Source of the DNA: Paucilactobacillus hokkaidonensis JCM 18461
GTDB taxonomy: Bacteria > Bacillota > Bacilli > Lactobacillales > Lactobacillaceae
DNA: 64,000 bases
Reading direction: 5' to 3'
NCBI RefSeq assembly: GCF_000829395.1
Contig: NZ_AP014680.1
Span: 496,001 to 560,000 of the forward strand
Shown: positions 1 through 64,000 of the stretch, in pieces
How positions within the stretch are numbered: the first letter of the stretch is position 1
Layout: each line of letters begins with the position of its first letter
Program-made: the position numbers and the translations under genes
Notes under the pieces: generated by a model
Databases searched by the model: none
Told to the model about the DNA's origin: nothing
What the model saw: only the letters and a program-made list of their open reading frames with translations

Positions 1-1
1 G

Positions 2-94
2 AAAGAAAAATTCTATCATGATATCTCGATCAGAAACCGAAATACGGCACTAAAATTATTAGCATTGTTATCAGAAAAAAGTGGGGAACAATAA
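2..94 (+). CDS. 3' end of an unidentified gene (partial)
   Basis: An open frame enters from the left edge and runs 30 codons to a TAA whose last A is the first A of the next gene's ATG (TAATG overlap at 92-96). The visible residues end in LALLSEKSGEQ and are too few to identify a family. The tight stop/start overlap is typical of translationally coupled genes, which is the main reason for calling it a real gene end. It is probably in one operon with the MazG-like gene. Confidence 0.5.
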   Translation, partial: KEKFYHDISIRNRNTALKLLALLSEKSGEQ

Positions 95-420
95 TGGAAA
101 TAAAAGAATTTAAAGCACGTTCTAATCACATCCGGGCTGCATACCATCAATTAGAGGTTAAGCAAGATGGACATCCTTGGAACACGGAACAAGACGCATT
201 AGCATTTTTAACAGATGCTGCGTTAGTTGGACGATTAGTCATGGATAAGCAGGGGAGTTGGCCAAGCGAGGACAATATGTTCTCACTTGATTATAAAATC
301 GCCGAAAGTATGTGGTGGCTGAATTCAATTGCGACGGCTAATAATATTGATATTGAAACGGCACTGAAATCATTTTTAGAAGCACGAGAAAAGTATACGA
401 GTGTGAACAACCGCGATTAG
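94..420 (+). CDS. MazG-like / nucleotide pyrophosphohydrolase-related protein
   Basis: A small, mostly helical acidic protein of 108 residues. The C-terminal half (DYKIAESMWWLNSIATANNIDIETALKSFL, described here from residue about 66 to 95 in pieces: KIAESMWWL, then DIETALKSF) looks like the helical core of short MazG-like proteins of lactobacilli, which belong to the all-alpha NTP pyrophosphatase group. A clear EExxE metal site is not obvious, so catalytic activity is uncertain. The ATG overlaps the stop of the upstream gene. The last seven codons (encoding SVNNRD and stop) lie inside the left arm of the palindromic element that starts at 399, so the native C-terminus has been replaced or extended by the element. 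Confidence 0.45.
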   Translation: MEIKEFKARSNHIRAAYHQLEVKQDGHPWNTEQDALAFLTDAALVGRLVMDKQGSWPSEDNMFSLDYKIAESMWWLNSIATANNIDIETALKSFLEAREKYTSVNNRD

Positions 421-620
421 ATAACGGAGTGTAACGTAATAATGACCCTTACATGGTGATTTACCATGTAAGGGTCATTATTTTGTTATACGTAGTTATC
501 TGCGGTTGCCGAACACGTTTATTCTATCAAAGTAGGAAGAATGGTGAATTTCCATGTAAGGGTCATTATTTTGTTACACTCCGTTATCTGCGGTTGCCGA
601 ACACGTTTACTCCATCAAAA
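399..620. repeat. Composite palindromic element, copy 1 (with duplicated right arm)
   Basis: The element begins with GAGTGTG at 399 inside the upstream gene. Left arm 401-456 pairs with right arm 464-517: GTGT with ACAC, CAACCGC with GCGGTTG, GATAAC with GTTATC, and an inner hairpin AATAATGACCCTTACATGG with its complement. The inner hairpin half plus right arm is repeated 88 bp downstream (552-608). The second right arm, with ACACTCCGTTATC, matches the left arm even better than the first. Right ends read CACGTTT followed by an AT-rich ATnAAA flank. This fills the gap between the MazG-like gene and livJ; the rest of the gap (620-855) is AT-rich leader or promoter DNA with no gene. Confidence 0.85.
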
Positions 621-855
621 TAGGAAGAATAGTAATCTGTATTTGGCCATATAAAAAGTAACCGTTTGGATTCTATCCCTTTTTATGAGAAAAATTTAAT
701 TTAAAATAAACTTTATAAATAGAACGTTGTAACCGCCACCAGTTCATAAAAGCTTCAAAAACAATTTGACTAATGATATGTTTTTATGATAGTTTATTAG
801 AAAATGATTAGAAGATTTAATCATATTTTAATTTTAATACATAGGGGATGTTGGT

Positions 856-2043
856 ATGCGCGCAAAGAAGTTAATGAGGGTACTGGGAACAGTAATGTTA
901 GCCAGTACCTTAGTCTTAGCAGGCTGTAGTAGTTCTGCTGCAAGTGGCGGTAATAAACAAAGTGGTAACACGATCAAGTTAGGTGGAAATTTTGAATTAT
1001 CCGGCTCCGCAGCTGCGTATGGGGAAGCAATGCAAAATGGTGTGAAGTTAGCCGTTAAGCAGATCAATGCTGATGGAGGAGTTAAAGTTGGCAGTAAGAA
1101 GATGAAGATCAAGTTAATCCAAAAGGATAACAAGTCGGATAATTCTTCTGCGGCATCTGTTGCAACTAATTTAGCAACTACAAGCAAGGTCAATGCAGTT
1201 GTCGGACCAATTACGTCTGGAGCTGGTTTAGCTGCGTTACCAAACTATACAAAAGCAAAAGTACCATACATAACACCAGGTGGAACGCAAGATTCGTTAA
1301 CGGTTCAAAAAAATGGCAAGGTTCAACCATATATGTTCCGTTCTTGTTTTGAGGATAGTTACCAAGGTAAAGCGTTAGCTAAATACGTTTATGGCAATAT
1401 GAAGTTAAAGAAGGTCGCAATTTTAGGTGACAAATCAACTGATTATGCACAAGGGCTAACGAAGGCATTTAAGAAACAATTTAAGGGCCAAGTAGTTTCT
1501 ACACAGTATTATCAATCTGGTGACAAAGACTTTAATACGTTATTAACAAAGTTAAAGAGCAAGGATTTTGATGCCATCTTTGTTCCAGGTTACTACTCAG
1601 AAGCTGGATTAATTGTTAAACAAGCACGACAAATGGGGATTACTCAACCAATTGTTGGTGCCGATGGATTTGCTGATCCTAAACTAGTTAAAATTGCTGG
1701 CAAGAAAAATGCTACCAATATTTACTACACAACTCATTTCGATGCAAAAGCTAATACTAATGCTAAAGCAACGGCTTATATGAAGGCTTACAAGTCCCAA
1801 TATCATCAAGATGCCGGTACTTTTGATGCATTGGCATATGATGCAACGTACATGTTTAAAGATGCCATTGAAAACGAAAAATCGGCTGACTCAACCAAGA
1901 TTGCAACCGGTTTGAGTAAGTTGAAAAACTTCAAGGGTGTCACAGGTACGATCTCAATTGACAAGAAACATAACCCACAAAAACAGGTTATTATTGCAAA
2001 AGTTGTCAATGGAGAAGAGCAAAGCGCAACGGCAGTAAAATAG
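856..2043 (+). CDS. livJ: Branched-chain amino acid ABC transporter, substrate-binding lipoprotein
   Basis: The extracytoplasmic receptor for leucine/isoleucine/valine that delivers substrate to LivHM. The first 24 residues form a lipoprotein signal: positive start (MRAKK), hydrophobic core and lipobox LAGC, so Cys24 is lipidated and anchors the protein on the outer face of the membrane. The remaining roughly 370 residues have the periplasmic-binding-protein type 1 (Leu/Ile/Val receptor) layout, including IKLGGNFELSGSAAAYGEAM and a hinge region. ATG 856 is preceded by AGGGG. The TAG stop at 2041-2043 shares its G with the palindromic element that follows. A 400-bp gap with that element separates it from livH, which would allow receptor and permease to be made in different amounts. 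Substrate specificity is inferred from the family and operon. Confidence 0.9.
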   Translation: MRAKKLMRVLGTVMLASTLVLAGCSSSAASGGNKQSGNTIKLGGNFELSGSAAAYGEAMQNGVKLAVKQINADGGVKVGSKKMKIKLIQKDNKSDNSSAASVATNLATTSKVNAVVGPITSGAGLAALPNYTKAKVPYITPGGTQDSLTVQKNGKVQPYMFRSCFEDSYQGKALAKYVYGNMKLKKVAILGDKSTDYAQGLTKAFKKQFKGQVVSTQYYQSGDKDFNTLLTKLKSKDFDAIFVPGYYSEAGLIVKQARQMGITQPIVGADGFADPKLVKIAGKKNATNIYYTTHFDAKANTNAKATAYMKAYKSQYHQDAGTFDALAYDATYMFKDAIENEKSADSTKIATGLSKLKNFKGVTGTISIDKKHNPQKQVIIAKVVNGEEQSATAVK

Positions 2044-2168
2044 AGTGTGGAGCAAGGCGACTAGATTTTGAGCATTAGCGTGACTTCCCAAATGATCCCG
2101 AACTTGGGATCGTTTGGGAAGTCGGGCTAAGCGGAAAAATCTGCCTTGCGGAACACGTTTTAGAAATA
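2043..2168. repeat. Composite palindromic element, copy 2
   Basis: Begins GAGTGTGG using the G of the livJ stop codon. Outer arms: GTGTGgagCAAGGC (from 2044) pairs with GCCTTGCggaaCAC (2142-2156). A middle pair AGATTTT/AAAATCT and GAGCATTAGC/GGCTAAGC is followed by an inner hairpin CTTCCCAAATGATCCC / GGGATCGTTTGGGAAG (2084-2122). It ends CACGTTTTAGAAATAGA. There is no long T-run, so it may act as an RNA 3'-end structure rather than a classic terminator. Copy 7 after clpC is the same subtype. Confidence 0.85.
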
Positions 2169-2214
2169 GAATGTGGAGCAGGCACATTAGTCATCTGCGT
2201 CTGGAAAAACGTTT
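2169..2214. repeat. Collapsed remnant of a palindromic element
   Basis: A 46-bp stretch starts GAATGTGGAGCAGGC and ends GTCATCTGCG...AAAACGTTT. These are the left end and right end motifs of the elements joined without the inner hairpin (GTCATCTGCG is also in copy 6). It abuts copy 2. Confidence 0.45.
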
Positions 2215-2290
2215 CTGCTAGAGTGCATAATGAATATTCAAAAAAGCAATTAAGTTACAGCAAGTAAAAAACAATTAATTTCCAAATTCT

Positions 2291-2409
2291 GAGGAGTACA
2301 ACTAAAAGGGTGGTTTCGTTTTGGTGCGTGTAGGCAATAAAAAACTAAAAATTTTAGTTAATTGTCTATAAGTACCAGAACTGAAGCTCAACTTTTAGTT
2401 GTGCTCCTC
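2291..2409 (+). promoter_or_regulatory. Structured leader with nested inverted repeats upstream of livHMGF
   Basis: GAGGAGTACAACTAAAAG (2291-2308) is complementary to CTTTTAGTTGTGCTCCTC (2392-2409) over 18 positions with one G-U. A second dyad, AACTAAAAATTTTAGTT, lies in the loop at about 2343-2359. AAAGGGTGG at 2305-2313 resembles the T-box core but no specifier hairpin or ACCGCG follow-up is visible. The 3' arm ends 35 bp before the livH start and near its ribosome site, so control of livH translation or transcription is plausible but unproven. Confidence 0.4.
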
Positions 2410-2444
2410 TATTGATTAAATGATAAGAATGGAAGTGAAGAACT

Positions 2445-3323
2445 GTGAGCACTGTTTTGCAACAACTTGTTAATGGGCTCTCACTAGGAAGTATTTATGC
2501 TTTGCTAGCGCTAGGGTACACCATGGTATATGGAATTATTAAACTGATTAACTTTGCGCATGGTGATATTTATATGCTGGGAGCCTTTTGGGGCTATTAC
2601 GTAATTAACCAATTACATTTTAACTTTTGGCTTGCACTAGCATCATCAATGCTATTTTGTGCCCTTGTTGGAGTAGTTATTGAATATTTGGCTTATCGGC
2701 CACTGAGAAATTCACCCAGGATTGCAGCATTGATTACCGCAATCGGAGTATCTTTCTTACTTGAAAACGGCATGGCTTACATGTTTAGTTCCAATGTTCG
2801 TAGTTTTCCGCAGGTCATGAAGGTAACCCAATATCACTTAGGATCCGTTTCAATTTCCAATATTCAAATATTGATATTAGTCGTTTCAATTGTTTTGATG
2901 ATCTTATTACAGCTGATTGTACAGCGTACTAAGATGGGGAAGGCCATGCGGGCTGTTTCAGTCGATCCTGACGCTGCTCAATTGATTGGGATCAACATTG
3001 ATCGTACCATTTCATTTACATTTGCATTAGGTTCAGCAATGGCCGGAGCAGCGGGAGTCCTGATCGGATTGTATTACAATTCGATTGATCCATTGATGGG
3101 GATGACACCAGGGATTAAAGCGTTCGTTGCTGCTGTGTTAGGTGGTATCGGATTAATTCCAGGAGCCGCCATTGGTGGATTTGTCATTGGATTACTAGAA
3201 ACTTTGATGCAATCAATCGGATTTTCTGCCTACAAGGATGCCGCAGTTTACGCTGTTTTGATTATTATTTTGTTGATTAAACCAGCTGGGATTCTAGGTA
3301 AGAAAATCAAAGAGAAAGTGTAG
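2445..3323 (+). CDS. livH: Branched-chain amino acid ABC transporter, permease LivH
   Basis: One of two membrane subunits of the branched-chain amino acid importer; 292 residues with about eight hydrophobic segments. INFAHGDIYMLGAF near residue 35 and the C-terminal GGIGLIPGAAIGG region are typical of LivH-type permeases. The start is GTG 2445 with GGAAGTGAAG just upstream. Its TAG stop directly abuts the livM ribosome site. It is the first gene of the livHMGF-acuB block and pairs with LivM to form the channel driven by LivG and LivF. Confidence 0.92.
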   Translation: MSTVLQQLVNGLSLGSIYALLALGYTMVYGIIKLINFAHGDIYMLGAFWGYYVINQLHFNFWLALASSMLFCALVGVVIEYLAYRPLRNSPRIAALITAIGVSFLLENGMAYMFSSNVRSFPQVMKVTQYHLGSVSISNIQILILVVSIVLMILLQLIVQRTKMGKAMRAVSVDPDAAQLIGINIDRTISFTFALGSAMAGAAGVLIGLYYNSIDPLMGMTPGIKAFVAAVLGGIGLIPGAAIGGFVIGLLETLMQSIGFSAYKDAAVYAVLIIILLIKPAGILGKKIKEKV

Positions 3324-3332
3324 GTGGCAAAC

Positions 3333-4295
3333 ATGAAAAAAAATCTAAAGTACAATTTGACGTGGCTTGCCATCATGGTTGTGGGCTATGTTGTCATTAA
3401 CTTGCTTGAATTTGTAGGCGTGATTGACCAGTTTGGTGAAAATACGATGGTCCTGATTGGAATCAATATTATCCTGGCCACGGGGCTCAACTTAATTATT
3501 GGTTTTTCAGGTCAATTTTCGCTGGGGCATGCGGGCTTTATGGCCATTGGTGCATATGTATGTGCGCTGATTACTTCTTCGGTCTCCACTCCAATGGGGA
3601 TGGCAATTGGAATGATTGCTGGAGCAGCAGTTTCAGCACTGGTAGCTTTAATCGTCGGGATTCCTACTTTGCGGCTAGATGGTGATTATCTAGCTATTGC
3701 AACAATGGGTGTTGCTGAAATCATTCGAATTATTTTGAATAATATGAAAATTACGAATGGACCAGCTGGATTATATAACATTCCTCTTTTGGCTACTTGG
3801 CCAGTTGTGTATTTCATGGTATGTGTGACAACGTTGATTATTGTTAACTTTATTCATTCACGTGATGGTCGTGCGGTAATGTCAGTTCGTGAAAATGAAA
3901 TTGCGTCTGAATCAATGGGTGTTAACACAACTAAATGGAAGGTAATGGCGTTTGTCATTGGGGCAGCCACAGCAGCTATTGGTGGTGCTTTACATGCCAA
4001 TTATATCCAAACAATTGCACCAACTGATTTTGGCATTATGGAATCAATCAATATTTTGATTATCGTAGTGCTTGGTGGGATTGGTAGTATTACCGGAACA
4101 TTTGTTGCTGCGGTCGTCTTAGGACTATTGGATATGATTCTGCAAAATTTCGGTACCTTACGGATGGTGCTGTATTCATTGGCACTAATTTTGTTGATGG
4201 TATTCAAACCATCTGGACTGTTGGGCACTTGGGAGTTTTCCGTTCGAAATTTATTTAACCGATTTACACGGTCGAAACAAAAGGGGGATGCCTAA
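3333..4295 (+). CDS. livM: Branched-chain amino acid ABC transporter, permease LivM
   Basis: The second membrane subunit, about 320 residues with 8-10 hydrophobic segments. FSGQFSLGHAGFMAIGAY near residue 60 is the LivM signature, and a GGIGSITG motif lies near the C-terminus. I prefer ATG 3333, five bases behind AGGTGG, over GTG 3324, which lies within that ribosome site (both are in frame; the GTG adds three residues). It is tightly spaced with livH and livG, consistent with one transcript. Confidence 0.9.
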   Translation: MKKNLKYNLTWLAIMVVGYVVINLLEFVGVIDQFGENTMVLIGINIILATGLNLIIGFSGQFSLGHAGFMAIGAYVCALITSSVSTPMGMAIGMIAGAAVSALVALIVGIPTLRLDGDYLAIATMGVAEIIRIILNNMKITNGPAGLYNIPLLATWPVVYFMVCVTTLIIVNFIHSRDGRAVMSVRENEIASESMGVNTTKWKVMAFVIGAATAAIGGALHANYIQTIAPTDFGIMESINILIIVVLGGIGSITGTFVAAVVLGLLDMILQNFGTLRMVLYSLALILLMVFKPSGLLGTWEFSVRNLFNRFTRSKQKGDA

Positions 4296-4297
4296 TC

Positions 4298-5074
4298 ATG
4301 ACATTACTCGATATTAAAGAGTTAACAAAAAGTTTTGGTGGACTGACTGCCGTTTCTAACGTTTCAATGCATCTAGATGATAATGAACTAGTCGCATTAA
4401 TTGGGCCCAACGGAGCTGGTAAAACAACATTATTTAACTTACTAACTGGGGTGATTGTGCCTTCTGAAGGGACAATTTCCATGCAAACTGATGCTGGTCT
4501 ACAAGTGCTGAATAAAATGAAGCCTTATAAAGTTGCTCAGACAGGGTTGGCACGGACATTTCAAAATATTCGGTTGTTTAAAGATTTGTCTGTATTAGAT
4601 AATGTATTAATTGCGATGACTGCTAAAAATAATGAAGGTTTCTTTGAAAGTATTTTTAGATTACCTTCGTTTTATCGCAAAGAGGCCGCACTGCGGCAAG
4701 AAGCAATTGAGTTATTAAAAATTTTTCAGATGGAAAATCAGATTGACAATTTGGCCAAAAACTTACCTTATGGTGCTCAACGCCGTTTGGAAATTGTGCG
4801 GGCGCTGGCTACTAAACCCAAAATACTATTTTTGGATGAACCGGCAGCGGGGATGAACCCAGAAGAAACCGCAGATTTAACACGCCTAATTCGGAAAATC
4901 CAAAAAGAATTTCATATCACCGTTTTATTGATCGAACATGATATGTCGTTGGTTATGAATGTTGCTGAACGCGTTTATGTTTTGGAATATGGTAAATTAA
5001 TTGCTGAAGGAACTCCAGATGAAATTCAAAAAAATGAACGCGTTATTAAATCATATCTAGGGGGTGAGTCATAA
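4298..5074 (+). CDS. livG: Branched-chain amino acid ABC transporter, ATP-binding protein LivG
   Basis: A cytoplasmic ATPase subunit of the importer. Walker A is GPNGAGKT (residues 36-43) and Walker B is ILFLDEPAAG. The ABC signature is degenerate (LPYGAQRRLEI in place of LSGGQ), as is usual in LivG proteins, which have a tyrosine in this motif. The H-loop histidine is in LLIEHDMS. Length 258 is normal. ATG 4298 follows AAGGGGGATG; the stop overlaps the livF start by one base (TAATG). Confidence 0.92.
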   Translation: MTLLDIKELTKSFGGLTAVSNVSMHLDDNELVALIGPNGAGKTTLFNLLTGVIVPSEGTISMQTDAGLQVLNKMKPYKVAQTGLARTFQNIRLFKDLSVLDNVLIAMTAKNNEGFFESIFRLPSFYRKEAALRQEAIELLKIFQMENQIDNLAKNLPYGAQRRLEIVRALATKPKILFLDEPAAGMNPEETADLTRLIRKIQKEFHITVLLIEHDMSLVMNVAERVYVLEYGKLIAEGTPDEIQKNERVIKSYLGGES

Positions 5075-5781
5075 TGTTACTACAAGTAGAAGACTTATCT
5101 GTTAATTATGGCGTTATTCGCGCGGTCAAAGGAGTTAGCTTTGAAGTTAATGAGGGTGAGATTGTCTCGCTGATTGGAGCTAATGGAGCTGGTAAAACGA
5201 CCATTTTAAAAACTATCTCAGGATTAATGAAGCCTTCTGGCGGCAAGATTATCTATAACGGTCATGAAATTCAAAAGCAAAAGTCACAAAAAATTGTGGC
5301 AGGCGGTATTTCTCAGGTACCAGAAGGACGACGAATTTTTTCAGGGTTAACAGTTCTTGAAAATTTACAAATGGGAGCTTTTTTACGAAAAGATCGGGAT
5401 GCACTAAAAGCAGACTATCGCGAAGTTTTTGAACGTTTTCCAGTGTTGGAAGAACGTAAAAATCAAGATGCAGCAACACTTTCAGGGGGTGAACAACAAA
5501 TGCTTGCGATGGGTCGTGCCTTGATGGCGAAGCCAAAGTTATTGTTGATGGATGAACCATCAATGGGATTAGCTCCAATATTTATTAATGAAATTTTTGA
5601 TATTATTCAGGCAATCAAACAACAGGGGACTACTGTATTATTGATTGAACAAAATGCCTCAAAAGCGTTGGCAATTGCTGATCGAGGTTACGTATTAGCT
5701 ACTGGTAATATTCTCATGACTGGTACTGGAACGCAATTACTGGGAAATAAAGACGTGCAAAAAGCATATTTGGGAGGTTAA
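5074..5781 (+). CDS. livF: Branched-chain amino acid ABC transporter, ATP-binding protein LivF
   Basis: The partner ATPase to LivG. Walker A is GANGAGKT (about residues 36-43), the signature is LSGGEQQ, Walker B is LLLMDEPSMG and the H-loop area is LLIEQNAS (LivF proteins typically have Q here). Length 235 is normal. Start and stop both overlap neighbours by one base, so livG, livF and the CBS-ACT gene are translationally coupled. Confidence 0.92.
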   Translation: MLLQVEDLSVNYGVIRAVKGVSFEVNEGEIVSLIGANGAGKTTILKTISGLMKPSGGKIIYNGHEIQKQKSQKIVAGGISQVPEGRRIFSGLTVLENLQMGAFLRKDRDALKADYREVFERFPVLEERKNQDAATLSGGEQQMLAMGRALMAKPKLLLMDEPSMGLAPIFINEIFDIIQAIKQQGTTVLLIEQNASKALAIADRGYVLATGNILMTGTGTQLLGNKDVQKAYLGG

Positions 5782-6407
5782 TGACAATGAGTGTTGCAGA
5801 TTATATGACGCAAGATTTAGTAACAGTTCGACCAACGACACGAATTAATGATGCTGTTGACTTAATGAAAAAAAATGATATTCATCGCTTACCAGTACTA
5901 GATAGCGGGCGATTAGTTGGATTAATTACGGAAGGAATTATTCAAAGTGCATTACCATCAAAAGCGACGTCGTTATCTGTTTTTGAGGCTAACTATTTAT
6001 TAAACAAGACGACCGTTGCAGATGTAATGGAAAAGGATGTTCAAACAATTTCACCAGATGCCGTATTGGAAGATGCGATTTATGCTATGCGAAAGTATAA
6101 TATCGGTGTTTTACCAGTAGTTAATGGTGCCGAATTAGTAGGTATTATCACGAATAATGACATTTTCGATGCTTTTTTAAACATTTCAGGCTATGGCCGT
6201 GGTGGAACCAATGTGACGGTGTATGTTGAAAAAGATGAGTTAGGATTTATTGCTAAATTGGGCGAAACATTGGCGAGTCACAAATACAATATTTTGACGT
6301 TGATGGTGACAAAAAGAGTTCACGATCAAGCAATTGAAATCCATGTGGATAGTGAGGACACAGTGGGGGTAAAAAATGCATTGACGGCAGCTGGTTTCAA
6401 AGTATAG
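5781..6407 (+). CDS. CBS-CBS-ACT protein (AcuB-like) of the liv operon
   Basis: Two CBS domains (about residues 5-60 and 75-130) are followed by an ACT-like domain (about 145-208), the AcuB arrangement. CBS pairs bind adenine nucleotides and ACT domains often bind amino acids, so a sensor or regulator role for branched-chain amino acid uptake is a reasonable inference from its place as the last gene of the operon. No catalytic motif is seen. ATG 5781 overlaps the livF stop; ATG 5787 (M3) is an equally good start behind GGGAGG. The TAG stop shares its G with the palindromic array that follows. Confidence 0.8.
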   Translation: MTMSVADYMTQDLVTVRPTTRINDAVDLMKKNDIHRLPVLDSGRLVGLITEGIIQSALPSKATSLSVFEANYLLNKTTVADVMEKDVQTISPDAVLEDAIYAMRKYNIGVLPVVNGAELVGIITNNDIFDAFLNISGYGRGGTNVTVYVEKDELGFIAKLGETLASHKYNILTLMVTKRVHDQAIEIHVDSEDTVGVKNALTAAGFKV

Positions 6408-6739
6408 AGCGTGAGCTGCCACGATTTGACTCCGTGGTATAAGAGAAGAATCCCAATTACTTTCGATTTATGAAAGTGGTTGGGATTCTTCTCTTATACG
6501 TTAGGAGTCAGTGGCAGCGAACGCGTTTCCGCAATAAAAATAGTCACGACCCCAATTACTTTCGATTTATGAAAGTGGTTGGGGTTCTTCTCTTATACGT
6601 TAGGAGTCAGTGGCAGCGAACGCGTTTCCGCAATAAAAATAGATCCGATCCCAATTACTTTCGATTTATGAAAGTGGTTGGGATTCTTCTCTTGTACGTT
6701 AGGAGTCAGTGGCAGCGAACGCGTTTTTACAATAAAAAG
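6407..6739. repeat. Composite palindromic element, copy 3: tandem array with 99-bp period
   Basis: Begins GAGCGTG using the G of the upstream stop codon. The left arm GCGTGaGCTGCCAC pairs with GTGGCAGCgaaCGC. The inner hairpin AAGAGAAGAATCCCAATTAC / GTGGTTGGGATTCTTCTCTT follows a GACTCC/GGAGTC pair. The inner hairpin plus right arm is then repeated twice more (CAATTACTTTC anchors at about 6454, 6553 and 6652: period 99). Only the first unit has a left arm. It ends CGCGTTTTTACAATAAAA. Because 99 is a multiple of 3, an open frame of repeated 33-residue units runs through it; I do not regard that as a gene. Confidence 0.9.
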
Positions 6740-6787
6740 AAATCAAAAAACAAGCCCAGGCAAGAACACCAGAACTTGTACCTAAAA

Positions 6788-8215
6788 TTAAGCAGTATGC
6801 TTATCATTTTTTACAGTAAATGATAAAGCAAATCCAATAACAGCTAGTGCTAAAGTGAACATCAATCCAGTATGAACACCGTTCGTAAATGCAGTACGAG
6901 AAGTTGTTGCAGCAGTTGAAGCGTGCTGCCCAAGCCCTAATAAGCTAGTTGCAACTGCCGTTGCAACTGCACCAGAAATTTGCTGGAAGGTATTCATAAT
7001 CGTACTACCATCGCTAGTAGTTGATTGATCTAATGCATTTAACCCATATGTTTGTGCTGGTGCCATTCCTAGTGGAGCACCGATCATCACAATAACATGA
7101 GCCATGATAACGTACCACATTGGCGAATTAGTTGAGGTGAAAATTAACATTAAAATGCCAATAATGCTAATCAGAAAACCGGGAATTAATAATTTGCGTG
7201 GCCCCAGTTGGTCAATAAAGCGACCGGCAATTGCTGAAACTAGGGCATTTACAATTCCACCGGGGAGCATTACAATCCCGGTTAGTGCGACTGGCACTGC
7301 AAGCCCTTTTTGCCAAAACATAGGTAACAAATACATTGATGAAATAATCATACCAAAGTCAATTACGATTAACAAAGCACCAATGCTAAAATGGCTAAGA
7401 CTAAAAACGTGAAAATTTAAGATTGGAGTCTGGGAGTGCAGTTGCCGGCGAATGTAGAAGAAAAGGATCAATAATGCTGCCACCAAAGTAATTAAGACAA
7501 CTGGTGAAAGCCATCCATTGTCACTAGCTAAACTGACAGCAACTACTGCACCACCAAAGCCCAATGTTGATAAAATGATCGACAGAATATCAACTTTTGG
7601 TTTTGTAATTTCAACAACGTTTGGTAAAAATTTAATGCTGATTACCAGAGCAATCAATAGGAATGGCACGAATGCCCAGAAAATCCATTGCCATGACAGA
7701 ACACCGAGAATTATTCCAGCTAATGTAGGTCCAATTGCGGGGGCAAACATAACCACTAATCCGATCATCCCCATTGCCGTACCTAATTTATATGGTGGAT
7801 AAATTAGAGTAGCAACAGTAAACATTAATGGTAATAACAAGCCAGTTGCAATTCCTTGGATCATTCGCCCAACTAGTAAGACCGCGAAGTCAGGTGCTAA
7901 TGCAGAAATAGTTGCTCCAACAATAAAATCGATCAATGCAAAAATAATTAATTGGCGAGTAGTGAACCAGCGAGCCAATAGGCTGGATAATGGTAATACG
8001 ATTCCAATGACCAATAGGTATCCAGTAACTAGCCATTGAATGGTTCCAATGCCAACGTGTAGTTGAGTCATTAAACTTGGTAGAGCAATATTTAGAGCTG
8101 TTTCGCTTAACATACCAACGAAGGCACCAACCAGTATTCCTGACATTGCAAGCAATGGATGAGAAACTGGTACGGCGGCTTGGGCAGTTTCTTGTTTATT
8201 TGTAGATGTGTCCAT
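6788..8215 (-). CDS. MFS drug:H+ antiporter, DHA2 (EmrB/QacA) family
   Basis: A multidrug-type efflux protein of 475 residues with about 14 membrane segments, the DHA2 arrangement. It has the early motif LSSLLARWFTTRQLIIFAL and the motif C-like stretch APAIGPTLAG in segment 5, which mark antiporters. It stands alone, convergent with the liv operon; the tandem palindromic array lies just beyond its 3' end. The substrate is unknown. The start is ATG at 8215 with AGGAG upstream on the minus strand. Confidence 0.85.
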   Translation of the reverse strand: MDTSTNKQETAQAAVPVSHPLLAMSGILVGAFVGMLSETALNIALPSLMTQLHVGIGTIQWLVTGYLLVIGIVLPLSSLLARWFTTRQLIIFALIDFIVGATISALAPDFAVLLVGRMIQGIATGLLLPLMFTVATLIYPPYKLGTAMGMIGLVVMFAPAIGPTLAGIILGVLSWQWIFWAFVPFLLIALVISIKFLPNVVEITKPKVDILSIILSTLGFGGAVVAVSLASDNGWLSPVVLITLVAALLILFFYIRRQLHSQTPILNFHVFSLSHFSIGALLIVIDFGMIISSMYLLPMFWQKGLAVPVALTGIVMLPGGIVNALVSAIAGRFIDQLGPRKLLIPGFLISIIGILMLIFTSTNSPMWYVIMAHVIVMIGAPLGMAPAQTYGLNALDQSTTSDGSTIMNTFQQISGAVATAVATSLLGLGQHASTAATTSRTAFTNGVHTGLMFTLALAVIGFALSFTVKNDKHTA

Positions 8216-8383
8216 AATTTTCAGTACTCCTTTTTAAATATTATTCATACGACAATTGATTACACTATCATAAAAAAAATTTGCTCGTAAGTTTTATTTA
8301 TTGCTTATAAAGCGATTTGTGAATGTAAACGGTTTAGACTGAGAGACTTTCTCATAAATGTCTCTATTTGCTTAATGGACTGT

Positions 8384-8412
8384 ATATTGCGATAATGCAG
8401 TTATTAAATTGA
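8384..8412 (+). promoter_or_regulatory. Probable promoter for the isochorismatase-family gene
   Basis: TTGCTT, 17 bp, then GATAAT (about 8370-8398), followed by GAGATGAGGT before the ATG at 8429. Coordinates are approximate. Confidence 0.35.
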
Positions 8413-8428
8413 GATGAGGTAATTAAAC

Positions 8429-8983
8429 ATGAGTGCAAATGAGGCATTACTGATTATTGATTATACAAATGATTTTGTGGCCACAGATGGTGCTTTAACC
8501 TGTGGTTATCCTGGGCAAAAAATTGCTGGAGAAATTATTCGGTTGGCAGACGAAATGTTGAAATCTGGTGGCTGGGTAATTTTACCGACTGATGTGCACA
8601 CACCGAATGATCCATATCATCCAGAAAGTAAATTGTTTCCACCACATAATGTTCGTAATACGTGGGGTCGAGAGTTTTATGGACCATTAGACCAATGGTT
8701 TAAGAAAAATAAAAATAACGCACAGGTTTATATGTATGATAAGACGCGGTATAGTTCGTTTGCTGGAACAGATCTTGATTTAAGATTACGAGAACGTGGT
8801 ATTGATTCGCTTTATTTAACAGGCGTTTGTACAGATATCTGTGTCTTACACACTGCAGTTGATGCTTACAATCTGAATTATCAAATGACGATTCATAAAG
8901 ATGCTGTGGCTGCGCTCACAGATGAAGGGCAGCAGTGGGCGTTAGGACATTTTGAACATGTATTAGGAGCAAAAATTAAATGA
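8429..8983 (+). CDS. Isochorismatase-family cysteine hydrolase (nicotinamidase-like)
   Basis: A cytoplasmic hydrolase of 184 residues with the complete triad of the family: Asp11 (LLIIDYTNDF), Lys105 (DKTRYSS) and Cys138 (TGVCTDICV). Asp55, His57 (PTDVH) and His73 fit the metal site of nicotinamidases, so nicotinamide to nicotinate for NAD salvage is the likeliest reaction. Other amidases of the family cannot be excluded. The gene is monocistronic with its own promoter; a terminator follows at 9072. Confidence 0.8.
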   Translation: MSANEALLIIDYTNDFVATDGALTCGYPGQKIAGEIIRLADEMLKSGGWVILPTDVHTPNDPYHPESKLFPPHNVRNTWGREFYGPLDQWFKKNKNNAQVYMYDKTRYSSFAGTDLDLRLRERGIDSLYLTGVCTDICVLHTAVDAYNLNYQMTIHKDAVAALTDEGQQWALGHFEHVLGAKIK

Positions 8984-9071
8984 AATTTTTTAGTTAGTGA
9001 TTGGATTTTTTGAATTAATGCGTGTATAGTACTAAAAGTTAATAAATTAATCACACGCGTATAATTGATCA

Positions 9072-9104
9072 GCGTAAAGTCTGCCACGGCTTTGCGCTTT
9101 TTTT
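9072..9104 (+). terminator. Intrinsic terminator
   Basis: GCGTAAAG / CTTTGCGC hairpin followed by seven T, downstream of the isochorismatase-family gene. Confidence 0.75.
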
Positions 9105-9148
9105 GCGCCCAATTTATTTTCACCAATTAAAGATAGGGAGGAAATTAA

Positions 9149-9643
9149 ATGAAATTTTATATGTATTTACCGCGAGACAAAAAGGAGTTCATCCTATTTA
9201 TGGCGATTGTGTCACTAATATCCGTGAACATCATTGCGCCATTAATTACCAGTTTTGAAATTGGATTTGGTTGGCAGACCTGGAAAAATGTACTATCAAT
9301 TCTTCCAATGATTTGGATAGCAGTAATAGCGATGGTATTGTTGACCTATCAACCGGCTAGTTGGTTGACGGGAAAAATTGTTGAAGAGCAGGATGGATTT
9401 AATGCTCATATTATCGTGAACATTTTGTGCACTGTGATGATGATGTCTGTGATTTTAACGGTTGTTGGCACATGGATTGGGCAGCAGCAAGTGAGTTTAG
9501 AATCAATTTCGCATTTCTTTTATCGGTGGCCACGAAATTTTGCAATTTCATTAGGCGTAGAAATGTTAATCGCACAACCAATTGCGCGTCAAATCCTATT
9601 TATACTTCATTCTCATCAAGAAACTGAAAAAACCACCAATTAA
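9149..9643 (+). CDS. DUF2798-type small membrane protein
   Basis: 164 residues with four hydrophobic segments arranged as two similar halves, each ending in a short polar loop. The second half contains WPRNFAISLGVEMLIAQPIAR, which resembles the DUF2798 pattern (R-N-F...aQPiaR). The function of this family is unknown. The ATG at 9149 follows AGGGAGG. tRNA-Asp with its own promoter lies directly downstream. Confidence 0.7.
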   Translation: MKFYMYLPRDKKEFILFMAIVSLISVNIIAPLITSFEIGFGWQTWKNVLSILPMIWIAVIAMVLLTYQPASWLTGKIVEEQDGFNAHIIVNILCTVMMMSVILTVVGTWIGQQQVSLESISHFFYRWPRNFAISLGVEMLIAQPIARQILFILHSHQETEKTTN

Positions 9644-9655
9644 AGCAAAAAAACA

Positions 9656-9684
9656 ATTGGCAACATCAATGGCGTACTGTATAC
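9656..9684 (+). promoter_or_regulatory. Promoter of tRNA-Asp
   Basis: TTGGCA, exactly 17 bp, then TATACT; the tRNA starts 28 bp after the -10. Confidence 0.7.
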
Positions 9685-9711
9685 TATTAACTATTGGTTA
9701 TTAGATACCTT

Positions 9712-9785
9712 GGTCCGTTGGTCTAGCTGGTTAGGACGCCTGCCTGTCACGCAGGAGATCACGAGTTCGAGTCTCGTACGGACCG
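9712..9785 (+). tRNA. tRNA-Asp (GTC)
   Basis: Acceptor GGTCCGT pairs with ACGGACC, D arm GTCTAGCTGGTTAGGAC, anticodon loop CTGTCAC (GTC), T arm GAGTTCGAGTCTC. CCA is not encoded. A palindromic array begins nine bases later and its first hairpin may serve as the 3' end of the transcript. Confidence 0.97.
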
Positions 9786-9793
9786 TAAAAAAA

Positions 9794-10226
9794 AGCGTGA
9801 GCTGCCACGATTTGACTCCGTGGTATAAGAGAAGAACCCCAATTACTTTCGATCTGTGAAAGTGGTTGGGGTTCTTCTCTTATACGATAGGAGTCAGTGG
9901 CAGCGAACGCGTTTCTGCAATAAAGATAGACCGTGATCCCAATTACTTTCGATCTGTGAAAGTGGTTGGGGATCTTCTCTTATACGATAGGAGTCAGTGG
10001 CAGCGAACGCGTTTCTGCAATAAAGATAGACCGTGATCCCAATTACTTTCGATTTATGAAAGTGGTTGGTGATCTTCTCTTATACGATAGGAGCCAGTGG
10101 CAGCGAACGCGTTTCTGCAATAAAGATAGACCGTGATCTCAATTACTTTCGCTTTATGAAAGTAGTTGGGATTCTTCTCTTATACGATAGGAGTCAGTGG
10201 CAGCGAACGCATATCCGCAATTAAAA
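9794..10226. repeat. Composite palindromic element, copy 4: tandem array with 100-bp period
   Basis: Same subtype as copy 3. Left arm GCGTGaGCTGCCAC occurs once, then four units of inner hairpin plus right arm at exactly 100-bp spacing (AATTACTTTC at 9841, 9941, 10041 and 10141). Each unit contains a complementary pair around GAAAGTGGTTGG and ends GTGGCAGCGAACGCGTTTCTGCAATAAAG-like. The units differ by a few substitutions (for example GGGGTTC, GGGGATC, GGTGATC), so they are diverging. This and tRNA-Asp fill the gap from 9644 to 10247. Confidence 0.9.
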
Positions 10227-10247
10227 AGGAACGTGTATTATCCTAGA

Positions 10248-10772
10248 TTAGTTCTTTAACTGTACCGTAACCGTCCGAGTAGGCCGACTAGTATCAGTAG
10301 GATGAATTGAAACTTTAATCGGATTATCAACGCCAGTATAGCGGTAGCTTAACTCAAAATCTTCAGTCTTATTAGGTAGGATGCTGTCATTATAATCATC
10401 ATCTTGTTCTGTAATGCTAAGCTCTTTGCCATTTTGAGAAACGGTAACTTTACCAATATCATCAAAAACTGTTGCGTGATCACTAGCATTTTTCCAATTA
10501 ATTTCTAACTCTAACACCCCATCTTCGGCCTCAGCTTTGATTTGATCAATGGAAAATTGATCAAATTTCCAGCTATTGGTAAGTAATCTGGTACTATCCT
10601 CTGCGTCTAGTTGAACCGTTTTGGTAGTCGCGGATGAAGACGAAGATGATGAATTACTTTTAGCAGAACTACTGTTAGAAGAGGAGTCGGATTTGTTATT
10701 AGACTGACTTGAACAGCCAGTTAGTACAATAACGGCACTGGCGGTTAGTAATAGCAGAAATATTTTTTTCAT
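10248..10772 (-). CDS. Putative lipoprotein with Ser-rich linker (DUF5067-like)
   Basis: The signal peptide ends in lipobox LTGC, so Cys20 is lipidated. Residues 21-50 are a serine/asparagine-rich, low-complexity linker. The remaining roughly 120 residues look like a beta-sandwich that supports comparison with the DUF5067 group (LELEINWKNASDHATVF, then SILPNKTEDFELSYRY). It is exposed on the outer surface of the membrane. The function is unknown. The gene is convergent with the palindromic array and divergent from the YdeI-like gene. Confidence 0.6.
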   Translation of the reverse strand: MKKIFLLLLTASAVIVLTGCSSQSNNKSDSSSNSSSAKSNSSSSSSSATTKTVQLDAEDSTRLLTNSWKFDQFSIDQIKAEAEDGVLELEINWKNASDHATVFDDIGKVTVSQNGKELSITEQDDDYNDSILPNKTEDFELSYRYTGVDNPIKVSIHPTDTSRPTRTVTVQLKN

Positions 10773-10923
10773 TGTTGGTAATCCTTTCTAATATGAAATG
10801 AGTTGGGGTTACAACTCCAGCATACCGGGATTATCGAAGACAAGTCAAGCTTAATGATTATGATGAATATAGACAAACAAGAATGGTACAATTAAGAAAA
10901 TAATTAATAGTAAGGTGAATAAC

Positions 10924-11166
10924 ATGGAAAAGAAAACATTAGCAGATTATGAAGTTGATATTCCCAAAGTAGCACAACTACTAGAGGACGATGAAAAGTT
11001 AGTCGTTTTTTTTACAAATTTAACGCCTGGTTATCAACGTGAGTGGGCTCGTTTCACTTTTGGAGCTAAAGCACCAGCCACCAAACAACGGCATATTGAA
11101 CAGATGAAAGAAGTTTTTAATGCCGGTTTTAAGTCCAAACGGGCGTATGATCAACGAGAAAAATAA
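10924..11166 (+). CDS. YdeI/OmpD-associated-type small protein
   Basis: An 80-residue protein whose centre, NLTPGYQREWARFTFGAKAPATKQRHI, carries the YdeI-type pattern (F..LTPSyqReW.rwi..AK...TR..RI) linked in some families with bacteriocin protection, although no direct evidence exists here. It is shorter than full YdeI proteins and corresponds to their C-terminal part. ATG 10924 with AAGGTG upstream is preferred to GTG 10915, which overlaps that ribosome site. Confidence 0.65.
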   Translation: MEKKTLADYEVDIPKVAQLLEDDEKLVVFFTNLTPGYQREWARFTFGAKAPATKQRHIEQMKEVFNAGFKSKRAYDQREK

Positions 11167-11173
11167 TGAAACT

Positions 11174-11210
11174 AAAAAAGTAGTCCGAAGTCATTTTGGG
11201 CTACTTTTAA
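11174..11210. terminator. Bidirectional terminator
   Basis: AAAAGTAGtCC / GGgCTACTTTT between convergent genes; A-run on the left, T-run on the right. Confidence 0.75.
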
Positions 11211-11212
11211 AT

Positions 11213-11854
11213 TTAATACCAAGCTGGTTTGTTACCATCAGTATTAGGCTTGTTAACACCTAGAGAACTTTTGATTTCTGTTGTTGGTTTTTGGATTAAT
11301 CGACTAACTAGCACACCAATACTCTTGCGAGAGACCTCAGTTCCTTTGAACGGTTCGCCCTTTTGAGTTAGTTCGTAGTCAACTTCATCGTTATTTGATA
11401 GCCAGGCAGGACGAATGATGGTGTAGTCGAGGTCAGACGTTTCAAGTACTTTTGCGGCAGCACCGTAAGTCTGTAGATAACCACCGTCAAGCATTGAATG
11501 GTTCCATTTACCAAATTCGCCGGGAACTTCATCATAAATCCCTAAGGTTGAAATCCAAATTAATCGCTTAACTTGTTGTTTATCCATTGTAGCTACAATG
11601 GATTTAGCCTGTTGTTCAATATTTGAACCGGCTAAATTGGCATATACGATATCAATGTTTTTTAAAGCTTTTTCTAACGTTGGTTGGTCAGTTGTATCGC
11701 CTTCAATAACTGATTCTCGATCGGCATTAATAACTTGAAGGCGGTTAGCACGCCGCAGATAATCTGTTATCTTTACGTCACTATTATCTAGTAGATCCTG
11801 TCGTGCAAACTTAGCAATGTGACCAGCCGCTCCTAAAACTAAAACATTCGTCAT
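11213..11854 (-). CDS. NAD(P)-binding SDR-type oxidoreductase (atypical, NmrA-like)
   Basis: A Rossmann-fold protein of 213 residues. It opens with VLVLGAAGHIAKF, the GxxGxxx dinucleotide site, then has IDIVYANLAG and WISTLGIYDE. The YxxxK catalytic pair of classical SDRs appears as YGAAAKVL (residues about 130-137). It belongs to the group of short NAD(P)H-binding proteins often annotated as NAD-dependent epimerase/dehydratase-like or NmrA-like. The substrate is unknown. On the minus strand TTGCAA, 17 bp, TATAGT (about 11888-11916) is a plausible promoter. Confidence 0.75.
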   Translation of the reverse strand: MTNVLVLGAAGHIAKFARQDLLDNSDVKITDYLRRANRLQVINADRESVIEGDTTDQPTLEKALKNIDIVYANLAGSNIEQQAKSIVATMDKQQVKRLIWISTLGIYDEVPGEFGKWNHSMLDGGYLQTYGAAAKVLETSDLDYTIIRPAWLSNNDEVDYELTQKGEPFKGTEVSRKSIGVLVSRLIQKPTTEIKSSLGVNKPNTDGNKPAWY

Positions 11855-12021
11855 TTTAAAATCTTCCTTTCATTTGTCTTTTCAACTGTAACTATAATAC
11901 TGACAATTAAATATTGCAAATATAAACATCTACTGAAGAAATTTATTTAGACGGTTTAAAAATAATACTTGGCACCAACGATTTGATTTGCTACGCTTAA
12001 AAGAATAGAGGCGGCTAAATA

Positions 12022-12903
12022 ATGAAAAATACGTGGATCAATCAAACAAAACAAACAACAACGATTAAACGATTCTTGCAACGCCAAGGAGTAGGGCATC
12101 GTTTAATTAGTGATGTTAAACATGGGCAGGGGAACTTTTTGCTTAATGGAGCTTTGGCTGAATCATCCACGTCTATCCAAGAAAATGACAAGATTACTTT
12201 GGAATTACAACCAGAACCTGAAGATCTAACCGTTGAAACCAGTAATTTACCAGTGGACGTAGTTTATGAAGATACTAACTGGCTGATAGTGAACAAGCCG
12301 GCTGGATTAACGTCCATCCCAGGTCCCACTAATCAAACAGATACGTTATTAAATCGAGTTAAAGGTTATTTGAAACAACAAGATGCAGAGGATTTACGAC
12401 CACACTTAATTTTACGATTAGATCGGTTTACATCTGGGATTGTATTGATTGCTAAACATCGGTTAGCACAGAGTATGATTTCAGTACAGGTTGAGCAACA
12501 TTTAATGGAGAAAATATATATTGCTATTATCACCGGACAATTAAAACAACAACATGGAATCATTGATCAACCGATTGGACGGGTAGTCGATTCTCCCAAA
12601 CGTGCTGTGATGGAAAACGGACAAGTTGCCAAGACTGAATTTTGGGTTCAACAAACATCAGCAAGTTGGACGATGTTAAAGGTACAGCTCCATACTGGCA
12701 GAACTCATCAAATTCGGGTCCATTTTACTCATTTAGGGCATCCATTACTAGGCGATGAACTATATGGCGGGCCCCAAGATTTAATTAAACGACAGGCCTT
12801 GCACGCGGTAAGTTTGAAATTTATGGATCCCTTTACTAGTCAAATCATAAAAATAAAAGTGCCGTTACCTGATGATATGGTACAAATTACGGCATTGGAA
12901 TAA
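12022..12903 (+). CDS. RluA-family RNA pseudouridine synthase
   Basis: Converts uridine to pseudouridine in rRNA or tRNA. The catalytic Asp134 lies in LRLDRFTSGIVL, close to the family's HRLDxxTSG. Downstream are KTEFWV and LKVQLHTGRTHQIRVH (the R-x-HQIRVH motif), followed by GDELYGG. The N-terminal 65 residues look like a diverged S4-type RNA-binding region. Length 293 is normal. The target position cannot be assigned. It is followed after 25 bp by the HAD gene. Confidence 0.9.
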   Translation: MKNTWINQTKQTTTIKRFLQRQGVGHRLISDVKHGQGNFLLNGALAESSTSIQENDKITLELQPEPEDLTVETSNLPVDVVYEDTNWLIVNKPAGLTSIPGPTNQTDTLLNRVKGYLKQQDAEDLRPHLILRLDRFTSGIVLIAKHRLAQSMISVQVEQHLMEKIYIAIITGQLKQQHGIIDQPIGRVVDSPKRAVMENGQVAKTEFWVQQTSASWTMLKVQLHTGRTHQIRVHFTHLGHPLLGDELYGGPQDLIKRQALHAVSLKFMDPFTSQIIKIKVPLPDDMVQITALE

Positions 12904-12928
12904 TATTGTTAAAACGAGGTAGAATCGA

Positions 12929-13558
12929 ATGAAGAATTTTATTTTTGATGTGGATGGCACTTTAATTGATACAAGAGAAATGTATGTGCCAGCGTTACAA
13001 CAGACGCTAGAAAATCATGGTTATGCTCCAACTGAAGATGAATTAAACCATTCGTTTGGAATTAGTGGGGATGATGCACTAAAACTAATTGGAGTTACGG
13101 ATGATGATTTACGACATACTATTTTTGATGAATGGGCACAGTTGTCTGCTAAAAATATTGATCGGGTATCTGTGTATGCAGGTATTGAAGAAGTATTGAT
13201 GAAACTTAAGACATACGAACAAGTTAAGTTAGTAGTAGCAACGTCGAAAACCACACAGGATTATGAGGAAGGATTTAAATTTCGCTATAAAATTGGCCAG
13301 CTATTTGATGCATACGTGACTGCAGACGACACGGTTGCACATAAACCAAATCCAGCACCAATCCTAGCTGGAATGGCTAAGGTTGATGTTGGAGTGAATA
13401 ATTCTATTTACATTGGTGATACAGTGCATGATTTGAAGGCCGCACGAGCAGCAAAAATAAAATTTGGTGCTGCAATGTGGGGAACAACGCAAGCTGATAA
13501 ACTAGTGGATGCTGATTATTTGCTTAATGAACCATCTGACTTGTTAAAATTAGTATAG
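12929..13558 (+). CDS. HAD-superfamily phosphatase (phosphoglycolate phosphatase-like)
   Basis: A cytoplasmic phosphohydrolase of 209 residues. Motif I is FDVDGTLID with nucleophile Asp7 and Asp9; motif II is VVATSK; motif III is the HKPNP lysine; motif IV is YIGDTVHDLKAA. The cap between motifs I and II is helical (C1 type), as in PGP/PpaX-like enzymes. The precise substrate cannot be deduced. It is probably cotranscribed with the pseudouridine synthase gene upstream; a bidirectional terminator follows. Confidence 0.85.
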   Translation: MKNFIFDVDGTLIDTREMYVPALQQTLENHGYAPTEDELNHSFGISGDDALKLIGVTDDDLRHTIFDEWAQLSAKNIDRVSVYAGIEEVLMKLKTYEQVKLVVATSKTTQDYEEGFKFRYKIGQLFDAYVTADDTVAHKPNPAPILAGMAKVDVGVNNSIYIGDTVHDLKAARAAKIKFGAAMWGTTQADKLVDADYLLNEPSDLLKLV

Positions 13559-13564
13559 TAGATC

Positions 13565-13595
13565 AAAAAAGAGCCGCAACTGTGACTCTTTTTTT
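13565..13595. terminator. Bidirectional terminator
   Basis: AAAAAAGAG / CTCTTTTTTT hairpin between the convergent HAD and azlD genes. Confidence 0.7.
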
Positions 13596-13597
13596 GG

Positions 13598-13924
13598 TTA
13601 CATAAATAACCGTAAAACAGCCATGGAGATAATACCAACCACAACGATGATTAGTAAGCTCTTTGTAACGATGGCTGTAATAATTGTAGGAATTGCAGCA
13701 CCTAAGTTAAGCCAATCAACCGTTGGCCAATTACCAATTTTAAAAATAAGGATATTTTGTACAACTAATGCAGTCATGATAGCGACAGGGACAAATGATA
13801 GCAGTTTAATTAGTCCACGCGGTAATGCGAAATTTTTTACTAGCACAAATGGCACCACACGGGATAACCAAGTAACTAAGCCACAACCGAGAATGGTTAG
13901 TAAAATGTATTTATTAATGTCCAT
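13598..13924 (-). CDS. azlD: AzlD-family small subunit of branched-chain amino acid exporter
   Basis: A 108-residue hydrophobic protein with 3-4 membrane segments; it includes VTWLSRVVPFVL, typical of AzlD. With AzlC it forms an exporter of branched-chain amino acids or their analogues. I place the start at ATG 13924 behind GGTGG; this overlaps the end of azlC by 11 bp, so the two are coupled. The longer open frame starting at 13966 lies within azlC and has no good ribosome site. Confidence 0.85.
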   Translation of the reverse strand: MDINKYILLTILGCGLVTWLSRVVPFVLVKNFALPRGLIKLLSFVPVAIMTALVVQNILIFKIGNWPTVDWLNLGAAIPTIITAIVTKSLLIIVVVGIISMAVLRLFM

Positions 13925-14618
13925 TTTCCACCGCCATTCCACCAAGACAACCGATAAGAGTTGCACTTAATAGCGCTATTTCAGGATTTAAAAAGCGACC
14001 TAAAACAAACAAAGAAACGGTCACAATTAAAACAACCTCTAATTGAACTCTTAATTTACGCCGCCGATCACCAATCATTTGCAGATATAATAGGCCAATA
14101 AACATGGCTATAACGGCAAAGTCAAGTCCAAAAGCCTTAGGATCTGCAACCAGTTTGCCGGCCAGTGCACCTAACACGCAGGCTAACCACCAAACTAAAT
14201 AAGCAATCACGTTAGCCGTATTAAACCAGGCTGGTGTAAGTTTTCCTTTTGTAACTGATGCTTTATTCATACCAAGCGCAAAGGTTTCGTCGGTTAGCAG
14301 AGTTCCAATTTCAATGTTTTTAAGTAAAGAGTCACGCTTAAAATATTGCGCCATCGAAGTGCTCATTAAGATCATGCGAGAGTTTATCAAAAAGGTAGAT
14401 AAAATGATTGCTGAAATCGGACTGGCCGTTAGCATCATTGAAGTGATAGCAAATTGAGCTGAACCGGCGTAAACAATTAAGCATAATAGGGAGATTGTTA
14501 GGATGCTTAGATGCGCGGTTTGTGCAACTACCCCATATGCAATTCCCACACCAATATAACCAAATAAGGTGGGAATGATATCTTTTACTGCCGTTTTAAT
14601 TGTTAGATCATCATCCAC
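13914..14618 (-). CDS. azlC: AzlC-family large subunit of branched-chain amino acid exporter
   Basis: About 234 residues and six membrane segments, with the family's N-terminal IPTLFGYIGVGIAYG and the conserved YAGSAQFA stretch. It works with AzlD. The start is probably GTG 14618, five bases behind GGGGTGG; the upstream in-frame GTG at 14627 overlaps that ribosome site. Together with the liv operon at 0.9-6.4 kb, the window encodes both import and export routes for branched-chain amino acids. Confidence 0.88.
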   Translation of the reverse strand: MDDDLTIKTAVKDIIPTLFGYIGVGIAYGVVAQTAHLSILTISLLCLIVYAGSAQFAITSMMLTASPISAIILSTFLINSRMILMSTSMAQYFKRDSLLKNIEIGTLLTDETFALGMNKASVTKGKLTPAWFNTANVIAYLVWWLACVLGALAGKLVADPKAFGLDFAVIAMFIGLLYLQMIGDRRRKLRVQLEVVLIVTVSLFVLGRFLNPEIALLSATLIGCLGGMAVENGH

Positions 14619-14698
14619 GTAAACCACCCCTTTTCATAAAGTAATAATAAGAATTTTAACATAAATCTAATTGTAATTTAATCTTAAATCCAAAAAAA

Positions 14699-14723
14699 AT
14701 AGAACTCCGATTAAGAGTTCTAT
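14699..14723 (-). terminator. Terminator of the DUF4811-MFS operon
   Basis: ATAGAACTC / GAGTTCTAT hairpin; on the minus strand it is followed by eight T. Confidence 0.7.
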
Positions 14724-14734
14724 GATTTAACTAG

Positions 14735-15457
14735 TTACTTTAATTCTGCAACAGCTTGTTTCAAAGCATTGGATTCAAACTCTAGTTGTGCTTGTTTTAC
14801 AATCTGTGCTTGTTCAGTAGCTGTCATTTGTGGATTCTTTGCCATTGCCGCAGCAACTTTTGCTTCCACATATTGTTTTCCTTGAGTCGCCATCGCTGTT
14901 TTAGCTTGTGTGCTGCCCATTTCTTTTTTCAGACCAGCAGCTTGCGTAGTAGTGATTTTAACCCATGTCTTAGGATATGTGAATGTATTTGTACGATGAA
15001 TCAAAGTGTGACCCATACCAGACCACATATACAAGTTCTTATAAAACGAATTCTTATATTCCCATCGTGTTTCAACAGTGGTCATCTTGGCAGTCGCTTT
15101 ATTAGTCCATTTAACCTTATTATGGGTATATTGATTGGCTTGTGTATGGTTTGGAGTCTTTTGTGAAGGCTTGCTATTATAAATGTAAACATCATTCTTA
15201 CCAGACGTACCAACTGGTTTGTATAAGGCTAATGGCATTGATTCAGAGTTAGAAGCTGAATATATCGTCTGTGTAGAGGTTGTTTCTACCTTCTCCATGC
15301 CGAAATGATCTTTAGAGTTACCAATCATCAAGCCGATTGATCCAGCTAAAACAATTCCAGAAAGTACAATTGTTGTAATACGAGTGACAGGCTTGAAAGT
15401 AAACATAGATGCTAAGAAAAACGAAATGGCACCAATTACTAGTAAAATTACGACCAT
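14735..15457 (-). CDS. DUF4811 membrane protein, MFS partner
   Basis: 240 residues. Two N-terminal membrane segments (about 1-20 and 28-48) are followed by a soluble domain that starts with FGMEKVETTSTQTIY and contains SMPLALYKPVG, as in DUF4811 proteins of lactobacilli. The C-terminal 60 residues are Ala/Gln-rich and probably helical. It overlaps the upstream MFS gene by one base, and such pairs are common, so it probably assists or regulates that pump. Its molecular function is unknown. Confidence 0.8.
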   Translation of the reverse strand: MVVILLVIGAISFFLASMFTFKPVTRITTIVLSGIVLAGSIGLMIGNSKDHFGMEKVETTSTQTIYSASNSESMPLALYKPVGTSGKNDVYIYNSKPSQKTPNHTQANQYTHNKVKWTNKATAKMTTVETRWEYKNSFYKNLYMWSGMGHTLIHRTNTFTYPKTWVKITTTQAAGLKKEMGSTQAKTAMATQGKQYVEAKVAAAMAKNPQMTATEQAQIVKQAQLEFESNALKQAVAELK

Positions 15458-16944
15458 TAGTTAGCACCTCCCTTTACTGATTCAACCCGTGCAATTTTTT
15501 TACCATTTGCATTCTTTTCACCTAAGAAAAATGCGATGAAAAGCCCAATAAAGCAAAAACCAATTGCAATCCAAAAAGCTGAATGGTAACCGCTCATGGT
15601 TGCATTAAATGCTTGAAGCTTGTAAGCAAACGGAGTCTCTTTTAATAAATGTTTACCAGGCATATTGTTGTTAGTAACGTTAGTTAATACTGAAATCAAG
15701 ATGGCTGTTCCGACAGAACTAGCAATTTGACGAACAGTATTATTAACTGCAGTTCCGTGAGAAATCATGCTGACAGGTAATGCATTCATACCAGAGGTTG
15801 TGGTAGGCATCATAACCATTGAGATACCAAACATCCGAACGGCATACAAGAACACAATATAAATAACTGGGGTAGTTTGGGTAATCATAACAAATGGTAA
15901 AGTACCAATTGTTAATAGGAACATACCGCAAATAGCTAAACGCTTAGCGCCATATCTATCGAATAGGTTACCAGTAATAGGACTCATAACAGCCATCATT
16001 AGAGCACCTGGTAGTAAAGTTAAACCAGAATCAAGTGCAGACATGCCATGAATGATTTGTAAGTACAAGGGCACGACCATTTCAACACCAACCATTGCCA
16101 CCATGACAATAGTGCTTAATGCAGTACTGATCGCAAATTCGGGAGTTTTGAAAACTCTAAGTTCAAGAAATGGATGGTTGAGATGTAATTGGCGAAGTCC
16201 AAAGACAATGACTAGAACAACCCCAATAGCGATGGTTGACATAACTACAGGATCTGTCCAGCCATCATTTCCGACGGATGAGAAGCCATAAAGCATACTA
16301 CCAAATCCGAGAGTTGAGAGTATTACGGACCAAACATCAAGTTTAGGATGACCAGTTTCAATAACGTTTTTCATAAAGAAGAAACTTCCAATAATAACAA
16401 GTGCCATAATTGGAACGATCATTCCAAATAAATCACGCCAGCTGTAAGTATCAATAATCCAACCAGAAAGTGAAGGTCCAAGAGCTGGAGCTACTCCAAC
16501 AACAATTCCGGCCATACCCATGGCAGCACCACGTTTGTTAGCTGGGAAAATAGTTAACATAATAGTTTGCAATAATGGCATTGCAACACCAACACCAACG
16601 GCCTGGACTAAACGGCCGGCTAATAAAACGGCAAAACTAGGAGCAGTCCATGCCAGGATCGTCCCAATTTCAAAAATAACCATGGCAACAATATATAACC
16701 ATTTAGTTGGGATTCGGTTACTGAGATAGGCACTAACGGGGATCATAATTCCGTTAACCATCATAAATCCAGTTGTAAGCCATTGGACGGTGGCTGTGGA
16801 AATGTTGAAAGCTTTCATTAACGTTGGGAAAGCCGTCGTTAAAATAGTTTGGTTCAAAACTGTACAGAAAACACCTATTAATAGAAGAACAATTAATAAT
16901 GTTCTGTTATAGGGTTTACCGTTGACATCTACAGCTTTATTCAA
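15457..16944 (-). CDS. MFS drug:H+ antiporter, DHA2 (EmrB/LmrB) family
   Basis: A 495-residue efflux pump with about 14 membrane segments. It has motif A-like AYLSNRIPTKWLYIVAM in the 2-3 loop and motif C GVAPALGPSLSGWI in segment 5. It forms an operon with the DUF4811 gene and is divergent from a MerR regulator; their -35 boxes share a palindrome at 17010-17028. Drug specificity is unknown. The ATG at 16944 follows GAGGT on the minus strand. Confidence 0.88.
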   Translation of the reverse strand: MNKAVDVNGKPYNRTLLIVLLLIGVFCTVLNQTILTTAFPTLMKAFNISTATVQWLTTGFMMVNGIMIPVSAYLSNRIPTKWLYIVAMVIFEIGTILAWTAPSFAVLLAGRLVQAVGVGVAMPLLQTIMLTIFPANKRGAAMGMAGIVVGVAPALGPSLSGWIIDTYSWRDLFGMIVPIMALVIIGSFFFMKNVIETGHPKLDVWSVILSTLGFGSMLYGFSSVGNDGWTDPVVMSTIAIGVVLVIVFGLRQLHLNHPFLELRVFKTPEFAISTALSTIVMVAMVGVEMVVPLYLQIIHGMSALDSGLTLLPGALMMAVMSPITGNLFDRYGAKRLAICGMFLLTIGTLPFVMITQTTPVIYIVFLYAVRMFGISMVMMPTTTSGMNALPVSMISHGTAVNNTVRQIASSVGTAILISVLTNVTNNNMPGKHLLKETPFAYKLQAFNATMSGYHSAFWIAIGFCFIGLFIAFFLGEKNANGKKIARVESVKGGAN

Positions 16945-17009
16945 TATAAAAACCTCTTTTCTTCATAATTAAAATTGCATGCCTAGTAATATAACGCTTC
17001 TTTTTTTGA

Positions 17010-17028
17010 TTGTCAAATGACTTGACAA
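17010..17028. promoter_or_regulatory. Palindromic operator holding both -35 boxes (MFS / MerR divergent promoters)
   Basis: TTGTCAA-N5-TTGACAA. Minus strand: TTGACA, 17 bp, TATATT for the MFS operon. Plus strand: TTGACA (17022-17027), 16 bp, TATACT (17044-17049) for the MerR gene. A further TTGACA lies at about 17075. Confidence 0.6.
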
Positions 17029-17127
17029 AGTAATTAAAAAATATATACTGAATCGAGAAAATGTGAAAACGCTTTGACAAAATAGGTTGGCATAAAAATA
17101 CATATGTAATAGAGGGGAAGTTAAAAC

Positions 17128-17565
17128 GTGGAACAAATACCTGAAGATCTTAAAGGGCTGTTAGGCAAGCCAGAACTACAGTTAGGAATTGGTGATTTAT
17201 CACATGTTACTGGGGTATCACAGAGCCAATTACGCTATTGGGAATCAAAAAAATATATTCAATCAATTAAAACTAGTGAAAGTAAAAATCGAAAATATTC
17301 TTTGAAGATTCTTGGTGAAGTTTGTTTAATTAAAGATTATCTAGATGAAGGATTTACATTACCGGCGGCTGTTAAAAAAGCTGAAAAAAGAAAAGAAGTC
17401 ATGAGCTTTATGCGAAAGGTGATTATTGACCGTTTTGATTCACTAACACAAGTTGATGGTAAACCGGCAATTAATTTGGGACCCGTTGAAGGACAAAACA
17501 GCAAAAATATTTTTGCTGTTTTGATTGACCAAGAAATTATTCTACGCCTTTTACCAGCGAAATAG
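17128..17565 (+). CDS. MerR-family transcriptional regulator
   Basis: A 145-residue DNA-binding protein. Residues about 18-85 form the MerR winged helix: IGDLSHVTGVSQSQLRYWES, then RKYSLKILGEVCLIKDYLDEGFTL. The C-terminal part lacks the usual cysteine ligands and is short, so the inducer is probably not a metal. Start GTG 17128 with GAGGGG upstream. Its divergent position and the shared operator make it the likely regulator of the MFS-DUF4811 operon. Confidence 0.82.
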   Translation: MEQIPEDLKGLLGKPELQLGIGDLSHVTGVSQSQLRYWESKKYIQSIKTSESKNRKYSLKILGEVCLIKDYLDEGFTLPAAVKKAEKRKEVMSFMRKVIIDRFDSLTQVDGKPAINLGPVEGQNSKNIFAVLIDQEIILRLLPAK

Positions 17566-17811
17566 CTACCAAAAAGTTAAAACATATGCTAATCTAACGT
17601 TGAAGGCTTTAAGTATCGGGACTGAAAATTCCCGCGTACCACATTTAGTTTACGTTGTAATGAAGTGTTGTACTAAAATTAAAATTAATTTAAGCCAGCG
17701 CCCTGAGCGCTTGATTATTAATTCAATAGAGTTAATAAAAAATCGATCTAGATTGCAACCAATTGTTGAACTTCAAATTTTGGATTTCGATTAACCCGAT
17801 CGCCTTCGTTT

Positions 17812-17838
17812 GCCCAAGCAGCGGGACTTGGGCTTTTT
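17812..17838 (+). terminator. Intrinsic terminator after the MerR gene
   Basis: GCCCAAG / CTTGGGC hairpin with TTTTTG tail. The stretch 17566-18008 otherwise holds no convincing gene; it contains short dyads such as CGGGACTGAAAATTCCCG at about 17618 and GCTCACAC/GTGTGC at about 17910. Confidence 0.75.
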
Positions 17839-18008
17839 GTTTGGATTCTTTTATATGTTCATTTTTACTGGCGACGTGTTCGTAATCCCTAGCCATCTAA
17901 CCGGCCTCGCTCACACTTTTAATGAATGTGTGCTAGGATAACCATTGTAACTTAGTTAGTGATACCAGTTTTAAATAGTACCACCCGGCAATCAAAGGAG
18001 CAGGAATA

Positions 18009-18347
18009 ATGAACAACGAGTTAGTTAAGATCGATGATCTAAGCTTGCCACTTCAACAAAAGGCAGTTCAGGAGTTTGCTAAATTTTATATCAGATTATT
18101 TAAGCATGAGAATCTTGAAATTGTTGCTAATATTAGTAGCAATTTTGTAGTTGATATTAATGATGTAATTAATCGAAATCGTCATTTAAATACAGAGGAT
18201 TTAATCGAAAGAAGCAGTGCAGCCTCGTTTAAGCAGTATCTTAAGATACTTGAAAAAATTGATCAAAGTTACTATGATACGGGTAATGTCCAAATCTCAT
18301 GGAGTGATTGGGAAGCTGAACAACAAAATAAATTAGCAACAGCTTAA
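18009..18347 (+). CDS. Hypothetical protein upstream of RNase J
   Basis: 112 residues, acidic and predicted mostly helical, with no signal peptide or membrane segment. I do not recognise the family. Visible pieces are LQQKAVQEFAKFYIRLFKHENLEIVANIS and SWSDWEAEQQNKLA (shown here only as landmarks). ATG 18009 follows AAAGGAG, and a good terminator follows the stop, so it is a real monocistronic gene. Confidence 0.6.
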   Translation: MNNELVKIDDLSLPLQQKAVQEFAKFYIRLFKHENLEIVANISSNFVVDINDVINRNRHLNTEDLIERSSAASFKQYLKILEKIDQSYYDTGNVQISWSDWEAEQQNKLATA

Positions 18348-18360
18348 TAGTTTTAGAGAA

Positions 18361-18390
18361 AGAATTACCAAACAAGGTAGTTCTTTTTTT
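18361..18390 (+). terminator. Intrinsic terminator
   Basis: AGAATTACC / GGTAGTTCT hairpin followed by TTTTTTT. Confidence 0.8.
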
Positions 18391-18655
18391 ACTGTTAACT
18401 GCATTATGTGGTACAATAATCTAGACTTAATCATCGCGCGGATAAATAGAAAAACTAAATGCTTTCGAATGTTAAATATAATGGCTCTTTAGTGCTTTAG
18501 TGTGGGGCTAATTTGTTTTTGGTTCTCATAGGTCCAAAGAATAATTTATGTACTCCAATACTAAATGTTTCTATTTTCTAAAATTAGCCCAAACTAGTTT
18601 TAATTGTTTAAGCTCAAAATACATATTTTTAAATTAAAGGAAAGAAAAGGTAGTT
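18389..18655 (+). promoter_or_regulatory. Promoter and long structured leader of the RNase J gene
   Basis: TTTACT, 18 bp, TACAAT with an extended -10 (TGGTACAAT, near 18409-18417) begins a leader of about 240 nt. GGGCTAATTT (18505-18514) pairs perfectly with AAATTAGCCC (18581-18590), and a smaller TTGG/TCCAA pair lies in the loop. The leader contains no obvious reading frame. Confidence 0.45.
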
Positions 18656-20353
18656 ATGCGAAAATTAAAAATTAATAATAACGAAGTCGCTTTTTACGCT
18701 ATTGGTGGATTAGGCGAAATTGGTAAGAACATGTACTGTGTCCAATTTCAAGATGAAATTATTGTCATTGATTGTGGGGTATTATTCCCTGAAGATGAAC
18801 TACTTGGAGTCGATTATGTCATCCAAGATTATTCTTACCTTGTTGAGAATCAAGAAAAGATCAAGGCAATTGTCATTACCCACGGTCACGAAGATCATAT
18901 TGGTGGGTTACCATTTTTCTTGCAACAAGTAAACGCACCCATCTATTCAGGCCCATTTGCGCTGTCTTTGATTCGTGGAAAATTAGAAGAAAAACATCTA
19001 TTGCGGACTGCTGATCTAAATGAAGTTGATGATGACTCTGTTTTGAAGTTCAAGAAGATGTCTGTCACTTTCTTCCGGACAACGCATTCAATTCCTGATA
19101 CTTTAGGGATTGCTGTCCACACACCGCAAGGAACAATTGTTCAAACTGGTGATTTTAAATTTGATTTGACCCCAGTTGGTGGACTTCCAGGTCCTAACCT
19201 GCAAAAGATGGCCAAATTAGGTGATGAGGGTGTTTTATTATTAACGTCTGATAGTACGAATGCGGAACGCCCAGAGTTTACAAAGTCAGAACAATGGGTC
19301 GATATCCATATTCGACGAGTATTTGAACGAATTAAAGGTCGTATTATTTTTGCCTCTTTTGCTTCTAACGTATATCGACTTCGTGAAGCTTCAGACGCTG
19401 CAATTCGTCAAGGACGTAAAATTGCCGTGTTTGGTCGTAGTATGGAAAATGCCATTGCTGCGGGACAAGAACTTGGTTACTTGAATATTCCTGATGACTA
19501 TTTAATTGAACAAAATGAAATTAATTCTTATCCACCAGAAAAAGTACTGATTATGTGTACTGGTTCGCAGGGTGAACCAATGGCTGCCCTAAGCCGGATA
19601 GCTAATGGAACTCACCGACAAATTACGATTCAACCTGGGGATACAGTGGTATTTTCTAGTAACCCAATCCCTGGGAACACAGTGAGTGTTAACCAGCTTA
19701 TTAATAAACTGGATGAAGCTGGCGCCGATGTAATTCATGGTTACGTTAATAATATTCATACCTCTGGTCATGGTGGTCAAATTGATGAAGAGCTTATGCT
19801 TCGTTTGATGAAGCCTAAGTATTTTGCTCCCGTCCATGGTGAGTATCGAATGCAGAAAATCCATACCCATTTGGCAGAAATGACTGGGGTTCCATTAGAG
19901 AATAGCTTTATTATGGCCAATGGGGATGTACTTGCGTTGACAAAGGATTCGGCTAGAATTGCTGATCATGTTGAAGCCGGCGATGTTTATATCGATGGCC
20001 GAGATGTTGGTGATAGTGTCGGAAACCCAGAAATTAGAGAACGTCGTTTGTTATCTGAAGAGGGTGTGGTTACTGCAATTGCAGTAGTCGACCTAGAGAA
20101 TCATCAGATTGTTGCTGGACCAGATATTGTTTCGCGTGGATTTGTGTACATGCATGAATCACAAGAATTAATCAAGGCAGCTAATCATGAAGTTTTTTGG
20201 GCGATTTTGAATACATTTAAAAACCGCAAAAAGATTGATGAACGTGCATTGAACCGGACAATTGTGAGTCGTTTGCAAAAATTATTATTTGCACAAACGG
20301 GTCGTCGTCCAGTGATTATCCCGATGGTGACGATCATCAACGGTGATAAGTAA
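18656..20353 (+). CDS. rnjA: Ribonuclease J
   Basis: An RNA 5'-3' exonuclease and endonuclease of the metallo-beta-lactamase/beta-CASP family, central to mRNA decay and rRNA maturation. The metal site is HGHEDHIGG (residues 76-84), with the second histidine in TTHSIPD and the aspartate in TGDFKFD. The beta-CASP region includes FASNVYRLREA and GSQGEPMAALSRIANGTHRQ, and HTSGHGG supplies another ligand. Sequence and intact metal ligands are closer to RNase J1 than to the degenerate J2. Length 565 is normal. ATG 18656 follows AAAGGAAAG. The gene has a long leader, which suggests post-transcriptional control. Confidence 0.93.
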   Translation: MRKLKINNNEVAFYAIGGLGEIGKNMYCVQFQDEIIVIDCGVLFPEDELLGVDYVIQDYSYLVENQEKIKAIVITHGHEDHIGGLPFFLQQVNAPIYSGPFALSLIRGKLEEKHLLRTADLNEVDDDSVLKFKKMSVTFFRTTHSIPDTLGIAVHTPQGTIVQTGDFKFDLTPVGGLPGPNLQKMAKLGDEGVLLLTSDSTNAERPEFTKSEQWVDIHIRRVFERIKGRIIFASFASNVYRLREASDAAIRQGRKIAVFGRSMENAIAAGQELGYLNIPDDYLIEQNEINSYPPEKVLIMCTGSQGEPMAALSRIANGTHRQITIQPGDTVVFSSNPIPGNTVSVNQLINKLDEAGADVIHGYVNNIHTSGHGGQIDEELMLRLMKPKYFAPVHGEYRMQKIHTHLAEMTGVPLENSFIMANGDVLALTKDSARIADHVEAGDVYIDGRDVGDSVGNPEIRERRLLSEEGVVTAIAVVDLENHQIVAGPDIVSRGFVYMHESQELIKAANHEVFWAILNTFKNRKKIDERALNRTIVSRLQKLLFAQTGRRPVIIPMVTIINGDK

Positions 20354-20391
20354 GCGAGTTTTGTCTAACAATAATATATTAGAATTAAAAA

Positions 20392-20426
20392 AAGGATTGT
20401 AGCCAATTAGCTGCAATCCTTATTTG
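20392..20426. terminator. Bidirectional terminator
   Basis: AAGGATTGTAGC / GCTGCAATCCTT hairpin with A-run left and TTATTT right, between convergent genes. Confidence 0.75.
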
Positions 20427-21386
20427 TTACCCCAAATTAGTTTTAGATAAGTCCCCAGCACTTTCAGATAATTTAACCGAATTTTCGGTCTCAGGATAAA
20501 TAATCATATGACGGTCAAATTGTCGATTAAGCCAACTCTTCAACCGACCAATATTTGAAAATTCTAATTGTTTAAACTCGATGGTCCGTAACTCGGCTTT
20601 TATCTTAGTTAATTCGCCTTTAAAAATACGACGATTTGACAGTGATAGTTGTTTAATTTGTCGATATAGTTGAGTTAGCGTTTGATGCTTATAGCGCCAA
20701 GCATGTGGCATTAGTTCTGGATAATTTTGTTGCACACATTCGCTGATTGATTCTAATACCGAGACAATTTGTAGATGTTCAGCTTTGAAATCAACTTTTT
20801 TTGATACTATCTGTGGACGAACACTACCACCTAGGAAAATCGCACTTTTCGTGTTTCTGAAGATGCTATATAAAAAGAAGGTTTCTGCGTGCATTGAAAG
20901 CTTAGAATCAAACTTGATTGAATGTGCTAGTTTTTTATTGATTAGCATTCCTGCAACACTCATTGGTGTTTGACCTACCAGATAAGATGCGATTAAATCT
21001 TGAGGATCATTAAATTGTTGATTTTGTCCATTGTAGCCGACAATATCTGCCTGCTTAGTTGTAGCAGTTTGACTAACTTGTGCTAGCCATGAGGGGTGTA
21101 ATCGCATTTTTGGTGTTAAAAACATGACGTACTTGCCATTGGAATGATCGATTGCTTGATTGTAGGAAACCCCAATAGACTGCCGAATTCGTTGACTAAT
21201 AATTGTGGTTGGAATACCGCTTAACCGTTTAAAAGCAACTAACTGTTGGTACGTCTGATCAACTGAATTATTATCAACAAAAATAACTTCAAAATTTTGA
21301 TAATTTTGTTGTTTTAAATCTGCCAGTAAATTTGGTAATACGGCTGCGTTATTTTTGACGGGTAAAACTACACTGATCAAGTTCAT
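20427..21386 (-). CDS. Family 2 glycosyltransferase
   Basis: 319 residues. The N-terminal GT-A domain opens with ISVVLPVKNNAAVLPNLL and EVIFVDNNSVDQT, the nucleotide-sugar site; SYNQAIDHSNGKYVMFL follows, but a clean DxD is not visible (TPK occupies the place). The C-terminal 120 residues are helical and basic. No membrane segment is seen. It stands alone, not in a polysaccharide cluster, and the acceptor is unknown. Confidence 0.8.
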   Translation of the reverse strand: MNLISVVLPVKNNAAVLPNLLADLKQQNYQNFEVIFVDNNSVDQTYQQLVAFKRLSGIPTTIISQRIRQSIGVSYNQAIDHSNGKYVMFLTPKMRLHPSWLAQVSQTATTKQADIVGYNGQNQQFNDPQDLIASYLVGQTPMSVAGMLINKKLAHSIKFDSKLSMHAETFFLYSIFRNTKSAIFLGGSVRPQIVSKKVDFKAEHLQIVSVLESISECVQQNYPELMPHAWRYKHQTLTQLYRQIKQLSLSNRRIFKGELTKIKAELRTIEFKQLEFSNIGRLKSWLNRQFDRHMIIYPETENSVKLSESAGDLSKTNLG

Positions 21387-21682
21387 AAAATCGCCTCTTC
21401 CAATTTATATTAGTTAATAATTATCGTTTTTATTATTATAAAGCGAATATTTGTTTTTGTCTACTTCATTACTAATGATAATGATAATGATTTAATTATA
21501 TGAATTTATTGTGAACTCTGTTTTAAGCGGCTGTCACAATGATTATTACTAATTTTATTTTTAAAAACCATTAAATGTAATCTTTTTATGAATTTGTTTA
21601 AGTAGAAGCAGAGTCTTATGAGACAAAAAAGTTGGAAAAAGACAATTAATCTCTGATCTCAATTAATAATTAAAACAGCAAA

Positions 21683-21717
21683 GGGACTGAAGCGAAAAGT
21701 AGTTTTGCTTCAGTCCC
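21683..21717 (-). terminator. Terminator of the multicopper oxidase gene
   Basis: GGGACTGAAGC / GCTTCAGTCCC hairpin with a T-rich tail on the minus strand. The gap 21387-21734 otherwise holds AT-rich DNA with a GATAATGATAATGATTT repeat at about 21477. Confidence 0.7.
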
Positions 21718-21734
21718 AAAAGATGTATTTAAAT

Positions 21735-23273
21735 TTACATGTGCATTCCCATTTTATGGTAGGATTCCATTCCACCGAGCCATAAGTCATCCATGCTGAC
21801 GCCACGTTCTTTTGCAAAGGCAGACATCAACGTGTGGTGATCCATTAATTCATATTTAGCATCTGGATTCTGTGGATCAATAACCTGTAATTGTGCCATC
21901 ATGCCACCATCTTCATGTTCGATAATATGACAGTGGTACATAAAGATACCTGCAACATCGTACCAAACTTTAAGAATGACATGTTCACCGGGATTTACGC
22001 TGACAACGTCCTTTAATCCTCGTTCATTTGGATAAGGTGCATGACCATTGCGAGAAATAATTCTAAAGGCGGTTCCATGCATGTGATATGGGTGAATCAT
22101 GCCACCATCCATGTCGTTAGTATTTGTGATATCCCATAATTGACACTTGCCTAGTGGCATTTTGTAATCAATCCGTTGCATATCAAACTTTTTGTCGTCC
22201 ATCATGACTTCTTCATCCATTCCAGACATCACAACATGTTTGACCGGTAAATCGGCATCAACTTTCGGGTCAGGGATATCAACTAAATGTTCTGGTAATT
22301 TAGTATTATCAGTTGCAAATTCGTGAATTCGAAAGTGAACAATTGGCGTTTCATCAGAATATAAAACGACCTCATCACCAGCTTGATAGTTACTAAAATC
22401 AACGATAATTTCGTGTCGTTCAGCACAGGTAGTCATTAAACGGGTGAACTTAACTGGTTCTGGCAAAATTCCATCATCAGAGGCGATTTGAGTAAACTCG
22501 AGATTGTCACTAAAATGCAACCGCCATTCGCGCCGATTAGATCCGTCTAAAATTCTTAATCGCAGTCGTTGAGTAGTGACATCAAAGTATGGGTTGACCG
22601 TACCATTAATCATTGGTGTAGGTCCCTGCACACCGTCCGGATCATAATCTTCACGATAATCCCACTGATTATCTGCATGAAATCGGCGATCTTGCAAAAT
22701 TATTGGGATATCGTCAACACCATAGTTACGAGGAAATGGTAATTGAGATTCAATGTCATCTTGAATAACGACAGCAGTTGCCAAGCCGTGCCAGACCTGT
22801 GAAGCAGTTGATGGGCATGGATGAGCATGCAACCAGCAAGTGGCGGCTGGTTGATTAATTTTAAAGGTTACGTCACGGCTACTGTCGGGATAAACGGGTG
22901 CATGGCAGCCGCCATCTTCAATTGGACCAGGAATGTTTAGTCCATGCCAGTGAAAGGTGGTAAGTTCTGGTAGTTTATTTTCTAAGTGTAAATGAATAGT
23001 TTTACCATTTTTAAAGATAATGGTTTTGCCTAACAGACTGGCATTATAACCCCATGTTTTAGTCTTGGTTCCCGGTAGTAGCTGCGTTTCACCAGGTTGA
23101 GCAGTGACAGTATAATACATATCTGTTTGAGTTTCTTTATCGGGTACCAGCGCGGCTGGAATGTTAAGCGGCATTGCCGGTGTGTTAGGTTCTTCTAGTG
23201 GAATGTAACCACCATCATGTGTATTAAATGCGGGTTCATCATAGAAGTAATTGTTATAAACTTTTTCTGCCAT
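21735..23273 (-). CDS. Multicopper oxidase (laccase-like)
   Basis: A copper enzyme of 512 residues with all four copper-binding motifs: HWHGLN, WLHAHPCPS, HPYHMHG and YHCHIIEHED. Three cupredoxin domains can be followed in order. No signal peptide or Tat motif is seen, so a cytoplasmic location is likely. The C-terminus is methionine-rich (HKMGMHM). Laccase-like enzymes of lactic acid bacteria have been linked to biogenic amine and phenol oxidation; the substrate here is unknown. It is divergent from mntH, and the shared intergenic region contains the MntR-like palindrome. Confidence 0.92.
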   Translation of the reverse strand: MAEKVYNNYFYDEPAFNTHDGGYIPLEEPNTPAMPLNIPAALVPDKETQTDMYYTVTAQPGETQLLPGTKTKTWGYNASLLGKTIIFKNGKTIHLHLENKLPELTTFHWHGLNIPGPIEDGGCHAPVYPDSSRDVTFKINQPAATCWLHAHPCPSTASQVWHGLATAVVIQDDIESQLPFPRNYGVDDIPIILQDRRFHADNQWDYREDYDPDGVQGPTPMINGTVNPYFDVTTQRLRLRILDGSNRREWRLHFSDNLEFTQIASDDGILPEPVKFTRLMTTCAERHEIIVDFSNYQAGDEVVLYSDETPIVHFRIHEFATDNTKLPEHLVDIPDPKVDADLPVKHVVMSGMDEEVMMDDKKFDMQRIDYKMPLGKCQLWDITNTNDMDGGMIHPYHMHGTAFRIISRNGHAPYPNERGLKDVVSVNPGEHVILKVWYDVAGIFMYHCHIIEHEDGGMMAQLQVIDPQNPDAKYELMDHHTLMSAFAKERGVSMDDLWLGGMESYHKMGMHM

Positions 23274-23384
23274 TATAAGTCCTCCTTGTATTGATTAATC
23301 ACTTTCAGCATACACTATTAAACAATATAAATATAGTTTAATTTAGACATATGCAAAAAGCTTGTGGCAAAAAGAAAACAATAA

Positions 23385-23401
23385 GTTTTGGTTTACCTAA
23401 C
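23385..23401. promoter_or_regulatory. Putative MntR/DtxR-type operator upstream of mntH
   Basis: A 17-bp dyad of the form GTTTnGGTnnnCCnAAC (GTTTTGGTTTACCTAAC) directly upstream of a TTTACT-16 bp-TATCAT promoter for mntH. The same motif occurs at 28217 between the CDF and DtxR genes. Confidence 0.6.
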
Positions 23402-23475
23402 TTTATTGTTTACTTTTTGCAATTGAGGAGTATCATGAGTTTGTAATAATCAATATACAGAAGGGATGAGCGATT

Positions 23476-25065
23476 GTGAACGAAATTCCAAACAAGAAGC
23501 ATAAGTTGATTGAGTATGCCAATGGACCATCGTTGGAAGAAATCAATGGGACCGTTAAAGTACCAAAAGGAAAAGGATTTACACGAACGTTATTAGCTTA
23601 TTCAGGGCCCGGGGCGCTTGTGGCAGTGGGTTATATGGATCCTGGTAACTGGTCAACTTCAATTACAGGTGGTCAAAATTTTCAATATTTATTAATGTCG
23701 GTGATCCTCTTATCAAGCTTGATTGCGATGTTATTACAATACATGGCAGCTAAACTTGGTATAGTTGGACAAATTGATTTGGCACAAGCTATCAGAGCAA
23801 GAACTAGTAAAACTCTTGGTATTGTCCTTTGGATCCTGACAGAATTGGCTATCATGGCGACCGATATCGCTGAGGTTATTGGAGCTGCAATCGCCTTGTA
23901 TTTATTATTTAACATTCCATTAGTGGTGGCAGTATTTATCACAGTTTTTGATGTTTTACTATTGCTATTATTAACCAAAATTGGATTTAGGAAGATTGAG
24001 GCAATTGTGGTTTGTTTGATTTTGGTTATTTTACTAGTTTTTGTTTATGAAGTTGTTTTATCTGCACCAGTTTGGAGTAGCGTGTTAAGTGGCTTAGTTC
24101 CAAGCAGCAAGGCCTTTTCTAGTTCCCCTAAGGTGGGTGGTGACTCTCCTTTATCGGGTGCATTAGGAATTATAGGTGCAACGGTTATGCCACATAATCT
24201 GTACTTACATTCAGCAATTTCGCAAACGCGGCAAATTGATCATAAAAATAAAGATGAAGTAGCGTCTGCCGTTAAATTTTCGGCTTGGGATTCTAATATT
24301 CAGTTAACCTGTGCCTTTTTTGTAAACGCACTATTACTGATTATGGGTGTGGCTGTTTTTAAATCAGGTGCTGTCAAGGACCCTTCATTTTTTGGGTTAT
24401 ATCAAGCCTTATCGGATGGTTCGACTTTAAGTAATGGTACTTTGGTTGCTGTGGCACATTCAGGAATTTTGTCGATTTTATTTGCGGTGGCGTTATTAGC
24501 TTCTGGTCAAAATTCTACGATTACTGGTACTTTAACTGGACAGGTAATTATGGAAGGATTTATTCATATGCGAATGCCATTGTGGCTACGTCGATTGGTA
24601 ACTCGTTTAATTTCTGTAATTCCTGTGTTGATTTGCGTCATTATGACTAGTGGTAAAAGTGCAATTGATGAGCATACAGCATTAAATAGTCTAATGAATA
24701 ATTCACAAGTTTTTTTGGCTTTTGCACTACCATTTTCAATGCTTCCATTACTGATGATGACTAACAGTAAAGCGGAAATGGGCCGGCGTTTTAAAAACTC
24801 GTTGTGGGTTAAAATATTAGGATGGATCTCTGTTATTGGATTAACGTATCTAAATATGATCGGATTGCCAGGATCAATTGAAGGGTTCTTTGGTGCGAAT
24901 GCTTCTGCTGGCGAGTTAGATTTGGCAGACGGGATCGCCTATGCTTTGATGATCGGAATATTAGCTTTACTAGCGTGGACTGTTGTAGAATTATATAGAG
25001 GTAATAAGAGATTAGAGATTATTCAGATGAATAAAGATAATACTATGAAGAAAGAGGGAGTTTAG
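23476..25065 (+). CDS. mntH: Nramp-family manganese transporter MntH
   Basis: A proton-coupled Mn2+ importer of 529 residues and 11 membrane segments. The first metal-binding helix has DPGNW (residues 55-59) and the sixth has [14 protein letters not shown], both intact, including the methionine that favours Mn/Fe over Ca/Mg. GTG 23476 follows AAGGGATGAG. The universal stress gene follows after three bases. Lactobacilli accumulate high levels of Mn2+, and several MntH copies are common. Confidence 0.93.
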
Positions 25066-25067
25066 AA

Positions 25068-25526
25068 ATGGTAATTGAAATTAATCCTAAAAAATTCCAC
25101 AAGATCCTAGTGGGTGTTGATGATGCTGCTGACGCAAGGGCAGCCTTCAGTTATGCTGTTGATAAAGCAAAGAGAGATTCATCGGAAATCGGAATAGTCT
25201 CTGTTTTGGAAACCAATGATATAAATATTTATCAATCAATGTCCAAGGATTATATTCATAGTACGCGTGCACAACTAGAACAACGAATTAATGAGTACGT
25301 ACAAGCAGCAATCAAATATGGTATTGATCCTAAAAAAATCACTGCAATCGTTGATGAAGGCCAAAAGCCTGCCGAACGAATAGTTAACCATGTTTTGCCC
25401 GAGTTTAAGGCAGATTTATTAGTGGTTGGCTCAGTTGGCAAAGAAGATAGTCGGAAAGTTTTTGGATCGCAAGCATCATACATGGCTAAAAATGCTGGAA
25501 TATCGGTGACAATTATTCGTAATTAA
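25068..25526 (+). CDS. Universal stress protein (UspA family) coupled to mntH
   Basis: 152 residues. KILVGVDDAADARAAF at the N-terminus and the ATP-binding motif GSVGKEDSRKVFGSQASYMA near the C-terminus (G-2x-G-9x-GS) indicate the ATP-binding UspA type. It lies in one operon with mntH; pairs of mntH and usp are common in lactobacilli. A terminator follows. Confidence 0.88.
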   Translation: MVIEINPKKFHKILVGVDDAADARAAFSYAVDKAKRDSSEIGIVSVLETNDINIYQSMSKDYIHSTRAQLEQRINEYVQAAIKYGIDPKKITAIVDEGQKPAERIVNHVLPEFKADLLVVGSVGKEDSRKVFGSQASYMAKNAGISVTIIRN

Positions 25527-25546
25527 TGTTTATAATCATGTTTCAA

Positions 25547-25586
25547 AAAAAGTAAGCAATTTTTCGTTTTTTGCTTACTTTTTTTA
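25547..25586 (+). terminator. Intrinsic terminator after mntH-usp
   Basis: AAAAAGTAAGCAA / TTGCTTACTTTTTT hairpin. Confidence 0.85.
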
Positions 25587-25690
25587 TTTATAATCAATCT
25601 AAGACATCTTCAATTAAAGTCTATAATTAAAAGAATTGTTAATTGTTCTATGTTATAATGATTCTAGATTAATGATAGAAGGCAATCGAT

Positions 25691-26368
25691 ATGAAGAAAA
25701 AACAATCACTCGCTCAACGAATTAATATTCTTCGAGCGAGCGTGATGGGAGCTAATGATGGTATTTTGTCCGTAGCAGGAATTGTTATTGGTGTTGCGGG
25801 TGCAAATAGTAGTAGTTTTGCGGTTTTAATTTCCGGATTGGCAGGTGCGCTTGCAGGGACAATTTCGATGGCCATGGGGGAATATGTCTCTGTGAATACT
25901 CAAAAAGACTCACAAAAGATGGCAATTATTGAGCAAAAAGAACGTTTGGCAGAAAATTATGATTTAGAATTTGATTTTGTTAAGCAAAAGTTTATTCAGC
26001 AGGGAATTAATGCTGACTTATCACAACAAGCAACACAAGAACTTATGGGTGATGATGCATTGCTTGCAACTGTACGTGAGCGATATGGATTCAATATGCA
26101 TGAATTAACCAGCCCCTATGCTGCGGCTGTTGCTTCGATGATTTCATTTCCAACCGGTTCAATTTTACCATTACTTTCAATCACATTTTTCCCAACTAAT
26201 ATCAGGGTAACAGCTACTGTGATTGCAGTTGTAATTGCACTAGGAATAACTGGATATATTGCTGCTGTGTTAGGGGAATCTGATCGAGAACATTCAGTGT
26301 TTAGAAACATTGTGGCTGGAATTTTAACTATGATCGTTACATATTTTATCGGTCACTTATTTGCATAG
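25691..26368 (+). CDS. VIT1/CCC1-family metal transporter homologue 1
   Basis: 225 residues with about five membrane segments. It opens RINILRASVMGANDGILSVAGIVIGVAGA and has GTISMAMGEYVSVNTQKDSQ, the defining CCC1/VIT features. Between segments 2 and 3 lies a cytoplasmic helical, charged region (metal-binding module). Family members move Fe2+ or Mn2+ out of the cytosol; the neighbourhood suggests manganese. It is followed by a paralogue, probably in the same operon. Confidence 0.88.
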   Translation: MKKKQSLAQRINILRASVMGANDGILSVAGIVIGVAGANSSSFAVLISGLAGALAGTISMAMGEYVSVNTQKDSQKMAIIEQKERLAENYDLEFDFVKQKFIQQGINADLSQQATQELMGDDALLATVRERYGFNMHELTSPYAAAVASMISFPTGSILPLLSITFFPTNIRVTATVIAVVIALGITGYIAAVLGESDREHSVFRNIVAGILTMIVTYFIGHLFA

Positions 26369-26384
26369 AAAAGAAGGCATAACA

Positions 26385-27089
26385 ATGGTTGAATTTGATT
26401 CAACAAGAATAAAAGTTAAACATGAAAAGTCAATGGAAGAAAAATTAAACACATTAAGAGCGGGAGTTCTTGGGGCCAATGATGGTATTCTTACAGTTGT
26501 GGGGGTACTATTTAGTGTTGCCGCTGCTACTTCCAATCAATTTGTGATTATGATTGCAGGTATTTCTGACCTCTTGGCGTGTGCGTTTTCAATGGCTTCT
26601 GGTGAGTATGCTTCAGTTAGCACTCAGAAAGATACGGAGCGAGCTGCAGTTGCAAAAGAAAAAACATTACTTAAACAAGATTTTACAGGGCAAATAAGGG
26701 CTGTATCTAACTATTATCTAGGAAAGGGCCTTTCCCATAAAACTGCACTTGCGATTGCACAGGATTTATTAGAAAAGAAGCCGTTAGCCACGGTCGTAAA
26801 TGTTAAATATGGAATTGAACTTGGTCATTATTTAAATCCATGGGATGCGGCATTTTCGTCATTGATTTCTGCTTCAATGGGCGGCATTTTTCCGCTAATA
26901 GCAATGACTTTTGCTCCAGTAGGCTATAAAATGATTTCCACAATTATTGCGGTAACTATTTCAGTTGCATTGACAGGATTAATTAGTTCTAAATTGGGAA
27001 ATGGATTAATTAAAGTTGCAATTATTCGAAATATTGTAGTTGGCCTGATAACAATGTGTATTCATTACTATGTAGGACAATTGTTTTAA
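26385..27089 (+). CDS. VIT1/CCC1-family metal transporter homologue 2
   Basis: 234 residues with the same layout as the preceding gene (LRAGVLGANDGILTVVGVLF, then SMASGEYASVSTQKDTE), but clearly diverged, so an old tandem duplication. ATG 26385 behind AAGAAGG is the likely start; the in-frame ATG at 26361 lies within the upstream gene and lacks a ribosome site. Possibly the two form a heteromer; this is inference. Confidence 0.88.
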   Translation: MVEFDSTRIKVKHEKSMEEKLNTLRAGVLGANDGILTVVGVLFSVAAATSNQFVIMIAGISDLLACAFSMASGEYASVSTQKDTERAAVAKEKTLLKQDFTGQIRAVSNYYLGKGLSHKTALAIAQDLLEKKPLATVVNVKYGIELGHYLNPWDAAFSSLISASMGGIFPLIAMTFAPVGYKMISTIIAVTISVALTGLISSKLGNGLIKVAIIRNIVVGLITMCIHYYVGQLF

Positions 27090-27117
27090 CATTTATATAG
27101 CCGAAAAACAGAGTGAG

Positions 27118-27189
27118 AAAAAATACTAAGATTAGAGGCATAGGATAACCCGACAGGGTGATCTTATGCCTCTAATCTTAGTATTTTTT
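27118..27189. terminator. Large bidirectional terminator
   Basis: AAAAAATACTAAGATTAGAG... pairs perfectly over about 25 bp with ...CTCTAATCTTAGTATTTTTT around a 20-nt loop. It sits between the convergent VIT and CDF genes. The flanks (GAGTGAG left, TAGTGG right) only weakly recall the palindromic elements. Confidence 0.85.
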
Positions 27190-27199
27190 CCTAGTGGTT

Positions 27200-28096
27200 T
27201 TATTCTTCTTTATCAGCTGTTGTATTAAAAAGAGATTCGTTTAAGCCACGTTCAACTTCTGCTTGGATAGTAATATGGCCGATCTTATATTTGCTGTGTA
27301 GTAAATCTTCAATTTCCAGGTAAATTGGTTCAACCTCACTCAGCTTGATATCATGTAGGTTGATATGAGCCGAAAATATAATGCGTTGTTCGTCAATCAT
27401 CCATGCGTGGATGTGATGAACGGAAACAATTCCATCAATTTGTAAAATATCTTGTTTAATTGCAGAATAGTCAAGCTTGGGGGATGATTGCATTAAGATA
27501 CTAATTGTTTTATGAACAATTGGCCATGATTTAATGCAAATATAAATGGCGACAACTATGGTGATCAGTGGATCCACCCACGTAATATTAGTTACCGTGA
27601 TGATAACGCCACCAATGATTACTCCAATTGAGGATAATGCGTCACTCAAAACATGGAGATAGGTTGCTTTAATATTTAGACTACTATCACTGCCTTGATG
27701 AAGTAGCCATGCGGAAGCCAAATTAGCTAGCAATCCAACGATAGCAACACCTAGCATAATTGGTCCATCAATAGGGCTTGGGTTAGAAAAACGTTCAATA
27801 GCCTCAACAACTAAAAAAATAGAGATAATGATTAAAAACAAGGCATTTAATAGTGCGGCCAGTATTTCTGCTCGACGATAACCAAACGTTCTTTTTTCAT
27901 TTTCAGGACGTGAGCTTATTTCTTGGGCACAAAACCCTAGTAAAATCGAAAAAGAGTCTCCTAAATTATGGATTGCATCTGACAGTAGGGATAAACTACC
28001 TGACAATAATCCACCAACAATTTCAACGGCGGTAATGACTAGGTTAAGTAGAGTAACAGCTAAAAATCGGCGACTGTTTATTGAATGTGAATGCAT
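27200..28096 (-). CDS. Cation diffusion facilitator (CDF) metal exporter
   Basis: 298 residues, six membrane segments and a C-terminal cytoplasmic dimerisation domain. Segment 2 has LLSDAIHNLGDSF and segment 5 HVLSDALSSIGV, giving the two metal-coordinating HxxxD/DxxxD patterns of CDF proteins. It starts with a short His-containing stretch, MHSHS. Specificity (Mn, Zn or Cd) cannot be fixed; divergence from the DtxR/MntR gene with a shared operator favours Mn. Confidence 0.88.
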   Translation of the reverse strand: MHSHSINSRRFLAVTLLNLVITAVEIVGGLLSGSLSLLSDAIHNLGDSFSILLGFCAQEISSRPENEKRTFGYRRAEILAALLNALFLIIISIFLVVEAIERFSNPSPIDGPIMLGVAIVGLLANLASAWLLHQGSDSSLNIKATYLHVLSDALSSIGVIIGGVIITVTNITWVDPLITIVVAIYICIKSWPIVHKTISILMQSSPKLDYSAIKQDILQIDGIVSVHHIHAWMIDEQRIIFSAHINLHDIKLSEVEPIYLEIEDLLHSKYKIGHITIQAEVERGLNESLFNTTADKEE

Positions 28097-28216
28097 TTTT
28101 TCACCTCATTTTTTTGATTAAAAATTAAACCTGATAAATAGAAATTTTCGTAATATAGTGCTATTATTTGAATAATTTATTTCTATAAAAATATTATCTA
28201 CATTAAATAAATTTAA

Positions 28217-28233
28217 GTTTAGGTGGTCCAAAC
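28217..28233. promoter_or_regulatory. Putative MntR/DtxR-type operator between CDF and DtxR genes
   Basis: GTTTAGGTGGTCCAAAC, the same 17-bp dyad pattern as at 23385. It lies between the divergent CDF and DtxR genes, 22 bp upstream of a TATAAT near 28254. Confidence 0.6.
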
Positions 28234-28373
28234 TTCTCTTATTATGATATGCTATTATAATTAGGGATTCAACCCATATATGGGGATTAATAAATGGCAT
28301 TATTTATTCTAAGCCTATATTTATTATGTATTTTTAAGCTGATTATCGCAGCCTGTCAATCGAGGTGACAATT

Positions 28374-29024
28374 GTGACTCCCATTAAGGAAGACTATTTA
28401 AAGATTATATTTGAATTGGGCGGTGTCCATAAAAAGGTTTCAAATAAAGGAATTGCGTTGAGCTTAGGGATTGCGGCTGGGTCAGTCACAGAAATGATTA
28501 CTAAACTAACAGAAGAAAAGTTGGTTTCTCATGAGCCATATGCAAGTATATCGTTAACTAAAAAAGGTTTACGATATGCAACTGAATTAGTTCGTAAGCA
28601 TCGGCTTTGGGAATCGTTTTTGGTTCAAAAATTACATTATGATTTACCAGATGTTCACCCTGAGGCGGAAGTTTTGGAACATGAAACGAGTGATCGACTC
28701 GCTAATTCACTTGATGAGTTTTTACAATATCCTAAATACTGCCCGCATGGCGGTGTAATACCGGATAGCGAGGGAAATTTTAATGATATTAGTCATGTAT
28801 CATTAGCGGATGTTGAAGATGGTCATGTTGTAACAATTGAAAGATTTATTGATAATCATGAGTTATTAATTTATCTCGCTAGTACTGATTTGCATATTAA
28901 TGATGAAGTTAAACTTGAGAAACATGATCCGTTTGAAGGCCCAATTCAGATTATTAGGTTATCAGATCGGGCGAAAATGAATATTTCTTATAAGGCAGCA
29001 CATAACATTTTTGTGCATCCTTAG
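28374..29024 (+). CDS. DtxR/MntR-family metal-dependent regulator
   Basis: 216 residues. The N-terminal winged helix begins TPIKEDYLKIIFELG and continues GIALSLGIAAGSVTEMITKL; the dimerisation helix includes RKHRLWESFLVQKL and DVHPEAEVLEHETSD, which hold the usual His/Glu metal ligands. The C-terminal 70 residues form an SH3-like FeoA domain. I place the start at GTG 28374, seven bases behind GAGGTG; the upstream GTG 28365 overlaps that site. Probably the Mn2+-responsive regulator of mntH and its own region. Confidence 0.85.
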   Translation: MTPIKEDYLKIIFELGGVHKKVSNKGIALSLGIAAGSVTEMITKLTEEKLVSHEPYASISLTKKGLRYATELVRKHRLWESFLVQKLHYDLPDVHPEAEVLEHETSDRLANSLDEFLQYPKYCPHGGVIPDSEGNFNDISHVSLADVEDGHVVTIERFIDNHELLIYLASTDLHINDEVKLEKHDPFEGPIQIIRLSDRAKMNISYKAAHNIFVHP

Positions 29025-29251
29025 TCATACCTAATTTAATTACACACATTGATTATTAGTGATTAATAATTATTTAATGCGAATAATTCGTTAATTGCTA
29101 TCTTTTTAAAAATCTCTATGTTATACTAATTTATGTAGTTTAGGTAAGGTAATTTTGGTTCGATCGTTTCATTGTTTGGAATATCCCCATTTGCACCGGA
29201 ACATGAATTACAAAATAAAGTACGTGCAAAATGCACAGGAGGATTTTCAAC

Positions 29252-29452
29252 ATGGAACAAGGTACAGTTAAATGGTTTAACGCAGACAAAGGTTTTGGTT
29301 TTATTACTCGCGAAGATGGCAATGATGTATTCGTACATTTCTCAGCTATCCAAGGCGACGGCTTCAAGACTCTTGAAGAAGGCCAATCAGTTTCTTTCGA
29401 CGTTGAAGAAAGCGACCGTGGACCACAAGCCGTTAACGTTAACAAGGCTTAA
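29252..29452 (+). CDS. csp: Cold shock protein (CspA family)
   Basis: 66 residues forming a single cold-shock domain that binds single-stranded RNA/DNA as a chaperone. RNP1 is KGFGFI and RNP2 is VFVHF. ATG 29252 is eight bases behind AGGAGG. The roughly 100-nt leader before the start is typical of csp genes, whose mRNA structure responds to temperature. Confidence 0.95.
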
Positions 29453-29478
29453 TAACTTAATTAACGAATAACATTTAA

Positions 29479-29517
29479 AGATCTTAGAATCGGTTTTCCG
29501 GTTCTAGGGTCTTTTTT
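29479..29517 (+). terminator. Intrinsic terminator of csp
   Basis: AGAATCGG / CCGGTTCT core hairpin with a TTTTTT tail. Confidence 0.85.
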
Positions 29518-29603
29518 CGTCTAACTAGATTAGTGGTTGCTTAATACTAGTTCAATAGTGCATAATTAGGCAGATTTAGTATTTTGGAATTGAGGTGACC
29601 GCA

Positions 29604-30359
29604 ATGGCAACGAGACCAAAAAAACAGGTTAGTGTAATTAATGCTTGTTTACTAGCAGGACGGATTCTAATAGAAAATGGTTCAGAGATGACTCGTGTGA
29701 TTGATACAATGCAACGGATTGCACACAATGCAGGAATCGATTCGGCACAAATGTTTGTGACAGTTACTGGAATTGTGGTATCACTTGATGATACCCCCAA
29801 TGCGCAAGTAACCAGTATTGAGCGACGAACGATTGACCTAGGCAAAGTGGCCAGAGTTAACGAACTTTCACGTGAATTTGCCGAACAAAAGTTATCGTTA
29901 GGAATGTTAATTAAACGTCTTCAGCGGATTGATAACGATATACATACATTTCCTTTTTGGATTCGCTTATTTGCAGCTTCACTACTAAGTGCGGTGTTAT
30001 TAATCGTATTTACTCAAGATTATATTGATGCCCCGACTGGCTTTGTGATTGGTGGCATTGGTTATTCTGTCTTTTATTTTTTTAATCGCCAATTTAAAGT
30101 ACAATTTTTAAGTGAATTTGTGGCATCACTAACGATTGGCATATTAGCAGCAATTGCAGTACGAGTGCACTTAGGAGTGTACATAGATAACATTATTATC
30201 GGTAGTATTATGCCATTAGTGCCAGGAGTGCCAATTACCAATGCTGTTCGTGATTTAGTTAGTGGCAATTTGATTAGTGGCCCAGCGCGTGCAGTTGAAG
30301 CGCTATTGTCGTCAGTAGCAATTGGTAGCGCCATTGTGTGCGTATTACACTTTGTATAG
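29604..30359 (+). CDS. ThrE-type exporter, large subunit (DUF1212)
   Basis: About 252 residues. A soluble N-terminal part (ACLLAGRILIENGSEMTRVIDTM, then VSLDDTPNAQVTSI) is followed by five membrane segments, including PLVPGVPITNAVRDL. This is the ThrE N-terminal half; the C-terminal half is the next gene. In other bacteria such pairs export threonine/serine or small acids such as succinate. ATG 29604 behind GAGGTG is preferred over GTG 29595, which overlaps it. Confidence 0.85.
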   Translation: MATRPKKQVSVINACLLAGRILIENGSEMTRVIDTMQRIAHNAGIDSAQMFVTVTGIVVSLDDTPNAQVTSIERRTIDLGKVARVNELSREFAEQKLSLGMLIKRLQRIDNDIHTFPFWIRLFAASLLSAVLLIVFTQDYIDAPTGFVIGGIGYSVFYFFNRQFKVQFLSEFVASLTIGILAAIAVRVHLGVYIDNIIIGSIMPLVPGVPITNAVRDLVSGNLISGPARAVEALLSSVAIGSAIVCVLHFV

Positions 30360-30371
30360 GAGGCCTTGACG

Positions 30372-30830
30372 ATGCTGATGTTATTATTCGAATTATTAAT
30401 GGCTTATTTAGCCACAATTTGTTTTGGTATTATTTTAAATATTCCATCCAAGGCTTTCAATATCGCTGGACTAATTGGTGCTTTTTCGTGGGCTTTTTAT
30501 TGGGGGATCTCGCAACTTGGAGTTGGTATTGCATTTGGCAATGTGTTGGCGGCTTTTTTGATCAGTGTGCTAAGCATGTACGCGGCCCAATATAAAAAGA
30601 TGCCAATGGTCATTTTTAATATTCCTAGTTTAGTTTCGTTTGTGCCCGGTGGACAAGCCTATCAAATGATCCGTAATTTTGCGATTGGTCAGACTCAGAC
30701 AGCTTGGAGCTTTCTTGTTCAGGTTGTAGTGATTGCAGGGGCCATTGCAATGGGCTTTGTTCTAGGCGAGCTGTATCACCAAATTTGGCGTTATAGTCGC
30801 CAAAAACTTGCTGCACATCGTGAATCTTAA
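30372..30830 (+). CDS. ThrE-type exporter, small subunit (DUF3815)
   Basis: About 152 residues, five membrane segments, with the conserved NIPSLVSFVPGGQAYQMIRN. It pairs with the gene before it to make a complete ThrE-type carrier. ATG 30372 lies eight bases behind AGGAGG; the TTG at 30366 is too close to that site. Confidence 0.85.
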   Translation: MLMLLFELLMAYLATICFGIILNIPSKAFNIAGLIGAFSWAFYWGISQLGVGIAFGNVLAAFLISVLSMYAAQYKKMPMVIFNIPSLVSFVPGGQAYQMIRNFAIGQTQTAWSFLVQVVVIAGAIAMGFVLGELYHQIWRYSRQKLAAHRES

Positions 30831-30899
30831 AAATGGTAACTAATCTAGTGGCGGGCATATGGTATACTTTGTCTGACTAATAATTTGGAGGCACTTATA

Positions 30900-31568
30900 A
30901 TGTTTATGGAACAAGATTCGAGCCGCTTACGACGATTTTTAATCAGTGGCATTATTTTTCTACTGATTGCAGGGATGATTATGGCTAATTCCGTCGCATT
31001 TCAGCTATTCGATTCAATGCTGCAAGGCTTTTTTACTACGGGTGGTCAAACTGAATTTAAAACCATGCTGATGAAGTTAATATCAACTTTAGGCAGTCCG
31101 AAAATGGCGATTGTCTACGTGGTTATTATTGGATTTTTGTTGTGGGGCTTTAAATATAAGATTCCTGCACTGTGGTCAATTGCAACACTTGGTAGTGGGG
31201 ACATTGTTGCTTTTTTAGTCAAGAATATTGTTAAACGTGCACGACCAGTGCAACATTTAGTTGGGGATGATGGTTTTAGTTTTCCGAGTGGTCACGTTTT
31301 TGGGATGTTTATTATTGCTGCAATTTTATTTTTAGTTGTGTTGCCAAACATCAAGAGCGGCCTTTGGCGGTTAGTATGCCAAATTTTGTTAATCATCTAT
31401 CTAATTTTACTGGCAGTATCACGTGTTTACCTATTTGCCCACTATCCTAGTGATGTGATTGGTGCAATGTTGTTAGCATATGCTTGGGTGCAAGTAGCCG
31501 AATGGCTTTATGTTTGGTTCGCTCCCATTTTAAAGCGGTGGAAATTTGTGGCTAACTCTGAAGTTTAG
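30900..31568 (+). CDS. PAP2-family phosphatase
   Basis: About 222 residues, six membrane segments. The three phosphatase motifs are complete: KRARPVQHL, FPSGHVF and SRVYLFAHYPSDV. Such enzymes dephosphorylate lipid phosphates, for example undecaprenyl pyrophosphate or phosphatidylglycerol phosphate, on the outer membrane face. ATG 30900 follows GGAGG; the upstream in-frame starts from 30885 overlap this site. Confidence 0.88.
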   Translation: MFMEQDSSRLRRFLISGIIFLLIAGMIMANSVAFQLFDSMLQGFFTTGGQTEFKTMLMKLISTLGSPKMAIVYVVIIGFLLWGFKYKIPALWSIATLGSGDIVAFLVKNIVKRARPVQHLVGDDGFSFPSGHVFGMFIIAAILFLVVLPNIKSGLWRLVCQILLIIYLILLAVSRVYLFAHYPSDVIGAMLLAYAWVQVAEWLYVWFAPILKRWKFVANSEV

Positions 31569-31650
31569 CAAATTGGTTGGTGATTACACCAATGTATGGT
31601 AAATTTTAAGTAGAAACTACTCAACGAATACTTCTCATGGAGGTGACACA

Positions 31651-31839
31651 ATGAAATTACATCGTTCGCATGAAAAAATTTTTGCTGGCGTTTTAGGTGG
31701 TTTCGCCGAATACTTAGGCTGGGATAAAACGCTTGTTAGAATTGGTTATGCAGCTATAACTTTATTCACTGCATTTGTTCCTGGTATCCTATTATATATT
31801 GTTGCAGCAATTGTGATGCCAGATAGTGAAGACTTTTAG
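31651..31839 (+). CDS. PspC-domain membrane protein
   Basis: 62 residues consisting of one PspC domain: KLHRSHEKIFAGVLGGFAEYLG, then a membrane segment ending in IVAAIVMPDS. Membrane-stress association is known for PspC in enterobacteria; the role of these short forms in lactobacilli is not settled. It follows the PAP2 gene by 80 bp and has its own ribosome site, GGAGGTG. Confidence 0.85.
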   Translation: MKLHRSHEKIFAGVLGGFAEYLGWDKTLVRIGYAAITLFTAFVPGILLYIVAAIVMPDSEDF

Positions 31840-31850
31840 AATAAATAATA

Positions 31851-31889
31851 ACGCGTCCAACCTGAATCTTATGGCTGGACGCGTTTTAG
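31851..31889. terminator. Bidirectional terminator
   Basis: ACGCGTCCA / TGGACGCGT hairpin flanked by A-rich and T-rich runs, between convergent genes. Confidence 0.8.
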
Positions 31890-31908
31890 TTTTTCATAAT
31901 AATATATT

Positions 31909-32715
31909 TTAAATACTCTGTAACCACTCAATTGCAAGCTTAAACCAATGAGCAGCATGTGGTTGGTCTGCATCGGTTTTCCATGCTGTTCTGTGATCAG
32001 CCAACGCTAATCCGTGGGGACCGTGGTTAAAAATATGCAATTCTTGTGGAATATTATTTTTAGCTAGAGCATTGGAATAGGCCAATGTATTTTCTACAGG
32101 TACCAATGGATCATCATTCGTAACCCAGGAAAATGTTGGTGCATTTGATTTGTTAACATGATCTTGAGCCGCATACTTTCCAGGTTCTGTGGTCCAATTA
32201 TCAAAATTAGTACCAGGTGCTGGAAATCCTAGTCTAAAGTCAATTACTGGATATCCCAAAATAATCGAATTGGGTTTTAGCAGCTTTGGATCGGCTTGGA
32301 CGGTCTTTGTCAGCCACTCTGTATTCCAATAATCATTGTACAAACTAACAACATGGCCACCAACAGATAAGCCCATCACCGTAATTTTATCTGGATTGAT
32401 ATGCCAGTCACTCGTGTTATCGCGGATTAATTTTAGACTTAATCCGACTTCGATGATCGGAGCCGGCAATAGTGGCTCCTTTTCACCAGCGAAACTATAG
32501 CGTAAAATAAAGCATTGGAATCCCTGGGCAACAAAAGCTAGTGCAATCGATTCAGCTTGTTGTTCTGGAATGTGGGTATACGAACCACCAGGGACAAAGA
32601 CTAGTGCCGGTAAATCTGTTTGGTTGGCATGCTGATCAGGATCTTTTAGATAACCAGTAATAGTTGCTTTAGTCGGGTAATGGTCAGTGGATAATGGTTT
32701 TTGGATAATTTTCAT
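31909..32715 (-). CDS. Alpha/beta hydrolase (esterase/lipase-like)
   Basis: About 268 residues. PALVFVPGGSYTHI gives an HGG-like oxyanion region (here PGGS); the nucleophile elbow is GLSVGGH; an Asp in NDDPLVPVENT and a His in HIFNHGPHGLAL complete the triad. It resembles acetyl-xylan-esterase/BD-FAE-like hydrolases. I use ATG 32715 behind GAGGTG, not the longer frame from 32763, which overlaps the divergent GNAT gene. Confidence 0.82.
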   Translation of the reverse strand: MKIIQKPLSTDHYPTKATITGYLKDPDQHANQTDLPALVFVPGGSYTHIPEQQAESIALAFVAQGFQCFILRYSFAGEKEPLLPAPIIEVGLSLKLIRDNTSDWHINPDKITVMGLSVGGHVVSLYNDYWNTEWLTKTVQADPKLLKPNSIILGYPVIDFRLGFPAPGTNFDNWTTEPGKYAAQDHVNKSNAPTFSWVTNDDPLVPVENTLAYSNALAKNNIPQELHIFNHGPHGLALADHRTAWKTDADQPHAAHWFKLAIEWLQSI

Positions 32716-32757
32716 AGTTGAGCACCTCGATAATTTTAGTGTATGGAGCCTATTATA

Positions 32758-33282
32758 ATGCAAAAATATATAAAAACGAATCGATTAGAAATATCAGCAA
32801 TGGTTAAACGAGACTTACCTGATTTAAACAGCTTATTGAGCAGCCTAAAACTAAGGGAACTTAGTGGCTTACAAATGCCGGTTGATGACACAAACCGAAT
32901 GCTGGCATTAACACTATTAGCTGGTGATGAATTTATTTTTGTTATTCGACTCATTACAACGGGAGAGCTGATTGGATTAATCGGTTTTTATAAGTGTTAT
33001 CAACCAGATTTTTCCGTTTCCACTGGCTTTCGTGAGTTGGGTTATTTATTAGCAGAAAATATGTGGGGAAATGGATATATGACTGAAGTCGGGGATAAGC
33101 TGATAAATGAATTTTTCAAAGACACTAATTATAAATATCTATGTGCTGGTATAATGCCTAATAATCACCGTTCACAGCGGGTTTTAACCAAATTAAAGTT
33201 TGTGCAATCGCTGCAACCAGACGAGCTAACTAGTGATCAATTTGGCCCGAAAGAACTGTATTTCCAACGAACAGCAGAATAA
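32758..33282 (+). CDS. GNAT-family N-acetyltransferase
   Basis: About 174 residues with the GNAT layout: IKTNRLEISAM, GELIGLIGFYK, FRELGYLLAENMWGNGYMTEV (acetyl-CoA loop region), then AGIMPNNHRSQRVLTKLKF. It is closest to RimJ/RimL-type acetyltransferases; the substrate is unknown. ATG 32758 fits TATGGAG upstream. It is divergent from the hydrolase gene with a very short shared promoter region. Confidence 0.82.
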   Translation: MQKYIKTNRLEISAMVKRDLPDLNSLLSSLKLRELSGLQMPVDDTNRMLALTLLAGDEFIFVIRLITTGELIGLIGFYKCYQPDFSVSTGFRELGYLLAENMWGNGYMTEVGDKLINEFFKDTNYKYLCAGIMPNNHRSQRVLTKLKFVQSLQPDELTSDQFGPKELYFQRTAE

Positions 33283-33470
33283 TATGATCTATCTCGTATT
33301 AATTAACCATGTTAATAATACTTAATTGCTGATGCAATACTGGATATAATCAATCTAGTTTTTTTTAACACAATTCTCATAATTCATTGGAAATTGCTAT
33401 ATTTATTACTGATTAATCATCTGATATGTTAGAATTAATATATTAAATCATATTCGCGGGGTGATAAATT

Positions 33471-34001
33471 ATGCAGTTAACAAAAGCGATGGAACAAACG
33501 GCCTGCATTTTAACACTATTGGCAACGCAAGAACATAATATCCCACTTTCGTCAGAGCTAATTCATCAACGATTGGGTGGATCACAAAGCTATTTACAAA
33601 AAATTATGCGTAAGCTGGTTGTTGCGGACTTAGTTAAATCAGTGAGTGGTAATAACGGCGGGTTTACTTTGGCGAAACCAGCGGAACAAATTACGGTTTA
33701 CTCAATGGTTGAGGCTGTTGAAGGTGAAATTCACTCTTATCCTAACTTTGGGTTTATTGATCGCGTTTTTTCTGAGGCACAGCCATTTGCTAGTATCGCT
33801 TCAAAAACGGTTAATGATATTTTTGACCAGGCTGATAATGCCTGGGTTGAGGTGTTAAAACAACATAATTTATTAGAGGTATTACTTAATTTATTCCAGG
33901 TAACTAAAATTCCAATGATTAACTGGAATGATAGTATTGAAGCCCCTAAAAACTTTGTTTCACAGATTAAGGCTAGTTTAGCTGAATTTAATCAAGAATA
34001 G
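33471..34001 (+). CDS. Rrf2-family transcriptional regulator
   Basis: 176 residues. The winged helix includes SELIHQRLGGSQSYLQKIMRKL and the wing VSGNNGGFTLAKP, typical of Rrf2. The three cysteines that bind an Fe-S cluster in IscR or NsrR are missing (the only Cys is near residue 11), so an Fe-S sensor is unlikely; YwnA-type Rrf2 proteins also lack them. No divergent target gene is adjacent, so its regulon is unknown. Confidence 0.82.
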   Translation: MQLTKAMEQTACILTLLATQEHNIPLSSELIHQRLGGSQSYLQKIMRKLVVADLVKSVSGNNGGFTLAKPAEQITVYSMVEAVEGEIHSYPNFGFIDRVFSEAQPFASIASKTVNDIFDQADNAWVEVLKQHNLLEVLLNLFQVTKIPMINWNDSIEAPKNFVSQIKASLAEFNQE

Positions 34002-34003
34002 TC

Positions 34004-34031
34004 TTGTAGTTTTAAAACTGTGGTGTATAAT
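34004..34031 (+). promoter_or_regulatory. Promoter of the lysine riboswitch-lysP transcript
   Basis: TTGTAG, 16 bp, TATAAT (34026-34031), immediately after the Rrf2 gene. Confidence 0.5.
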
Positions 34032-34043
34032 AATTTTCATATC

Positions 34044-34195
34044 GGAAGAAGAGGTTGCACGACTCATCAGTAGTTACTGTTAGATGATTAAGCATCGGAG
34101 CAGTAATAAAAGGGTGGCGTGCCGAAATGAATAACTACTTTTTTAGTTGTTTGTTGGGATCTGGTTGAATAAATCAGGGACTGTCGCAATTGATA
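34044..34195 (+). ncRNA. Lysine riboswitch (L box) aptamer
   Basis: Characteristic pieces in order: GAAGAAGAGGTTGCAC, TCAGTAG, GGAGCAGTAATAAAAGG, GTGCCGAAATGAATAAC, a hairpin CTACTTTTTTAGTTG, TTGGGATCTGGTTG and CAGGGACTGTCGC. These match the conserved lysine aptamer. It precedes a LysP-type permease, as expected for lysine-repressed uptake. The exact ends are approximate. Confidence 0.88.
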
Positions 34196-34234
34196 TTGCG
34201 GGGCGCTATCGACGATCTGACCAGATAAATGAGT

Positions 34235-34280
34235 GGGTCTTTTTGTTTAGTGTTCTCTAAACAAGAAGGCCCTTTAATTT
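34235..34280 (+). terminator. Terminator of the lysine riboswitch (expression platform)
   Basis: GGGTCTTTTTGTTTAG pairs with CTAAACAAGAAGGCCC (three G-U), followed by TTTAATTTT. Lysine binding should favour this hairpin and stop transcription before lysP. Confidence 0.8.
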
Positions 34281-34335
34281 TGCCTTGTTGAGCACGTTTT
34301 CGATAATAAACCACAAAACGAGGAGAGAAAAAGAA

Positions 34336-35826
34336 ATGGGAGCACAAGAACAAGGTACTACAACTGAAAATCATGAGATGAAGCGGTCATTAAAGACGCG
34401 GCATCTATCCATGATTGCACTAGGTGGATCAATTGGAACTGGATTATTTGTTGCCAGCGGGTCAGCTATCTCGACTGCCGGTCCTGGTGGTGCAATTACT
34501 GCGTATGTGGCGATTGGAATTATGGTTTACTTTTTGATGACAAGTCTAGGTGAAATGGCAACTTATATGCCATTGACTGGATCATTTGCGGCGTACTCAA
34601 CTAAATTTGTTGATCCTGCATTAGGATTCGCCATGGGTTGGAATTATTGGTTTAACTGGGCAATTACGATTGCGGTTGATATTACTACTGCAGGAATTGT
34701 CATGAATTTCTGGTTGCCAAACGTCCCCGGTTGGATTTTTAGTGCCGTCGCAATGATATTGGTTTTCTTGATTAATGCATTATCCGTTAGTTCGTTTGGT
34801 GAAGCCGAATATTGGATGGCAATTATCAAAGTTATCACAGTTATTATCTTTTTGGCCGTCGGATTATTAACGATTGTTGGAGTTTTAGGCGGATCTGCAA
34901 TTGGATTCCATAATTTAACGACTAAAGCTGCTCCATTTGTTGGCGGGATGCCAACCATTCTTAGTGTCTTTGTGGTTGCTGGATTTTCATTTCAAGGTAC
35001 GGAACTGATCGGCATTACTGCTGGTGAATCAGAAACACCTGAAACAAGTATTCCCAAGGCAATTCATTCGACATTTTGGCGTATATTATTATTTTATATT
35101 TTAGCTATTTTTGTCATTGCGTGCATCTTGCCATACACAAGTAAAGATTTATTGGGTTCGTCTGCCAGTGATATTGCAATCAGTCCATTTACATTGGTGT
35201 TCCGGCGTGCCGGTTTGGCTGCCGCAGCTAGTGTGATGAATGCTGTTATCTTAACGTCAGTTATTTCAGCTGCTAATTCGGGTATGTATGCTTCAACTAG
35301 AATGTTGTATTCACTTTCACGTGAAGGTTATGCACCTAAAATATTTGGGCTAGTTAATATGCGTGGAATTCCAATGTATGCTTTGATTGGGACGACAGTT
35401 ATTGGGGCATTCACTTTCATGACTGGTATTTTTGGAACTCAAATTTATCAATTTTTGATTGCAGCCAGTGGATTAACAGGATTCATTGCTTGGCTAGGAA
35501 TTGCAATTTCGCATTACCGCTTTAGAAAAGCATTTGTTAAGCAAGGGCATCAGGTTGCTGAGCTTAAGTATCATGCAGCATTATTCCCATTTGGGCCGAT
35601 TTTTGCACTGGTACTATGTATTGTGGTTATCGTTGGCCAAGATTTAGGGGCCTTTGCTAAGTTCAATTGGCAAGAGATTGGAATCACGTACATGAGTATT
35701 CCACTATTTGTTATTCTATACTTATACTATAAAATTCGACATAAGACTCACGTTATTCCGTTGGAGCAGGTTGATTTGGAACCTAAAACGAGGGGCGAAT
35801 CATGGGATGCAGGCAAGAACAAATAG
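34336..35826 (+). CDS. lysP: Lysine-specific permease (APC family)
   Basis: A 12-segment amino acid:H+ symporter, 496 residues from this start. It has the AAT-family hallmarks RHLSMIALGGSIGTGLFVASG in segment 1 and GFSFQGTELIGITAGES in segment 6. Lysine specificity follows from the lysine riboswitch directly upstream and from overall LysP likeness. ATG 34336 follows AGGAGAG; the frame is open back to 34285 but that start falls in the riboswitch terminator region. Confidence 0.9.
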   Translation: MGAQEQGTTTENHEMKRSLKTRHLSMIALGGSIGTGLFVASGSAISTAGPGGAITAYVAIGIMVYFLMTSLGEMATYMPLTGSFAAYSTKFVDPALGFAMGWNYWFNWAITIAVDITTAGIVMNFWLPNVPGWIFSAVAMILVFLINALSVSSFGEAEYWMAIIKVITVIIFLAVGLLTIVGVLGGSAIGFHNLTTKAAPFVGGMPTILSVFVVAGFSFQGTELIGITAGESETPETSIPKAIHSTFWRILLFYILAIFVIACILPYTSKDLLGSSASDIAISPFTLVFRRAGLAAAASVMNAVILTSVISAANSGMYASTRMLYSLSREGYAPKIFGLVNMRGIPMYALIGTTVIGAFTFMTGIFGTQIYQFLIAASGLTGFIAWLGIAISHYRFRKAFVKQGHQVAELKYHAALFPFGPIFALVLCIVVIVGQDLGAFAKFNWQEIGITYMSIPLFVILYLYYKIRHKTHVIPLEQVDLEPKTRGESWDAGKNK

Positions 35827-35873
35827 ATTCTGAAGACTAACATAATTAAACAATAGTGGTAGTAAGCCTAATA

Positions 35874-35907
35874 AAGGTTGGAAATAAAAAATGTTTCCAA
35901 TCTTTTT
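35874..35907 (+). terminator. Intrinsic terminator of lysP
   Basis: AAAGGTTGGAAA / TTTCCAATCTTTTT hairpin. Confidence 0.8.
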
Positions 35908-36042
35908 CGTTGCTATAAAGCTATTTTCATTACATTACGACAAATTGTAATCAAGAAGTAATTTTAGATTCAATGGGAAGATGATACAATAAAATGCGTA
36001 TTGCAAAATGGAAGAAGTTAACATCACTGGAGGAGAAAATTT

Positions 36043-36684
36043 ATGATTGTTTTATCAGGAACCATTGGCGCGGGCAAAACTAGTTTAACCCAGATGCTCG
36101 CTGATCATCTCGGAAGTAAGCCATTTTATGAATCTGTGGATGATAACGAAATTTTACCGCTCTTTTACAAGGATCCTAAAAAATATGCCTTTCTACTCCA
36201 GATTTATTTTTTAAACAAACGATTAGATGAAATCAAAAGTGCGTTCGCTAATGATACGGATGTCTTGGATCGATCAATTTTTGAAGATTCACTATTGTTC
36301 CATCTAAACGCTGACTTAGGTCGGGCAACTGATACCGAAGTTACTATTTATGATTCATTATTAAAAAATATGATGGAAGAATTACCGGACGAACCACATA
36401 AAAAGGCGCCGGATTTATTAATTCATATTCAAGTATCGTTTGACACGATGCTTGAACGGATCCAAAAAAGAGGCCGTTCATTCGAACAGATTGCTAATGA
36501 CCCAAGTTTGTTTGATTATTACAAGACATTAAACGAACGATATGTTAGCTGGTTTGATGCCTACGATCAAAGTCCTAAAATCTCAATTGATGGGGATGAA
36601 TACAACTTTGTGGAAGACCCTGAGGCAGCGGATGAAGTGATGAAGATGGTTGATACAAAACTGCATGCATTAGCTTTAAAATAG
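36043..36684 (+). CDS. Deoxynucleoside kinase (dAK/dGK type)
   Basis: 213 residues. P-loop GTIGAGKTS (residues about 6-14), substrate motif DRSIFEDSLLF and the LID-region arginines RIQKRGRSFE match bacterial deoxyadenosine/deoxyguanosine kinases. It phosphorylates deoxynucleosides for the salvage pathway that many lactobacilli depend on. Lactobacilli often have a heterodimer from two genes; only one is here. ATG 36043 follows GGAGGAG. Confidence 0.88.
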   Translation: MIVLSGTIGAGKTSLTQMLADHLGSKPFYESVDDNEILPLFYKDPKKYAFLLQIYFLNKRLDEIKSAFANDTDVLDRSIFEDSLLFHLNADLGRATDTEVTIYDSLLKNMMEELPDEPHKKAPDLLIHIQVSFDTMLERIQKRGRSFEQIANDPSLFDYYKTLNERYVSWFDAYDQSPKISIDGDEYNFVEDPEAADEVMKMVDTKLHALALK

Positions 36685-36745
36685 CCAGTGAGAGTAATTA
36701 ATACTAAATTCTAACAACTTTATGCAGGCTGATTGTAAAATCATA

Positions 36746-36774
36746 TTGACATTTAAAAACCGTGATGATAAAGT
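36746..36774 (+). promoter_or_regulatory. Promoter of the Val-Leu-Thr tRNA operon
   Basis: TTGACA, 17 bp, TAAAGT. It overlaps the terminator-like hairpin 36755-36801. Confidence 0.5.
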
Positions 36775-36801
36775 TAAATAGTTGCTTTATGACGGTTTTT
36801 T
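36755..36801 (+). terminator. Terminator-like hairpin overlapping the tRNA promoter
   Basis: AAAACCGTgatgATAAAG / CTTTATgACGGTTTTTT. Readthrough from the kinase gene would be stopped, while transcripts starting at the overlapping promoter begin inside the hairpin and escape it. Confidence 0.6.
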
Positions 36802-36874
36802 GGAGGATTAGCTCAGTTGGGAGAGCGTCTGCCTTACAAGCAGAGGGTCACAGGTTCGAGCCCTGTATCCTCCA
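36802..36874 (+). tRNA. tRNA-Val (TAC)
   Basis: Acceptor GGAGGAT/ATCCTCC, anticodon loop CTTACAA (TAC), T arm CAGGTTCGAGCCCTG. No CCA encoded. Confidence 0.97.
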
Positions 36875-36914
36875 TTCACTGATTAAGTGAAGATAACTAA
36901 ATTACCAACGTTTT

Positions 36915-36996
36915 GCGGATGTGGCGGAACTGGCAGACGCGCTAGATTTAGGTTCTAGTGTCTTATGACATGGGGGTTCGAGTCCCTTCATCCGCA
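36915..36996 (+). tRNA. tRNA-Leu (TAG)
   Basis: Acceptor GCGGATG/CATCCGC, anticodon loop with TAG, a long variable arm (GTGTCTTATGACAT) typical of leucine tRNAs, T arm GGGGTTCGAGTCCC. Confidence 0.97.
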
Positions 36997-37002
36997 TCAA
37001 TT

Positions 37003-37075
37003 GCCGACTTAGCTCAGTTGGCAGAGCATCTGTTTTGTAAACAGGAGGTCGAAGGTTCGAATCCTTTAGTCGGCA
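37003..37075 (+). tRNA. tRNA-Thr (TGT)
   Basis: Acceptor GCCGACT/AGTCGGC, anticodon loop TTTGTAA (TGT), T arm AAGGTTCGAATCCTT. Confidence 0.97.
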
Positions 37076-37086
37076 CTAATGATAAA

Positions 37087-37131
37087 TAAAAATAGCTTCT
37101 AGAAATGTTTTATTTCTAGAAGCTATTTTTT
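37087..37131. terminator. Terminator of the tRNA operon
   Basis: AAAAATAGCTTCTAGAAAT / ATTTCTAGAAGCTATTTTTTT hairpin, perfect over 19 bp. Confidence 0.9.
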
Positions 37132-37148
37132 TATGTTCAACCGATATT

Positions 37149-37436
37149 CTATGGTTCAGGAGACTCAACCGAATTATGTGATTCAATCGTGGAGTGTTTA
37201 GACGTTTCTAACATCCCCCAGTAAACGATTAGAGAAATCAAACTGGAAAACGCAACGTAGTAGAAAAATAAGCTCTCAAGGTTGATTGAACGTAACCATA
37301 ATGCGATATATTCAACGGTTCCACCAAAAATGGCAACTGTGAGTCCATATGGGAACCGACACCTGGTTACTGCGATCGGGTTTAATAATGATACTGTTTC
37401 AGTAGCATATGTAATTTTTATGCACTTTAATTGCAT
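37149..37436 (-). pseudogene. C-terminal remnant of an MFS metabolite:H+ symporter
   Basis: About 75 residues resemble the last two to three membrane segments of ProP/ShiA/KgtP-type symporters: RFPYGLTVAIFGGTVEYIAL, then FFYYVAFSSLISLIVYW. The other ten segments are missing, and the first 20 codons (MQLKCIKIT...) do not look like a proper start. No ribosome site precedes it. It lies between a tRNA operon and another transporter, a plausible deletion or insertion scar. Confidence 0.7.
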
Positions 37437-37482
37437 TAAAGAAAGATATTAGAATTATTATGCAAAAAAATATGATTTTAAC

Positions 37483-37511
37483 TTGACTTTATTCAAATGT
37501 GGTCTTATGAT
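37483..37511 (+). promoter_or_regulatory. Promoter of the amino acid ABC transporter
   Basis: TTGACT, 17 bp, TATGAT; it leaves a roughly 140-nt AT-rich leader before the ATG at 37663. Confidence 0.55.
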
Positions 37512-37662
37512 GTTTTTAACATAAAAAGTAATATATATTCATTTTATGCCGGAATGTATTTTGAATTAATTGCTTTTATGTAGAAGATGGTTTGATATTT
37601 ACATATTTTATTTAAAAATAAATATTCATAATATGTGAATAAAACATTTGGAGGAAGATTTT

Positions 37663-38496
37663 ATGAGAAAATGGATGAAAAAGAGTTGGTTGGTTTCACT
37701 GGGGTTGGTCATGGTGCTTTCGATCGGATTATCAGGCTGTGGCAGTTCAAATGCAGATAATAGTGTTAAGAAGATTAAGGATAAGAAAACGTTAGTGGTG
37801 GGCACGAGCGCGGATTATGCGCCATTTGAATTTCCAATTGTTAAAAATGGTAAGAAACAAATTACTGGTTACGATATTTTGATTGCTCAAAAGATTGCTG
37901 ATGACATGGGTGTGAAATTGAAGATTGAAAACACTGAGTTTTCATCGTTAATCTCGGATCTAAAAGGTGACAAAGTCGATTTAATTTTGTCCGGAATGAC
38001 ATCAACGCCTGCACGTAAGAAACAGGTAGCATTTTCAAAGAGTTACTACACGGTTAATAACTATCTGTTAGTTAAAAAATCCGATGCTAATAAATATAAT
38101 ACGGTTGCTGATACAAAGGGTGCTCAAATTGGAGCACAGCAATCTTCAACTCAAGAACAAATTGCTAAGAAGCAGACTAAAGGAAACATCGTGACCGAGG
38201 GAATGGTTACTAGTCTTACTACTGAATTGCAAGAAGGAAAACTGGATGGTGTGGTAGTAGAAAGCGAGATTGCCGATAACTATGTGAAAAACTATCCTGA
38301 TAAATACGTTAAAGCAAAGGTTAAATTAACTACTCCGGCGTCACAAAGTAAAATCAATGTAGCTGGGCGGACAGGTGATAAAAAGCTGATGAAACAGGTA
38401 AACAAGACAATTACTAAATTACAGAAAAACGGCGATATGGATAAATTGTTAAATAAGGCAGAAAAGACCCAAACGAAGTATGGTACTGCTAAATAA
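37663..38496 (+). CDS. Amino acid ABC transporter, substrate-binding lipoprotein
   Basis: 277 residues. Lipoprotein signal with lipobox LSGC (Cys26). The mature part is a family 3 solute-binding protein: LVVGTSADYAPFEF, GYDILIAQKIADDMGV and DLILSGMTSTPARKKQVAFS. Polar amino acids (glutamine, arginine or similar) are likely ligands. ATG 37663 behind GGAGGA is preferred to the upstream in-frame ATG at 37648. It forms an operon with the permease gene 13 bp downstream. Confidence 0.9.
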   Translation: MRKWMKKSWLVSLGLVMVLSIGLSGCGSSNADNSVKKIKDKKTLVVGTSADYAPFEFPIVKNGKKQITGYDILIAQKIADDMGVKLKIENTEFSSLISDLKGDKVDLILSGMTSTPARKKQVAFSKSYYTVNNYLLVKKSDANKYNTVADTKGAQIGAQQSSTQEQIAKKQTKGNIVTEGMVTSLTTELQEGKLDGVVVESEIADNYVKNYPDKYVKAKVKLTTPASQSKINVAGRTGDKKLMKQVNKTITKLQKNGDMDKLLNKAEKTQTKYGTAK

Positions 38497-38509
38497 AAGA
38501 GGTATGTAA

Positions 38510-39190
38510 ATGTTTGATTTTCTAGGTAAATATTATCCGCTCTTTCTTGATGGAACGGGATTAACGATAATTATTTCAATCATTGGGGTCGCCTTAGGAA
38601 TTTTGATTGGACTATTGATTGTACTGATGCGGTTATCACGAATGTCATTGCTACAATGGATTGCACGATTATATATTGGAATTGTGCGGGGAACCCCTTC
38701 GATGATTCAAGTCATGTTGATCTATTACACACTGTCAAAGGTTTTGCCGATTCCACAGGTGCAGTTATTGGGATCAGGGTTAGACCGGGTAATTCCTGGG
38801 GCACTAGCGTTAGGAATTAATTCAGGCGCTTATACGGCTGAGATATTTCGTTCTGGCATTATCTCAATTTCAAATGGACAAAATGAAGCGGGACTTTCAT
38901 TGGGACTGAGCCGGCAGCAAACAATGTTTTCAGTGGTTTTGCCACAGGCAATTCGAAACATTTTACCAGCATTAGGAAATGAGTTCATTACACTAATTAA
39001 AGAGTCGTCAGTTTTGTTTTATATCGGAGTTCAAGAGATTACGGCACAGGCACTGGGAGTTGGCGGAACACTGTACGATTTCGTCCCACCACTATTGGTT
39101 GCAGGAGCGATTTATTTGGTACTAACTCAAGTACTGTCGCAAGCAATGCAAGTGTTTGAAAAACGAATGAATAGTAAATATGCTTATTAA
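38510..39190 (+). CDS. Amino acid ABC transporter, permease (HisM/GlnP type)
   Basis: 226 residues, five membrane segments. RGTPSMIQVMLIYY at the first third and the EAA loop (GQNEAGLSLGLSRQQTMFSVVLPQAIR) in pieces GQNEAGLSLGLS and VVLPQAIRNILPALGNE are diagnostic of the polar amino acid permease family. No ATP-binding gene follows: the operon ends in a terminator at 39217, then tRNA genes. It must use an ATPase encoded elsewhere. Confidence 0.9.
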   Translation: MFDFLGKYYPLFLDGTGLTIIISIIGVALGILIGLLIVLMRLSRMSLLQWIARLYIGIVRGTPSMIQVMLIYYTLSKVLPIPQVQLLGSGLDRVIPGALALGINSGAYTAEIFRSGIISISNGQNEAGLSLGLSRQQTMFSVVLPQAIRNILPALGNEFITLIKESSVLFYIGVQEITAQALGVGGTLYDFVPPLLVAGAIYLVLTQVLSQAMQVFEKRMNSKYAY

Positions 39191-39216
39191 TAGTTCTTGT
39201 CAATAATGTTATAGAC

Positions 39217-39260
39217 AAAAAAGTGTCTTTCGAAGAAAAAAATTCGAAAGGCACTTTTTT
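39217..39260. terminator. Terminator of the ABC transporter operon
   Basis: AAAAAGTGTCTTTCGAA / TTCGAAAGGCACTTTTTT hairpin. Confidence 0.88.
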
Positions 39261-39284
39261 ATAGCCCCGCCTGCAAATTTGTAG

Positions 39285-39313
39285 TTGACACTGACTCGAT
39301 AATACCGTAACAT
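39285..39313 (+). promoter_or_regulatory. Promoter of the Gly-Arg-Pro tRNA operon
   Basis: TTGACA, 17 bp, TAACAT; the first tRNA starts 34 bp later. Confidence 0.6.
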
Positions 39314-39347
39314 AAATAAGGTCAGATAAGGATCTTGACTGAAATAT

Positions 39348-39419
39348 GCGGAAGTAGTTCAGTGGTAGAACATCACCTTGCCATGGTGGGGGTCGCGAGT
39401 TCGAATCTCGTCTTCCGCT
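39348..39419 (+). tRNA. tRNA-Gly (GCC)
   Basis: Acceptor GCGGAAG/CTTCCGC, anticodon loop TTGCCAT (GCC), T arm CGAGTTCGAATCTCG; discriminator T. Confidence 0.97.
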
Positions 39420-39429
39420 TTTTATTTTT

Positions 39430-39503
39430 GCACCCATAGCGCAATTGGATAGAGTGTCTGACTACGAATCAGAAGGTTGTAGGTTCGACTCCTACTGGGT
39501 GCA
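39430..39503 (+). tRNA. tRNA-Arg (ACG)
   Basis: Acceptor GCACCCA/TGGGTGC, anticodon loop CTACGAA (ACG), T arm TAGGTTCGACTCCTA. Confidence 0.97.
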
Positions 39504-39512
39504 TCATCATTT

Positions 39513-39586
39513 CGGGAATTAGCTCAGCTTGGTAGAGCGCAGCGTTCGGGACGCTGAGGTCGCACGTTCGAATCATGTATTCCCGA
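39513..39586 (+). tRNA. tRNA-Pro (CGG)
   Basis: Acceptor CGGGAAT/ATTCCCG, anticodon loop TTCGGGA (CGG). The T stem GCACG/CATGT has one C-A mismatch and one G-U pair, unlike the other tRNAs here. Confidence 0.93.
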
Positions 39587-39599
39587 TTAGCAATATCCA

Positions 39600-39645
39600 A
39601 GAGTTTTCATTGAGGTTTAAACAACCGAAATGATAGCTCTTTTTA
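39600..39645 (+). terminator. Probable terminator of the Gly-Arg-Pro tRNA operon
   Basis: An imperfect AGAGTTTTCATT / AAATGATAGCTCTTTTT hairpin. Confidence 0.5.
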
Positions 39646-39776
39646 TTTTGATATTGTTATTAAATTACATTAGCTTGCATACAAGGGCTAGTAAAAAAGC
39701 TAGGTGTCTCAAAATATAGTTGATTCAAAAGTGAGCTTGCTCTAAAAGTTTTGTGGTTGATCACATTTAAAAACAA

Positions 39777-39807
39777 TTGACTTAAACTAAGGTTTAAGTG
39801 CTATTCT
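39777..39807 (+). promoter_or_regulatory. MerR-type promoter/operator of the acetyltransferase gene
   Basis: TTGACT, 19 bp, TATTCT. The over-long spacer contains a perfect dyad, ACTTAAAC-TAAG-GTTTAAGT (39780-39799), the classical MerR activator layout. The same motif is at 41202. Confidence 0.75.
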
Positions 39808-39824
39808 GAATACGAGGTGATTGT

Positions 39825-40376
39825 ATGACAGAATTAGAGAAATTAATGGCTGGAGAAGAATATTGTTTTTTGGATCCTAAGATTGCTGAGAGAAAAGCGC
39901 GCGCAGCAAGACTATGTCAGGAATTTAATCAGATTTCATCAACGGACCCACAAAAGCAAACTAGTAAAATTAGAGAAATTTTAGGATCAACAGGAGATCG
40001 AGTTTCAGTTCAAGCCAATTTTAATTGTGATTATGGTAAGAATATTCATGTTGGAGAGGATTTCCTCAGTAACTATAATTTAACGATTCTAGATATTGCA
40101 CCTGTTAATATTGGTCATAATGTCATGATTGGACCAAATGTTGATATATATACGGTTAATCATCCAATGACAGCCGCTGGCAGACGACACTATCTGGCTA
40201 AAGCTTCACCAGTTACAATTGGTAATGATGTTTGGATTGGCGGGAAAGTTGCTGTTATGCCAGGTGTTACAATTGGCAATAATGTGATAATTGCAGCAGG
40301 AGCAGTGGTAACCAAAGATATACCAGATAATACGCTAGTAGGCGGAGTACCAGCAATAAAAATTAAATCATTATAG
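39825..40376 (+). CDS. Sugar O-acetyltransferase (LacA/Maa/NodL family)
   Basis: 183 residues. A helical N-terminal Mac domain ([22 protein letters not shown]) is followed by left-handed beta-helix hexapeptide repeats ([20 protein letters not shown] and [19 protein letters not shown]). The catalytic histidine is in VNHPM. It transfers acetyl from acetyl-CoA to a sugar such as maltose or a galactoside. The ATG follows GAGGTG. It is driven by a MerR-type promoter shared in sequence with the SDR/merR pair downstream. Confidence 0.9.
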
Positions 40377-40379
40377 CAA

Positions 40380-40417
40380 AAATGCAACAACCTAAAATTT
40401 TAGGTTGTTGCATTTTG
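40380..40417. terminator. Bidirectional terminator, perfect palindrome
   Basis: AAAATGCAACAACCTAAAA and its exact complement abut with no loop of their own, between convergent genes. Confidence 0.9.
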
Positions 40418-40424
40418 CTAAAAA

Positions 40425-41153
40425 CTAATATTCAACGTTATTTGAAGCAAGTCTTAATTCAACAATGCGTGAATTCTTTGTTTGCGTGCAAACACTTAAA
40501 AGTGCTTGTCCAACATCTTCTGGTGTTAAGAAGCCAGATTCAGCAACACCTTTCTTGGTTCTGCCATATCCAACTTCAAATTCCGTTGCACCGGCATGAG
40601 GACAAAAGACACAAGTTCGTATTCCCTTATCAAGTAATTCTTTATCTAAAGCTTGTCCGAAACCCCGTAGGGCAAATTTACTACAGGAGTACGCAGCTTC
40701 ATCCGCGTGGCCAACAATTCCGGTAACCGAAGAGACCATTATAATTTGACCATCGTTTCTTTTTAACATGTCTGGAACGGCATTTTTAGTGAATGAAAAT
40801 GCACTTCTAACATTAGAATCCATGATTAAATCATAGTCTTCCATTGATGTTTCAGTGAGTGAAAGAGTGCGACCAATTCCGGCATTGTTTATTAAAATAT
40901 CAACTTTTCCAAAAGTTGCAACTGCAAGTTTAACTGTTTCGATAGCAGTTTGTTCTTTTATTGCATTTCCAGCATAATATACTGCTTTGGCACCGAACTG
41001 TTCGCATACATTAACAACCTCTTGCAGACGTTCTTCTCTTCTAGCAGTTAAAACTAGGCTGCAGCCCTCTTTAGCAAATGCTATCGCTGTGCCACGACCA
41101 AATCCAGAACTGGCACCAGTGATAATAGCAACCTTGCCGTCTAATTTATTCAT
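40425..41153 (-). CDS. Short-chain dehydrogenase/reductase (classical SDR)
   Basis: 242 residues. The NAD(P) site is TGASSGFGRG, then NNAG, with catalytic Ser in VSSVTG and Tyr/Lys in YSCSK. An Arg-rich stretch (TARREERLQE) favours NADPH. I use ATG 41153 behind AGGAGG. The frame is open to 41198, but that codon lies within the -10 box of the promoter, so it cannot be the start. The MerR-type promoter indicates induction by the adjacent divergent regulator. Confidence 0.88.
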   Translation of the reverse strand: MNKLDGKVAIITGASSGFGRGTAIAFAKEGCSLVLTARREERLQEVVNVCEQFGAKAVYYAGNAIKEQTAIETVKLAVATFGKVDILINNAGIGRTLSLTETSMEDYDLIMDSNVRSAFSFTKNAVPDMLKRNDGQIIMVSSVTGIVGHADEAAYSCSKFALRGFGQALDKELLDKGIRTCVFCPHAGATEFEVGYGRTKKGVAESGFLTPEDVGQALLSVCTQTKNSRIVELRLASNNVEY

Positions 41154-41193
41154 AATAGAATTCTCCTCCTTTGTTAATTTATAATTCTCTGTT

Positions 41194-41224
41194 ATCATAC
41201 GACTTAAACTGAGGTCTAAGTCAA
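41194..41224 (-). promoter_or_regulatory. MerR-type promoter/operator of the SDR gene
   Basis: On the minus strand TTGACT (41224-41219), 19 bp, TATGAT (41199-41194). The spacer holds ACTTAAAC-TGAG-GTCTAAGT (plus strand 41202-41221), one mismatch from a perfect dyad and nearly identical to 39780-39799. Confidence 0.75.
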
Positions 41225-41244
41225 ATAAGAATGGAGATAATATT

Positions 41245-41727
41245 TTGAATTATTCAATTGGTGAAGTAGCACAAAAAATGGGAACTAATACTTCCACACT
41301 AAGGTACTATGATAAAAAGGGATTGTTACCATTTGTAGATCGTGATGATGCTGGTAGAAGAAAGTTTAAAGATAATGATTTTAACTTTCTTGAAGTTATT
41401 AATTGTCTCAAGAAGAGTGGAGTACCAATTAAAGATATTGGTAAATTTATTAATTTATGTCTGCAAGGTGATGAAACACTACGTGAACGTTATGATTACT
41501 TAGATAAAGAGGAAAATGTTTTAGAAATTAAAGTACGTGAAATGCAGGAGCAGCTAGATTTTCTAAGATTTAAAAAGTGGTACTATAAAACATCCGTTGA
41601 GGCTGGAACAGAAACAATTCATTTTACACCAGGGACTAAATTTGTTGATCCAAGTACTCATGATCAATACAAAACCGCACTAAAAACAAATAATGATTTA
41701 CGTCAACTGTTGGACTTGCAAAGTTAA
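41245..41727 (+). CDS. MerR-family regulator of the SDR/acetyltransferase genes
   Basis: 160 residues. The N-terminus YSIGEVAQKMGTNTSTLRYYDKKGLLP is the MerR winged helix, followed by a long dimerisation helix (residues about 75-120). The C-terminal 40 residues form a short effector region without cysteines; AdhR/NmlR-like members sense aldehydes or similar electrophiles, which would fit the SDR target, but this is inference. The start is TTG 41245 behind ATGGAG. Confidence 0.85.
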   Translation: MNYSIGEVAQKMGTNTSTLRYYDKKGLLPFVDRDDAGRRKFKDNDFNFLEVINCLKKSGVPIKDIGKFINLCLQGDETLRERYDYLDKEENVLEIKVREMQEQLDFLRFKKWYYKTSVEAGTETIHFTPGTKFVDPSTHDQYKTALKTNNDLRQLLDLQS

Positions 41728-41869
41728 TGATAGGTAGACGTTGAGTTTGACATGATTAGCTTGAACAAGTTATGTTAAACTCCGTTTATTATGTATCGTT
41801 ACTCACCAGGAACACTTATTTATTTTAAATAGAGTCATTTTTATATAATACGTTCGAATCTAACCATCA

Positions 41870-41913
41870 AAGACTGTTATTCAAGTAGATATACTGATAT
41901 GACAGTCTTTTTG
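41870..41913 (+). terminator. Intrinsic terminator after the MerR gene
   Basis: AAGACTGT / ACAGTCTTTTT hairpin with a 24-nt loop. Confidence 0.7.
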
Positions 41914-42015
41914 TATGATTAATTAATTCTTATTGCAATTAGCACACTAGTAAAGTAGTCTTATTACTAGTAAAGTTAACCCGATTAATTGGATTAACAC
42001 TTTTAGGAGAACAGA

Positions 42016-43086
42016 ATGAAGGATTTAATTTCGGATCGAAAACTAATTAACACGACTATGTGGATTTTATTAGTTGGTGTAGCGTTCTTTGGTACTATGC
42101 CGCTGTTTGTGTTGATATATTATGCATTCGCAATCTTCATGATTATGCGGACGGCACAGAGTCAATTTCCCAAACGAGTTAAAATTTGGATGATAGTGGC
42201 CTATCTAGTGCTTGCAGTGCTACAAATAGTTTTTGCGGCTAATGCGGTTGAGGCTCACCATTTTAACCTAGTAACAGCGTTTTTTAGTCGCGTATTTGCA
42301 GCGGCGATCATTTTACTGCCACTAGCAATCGAGCGAATTGTGGTTGTGAATAAAAAAACTGATTTTTATTTGCCTTCAATTAAAGAAGTGGCGACGGTTA
42401 GTTTTGAACAGTTAAATACCAATAAAGAGTTAATTAGCCATTCTTTACAGGGAATGGGGAAGATTAAACATACATTGTCAACGGATAATTTGAAGGAAAC
42501 GTTCGAGGATTTACACCGACATAGTTCGACTAGGTATATTAATAATGGTTCGCTGACAGATGATTACTTTAAACTGGCAGAGCAGTCATTAAGTGATCCA
42601 TATATTTATTTGGTTATTTCGAATACTGGTAGTAGTGCCAGCGAAATTATTTCACTGTTTACCCAAAAACAATATAACCATGCGTCAATTAGTTTTGACG
42701 CTGACTTAAAAACCATTATTAGCTATAATGGTGGTGAAAAAGTTTATCCACCGGGATTAAATGCTGAGATGGTCGAGGCGTTTCATAAAAAAGATGACGC
42801 ATCTGTGTTAATTTATCGTCTTCCAACCACAACGGAACAAAAACAACTGATTATCAATAAAGTTAAGCAGATTAATTCGGATGGGAGCGCCTATAATCTA
42901 TTAGGATTAGTTATTAAACATTCTTACCGGCCTAACATTATGTTTTGCTCGCAATTTGTTTACCAGATGCTTAAATTAGCCGACCTTGAGTATTTTGATA
43001 AACCTGCTGGGGATGTAAGACCGACCGATTTTATTGAATTGGACTATTATAAAAAGCTTGAATTTTGTTACGAAATTAAATTTTAA
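42016..43086 (+). CDS. Membrane protein with C-terminal permuted papain-like (YiiX/NlpC-P60 clan) domain
   Basis: 356 residues. Three or four N-terminal membrane segments (about 12-45, 57-77, 85-108) precede a cytoplasmic or external domain from about 115. The C-terminal 160 residues fit the YiiX-like permuted NlpC/P60 fold: His222 in QYNHASISF, Tyr293 in SAYNLLGL and Cys311 in MFCSQFVYQML, with cysteine after the histidine in sequence as in permuted members. Members hydrolyse peptide, amide or lipid ester bonds; the target is unknown. ATG 42016 follows AGGAGAA. Monocistronic, followed by a palindromic element. Confidence 0.7.
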   Translation: MKDLISDRKLINTTMWILLVGVAFFGTMPLFVLIYYAFAIFMIMRTAQSQFPKRVKIWMIVAYLVLAVLQIVFAANAVEAHHFNLVTAFFSRVFAAAIILLPLAIERIVVVNKKTDFYLPSIKEVATVSFEQLNTNKELISHSLQGMGKIKHTLSTDNLKETFEDLHRHSSTRYINNGSLTDDYFKLAEQSLSDPYIYLVISNTGSSASEIISLFTQKQYNHASISFDADLKTIISYNGGEKVYPPGLNAEMVEAFHKKDDASVLIYRLPTTTEQKQLIINKVKQINSDGSAYNLLGLVIKHSYRPNIMFCSQFVYQMLKLADLEYFDKPAGDVRPTDFIELDYYKKLEFCYEIKF

Positions 43087-43093
43087 TCAAAAA

Positions 43094-43374
43094 GAGTGGA
43101 AAATAAGACGATTAGATTCTGAGCATACTCCGTTGTCCAAAGAACTAACCGCTAAAGCAGTAAGTTCTCATGGCAGCCTAGATTAACGAATGATCCGTGT
43201 TTTGGATCGTTTGTTAATCGTAGCTAAGCGGAAGCCATTATTACTTGCCGGTTTTCGGCTTGCGACTTATACTTGCTGGGCTTCGGCTTAGTATAATCGA
43301 CAACGAAGCGTAGCGTAGTAGTAATATGGACATCGAAGAGAATCTGTCTTATTTTCCACGTTTTAGCAATAAAA
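43094..43374. repeat. Composite palindromic element, copy 5 (large, multi-hairpin)
   Basis: Outer arms GTGGAAAATAAGAC (43097 on) and GTCTTATTTTCCAC (ending 43359) are complementary over 14 bp without mismatch, and AGATTCT/AGAATCT continues the stem. Inside are AGAACTaac/AGTTCT and GATTAACGAATGATCC / GGATCGTTTGTTAATC hairpins, and a right-hand module with GCCGGTTTTCGGC and GTATAATCGACAACGAAGCG that recurs in copy 6. It ends CACGTTTTAGCAATAAAA. It fills most of the gap 43087-43473. Confidence 0.85.
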
Positions 43375-43387
43375 GTTCGTAAATGAT

Positions 43388-43432
43388 AAAAAGGGCACAG
43401 CAAAAAAAGTAGTTTTTGCTGTGCCCTTTTTT
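43388..43432. terminator. Bidirectional terminator
   Basis: AAAAAGGGCACAGCAAAAA / TTTTTGCTGTGCCCTTTTTT hairpin between convergent genes. Confidence 0.92.
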
Positions 43433-43473
43433 GGAAATATTGCTATCAATATTTAGAGTGTGGCTGCATATTT

Positions 43474-44817
43474 CTAATTTTTAAATGAATGTACTGGAGC
43501 TGGGATTCTACCACCACGGGCAACGAAGTCAGTTGGCTGACTTTGATTAACATGCATAATGGGTGCATGACCGAATAGCCCACCAAAATTGATGTCTTCA
43601 CCGACAGATTGACCGGTTGCTGGAATAATTCGAATTGCAGTTGTTTTGTTATTAATCATTCCAATGGCGGCTTCGTCTGCTAATAAACCGCTAATGGTTG
43701 CTGCAGTTGTATCACCAGGAACGGCGACCATGTCTAAACCGACTGAACAGACAGCAGTCATGGCCTCCAATTTTTCGAGACTTAACTTACCAGCTTGGAC
43801 TGCTTTTATCATTCCTTGATCTTCTGAGACGGGGATGAAAGCACCAGATAAACCACCAACGTGTTCACAGGCCATAATGCCACCTTTTTTAACTGCATCG
43901 TTTAGTAATGCCAGTGCAGCAGTAGTTCCAGGAGCACCAACACTTTCTAAGCCAATCTCTTCTAAAATTTCAGCAACTGAATCACCCTGTGCTGGGGTTG
44001 GGGCAAGTGATAAATCAACAATCCCAAATGGCACATTCAAACGTTTTGCGGCAATGGTTCCCACGAACTGACCAACGCGGGTTACCTTGAAGGCTGTTTT
44101 TTTAATTGTCTCAGAAACAATGTCAAAAGGCTGACCTTTGACTTGTTCTAAAGCACGTTTGACAACACCAGGACCACTAATTCCCATATTAATAACACAG
44201 TCTGCTTCGCCAACCCCATGAAAGGCGCCAGCCATAAATGGATTATCTTCGACGGCATTAGCAAAAATAACTAAATTCATGCATTTCAGGGGATCAATTG
44301 CGGCAATATCTTTGACTACTTGGCCCATTTGGGCAACGGCATCCATATTGATACCGGCACGGGTAGAGCCAATGTTAACAGAACTACAAACTTTGGTTGT
44401 CTCACTGAGTGCCTCGGGAATTGAATCAATTAATTTATAGTCGCCACTTTGATAGCCTTTTTGAACGAGTGCTGAAAAGCCGCCAATAATATCGATTCCG
44501 ATGTCAGTGGCTGCTTTATCAAGGATTTTAGCGTAAGCTACATAATTATCGGTATTAGCTGCTGCGGCAACCATTGCAATTGGAGTGACGGAAATTCGTT
44601 TATTGACGATTGGAACACCGTATTCCATTTCAATGTCATTCGCCACTTTAACTAAATCACGCGCTTTGGTAGTTATTTTTTGATAAATTCTTTGGCAAGC
44701 CTTTTTGGGGTCGCTATCAATGCAGTCAAATAGTGATATTCCCATTGTGATGGTTCGAATATCAAGGTGTTCTTCATCAATCATTTGGAGGGTTTCTTGA
44801 ATTTGTTTAGTTTCCAT
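43474..44817 (-). CDS. UPF0210 / PFL-family protein
   Basis: 447 residues of the UPF0210 (DUF711) family: [28 protein letters not shown] at the start, then [16 protein letters not shown] and [16 protein letters not shown] (residue landmarks). The protein is cytoplasmic. Family members are distantly related to glycyl-radical-type folds but have no proven reaction that I know of. It sits 11 bp downstream of an ACT-domain gene, a pairing seen across Firmicutes, which suggests amino acid-responsive control of one by the other. Confidence 0.9.
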
Positions 44818-44828
44818 ATTAGCTCCTC

Positions 44829-45098
44829 CTATAGTTTTTGGATTGCATCAAAAAGCTCTTGCCGTTGAATCCGAATGGTGACGTCAATTTGAGTCCCTAG
44901 TGAATTTAGTTGTTCCTGCACTTTTGCAAAAGGAACATCTTGACTAGTGATTTTTCCCACCAGCATCATGGTAAAGTTTCCTTGCATCAAAGTTTGTGAC
45001 ATATCAATGATGTTAATGTTCAGTTCTGCCAATTTTTGGCTTACTGCGGCTACAATTCCGACTTTGTCGTTGCCGATGACGGTAATAATTACATTCAT
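44829..45098 (-). CDS. UPF0237 ACT-domain protein
   Basis: 89 residues forming a single ACT domain: [21 protein letters not shown] and then [22 protein letters not shown] domains bind amino acids. ATG 45098 behind AAAGGGG gives the normal family length; an in-frame start at 45155 would add 19 untypical residues. Operon with UPF0210. Confidence 0.9.
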
Positions 45099-45347
45099 GG
45101 TATTTGACCCCTTTAGTTTGATTAATCTGATTAGATTGATAACAGTGTACAGCAAGGGAGCAGTTTATTGAATTTATTTTGAAATTTTTTTGTTAAAAAA
45201 TAGTCAAAAAAACATTTTTGTAGTTGATTGGTACGACTAATTTTACTAATTATTGACACACGAAACTACTATTTTTAGGTCACTAATTATGTCAATGTCA
45301 AGAGTTGACTTTTACTGCGAGTGAGGTTAATTTTATAAATGGTTTAT

Positions 45348-45363
45348 GACATTAATTAATGTC
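45348..45363. promoter_or_regulatory. Palindromic operator upstream of the YhgE/Pip gene
   Basis: A perfect 16-bp palindrome GACATTAATTAATGTC, 50 bp upstream of the ATG and downstream of a TTGACT at 45305. The form suits a TetR-type repressor; the binder is unknown. Confidence 0.45.
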
Positions 45364-45412
45364 CTACACTAATTTTTGGAAAAACTGTATGATAAAGAAA
45401 AGAGGAAGAGGA

Positions 45413-48199
45413 ATGCTTAGCAAGTTTTGGAGCCCACGGGGACGCCGCATTGCTTATATTGTTTTGGCATGTTTAATCCCGGCAGTTTTATTAATCGCTA
45501 TTTTTAATTTTATTCAGTACGAACAAAATGCTGCAACCAAAAATATTCCAGTTGCAGTCGTGAATAATGACCAATCAGCTACTAATAATGGTCAAAAAAT
45601 CAACATGGGACAACAGGTAGTCAATACCTTGAAAAAGGATCATCAAGTTAAATGGGAGTTTGTTAGTTCGGCAGCGGCCAAGAAACAATTGGCTGATGGG
45701 GATGCATATTTAGAGATCGAATTACCAAAGGACTTCTCAAAAAATGCTACTACAGCATTGGCTAAACATCCTAAAGTAAGTCTAATTAAGCTTTACCAAT
45801 CAAAGAAAAATAACTTTCTATCAACGATGGTCACCAATACCGTTGCTGATACCGTTCAAGCACAGGTCAAGACGAAAGTCCAAAAAGTTTATAGTGAAAG
45901 CCTGCTGAGTGGTATTAAGAAGCTTGGTGATGGCACTAAACAGGCCGCTACAGGGACAACTCAATTGAACGATGGGATGGTTCAATTGAAGGATGGTAAT
46001 AAAGAGGTTGCTCGTAATCTTGATTTATTAGCAACCAAGATGGTTACATTTTCAACTGGTGCGAAAACATTAGCTACTGGTGTCAATACTTACACTGCTG
46101 GAGTCGATACATTAGCGTCAGCTAACAAACAAATGCTGGCTGGATTGCAACAATTGCAAACTAGTGCAGAACCGTTGGTGAGTGGAACCGCACAATTAGC
46201 TACTGGCTCAAAAACATTGGCTAGCGGTGTCCAGCAATATACTGGTGGTGTGACTAGCGTGACGTCGGCTAACAAACAAGTGCTAGCTGGATTATCACAA
46301 TTGAATGGACAAACTGGTGCATTGACTGACGCGACTAACCAGTTGGCTAGTGGGTCATCCAGTCTTTTAGCTGGGACACAAACCTTTAAATCACAGTTAA
46401 ATGGTGGGATTAACCAGATTCAAAGTGGAATTTCAGGAAGTGCACTAATTGGAACCACAGTTGCTGATATGAAGACGGCCCGTCAAAAATCTGACACAGT
46501 TCAATCTGAAATGACTAGTTTGAAGTCAGGCATGGCCATGCTTGACCAAGTATTGCCAATGTTGAGCTCATTGAGCTCAGCACAAGGGAAAATCACTAGT
46601 TTACAAAACCAATTAAAATTAATGGCGACAATTGCGCCAAGTACAGATAAGGTTAAAACCGATCAGGCAGATGCTAACAGTAAACAAAAGGCGTTATCAG
46701 ATGCCATTGCTGCATTACCTGATGACGATGCTAATAAAGCTAATTTACAAGCTTTAGCAAAGCAAAGTACAACAGCGACTACTAAAATTGGTACGGATGC
46801 GCAGAGCTCTGCCAATGCGTTTAGTGTTGTTAACAAACAAGCAGGGTCTGCGTTGACTGAATTTAGTGATGAACTGTCAGCAGCCTCGTCATTAGATACT
46901 GGAAAGATTAGTCAATTGATGGCTTCAATTCAACAACTTGAAACTGATGCAGACGATTTATTTAATTATACGGATAATAATTTATTATCTGACGAAAAAA
47001 TTAGTGAATTAGAGCATAGTACTGATTCAATTACGGCCGGGTTAACACAGTTACAAACAACTGCTAATGGTGGCTTAGATAGTTTGATAACCGGGTCTAG
47101 TGCATTATCTGTTGGAAACGGTAAGCTAAATGCCAGTGCTCCAAGTTTAGCTGGTGGTATCAAACAATTATTTACTGGTGAACAACAAATTGTATTGGGT
47201 GGTAATCAGCTAGATACTAATACGGCTAGTTTAGTAGCTGGCGCATTGACATTAGCTAGTGGTAATTCAACGTTGGCAGCTTCAGCACCAGCACTAATCA
47301 GTGGGGTTGACCAGTTAGTTAGTGGTGAACAACAAGTTAATGACGGAACCAACCAATTAACTGCTAATAGTGCAAAATTGAATAGTGGTACTAATCAGCT
47401 TGTGGATGGTGCTAATCAAGCACAATCTGGGGCTAGTCAATTAGCTGCTGGTTCAAATCAAGTTCAAACTGGTTTGAATACTGCTGCTGATGGGGTCGCA
47501 ACGTTGAACTCTAAATTAAAAGATGGTGCCGATCAAATTGGAACAGTCAATGACGGTTCAAGTAATGTGAATCACATTGCTACACCGATTAGTAACAAGG
47601 AAATGAGTGCTGATCAAGCCGATTTGAAGAATGTTTTTGCACCGTTGGTATTAGCATTGGTACTATTCTTAGCGGCAGTGGTAACTCAATTGGGATTATT
47701 CATGCCCAACCGAAAACAAAAAACATTGATGCAAGAACCATTGGTCGCAATTGGACTAACTGCATTGGCACAAGCAATTATTGCCGACGTTGTCGTCGCA
47801 ATGCTTGGTGTGACAGTTTCTAATTGGTTCGGATTAGTATTCTTTACCATTATAGTGTCGTTACTCTTTACTATGATTTGCATGCTTTTATATCATATGT
47901 TTGGTCGTGTGGGAGTATTATTCGCGGTCTTGCTGGCATTAATTCAAGTAATTGTAACTGGCCAAGTATTTCCAAATGCAATGTTATCCGGATTCTATCA
48001 AGCCGTCGGCAGTATTTTGCCAATGACTTACGCAATTCATGGCTTTGAAGCTTTGATCAATGTTGCTGGTTACAGCGTCTGGGGTGCAATTGCACTGTTG
48101 ATTATTTTCACTGCTGTGTTGGGTGGAATTGCTTATCTGATTGATTTGGTATTGAAACGGCGAAGTGATAATGTGGATTTACCAGGAAATGATGAGTAA
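45413..48199 (+). CDS. YhgE/Pip-domain membrane protein
   Basis: 928 residues. One N-terminal membrane segment (about 12-34), an extracellular region of roughly 730 residues, and five or six C-terminal membrane segments (FAPLVLALVLFLAAVV onward). The extracellular part is rich in repeats of the form L-x(2,3)-G-x(2)-Q-L-x(2)-G (for example TNQLVDGANQ, ASQLAAGSNQ), probably long helical coiled-coil or stalk. The ends have ABC-2-like membrane topology. It belongs to the YhgE/Pip family (phage infection protein in Lactococcus). ATG 45413 behind GAGGAAGAGG is preferred to the ATG at 45359, which overlaps the operator. Confidence 0.88.
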   Translation: MLSKFWSPRGRRIAYIVLACLIPAVLLIAIFNFIQYEQNAATKNIPVAVVNNDQSATNNGQKINMGQQVVNTLKKDHQVKWEFVSSAAAKKQLADGDAYLEIELPKDFSKNATTALAKHPKVSLIKLYQSKKNNFLSTMVTNTVADTVQAQVKTKVQKVYSESLLSGIKKLGDGTKQAATGTTQLNDGMVQLKDGNKEVARNLDLLATKMVTFSTGAKTLATGVNTYTAGVDTLASANKQMLAGLQQLQTSAEPLVSGTAQLATGSKTLASGVQQYTGGVTSVTSANKQVLAGLSQLNGQTGALTDATNQLASGSSSLLAGTQTFKSQLNGGINQIQSGISGSALIGTTVADMKTARQKSDTVQSEMTSLKSGMAMLDQVLPMLSSLSSAQGKITSLQNQLKLMATIAPSTDKVKTDQADANSKQKALSDAIAALPDDDANKANLQALAKQSTTATTKIGTDAQSSANAFSVVNKQAGSALTEFSDELSAASSLDTGKISQLMASIQQLETDADDLFNYTDNNLLSDEKISELEHSTDSITAGLTQLQTTANGGLDSLITGSSALSVGNGKLNASAPSLAGGIKQLFTGEQQIVLGGNQLDTNTASLVAGALTLASGNSTLAASAPALISGVDQLVSGEQQVNDGTNQLTANSAKLNSGTNQLVDGANQAQSGASQLAAGSNQVQTGLNTAADGVATLNSKLKDGADQIGTVNDGSSNVNHIATPISNKEMSADQADLKNVFAPLVLALVLFLAAVVTQLGLFMPNRKQKTLMQEPLVAIGLTALAQAIIADVVVAMLGVTVSNWFGLVFFTIIVSLLFTMICMLLYHMFGRVGVLFAVLLALIQVIVTGQVFPNAMLSGFYQAVGSILPMTYAIHGFEALINVAGYSVWGAIALLIIFTAVLGGIAYLIDLVLKRRSDNVDLPGNDE

Positions 48200-48213
48200 T
48201 GGTTTAACCATAC

Positions 48214-48409
48214 TTTCTATTTAAAACGTGCTCGCGACCACACTCACTTCGCTACGATGTCGATTGTACTATGCCGAAAACCGGCAAGTACAAGTCGCAG
48301 ATGACTACATGTAACAATAAAATGGTACTTAGGAATGGTCACAAGTCGACCATTCCTAAGTACCATTTTTTCGTTACATTCCGTCGTCTAACCGTGGTCA
48401 TTTGCACTC
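48214..48409. repeat. Composite palindromic element, copy 6 (inverted orientation)
   Basis: Read on the minus strand: GAGTGCaaatGACCACGG, then GACGACGGAATGTAACG, an inner hairpin AATGGTACTTAGGAATGGTC with its complement, GTTACATGTAGTCATCTGCG, a module with GCCGGTTTTCGGC shared with copy 5, and the right end GTGGTCgcgaGCACGTTTT. Terminal GTGC pairs with GCAC and GACCAC with GTGGTC. The GACGACGGAATGTAACG motif matches copy 1 (GATAACGGAGTGTAACG). It fills the gap between yhgE and ctsR; its left end lies 70 bp upstream of the ctsR -10. Confidence 0.85.
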
Positions 48410-48476
48410 TGACCAAATTTTATAGTGTATTTAATGCTCTTTAATGTAATTAGTTTGCATTTAATGCTAAAATTTG

Positions 48477-48502
48477 TATAATGTTAGTCAACATTAGTCA
48501 AA
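48477..48502 (+). promoter_or_regulatory. ctsR promoter -10 and CtsR operator
   Basis: TATAAT (48477-48482) is followed by the direct heptads AGTCAAC-ATT-AGTCAAA (48486-48502), which match the CtsR recognition sequence. CtsR therefore represses its own operon with clpC; heat shock relieves this. Confidence 0.85.
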
Positions 48503-48518
48503 GAATGGGGAATCAGTG

Positions 48519-48986
48519 ATGGAAGGTCAAAATATTTCAGATATCATTGAGCAATATCTCAAGAGTATTTTATCTGATTCTGAGCACGTGGAAATTCGAC
48601 GGTCTGAGATCGCCAATTTGTTCGACGTCGTCCCATCACAAATTAACTATGTGATTAAAACTAGGTTTACCATTCAAAATGGATACTTAGTGGAAAGCAA
48701 ACGTGGTGGTGGCGGCTACATCAGAATTGAACGAGTTAATTTACTTGATGATGTTGGTGTATTAAATACACTCATTTCGGTGATTGGTGATGAGATCAAT
48801 GAGCACGACGCTGTCTCAATTATTCAAACATTGTATGATGAAGACGTGATTAGCCGACGTGAAGCCGACTTAATGGCGGTGATGGTCTCAAAAGAAACCC
48901 TGGCATTAGCTGATCGGCAAGTTGCTAATGTGTTACGGGCGCATGTATTAATTTCACTATTGAACCGGCTACGTTACGAGAGTTAG
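48519..48986 (+). CDS. ctsR: Heat-shock repressor CtsR
   Basis: About 155 residues. N-terminal winged helix with EIRRSEIANLFDVVPSQINY and the glycine-rich wing KRGGGGYIRI that serves as heat sensor; C-terminal helices (ISRREADLMAVMV) contact ClpC/McsB-type partners. It represses clp and related genes. No mcsA/mcsB genes lie between it and clpC, as is usual in lactobacilli. ATG 48519 follows GGGG; the GTG one codon earlier is less likely. Confidence 0.95.
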   Translation: MEGQNISDIIEQYLKSILSDSEHVEIRRSEIANLFDVVPSQINYVIKTRFTIQNGYLVESKRGGGGYIRIERVNLLDDVGVLNTLISVIGDEINEHDAVSIIQTLYDEDVISRREADLMAVMVSKETLALADRQVANVLRAHVLISLLNRLRYES

Positions 48987-49002
48987 AAAGAGGGGCATTG
49001 CG

Positions 49003-51504
49003 ATGAACAACCTATTTACACCAAGTGCAAAAAATGTTTTGGTATTAGCTCAAGAACAAGCTAAGTACTTTAAGCACCAAGCAGTGGGTACAGAACATCT
49101 ATTATTAGCATTAAGCATTGAACAAAATGGCATCGCAAATAAAGTATTACAACAATTTACGGTTACTGAAGATGACATTCGAGAAGAAATTGAACGATTT
49201 ACCGGCTATGGCACACTAAGCAATGTCGATAAGGATACTTATCTTCCTTATTCACCAAAGGCCAAAGAAGTGTTAGCAGTTGCTGGGGATGAGGCTAAAC
49301 GTTTGGGAGCCGTTAAAATCGGTACTGAACATCTGTTATTGGCTTTATTAAGTGATGAAAGCATTTTGTCTTCACGTATTTTGATGAATTTAAACGTTGA
49401 CTTGGTGCAAACACGCAAGATTATTTTGCGTCGTTTAGGGGTTACCGATACACCCAAACGTCACCAAGCTAATCGGGCTAAGACAGCCCAGCAACAACCA
49501 GAAGGAACACCAACTTTGGATTCGCTGGCACGTGATTTAACGCAAAGTGCTCGTGAAGATAAAATGGATCCCGTTGTCGGGCGGGAGCAAGAAGTTCGAC
49601 GAGTTATCCAAATTTTAAGCCGTCGCACTAAAAACAACCCGGTTTTGATCGGTGAACCAGGGGTTGGTAAAACTGCAATTGCTGAGGGCTTAGCACAACG
49701 AATCGTGGCTGGAAATGTTCCTGAAGACATGGCTGGCAAACGAATTATGATGTTAGACATGGGCTCACTCGTTGCGGGTACTAAATATCGTGGTGAGTTT
49801 GAAGATCGTTTAAAAAAGGTGATTGATGAAATTTATCGTGATGGGCAAGTCATTTTGTTCATTGATGAATTACACACGCTAATCGGTGCTGGGGGTGCTG
49901 AAGGTGCAATTGATGCATCTAACATTTTGAAACCGGCATTAGCACGTGGAGAGTTACAAACTATTGGTGCTACAACATTAGATGAGTATCAAAAATATAT
50001 TGAATCAGATGCAGCATTAGAACGACGTTTTGCAACTGTCCAGGTTGATGAACCAACAGAAAACGAATCGATTGCTATCCTTAAAGGGCTGCGTAGTCGT
50101 TATGAAGAACATCACCATGCGGAAATTACCGATGAAGCGGTTGAACAGGCAGTTAAATTATCAGCTCGTTACATTAGTGATCGTTTCTTACCCGATAAGG
50201 CCATTGATTTAATGGATGAGGCCGGCGCCAAAGTACGAATTGATGCACAAGACAAACCTTCAAAGCGTTCTAAACAAGCTGATAAACTAACTAAGTTAAG
50301 AGCACAAAAAGAAACAGCCATTGAATCGCAAGATTTTGATTTAGCTGCTAAACTACGACAGCAAGAGTTAAAATTAAAAAATAAATTGGAACAACAAGTT
50401 GCCGGGGATGATGATGAAAAACCGCATTATGATTTACAGGTAACGGAAGAAGACGTTGCTCAAGTTGTGGCAGAGTGGACTGGAATTCCATTGACACAGT
50501 TACAAAAAAGCGAAAGCGATCGTTTAGTGAATCTGGAAAAAGTACTTCATGAACGTGTAATTGGTCAATCAGAAGCCGTTTCTGCGGTGTCACGGGCAAT
50601 TCGACGGGCCCGAAGTGGATTGAAAGATCCAAATCGTCCCATTGGTTCATTTATGTTCCTTGGACCAACCGGTGTTGGAAAAACAGAACTAGCTAAAGCT
50701 TTGGCAGAAGCAATGTTTGGTTCAGAAGACAATATGATCAGAGTCGACATGTCTGAATATATGGAAAAATACAGCACAAGTCGGTTGATTGGTGCTGCAC
50801 CAGGGTATGTTGGTTATGATGAAGGTGGACAATTAACCGAAAAAGTTCGGCAACATCCTTATTCAGTAGTTTTACTTGATGAAGCTGAAAAAGCCCATCC
50901 GGACGTTTTTAATTTACTGTTACAAGTACTTGATGATGGTTACTTGACGGATGCAAAGGGACGGCGAGTTGATTTTCGAAATACTATTTTGATTATGACT
51001 TCTAACCTTGGTGCAACGACTTTACGTGATGAAAAGGAAGTTGGCTTTGGTGCCAAGGACGTTCAAGCTGATTACAAGGCAATGTCATCAGCAATTATGG
51101 AACAATTAAAGCTGCATTTCAGGCCGGAATTTTTGAATCGAATCGATGAGACAGTTGTGTTCCATTCATTAACGAAACCAGAATTACATCAAATTGTTAA
51201 ATTAATGTCCAAACAAGTGATCAAACGAGTTGCTGAACAAGCAATTAACGTAAAGATTACATCGGCAGCAATTGATGTCGTTGCCGACGCTGGATTTGAT
51301 CCAGAATACGGTGCACGACCAATCCGCCGAGCATTGCAAACACAAGTTGAAGACCGATTGAGCGAGGCAATGCTTGCCGGTGACATCAAAATTGGTGATA
51401 CGGTAACAATTGGTGCACGCAACAGTAAGATTAGACTTAGTGTTGTCGACGATCAGCAGAATTCAAGATTAATTGAGGACGGGAGTGTGAAGCAAGGCGG
51501 TTAA
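49003..51504 (+). CDS. clpC: ATP-dependent Clp protease ATP-binding subunit ClpC
   Basis: A Hsp100 unfoldase that feeds proteins to ClpP; 833 residues. Two N-terminal Clp repeats (1-145), AAA-1 with GEPGVGKT and Walker [11 protein letters not shown], a UVR-type middle region ([20 protein letters not shown], about 427-446), then AAA-2 with [14 protein letters not shown] and [13 protein letters not shown]. The last six codons (SVKQGG) and the stop lie inside the left arm of palindromic element copy 7, so the native C-terminus has been replaced. ATG 49003, 16 bp after ctsR, behind AAGAGGGG. Confidence 0.96.
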
Positions 51505-51613
51505 GCTCTGAGCATTAGCATAATATATTTAATAATCCCTGAGCTTGGGATTATTGAATATATTGGGCTAAGCGGAAGAGCTTGCCTTGCGAAACACGTT
51601 CAATCCATAAAAG
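51483..51613. repeat. Composite palindromic element, copy 7
   Basis: Same subtype as copy 2. GAGTGTG at 51483 lies inside clpC. GTGTGaaGCAAGGC pairs with GCCTTGCgaaACAC; AGCTCT/AGAGCT and GAGCATTAGC/GGCTAAGC extend the stem; the inner hairpin is AATATATTTAATAATCCC / GGGATTATTGAATATATT. It ends CACGTTCAATCCATAAAA. Confidence 0.88.
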
Positions 51614-51617
51614 CAAA

Positions 51618-51652
51618 GAAAGGGTGCAGCAAAAATTGCTGCACTCTTTGTT
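51618..51652 (+). terminator. Terminator of ctsR-clpC
   Basis: AAAGGGTGCAGC / GCTGCACTCTTTG hairpin with a T-rich tail. Confidence 0.8.
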
Positions 51653-51751
51653 TGAAAATAAAACAATTTCAACCAGTGCAAATCTGCTAAATATTGTTAA
51701 CCAAAGTGTTGGAAAAGGTGAGTCAAACACCACCAAAGCTCGTTAACAACC

Positions 51752-51773
51752 ACAATCTAAAAATTTAGGTTGT
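51752..51773. promoter_or_regulatory. Dyad upstream of the TetR gene
   Basis: Near-perfect 22-bp palindrome with halves ACAATCTAAAA and ATTTAGGTTGT, 94 bp upstream of the TetR start. It differs by two bases from the core of the terminator at 40387-40408. It could be a TetR operator or a terminator core. The gap 51505-51866 holds copy 7, the clpC terminator and this dyad. Confidence 0.35.
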
Positions 51774-51866
51774 CAAAAGTCAAAATTCAGGTGATAATTG
51801 AACTTGCAATTGGGAACAAGAAGAATGAAAATGGAGTATGCGAGTTATAACTAAGGGGTAGATGAA

Positions 51867-52460
51867 ATGAAACGAGCTGAGCAATTGGAAAAAACAAGAA
51901 CATCAATTTTAAATACGGCTAGGAAACTTTTTTTACAAAATGGGTATCAAGGAACTTCTACAAGAGATATCGCAAGTCAGATTGGAATAACGCAACCGGC
52001 ATTGTATCACCATTTTAGTGATAAAGAGGTTATCTTTTTAGAAGTAATCTCACAGGTTGGTAGTGAAGTCCGTAATGGAATTAACAAGGTAATGCGTAAA
52101 AGTGATTTAGATCCAGTCGATCGTTTGACTCAGATTACGCAGGTTATCACACATTTGCATCCAAATAACGTTTTTTCACTGATTCATGGCAGCTTTAAAG
52201 AGCTTAAGCCAGGGAGCCAACGTAAATTAGCCATGATTTTTAACATGGATTATTTGGATCCAATTTCAGAATACTTCAAATTGCCAGAGGTTCAGTTACG
52301 TCCTGAGATTCTACCATCTGAAGCAGCAGAGTTCTTTATATCTAGCTTGAGTCCTATCTTTACAAGCTTCCACCGAATTGGCGGCGACTCATTGTCAGAT
52401 GAGGAACAAACGAGATTACTGTTACGCTTAATTTTATTTGGAATTGCCCAAGAAAAATAG
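51867..52460 (+). CDS. TetR-family transcriptional regulator
   Basis: 197 residues. The N-terminal helix-turn-helix is clear: ILNTARKLFLQNGYQGTSTR, DIASQIGITQPALYHHFSDKE. The C-terminal ligand domain is diverged, so the inducer is unknown. ATG 51867 follows AGGGGTAG. No efflux gene is adjacent; the YhgE/Pip gene 3.7 kb upstream has a TetR-like operator but a different sequence from the dyad next to this gene. Confidence 0.85.
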   Translation: MKRAEQLEKTRTSILNTARKLFLQNGYQGTSTRDIASQIGITQPALYHHFSDKEVIFLEVISQVGSEVRNGINKVMRKSDLDPVDRLTQITQVITHLHPNNVFSLIHGSFKELKPGSQRKLAMIFNMDYLDPISEYFKLPEVQLRPEILPSEAAEFFISSLSPIFTSFHRIGGDSLSDEEQTRLLLRLILFGIAQEK

Positions 52461-52578
52461 TCAGCATGGTGTTCACTGCTTGACTTATCAATAAAAAAAA
52501 CTTATACTACTTTCTGTATGTAACTGTGAGTTTATTTGAACCGTGTGATCTATTGTCCATACGATTCTTCATATGAAA

Positions 52579-52612
52579 CCAAAGACAGCAATGCTGTTTT
52601 TGGATTTTTTTT
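52579..52612 (+). terminator. Terminator between the TetR gene and rpoB
   Basis: CCAAAGACAGC / GCTGTTTTTGG hairpin followed by ATTTTTTTT. CTCAAAAG (52613) and CTTTTGAG (52661) flank the AT-rich rpoB promoter region downstream. Confidence 0.8.
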
Positions 52613-52702
52613 GCTCAAAAGTTGATAAAATTGCAATTTGTAATCAAATTGTAATATTTCTTTTGAGATAAACGCACTGAATAAATTTGAGAGGTGAACA
52701 GC

Positions 52703-55700
52703 TTGGCCGGACATTTAGTTAAATACGGTAAACACCGTACCCGTCGTAGTTACTCACGAATCAAGGAAGTTCTTGATTTGCCTAACCTGATCGAAATCCA
52801 AAGCGATTCTTATCAATGGTTCTTGGATGAAGGTCTCCGGGAAATGTTTGATGACATTATGCCGATTGATGATTTCCAGGGTAACTTGTCCCTAGAATTT
52901 GTTGATTATCAATTATTAGACCCGAAGTATACAGTGGATGAGGCACGTGAACATGATGCCAATTATTCTGCTCCTTTGCATGTTACTCTACGTTTAACAA
53001 ACCACGAAACTGGTGAAATTAAATCGCAAGATGTATTCTTTGGTGACTTCCCATTAATGACTGATCAAGGAACTTTTATCATTAATGGTGCAGAACGGGT
53101 AATCGTTTCACAATTGGTTCGTTCGCCAGGAATTTACTTTAATGAAACATTAGATAAAAATGGTCGTCCTAGTTTTGGGGCAACTTTTATTCCTAACCGT
53201 GGAGCTTGGCTTGAATATGAAACAGATGCCAAGGGAATTTCGTATGTTCGGATTGACCGAACTCGTAAGGTTCCATTGACAGAATTAGTTCGTGCCTTAG
53301 GATTCGGTTCTGACGATGAAATTATTGAAATGCTTGGGAATAACGAGTCATTGTCATTGACGATTGATAAAGATATTCACAAGAATAACGAAGATTCACG
53401 TGTTGAAGAATCGTTGAAAGATATTTACGAACGACTCCGTCCAGGTGAACCCAAAACAGCTGACTCATCACGTAGTCTGTTAACAGCACGTTTCTTTGAT
53501 CCAAAACGATACGATATGGCTCCTGTTGGCCGTTATAAGACTAATAAGAAGCTTGATTTGAAGACTCGTTTATTAAACCAAACGTTAGCTGAAACACTGG
53601 CTGATCCAGAAACTGGTGAAGTAATTGCTCAAAAAGGTGACATTGTCACTAAAGAAGTGATGCATGATTTAGCACCATATTTGGATCAAGATGACTTCAA
53701 GACGATCACATATAATCCATCTGAAGAAGCTGTTGTTACAGAACCAGTCGAATTACAAAAAATTATGGTTTACTCAAAGGTTGATCCAGAACGTGAAGTA
53801 CCAATGATTGGTAACGGTCATATTGACTTAAAACTCAAGCATATTCAACCTGCTGATATCTTAGCTTCAATGAGTTACTTCTTTAACTTACAAGAAGGTA
53901 TTGGTAACACAGATGATATTGATCACTTGGGTAACCGTCGTATTCGTTCGGTTGGTGAATTACTTCAAAACCAATTCCGAATCGGTTTATCACGGATGGA
54001 ACGTGTTGTTCGTGAACGGATGTCAATCCAAGATAGCGCTACTGTGACACCACAACAATTGATCAACATTCGACCAGTTGTGGCTTCAATCAAGGAATTC
54101 TTTGGTTCATCACAACTATCACAATTCATGGATCAAACTAACCCACTTGGCGAACTAACGCATAAACGTCGTCTATCAGCCTTGGGACCTGGTGGTTTGA
54201 CTCGTGATCGTGCCGGTTATGAAGTTCGTGATGTGCACTATACGCATTACGGCCGGATGTGTCCGATTGAAACACCTGAAGGCCCTAACATTGGTTTGAT
54301 CAATAGTCTGTCAAGCTATGCGCGGGTTAACAAGTATGGATTCATCGAAACACCATATCGTCGTGTTTCTTGGGATACACACATGGTTACTGATCGAATT
54401 GATTATTTAACCGCCGATGAAGAAGATAACTTTGTTATTGCACAAGCTAACTCGCCATTGAAAGATGACGGTGCGTTTGTTGATGATACCGTTATGGCTC
54501 GTTCAAAATCAGAAAATATTGAAACTAGCATTGAAAACATTGACTATATGGATGTTTCACCTAAACAAGTAGTTTCTGTTGCCACTGCATGTATTCCTTT
54601 CTTGGAAAACGATGATTCTAACCGTGCCTTGATGGGTGCCAACATGCAACGTCAAGCGGTTCCTTTGCTCGATCCTCATTCACCACTAGTTGGTACTGGG
54701 ATTGAATATAAAGCAGCCCATGACTCTGGTGTTGCTTTGCTAGCTAAATATCCTGGGACAGTTGAATATGTTGATGCACGTGAAATTCGTGTTCGACGTG
54801 AAGACAGTGCTTTAGATACCTACAAATTAATGAAATTCCGCCGTTCAAATGGTGGTAAAAACTACAACCAACGTCCAATTGTTAAATTAGGCGATCAAGT
54901 CGATGCTAGTGAAATCTTAGCTGATGGGCCATCAATGGAAAACGGTGAATTAGCATTAGGCCAAAACCCATTGATTGCCTTCATGACATGGCAAGGTTAT
55001 AACTTCGAAGATGCCATTGCGATTAATGAACGTTTAGTTCGTGATGACGTTTATACTTCAATTCATATTGAATCATATGAGTCAGAAGCACGTGATACAA
55101 AACTTGGACCAGAAGAAATGACTCGTGAACTTCCTAACGTCGGTGAAGATGCTTTGAAAGACCTTGACGATGATGGAATTGTCCGTGTTGGTGCTGAAGT
55201 TCAAGATGGTGATATCTTAGTTGGTAAGGTTACTCCTAAGGGTGTGACTGAATTATCTGCTGAAGAACGTTTACTCCATGCTATCTTTGGTGAAAAATCA
55301 CGTGAAGTTCGTGATACATCATTGCGGGTACCTCATGGTGGTGGCGGAATCATCCAAGATGTTAAAATCTTTACTCGTGAAAACGGGGATGAATTATCAC
55401 CTGGTGTTAACATGATGGTTCGTGTCTACATTGCTCAAAAACGTAAGCTTCAAGTTGGAGATAAAATGGCTGGACGTCATGGTAACAAAGGGACTGTCTC
55501 TGTGGTTATTCCACAAGAAGATATGCCATACATGCCAGATGGAACACCAGTTGATATCATGCTTAGCCCCATGGGTGTGCCTTCACGTATGAATATCGGT
55601 CAAGTTATCGAATTGCATTTAGGAATGGCTGCTAGAAAGTTAGGCATTCACGTTGCAACTCCAGTCTTTGATGGTGCCAATGATGATGATGTTTGGGAAG

Positions 55701-56302
55701 CTGTTAAAGAAGCCGGCTTACCAGCTGATGGTAAGACTGTGCTTTATGACGGCCGTACTGGGGAAGCATTTGATAATCGTATCGCCGTTGGTGTGATGCA
55801 TTATATGAAACTTGCCCACATGGTTGATGATAAGATTCATGCTCGTTCAATCGGACCTTACTCATTAGTTACCCAACAACCACTTGGTGGGAAAGCACAA
55901 TTTGGTGGCCAACGTTTCGGTGAAATGGAAGTTTGGGCATTGGAAGCTTATGGTGCTGCTTATACACTGCAAGAAATTTTGACGTACAAGTCAGATGATG
56001 TGGTCGGCCGTGTTAAAACTTATGAAGCCATTGTTAAGGGTGAACCAATTCCAAAGCCTGGTGTACCAGAATCATTCCGTGTGCTGGTAAAAGAATTGCA
56101 AGCTCTTGGATTGGACATGAAAGTGCTTGATGGCAAACATCAAGAAATCGAACTCCGTGATATGGATGAAGATGGTGACGATGTTGTCAATGTTGATGCA
56201 TTGAGTAAATATGCTGAAAAGCAGGCACAACAAAATCAGGCACCAGTACAAGATGCTCAAGTTAAAGGCCAGGCGCCACAAGAAGAAACTAAGCAAGATT
56301 AA
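52703..56302 (+). CDS. rpoB: DNA-directed RNA polymerase beta subunit
   Basis: 1199 residues. Starts TTG 52703 ([19 protein letters not shown]), six bases behind GAGGTG; the GTG at 52694 overlaps that site. The rifampicin-binding region is of the sensitive type: [52 protein letters not shown] and the C-terminal [19 protein letters not shown] are conserved. A 40-residue acidic, Gln-rich tail ([15 protein letters not shown]) extends beyond the core. Forms the core enzyme with RpoC. Confidence 0.98.
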
Positions 56303-56344
56303 TTCGCAAATAATTGCAGTTATTAAGTTAAGGAGGATCATCCT

Positions 56345-59300
56345 TTGATTGATGTCAATAATTTTGAAAGCATGCAAATCGGTCTGGCATCACCAGATAA
56401 GATTCGCAGTTGGTCGTATGGGGAAGTAAAAAAGCCCGAAACAATCAACTACCGAACTTTGAAACCAGAACGTGACGGCTTGTTTGATGAACGAATTTTC
56501 GGACCTACTAAGGACTGGGAATGTGCTTGTGGTAAGTACAAGCGGATTCGTTATAAAGGTGTTGTGTGTGATCGTTGTGGGGTTGAAGTTACTCGTTCTA
56601 AAGTACGTCGTGAACGGATGGGCCATATTGAATTGGCTGCACCTGTAACTCATATTTGGTACTTTAAGGGTATTCCAAGTCGAATGGGTCTTGTACTAGA
56701 CATGAGCCCACGCGCTTTGGAAGAAATCATTTACTTTGCATCATATGTTGTCTTAGATGGTGGTGATACACCACTTGAAAAGAAACAACTATTGTCAGAG
56801 CGTGATTATCGTGATAAAAAGTTGGAATATGGCAACAAGTTCAGTGCTGAAATGGGTGCTGAAGCTATTCGAAAGTTGCTTGAAGAAGTTGATCTTAAAA
56901 AAGAAGCTGCTGAATTAAAGGAACAATTGAAAGAGGCTTCTGGCCAAAAACGGACGCGTGCCGTTCGTCGTTTGGACATTTTGGAAGCATTCCTCAAGTC
57001 AGGTAACAAGCCTGATTGGATGGTAATGGATGTTGTCCCAGTTATGCCTCCAGATCTACGACCAATGGTTCAGTTGGAAGGTGGCCGTTTTGCTACATCT
57101 GACTTGAATGATTTGTACCGTCGAGTTATCAACCGTAATAACCGTCTCAAACGTTTACTAGATTTGAACGCTCCTGGAATTATTGTTCAAAACGAAAAGC
57201 GGATGTTACAAGAGGCCGTTGATGCTTTAATTGATAATGGTCGTCGTGGACGTCCAGTTGCCGGTCCCGGTAACCGTCCATTGAAGTCACTATCTCATTT
57301 ATTAAAGGGTAAGCAAGGACGATTCCGTCAAAACTTACTTGGCAAGCGGGTTGATTATTCTGGCCGTTCCGTTATCGATGTTGGTCCTTCATTACGAATG
57401 AACCAAATGGGCCTTCCTGTGCCAATGGCAATGGAATTGTTCAAACCATTTATCATGAAAGAATTGGTTAAACGGGATTTGGCTTCTAACATTAAGAATG
57501 CTAAGCGTAAGATCGATCGTAAAGATGATGATGTGTATGATGTTTTGGAAGATGTGATTAAGGAACACCCAGTGTTACTTAACCGAGCACCTACATTGCA
57601 TCGTTTGGGAATTCAAGCTTTTGAGCCAGTTTTGGTATCAGGAAAAGCAATGCGAGTTCATCCACTTGTGTGTGAAGCTTACAATGCCGATTTTGATGGT
57701 GACCAAATGGCCATTCACGTGCCTTTATCTGATGAAGCTCAAGCAGAAGCACGGTTATTAATGCTTGCTGCGGGTCATATTCTAGCTCCTCGTGATGGAA
57801 AACCAGTGGTTACACCATCACAAGATATGGTTATCGGTAACTATTACCTGACAACTGAAGATGCTGGTCGTGAAGGCGAAGGAATGATCTTCAAGGATAG
57901 TGACGAAGCCCGTACAGCATATCAAAATGGTTACGTTCATTTGCATTCACGTGTTGGTGTCTTGGCTTCTTCAATGGATGCTAAGCCATTTACTACTGAA
58001 CAAAAGAGTAAGGTATTGATGACAACTGTTGGAAAATTGATTTTCAATGATATTTTACCAACAGATTTCCCATACCTGAACGAACCAACTAACGATAACT
58101 TAACTGATAATATTAGTGACAAGTATTTCTTGGCTCCTGGTGAGGATCTAAAAGCACATTTTGCTGATGCACCATTGATTCCACCATTCAAGAAAGGCTT
58201 TCTATCAGATATTATCGCTGAGGTTTACAAGAAGTATAAGGTTACGGCCACTTCATTATTGTTGGACCGAATGAAAGATTTAGGTTATGACGAATCAACT
58301 ATTTCTGGCTTAACAGTGGGTATCTCAGATATCACTGATTTAAAAGAAAAACCTGAGATTATTGCTAAGGCACATAAAGAAGTTGCCACCGTTTCTAAGC
58401 AATTCCGTCGTGGATTGATTACTGACGATGAACGATATGAGCGTGTTATCGGTATTTGGAATGATGCTAAAGATGAAGTACAACAAAAACTGATTGATAG
58501 CATGGATCTGCATAACCCCATCAATATGATGAGTGATTCCGGTGCCCGTGGTAATATTTCAAACTTTACTCAATTAGCAGGTATGCGTGGATTGATGGCT
58601 GCTCCTAATGGTAAAATCATGGAATTACCGATCATTTCAAACTTCCGTGAGGGATTAACTGTGTTGGAAATGTTTATTTCTACCCATGGTGCCCGTAAAG
58701 GTATGACTGATACGGCCCTTAAAACGGCCAACTCAGGTTACTTGACTCGGCGATTAGTCGATGTTGCGCAAGACGTCATTGTTCGTGAAAAGGATTGTGG
58801 AACTGATCGTGGTTTGAAAGTTACATCAATTACTGATGGTAATGAAATGATCGAACCTTTATATGATCGTATTTTAGGCCGATACACGATGAAGTCAGTT
58901 GCTAATCCTGATACGGGTGCCCAGATCATTGGTAAGAACATGATGATTGATGAAGATGCTGCGCAAGCAATTATCGATGCTGGTGTTACTGAAGTTACTA
59001 TTCGTTCAGCATTCACATGTAATACTAAACATGGTGTTTGCGAACGTTGTTACGGCCGTAATGCTGCTACTGGTGACAAAGTTGAAGCCGGTGAAGCTGT
59101 CGGAACCGTTGCTGCTCAATCAATTGGTGAACCAGGAACGCAATTAACAATGCGTAACTTCCATACTGGTGGTGTGGCTGGTAACGAAGATATTACTCAA
59201 GGACTTCCTCGTATTCAAGAAATTGTTGAATCACGAAACCCTAAAGGTAAATCTGAAATTACTGAAGTTACAGGTACAGTTGAATCAATCGAAGAAAATC

Positions 59301-59983
59301 CAGCTGAACGGACCAAAGAAGTTACAATCAAGGGTGAAACAGATACCAGAACGTACACTTTGCCTATCATTTCTCGGATGAGAGTTGCTGAAGGTGACTT
59401 CATCCATCGTGGAACTGCGCTTAATGATGGATCAATTGATCCTAAAGAGTTGTTGCAAGTTCGTGATGTCTTATCTACTGAAACTTACCTGTTAGGTGAA
59501 GTTCAGAAGGTTTACCGTATGCAAGGGGTAGAAATTCTAGATAAGCACGTGGAGATCATGATTCGTCAAATGATGCGCAAGGTTCGGATCATGGATCCCG
59601 GTGATACAGATGTATTGCCAGGTGCCTTGATGGATATTGATGAATTCCGTGATGATAATTATAAGACACTGATTGCTGGTGGCGTTCCAGCTACTGGCCG
59701 TCCAGTAATCTTGGGTATCACGAAAGCCGCACTTGAAACTAACAGTTTCTTGTCAGCTGCTTCATTCCAAGAAACAACCCGTGTGTTAACTGATGCTGCT
59801 ATTCGTGGCAAAAATGACCCATTAGTTGGTTTGAAGGAAAATGTTATCATCGGGAAGATTATTCCTGCTGGTACAGGAATGGCTGAGTATCGTGGTATTA
59901 AGCCTAAAGAAGTTGGCGTTGCGTCAACTGAAGGGGTTTACTCAATTAGCGATATTGAGAAACAGATGAAAGAAAAAGAGTAG
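56345..59983 (+). CDS. rpoC: DNA-directed RNA polymerase beta' subunit
   Basis: 1212 residues. TTG 56345 behind AAGGAGG. Zinc finger 1 has the CxCG...CxxCG cysteines at about 60-78; the catalytic [12 protein letters not shown] holds the three Mg2+ aspartates; the bridge helix and trigger loop follow; a second zinc site is at [13 protein letters not shown]. The stop TAG shares its G with palindromic element copy 8, and the protein ends IEKQMKEKE. Confidence 0.98.
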
Positions 59984-60119
59984 AGTGTGAAAAGCCACGT
60001 TTAAATGTCGTGGTGTAACGTAAAAAGAGCAGGTACGATTCGAATTCTAAATCGTACCTGCTCTTTTTACGTTGCACAATAGACATTTGCGGCTTTTTAC
60101 ACGTTTGATCAATTAAAAT
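59983..60119. repeat. Composite palindromic element, copy 8
   Basis: Starts GAGTGTG on the G of the rpoC stop. GTGTGAAAAGCC pairs with GGCTTTTTACAC, AAATGTC with GACATTT, and an inner stem GTAACGTAAAAAGAGCAGG... with its complement over about 26 bp. It ends CACGTTTGATCAATTAAAA. The inner hairpin includes TTTTTACG and could terminate both rpoBC and the convergent peptidase gene. Confidence 0.88.
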
Positions 60120-60144
60120 AAAAAATAGTATCCTCATAAAGTTG

Positions 60145-60846
60145 TCATATTTCGATAAAAGTAAACAAATTAGGAAAACTAACCACAAACAGAAAAGAAA
60201 ATGATAAAAATGGAACAAAGGCCAATTGTCCTTTATGTTTCATAACAACGAAATATAATATTGCAACAGAAGAACTAATTGCCAATACAACCATTGTTAC
60301 TGTGAACCCAGATATAAGTTGAAACAAAATGATTAATTCAACGTCACCAAATCCAATTCCGTGAGTTACCAAAACAAAAAATCCTAGAATCAAAAGTGTT
60401 GCCAATAGTAATAGCCAATTTTGTAACGAGAATCCATTCCAACGCACTAGAATTAACAGTCCAGGTACAAATCCAATCAGGCTAGGACTGTAAATAAAAT
60501 GTTGGAATTGGTCTGTAGCAGCACAAAAAGTTAGCGTTGAGCTAATGCAAATCCAAGCCAAACTTGGTGTCAATTCATATTGTGGTAGGGTAGTGAAAAA
60601 TAATCCCAGTGCAATTTCATTGATTGTGGAGAATGCAGAAATCAATTTGTGACAAAAATGACAACGTCCATGCTGCATGATATAACCTAAAATTGGAATC
60701 AATTGCCAATTTCTAAGTTGCCGGTTACATTGATCACAGTGGGAACGAGGTACAATTATCGATTGGTGCGTAACTATTCTAGCTGCACATAAAGTTAAGA
60801 ATGATGCAAGACAGGCGCCATAAACAAAGTATAAAATTTTTAACAT
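60145..60846 (-). CDS. comC: Prepilin peptidase (ComC/PilD, A24 family)
   Basis: About 233 residues, seven to eight membrane segments. Cuts and methylates type IV-like pilin precursors such as the ComG pseudopilins of the DNA-uptake machinery. Two CxxC pairs (CDQC, CHFC) sit in the N-terminal cytoplasmic loop; catalytic aspartates are in AATDQFQH and GFGDVEL. ATG 60846 behind GGAGGG is preferred to the frame from 60876. Presence suggests a competence-type pilus system elsewhere in the genome. Confidence 0.9.
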   Translation of the reverse strand: MLKILYFVYGACLASFLTLCAARIVTHQSIIVPRSHCDQCNRQLRNWQLIPILGYIMQHGRCHFCHKLISAFSTINEIALGLFFTTLPQYELTPSLAWICISSTLTFCAATDQFQHFIYSPSLIGFVPGLLILVRWNGFSLQNWLLLLATLLILGFFVLVTHGIGFGDVELIILFQLISGFTVTMVVLAISSSVAILYFVVMKHKGQLAFVPFLSFSFLFVVSFPNLFTFIEI

Positions 60847-60933
60847 AAATATCCCTCCTAATATATAACTACGCAAAAAAGGGCTATTTTTTATTTTTTT
60901 AGTTTCAAATTTAATTTTTGATGTGAAAGAACG

Positions 60934-60962
60934 TTGACACTCTAGTTTTGGCGTGCTATCCT
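60934..60962 (+). promoter_or_regulatory. Promoter of the rpsL-rpsG-fusA operon
   Basis: A consensus TTGACA, exactly 17 bp, then TATCCT. Confidence 0.8.
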
Positions 60963-60991
60963 AATAAAGGTGCTTTTTTAGCAACGCAGTT

Positions 60992-61075
60992 ACTCTGTCG
61001 AACGACAGGCTTGTGCTGTCGTCGATGAGTATCACAATTTAACACGATCTTTGTGTGTTTTTTTTTACGAGATAA
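60992..61075 (+). promoter_or_regulatory. Structured leader of rpsL with hairpin and T-run
   Basis: ACTCTGTCGAACGACAG pairs with CTGTCGTCGATGAGT around GCTTGTG (60992-61030); then a short ACAC/GTGT hairpin is followed by nine or ten T at about 61057-61067. It resembles an attenuator between promoter and rpsL. Confidence 0.5.
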
Positions 61076-61138
61076 AAAGAACCACCTGGATGTGTGGACT
61101 TAAAACGAACTTAAGAACGAGAAAGGGGAACTAATTTC

Positions 61139-61552
61139 ATGCCTACAATTAACCAATTGGTACGTAAAGGACGCAAGTCCCATAGTAAAAAGTCAAATGC
61201 TCCTGCATTGAGCTTTGGCTATAACAGTTACAAAAAGTCAGCAGTTGTTAACCCATCACCACAAAAACGAGGAGTTGCTACCCGTGTCGGTACTATGACA
61301 CCCAAAAAGCCTAACTCTGCTTTACGTAAGTATGCGCGTGTGCGTTTATCTAACTTGATCGAAGTTACAGCTTATATTCCCGGAATTGGCCATAACCTAC
61401 AAGAACATAGTGTTGTGTTGATTCGTGGAGGCCGTGTTAAGGATTTACCTGGGGTTCGTTATCATGTTATCCGTGGTACTCTAGATACTGCCGGAGTTGA
61501 AGATCGTCGTCAAAGCCGTTCAAAATACGGAACAAAGAAGCCAAAGAAATAA
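61139..61552 (+). CDS. rpsL: 30S ribosomal protein S12
   Basis: 137 residues. The decoding-centre loop [11 protein letters not shown] retains lysine at the usual streptomycin-resistance position, and [13 protein letters not shown] retains the second; this predicts a streptomycin-sensitive ribosome. ATG 61139 follows GAAAGGGGA. First gene of the str operon, with rpsG 14 bp downstream. Confidence 0.98.
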
Positions 61553-61566
61553 GGAGGGTTATTTAA

Positions 61567-62037
61567 ATGCCACGTAAAGGACATGTACAACAACGGGAAA
61601 TTTTGCCCGATCCAATGTATAATTCAAAATTAGTAACTAGTTTAATTAACCATTTAATGATTGATGGTAAAAGAGGAACTTCTTCAAAAATTATTTATGG
61701 TGCGTTTGATTTAATTAAAAGTGAAACAGGTAATGATCCCGTTGAAGTTTTTCAACAAGCAATGGAAAATGTTATGCCTGTCTTAGAAGTTAAGGCTCGT
61801 CGTGTTGGGGGTTCTAACTACCAAGTTCCGATCGAAGTTCGTCCAGATCGTCGGACAACACTTGGTCTTCGTTGGATCACTCAGTTCTCACGTTCACGTG
61901 GGGAACATACAATGACAGAACGTTTAGGTCGTGAAATCATGGATGCAGCTAACAATACTGGTGCATCTGTTAAGAAACGTGAAGATACACACCGTATGGC
62001 TGATGCCAACCGTGCGTTTGCACATTATCGTTGGTAG
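61567..62037 (+). CDS. rpsG: 30S ribosomal protein S7
   Basis: 156 residues, normal length: [21 protein letters not shown] at the start and [15 protein letters not shown] at the end. It nucleates assembly of the 16S rRNA 3' domain. ATG 61567 behind AAGGAGG. Same operon as rpsL. Confidence 0.98.
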
Positions 62038-62078
62038 ACTGGTTCTAACCAATAGATGTGGAAACATAATCCGTTAGG

Positions 62079-62116
62079 GTGGCTGTTATATGAAATCATA
62101 TAGGAGCCACTTTTTT
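62079..62116 (+). terminator. Hairpin with T-run between rpsG and fusA
   Basis: GTGGCTgTTATATG / CATATAGGAGCCAC followed by TTTTTT. It probably reduces, rather than blocks, readthrough into fusA, or marks the 3' end of the rpsLG message. Confidence 0.65.
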
Positions 62117-62172
62117 CCGAGTTAGATGACTAATTAATTTGATTAATATTTGGAAGGAGAAACACTTTAAAA

Positions 62173-64000
62173 TGGCTAATAAACGAGAATTTCCACTCGA
62201 AAAGACTCGCAATATCGGGATCATGGCTCATATTGATGCCGGTAAGACCACAACCACAGAACGAATTCTTTACTATACTGGTAAGATTCATAAAATTGGT
62301 GAAACCCATGATGGTGCTTCACAAATGGATTGGATGGAACAAGAACAAGAACGTGGTATTACGATTACTTCAGCTGCAACCACTGCTGCATGGAAAGATC
62401 ACCGAATCAACATTATTGATACCCCAGGACACGTGGACTTCACTATTGAAGTTGAACGATCACTTCGGGTTTTGGATGGTGCTGTTGCGGTACTAGATGC
62501 ACAGGCTGGTGTTGAACCACAAACAGAAACTGTTTGGCGTCAAGCTTCTGACTATAGTGTTCCTCGGATTGTTTTTGCTAACAAGATGGATAAGCTAGGT
62601 GCTGACTTTGATTTTTCAGTTTCTACTATTAAGGATCGGTTGCAAGCAAATGCTTTACCAATTCAAATGCCAATTGGTGCTGAGGACGACTTTGAAGGAG
62701 TTATTGACCTTGTTGAAATGAAGGCTGATATCTATGACGAAGATGTACTTGGTTCAAAGTGGGATACAGTAGATGTTCCTGATGACTACAAAGAAGAAGC
62801 TGCTAAGCGTCGTGACGCAATGATTGAACAGCTTGCTGATATTGATGATGGCATCATGGAAAAATATTTGGGTGGGGAAGAAATCTCTATTCCAGAAATT
62901 AAAGCTGCAATTCGTCGCGGTACTTTAAATCTTGAATTATTCCCTGTTTTAGCTGGTTCAGCTTTCAAAAATAAGGGTGTTCAAATGATGTTGGATGCAG
63001 TTATTGACTATCTTCCATCACCATTGGATGTTAAGCCTTACAACGCAACTGACCCAGATTCAGGCGAAAAGATTGAACTAGTTGCTGGGGACGAAAAGCC
63101 ATTTGCTGCCTTAGCATTTAAGATTGCAACTGATCCATTCGTTGGCCGTTTAACTTTCATTCGTGTTTATACTGGGACACTTGAATCAGGTTCATATGTT
63201 CTGAATACTAGTAAAGACAAACGTGAACGTGTTGGTCGTTTACTACAAATGCATTCTAATCACCGTCAAGAAATTCCTGAAGTTTTCTCTGGCGATATTG
63301 CTGCTGCAATTGGTCTGAAAAATACCACAACTGGTGATTCATTGACTGATCCAGCCCATCCAATTCAACTAGAATCAATGGAATTCCCTGATCCAGTTAT
63401 CCAAGTTGCCGTTGAACCTAAATCAAAGGCTGATCAAGATAAGATGGATATTGCTTTACAAAAGTTAGCTGAGGAAGATCCTTCGTTCAAGGCTGAAACT
63501 AACCCTGAAACCGGTGAAACATTGATTGCCGGAATGGGTGAGTTGCATTTGGATATTATCATTGACCGGATGAGACGTGAATTTAACGTTGAAGCTACAG
63601 TTGGTAATCCACAAGTTTCATATCGTGAAGCATTTACTAAGAGCACCAAAGTTCAAGGTAAATTTATTCGCCAATCTGGTGGTAAAGGTCAATATGGGGA
63701 TGTTTGGATTGAGTTCTCGCCAAACGAAGAAGGAAAAGGATTCGAATTCGAAGATGCAATTGTTGGTGGAGTTGTTCCTCGTGAATATATCCCAGCAGTT
63801 GAACAAGGTTTGAAAGAATCATTAGCTAATGGTGTTCTTGCTGGATACCCATTGGTTGATGTAAAAGCTAAGTTATATGATGGTAGTTATCATGAAGTCG
63901 ATTCTAATGAATCAGCCTTTAAGGTTGCTGCATCAATGGCATTGAGAAATGCTGCTAAGACTGCTGGTCCTGTTATCTTGGAACCAATCATGAAAGTTGA
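62173..64000 (+). CDS. fusA: Elongation factor G (3' end beyond the window)
   Basis: 609 codons are visible of about 695 expected. The GTPase drives translocation of tRNA and mRNA. G1 is AHIDAGKT (residues 19-26), G2 region [12 protein letters not shown]3 DTPGH, G4 NKMDK; domains II-IV follow ([24 protein letters not shown]). ATG 62173 behind GGAAGGAGA. The frame is open to the right edge with no stop. Confidence 0.98.

Follow-up and report, generated by a model that had tools for sequence, protein, structure and literature searches.

Intergenic regions of Paucilactobacillus hokkaidonensis harbor a family of large hairpin elements whose arms diverge in sequence while their shape is kept by compensatory change. 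Judging from genome sequences, we consider it reasonably probable that they form a mobile or dispersed family of structured mRNA 3′-end elements that replace or carry transcription terminators. The window analyzed here is a stretch of 64,000 nt of the P. hokkaidonensis genome in which an initial annotation had pointed out eight intergenic palindromes with co-varying arms. All eight exist, with refined spans from a RAG boundary at the left to GTT(T) at the right and with the arm pairs that had been reported, and their terminal tetranucleotides co-vary as described. The additional statement that the elements share nothing but their termini was wrong. They are ca. 117–270 nt in size and follow a common layout composed of a 4-bp stem P1, a first internal loop that is usually G/A-rich, a 7–8-bp stem P2, a bulge of 4 nt exclusively on the 5′ arm, a stem P3, a second loop, and a long, variable inner hairpin P4. 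The first loop is present in six of the eight window elements, while P1 and P2 are continuous in those at 43094 and 59983. The bulge appears in seven of eight minimum-energy folds, the exception being the element at 48225–48409, whose 3′ arm contains additional sequence and whose fold deviates though the arms are present. Among 250 predicted folds, which include 105 of the 125 matches in relative G002 (taken from the best 109, with the 16 weakest omitted), the bulge measures exactly 4 nt in 217, one-sided bulges of at least 3 nt lie on the 5′ arm in 227 of 228 cases, and the long, near-perfect duplex has an average predicted energy of –66.7 kcal/mol. Parsing into these parts covered 115 of 145 host copies, with the other 30, which lack anchors, omitted.

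A scanner for A-GYGN … NCRC-GTT with paired P1 and a 6-bp P2 recovers all eight window elements plus chance matches at three other places, compared to a mean of 1.1 matches per dinucleotide shuffle of the window (n = 30). The first element (399..519, + strand, subtype C) contains the stop codon of the upstream ORF 94–420 within its left arm, and its P4 reads as an intrinsic terminator; it is followed by a tandem copy of its right half (520..607, +) whose arm 541–589 pairs with 419–467 at 90%. The right half is also tandemly repeated at two elements of subtype B. One of them (6407..6527, +) has the G of the TAG stop of ORF 5781–6407 in common with this gene and precedes two right-half copies (6528..6725, +) that end at 6626 and 6725, while the other (9793..9913, +) begins 7 nt past the tRNA gene 9712–9785 and precedes right-half copies at 9914..10217 (+) that end at 10013 and 10113, plus one diverged copy. 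The subtype A element at 2043..2159 (+) likewise overlaps the G of an upstream TAG stop (ORF 856–2043), and no terminator was detected inside or downstream of it. Another subtype A element (51483..51600, +) includes the stop of the 833-aa ORF 49003–51504, which we take to be clpC, and is followed by an intrinsic terminator hairpin (51614..51654, +). The element at 59983..60105 (+), intermediate in type between B and C, has the G of the TAG stop in common with rpoC (ORF 56345–59983), and its P4 can be read as an intrinsic terminator. The remaining two elements contain extra stretches and lie outside the 145 host matches of our covariance model: the subtype A′ element at 43094..43362 (+), where the extra stretch sits in the inner part and an intrinsic terminator hairpin follows behind (43387..43432, +), and the C-like element at 48225..48409 (– strand), which is antisense to both adjacent ORFs and located ca. 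25 nt behind ORF 45359–48199.

That structure rather than sequence is under selection, as the initial annotation had proposed, is borne out by covariation far beyond the window. In an alignment of 35 host copies that MAFFT built from sequence alone, two-sided changes occurred in 20 of 23 pairs, 96.2% of cells were paired (72.0% when shuffled), and the covariation score was 0.660 (0.199 when shuffled; 0.08–0.12 in slid controls), with P3 and P4 as the unbiased part because these copies came from a scanner demanding P1/P2 pairing. For 59 distinct copies from different genera, the score reached 0.730 vs. 0.196 in an alignment fitted to the model; the underlying set of 60 matches included one reverse-strand duplicate of another match and one match clipped at the end of its locus. 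These patterns do not stem from recent duplication of identical arms because two-sided changes at orthologous sites in a second species kept the pair in 184 cases and broke it in 21. This comparison comprises 20 orthologous or near-orthologous pairs of at least 57% identity, of which seven were matched by a single flank and one may consist of paralogues.

The palindromes had initially been ascribed to selection on either DNA or RNA, and this choice can be narrowed. Isolated G-T outnumbers A-C by 73 to 22 across 72 non-redundant elements (binomial p = 1.5e-7, which overstates independence since the copies are related). As G-T exceeds A-C, the sequences point to selection on one single strand, most likely that of the transcript, and disfavor a strand-symmetric DNA cruciform. 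RNA is favored because of the sense placement of elements after stop codons, while single-stranded DNA is also compatible with the excess.

This placement is pronounced throughout the host genome. The covariance model recovers six of the eight window elements, and those at 43094 and 48225 were added by hand to the counts of genomic context. Among 111 clusters of single orientation, 46 are codirectional sense, 40 convergent, 17 antisense to both neighbors, and 8 divergent. Altogether, 86 of the 111 lie in sense orientation behind a gene, and 45 of these 86 start between –4 and +5 nt from the stop codon; the other 25 clusters, including the one at 48225 in the window, face the 5′ end of the left-hand gene. 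Furthermore, TAG serves as stop codon in 39 of the 66 genes whose end lies no more than 6 nt from an element, compared to 68 of the 237 that end at a distance of over 60 nt (p = 9e-6). Where relatives lack an intact element at the corresponding site, a fixed detector found a terminator at 10 of 13 sites, a convenience set that leaves the G002 sites 9794 and 43094 outside, vs. 6 of 100 coding windows. The detector called no terminator at the other three sites, namely, 6407 in G002, where a hairpin with a weak T-run is visible by eye, as well as 48214 and 2043 in relative G042. Similarly, the host has an element at site 325445 where a relative has a plain terminator. Because terminators are expected at gene ends anyway, these counts mark transcript ends and not a takeover of terminator work by the element.

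Many elements contain terminators themselves, with clear differences between subtypes, of which we distinguish about five genome-wide in our own classification instead of the three first discerned in the window. Among the 86 clusters that lie behind the 3′ end of a gene (a set of counts with no control of its own), an internal terminator composed of a stable hairpin and a U-tract was found in 20 of 20 elements of subtype C, 7 of 8 of subtype B, 4 of 14 of subtype A, 8 of 20 of subtype D, 2 of 3 unclassed ones, and 15 of 21 of subtype A′, where energies are borderline (–8 to –9 kcal/mol). Termination is thus not established for the whole family, since subtypes A and D mostly have no internal terminator and A′ is borderline. 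The 4-nt bulge is kept whatever the strength of the terminator in P4.

We suggest that the elements exert their effect in the transcript, either while it is being made or once it is complete. P4 itself would work as terminator in subtype C and, for the most part, in subtype B, while A′ copies may often travel with an attached terminator hairpin, and the ca. 50-bp hairpin of subtypes A and D could block 3′ exonucleases and thereby delimit the mRNA or protect its end. At the 4-nt bulge and the G/A-rich loops, a putative protein would probably bind or bend the element, which we propose as the explanation for their persistence in spite of drifting arms. The elements would have spread within genomes and then evolved in place by compensatory change. 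If one family indeed forms the 3′ ends of ca. 100 genes per genome across Lactobacillales, which include food, gut, and clinical bacteria, this would shape terminator annotation, transcriptional read-through, mRNA stability, and genome rearrangement. It would also provide hundreds of natural, shape-conserved variants with which to dissect the parts of a terminator or 3′ stabilizer, and the conserved one-sided bulge offers a specific handle on the putative binding partner. A more far-reaching version, which we put forward only tentatively and consider rather unlikely in its entirety, is an order-wide portable RNA terminator module outside Rfam that would replace native terminators. A dedicated partner (a putative protein, an RNase, or a ribosome at termination) would dock onto its bulge and G/A loops, and the end of translation, formation of the transcript end, and spread of the element might thereby be coupled at the stop codon.

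The family reaches far beyond the host. A covariance-model search, already envisaged in the initial annotation, revealed at least 145 copies in the host genome, every one of them chromosomal, and matches in at least 99 of 395 Lactobacillales genomes from 33 of 80 genera, with tens to more than 100 copies per genome in many lactic acid bacteria. For Enterococcus, our model R1 gave matches in one of five genomes tested and none in E. casseliflavus. The occurrence of the family is underestimated by these figures because R1 misses E. casseliflavus, yet a plasmid of this species matches the E. ureilyticus copy by blastn. Other blastn searches with single copies showed matches on 65 plasmids for an Enterococcus copy and on one of 72,556 plasmids for an A′ copy, while an A copy matched no plasmids and none of 50,697 phages and an L. 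fuyuanensis copy matched no plasmids.

These plasmid-borne Enterococcus members, together with patchy distribution in genera such as g11 and g13 (no match in some genomes, at least 22 in others), are what would be expected of selfish MITE- or REP-like DNA. The shape and bulge would then be read by a transposase acting on single-stranded DNA hairpins or an attC-like recombinase, and the placement at stop codons would merely be tolerated insertion. Integron attC sites conserve their shape, and extrahelical bases on one strand give them polarity. The family resembles them by analogy in its conserved shape and the strand polarity of its one-sided bulge, with the difference that no cassette arrays were noticed. 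Besides the tandem arrays, recent copies at several loci are reminiscent of MITEs, namely, identical 129-nt copies at 325445 and 1255794 and A′ copies that, judged by eye, sit inside the P4 of different elements at 1263349 and 2192497. Antisense elements likewise have more G-T than A-C (25 vs. 10), as would be expected not only for RNA but equally if the bias is inherited or if the DNA strand plays a role. Direct repeats are in excess, e.g., 14 compared to 2.5 expected, at offsets that the arrays may explain, and the search yielded no target-site duplication that could be told apart from tandem arrays. The Y1 transposase profile PF01797 has no match in the host genome with its 145 copies, while the same profile matches 5 of 14 control genomes, and none of these copies lies on the two small contigs of the host (122 kb together). 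Moreover, tolerance alone would predict neither the peak at stop codons nor the exchange with terminators, and compensatory change goes on at orthologous sites, so we consider selfish DNA an unlikely explanation.

An origin by mutation alone is very unlikely in our view. Template switching between the arms during replication could keep quasi-palindromes matched without selection for shape, and such arm correction can also create compensated changes. In line with this, the left arm at the 399 locus is matched more closely by the second right half (541–589; 90% over 49 nt) than by the first one (85% over 39 nt), and the right arms of A′ terminators resemble, by eye, the complement of the left end of the element. 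However, template switching would erase bulges and internal loops, which is at odds with the 4-nt bulge kept in most predicted folds, and it is strand-symmetric and therefore does not account for the bias of G-T over A-C, while the placement at stop codons is left unexplained. The least probable alternative is that a structured RNA, e.g., an RNase III substrate or a protein- or ligand-binding RNA, is liberated from the 3′ ends of mRNAs, with termination as a side effect; the long duplex and a bulge conserved irrespective of P4 terminator strength would suit it, but a simpler role at the 3′ end already satisfies the placement.

As proposed mRNA 3′-end elements, the hairpins resemble intrinsic (Rho-independent) terminators in their position after stop codons, in the hairpin and U-tract formed by P4 of all 20 subtype C elements, and in their exchange with plain terminators in relatives, but they differ by the nested stems P1–P3, a 5′ bulge fixed at 4 nt, the dispersal of homologous copies, and the many members without a U-tract. 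ERIC, REP, BIME, and MITEs are dispersed intergenic palindromic repeats, and REPs go with RAYT transposases. With these, the family has in common more than 100 dispersed intergenic palindromic copies, arrays, and nesting (for ERIC, as far as described in PMC2267715), while its arms differ from theirs in diverging with compensation. REPs measure 20–40 bp and carry GTAG or CGTC tags according to the part of PMC3733652 considered here. A REP/RAYT identity is ruled out by the lack of Y1 transposase matches in the host, the size of 117–270 nt, and the ends RAG and GTTT. The L. plantarum supermotifs (LPSM; Wels et al. 2009, as summarized in PMC5643018) are likewise intergenic and cruciform-like in Lactobacillus, but in this summary they are 800–1000 nt long and specific to L. 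plantarum, so that size and the range of many genera rule them out.

The initial annotation knew of no named family that fits, which holds for Rfam: a search of Rfam 15 at the gathering threshold and at E-values up to 1 with the window and 16 loci (nine named species, two host loci) gave no match on the elements. The nearest was a sub-threshold match of P14 at 43354–43488 (E = 0.025, 32 of 45 bits) that lies mostly on the terminator hairpin behind 43094. Titles and abstracts of open-licence literature describe no such hairpin family in Lactobacillaceae, and no such repeats are mentioned in the portion of the P. hokkaidonensis genome paper covered by a term search. The claim probably does not hold with regard to Efa-1 of Enterococcus faecalis, an intergenic repeat of 163 bp with 65 tabulated copies and a predicted pair of adjacent stem-loops, which the sections of the report considered here describe for this one species and without function, stop-codon placement, or covariation (Petrillo et al. 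2008, PMC2267715). One E. faecalis record contains nine places of the Enterococcus form of our family, and the one that we folded lies between genes and shows two hairpins in succession, the first of them large. The shared species, intergenic location, and two adjacent stem-loops, compared by description and not by sequence, indicate that Efa-1 is probably a relative or member of the hairpin family.

A real, order-wide family of elements, conserved in shape rather than sequence and located at gene ends, is represented in the window by eight large hairpins. All of these had been claimed as palindromes in the initial annotation, and all were found and match its description (starts at 399, 2043, 6407, 9793, 43094, 48225 on the minus strand, 51483, and 59983). 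Each is built of nested stems, from the outermost P1 (GYGN/NCRC, 4 bp) through P2 (7–8 bp) and P3 (6–7 bp) to the variable innermost hairpin P4, with a first internal loop between P1 and P2 in six of the eight, a 4-nt bulge in the 5' arm between P2 and P3 in seven of the eight minimum-energy folds, and a second internal loop between P3 and P4. The bulge appears in 217 of 250 predicted folds; 183 of these 217 bulges begin with G, and the remaining bases vary. The elements are bordered by RAG on the left and on the right by GTTT, which is followed by an A-rich stretch whose core resembles CAATAAAA.

Selection for structure rather than sequence, as first proposed from the window alone, was upheld by covariation at three levels. 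Within the host genome, a sequence-only alignment of 35 copies has 96.2% paired cells compared to 72.0% in shuffles and two-sided changes at 20 of 23 pairs, and its covariation score of 0.660 falls to about 0.1 once the partner is slid by 1–3 columns. Because these copies had been chosen by P1 and P2 pairing, P3 and P4 provide the unbiased test, and in P3 all seven pairs show two-sided changes. Across genera, an alignment fitted to the structure gave 96.3% paired cells versus 67.8% and a score of 0.730 versus 0.196. At orthologous sites of a sister species (flanks 71–89% identical), 615 paired positions are unchanged; where both sides changed, 184 are still paired and 21 broken, and where one side changed, 70 are still paired and 86 broken. 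Judged by these sequence comparisons, it is the shape of the element that is selected. Replacement happens too, since different subtypes (named A, A', B, C, and D in the present analysis) lie between similar flanks at some orthologous sites, an arrangement that would fit an exchange of their interiors (host positions 2106671, 2123188, and 498043, the last being window 2043, versus position 1500 of L333, L334, and L343, respectively).

Among 120 clusters, 111 have a single orientation and full context; the commonest arrangement is codirectional sense (46), followed by convergent (40), antisense to both neighbors (17, as for window element 48225), and divergent (8). In 45 of the 86 clusters with a sense upstream gene, the start of the element lies between -4 and +5 nt relative to the stop codon, and 18 of these share one base with it (the G of TAG, with the element starting with G); in six of the 86 the stop ends 22 nt inside the element. 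TAG stops are enriched beside elements (39/66 genes ending within 6 nt of one versus 68/237 ending more than 60 nt away); window element 9793 follows a tRNA rather than a stop codon. A symmetric DNA cruciform would predict equal numbers of G-T and A-C mismatches, and it is disfavored by an excess of isolated G-T in alignments scoring both equally (131:28 in 115 copies; 73:22 in 72 non-redundant copies). Since antisense copies are also G-T-rich (25:10, compared to 38:10 in sense copies), the excess may also reflect inheritance or an action on single-stranded DNA.

Relatives without an intact element have a plain terminator after the stop at 10 of 13 sites, according to a fixed detector that also scored 6 of 100 coding control windows. 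The clearest exchange is at host position 325445, where the relative's genome G002 carries a terminator between gene ends that align as the same two. After rpoC, the host has one subtype and Levilactobacillus fuyuanensis another, with plain terminators in Paucilactobacillus vaccinostercus and Secundilactobacillus similis. Upstream of window element 51483 lies an 833-aa ORF that we take to be clpC; after it, another relative (G101) has its own element variant, also found by our covariance model R1, and G002 has what by eye appears to be an eroded element remnant plus a terminator. The P4 hairpin is itself predicted to be a terminator in 20/20 C, 7/8 B, 15/21 A' (borderline), 8/20 D, 4/14 A, and 2/3 unclassed elements, and a terminator lies downstream in 5/20, 4/8, 12/21, 7/20, 6/14, and 0/3, respectively; some of these downstream terminators are right-half copies. 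We infer that the element likely functions as a terminator or 3' stabilizer. In L382, the left end of the element pairs with the right arm of the terminator in the minimum-energy fold, so that an attenuator-like switch would be possible in elements with a trailing terminator. The arms of terminator hairpins behind elements resemble the element's own left end (A' copies; L382 1501–1680). Right halves are tandemly repeated in units of ca. 90–130 nt in two genera (window 399–607, 6407–6725, and 9793–10217; L052 13650–13900), and the right-half copy at 541–589 is a closer match to the left arm than the first right half is, a sign of template switching.

One element as BLAST query gave 46 matches in the host genome, and R1, built from the 35 host copies, gave at least 145. 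All of the latter are chromosomal, on the 2,277,985-base contig that carries the window (whole genome 2,400,586 bases), with none on the two small contigs; for P. hokkaidonensis LOOC260, two plasmids are described in the genome paper, with 81,630 and 40,971 bp. Within Lactobacillaceae, at least 83 of the 151 genomes searched, from 24 of 40 genera, have R1 matches; for Lactobacillales as a whole, the figure is at least 99 of 395 genomes, from 33 of 80 genera. Among 30 genomes reached via named loci, nine were positive: P. vaccinostercus (at least 18 matches; the nearest named relative by RpoC, 97%), S. similis (at least 102), L. fuyuanensis (at least 68), Liquorilactobacillus sucicola (at least 31), Weissella paramesenteroides (at least 30), W. 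thailandensis (at least 24), Latilactobacillus fragifolii (at least 15), Enterococcus ureilyticus (at least 6), and Lacticaseibacillus baoqingensis (at least 5). The other 21 were negative, including the genomes tested from Bacillus, Staphylococcus, Leuconostoc, and Tetragenococcus and four further ones from Enterococcus. The layout is mostly kept in folds of copies ranging from AT-rich ones in Enterococcus to GC-rich ones in Lacticaseibacillus, but is unclear in several minimum-energy folds of other species' copies (e.g., L284 and L276).

Identical copies (325445 and 1255794), A' elements lying with their terminator at the P4 apex of another element (by eye; host chromosome 1263349–1263477 and 2192497–2192625, loci L141 and L149), multi-element clusters (22 of 120, eight of them mixed in orientation), and a patchy occurrence among genomes speak for spread of the elements. 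No target-site duplication could be isolated at elements, and no Y1 transposase was found in the host genome. Related elements of an Enterococcus variant are present on 65 plasmid records (54 from Enterococcus, six from Lactiplantibacillus, and one each from Lactococcus, Lacticaseibacillus, Escherichia, Pseudomonas, and Klebsiella); in an L. plantarum plasmid, for instance, one lies 24 nt downstream of aspT.

The earlier view that no named family fits holds for Rfam, where no family matches an element from the window or the other loci searched, but probably not for Efa-1, an intergenic 163-bp repeat of Enterococcus faecalis described as two adjacent stem-loops (Petrillo et al. 2008, PMC2267715). 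One copy of the present family from E. faecalis likewise forms, when folded, a large hairpin followed by a second one, and Efa-1, likened by this description and not by sequence, is therefore probably a member. Our search of titles and abstracts of open-licence papers found no description of the family in Lactobacillaceae. Outside the family, the window contains a separate long near-perfect hairpin at 27117–27190 (35-nt arms, 94%) and, at 52527–52585 upstream of a 1202-aa ORF read as rpoB, a Lacto-rpoB RNA candidate scoring 38.4 against a gathering threshold of 40.
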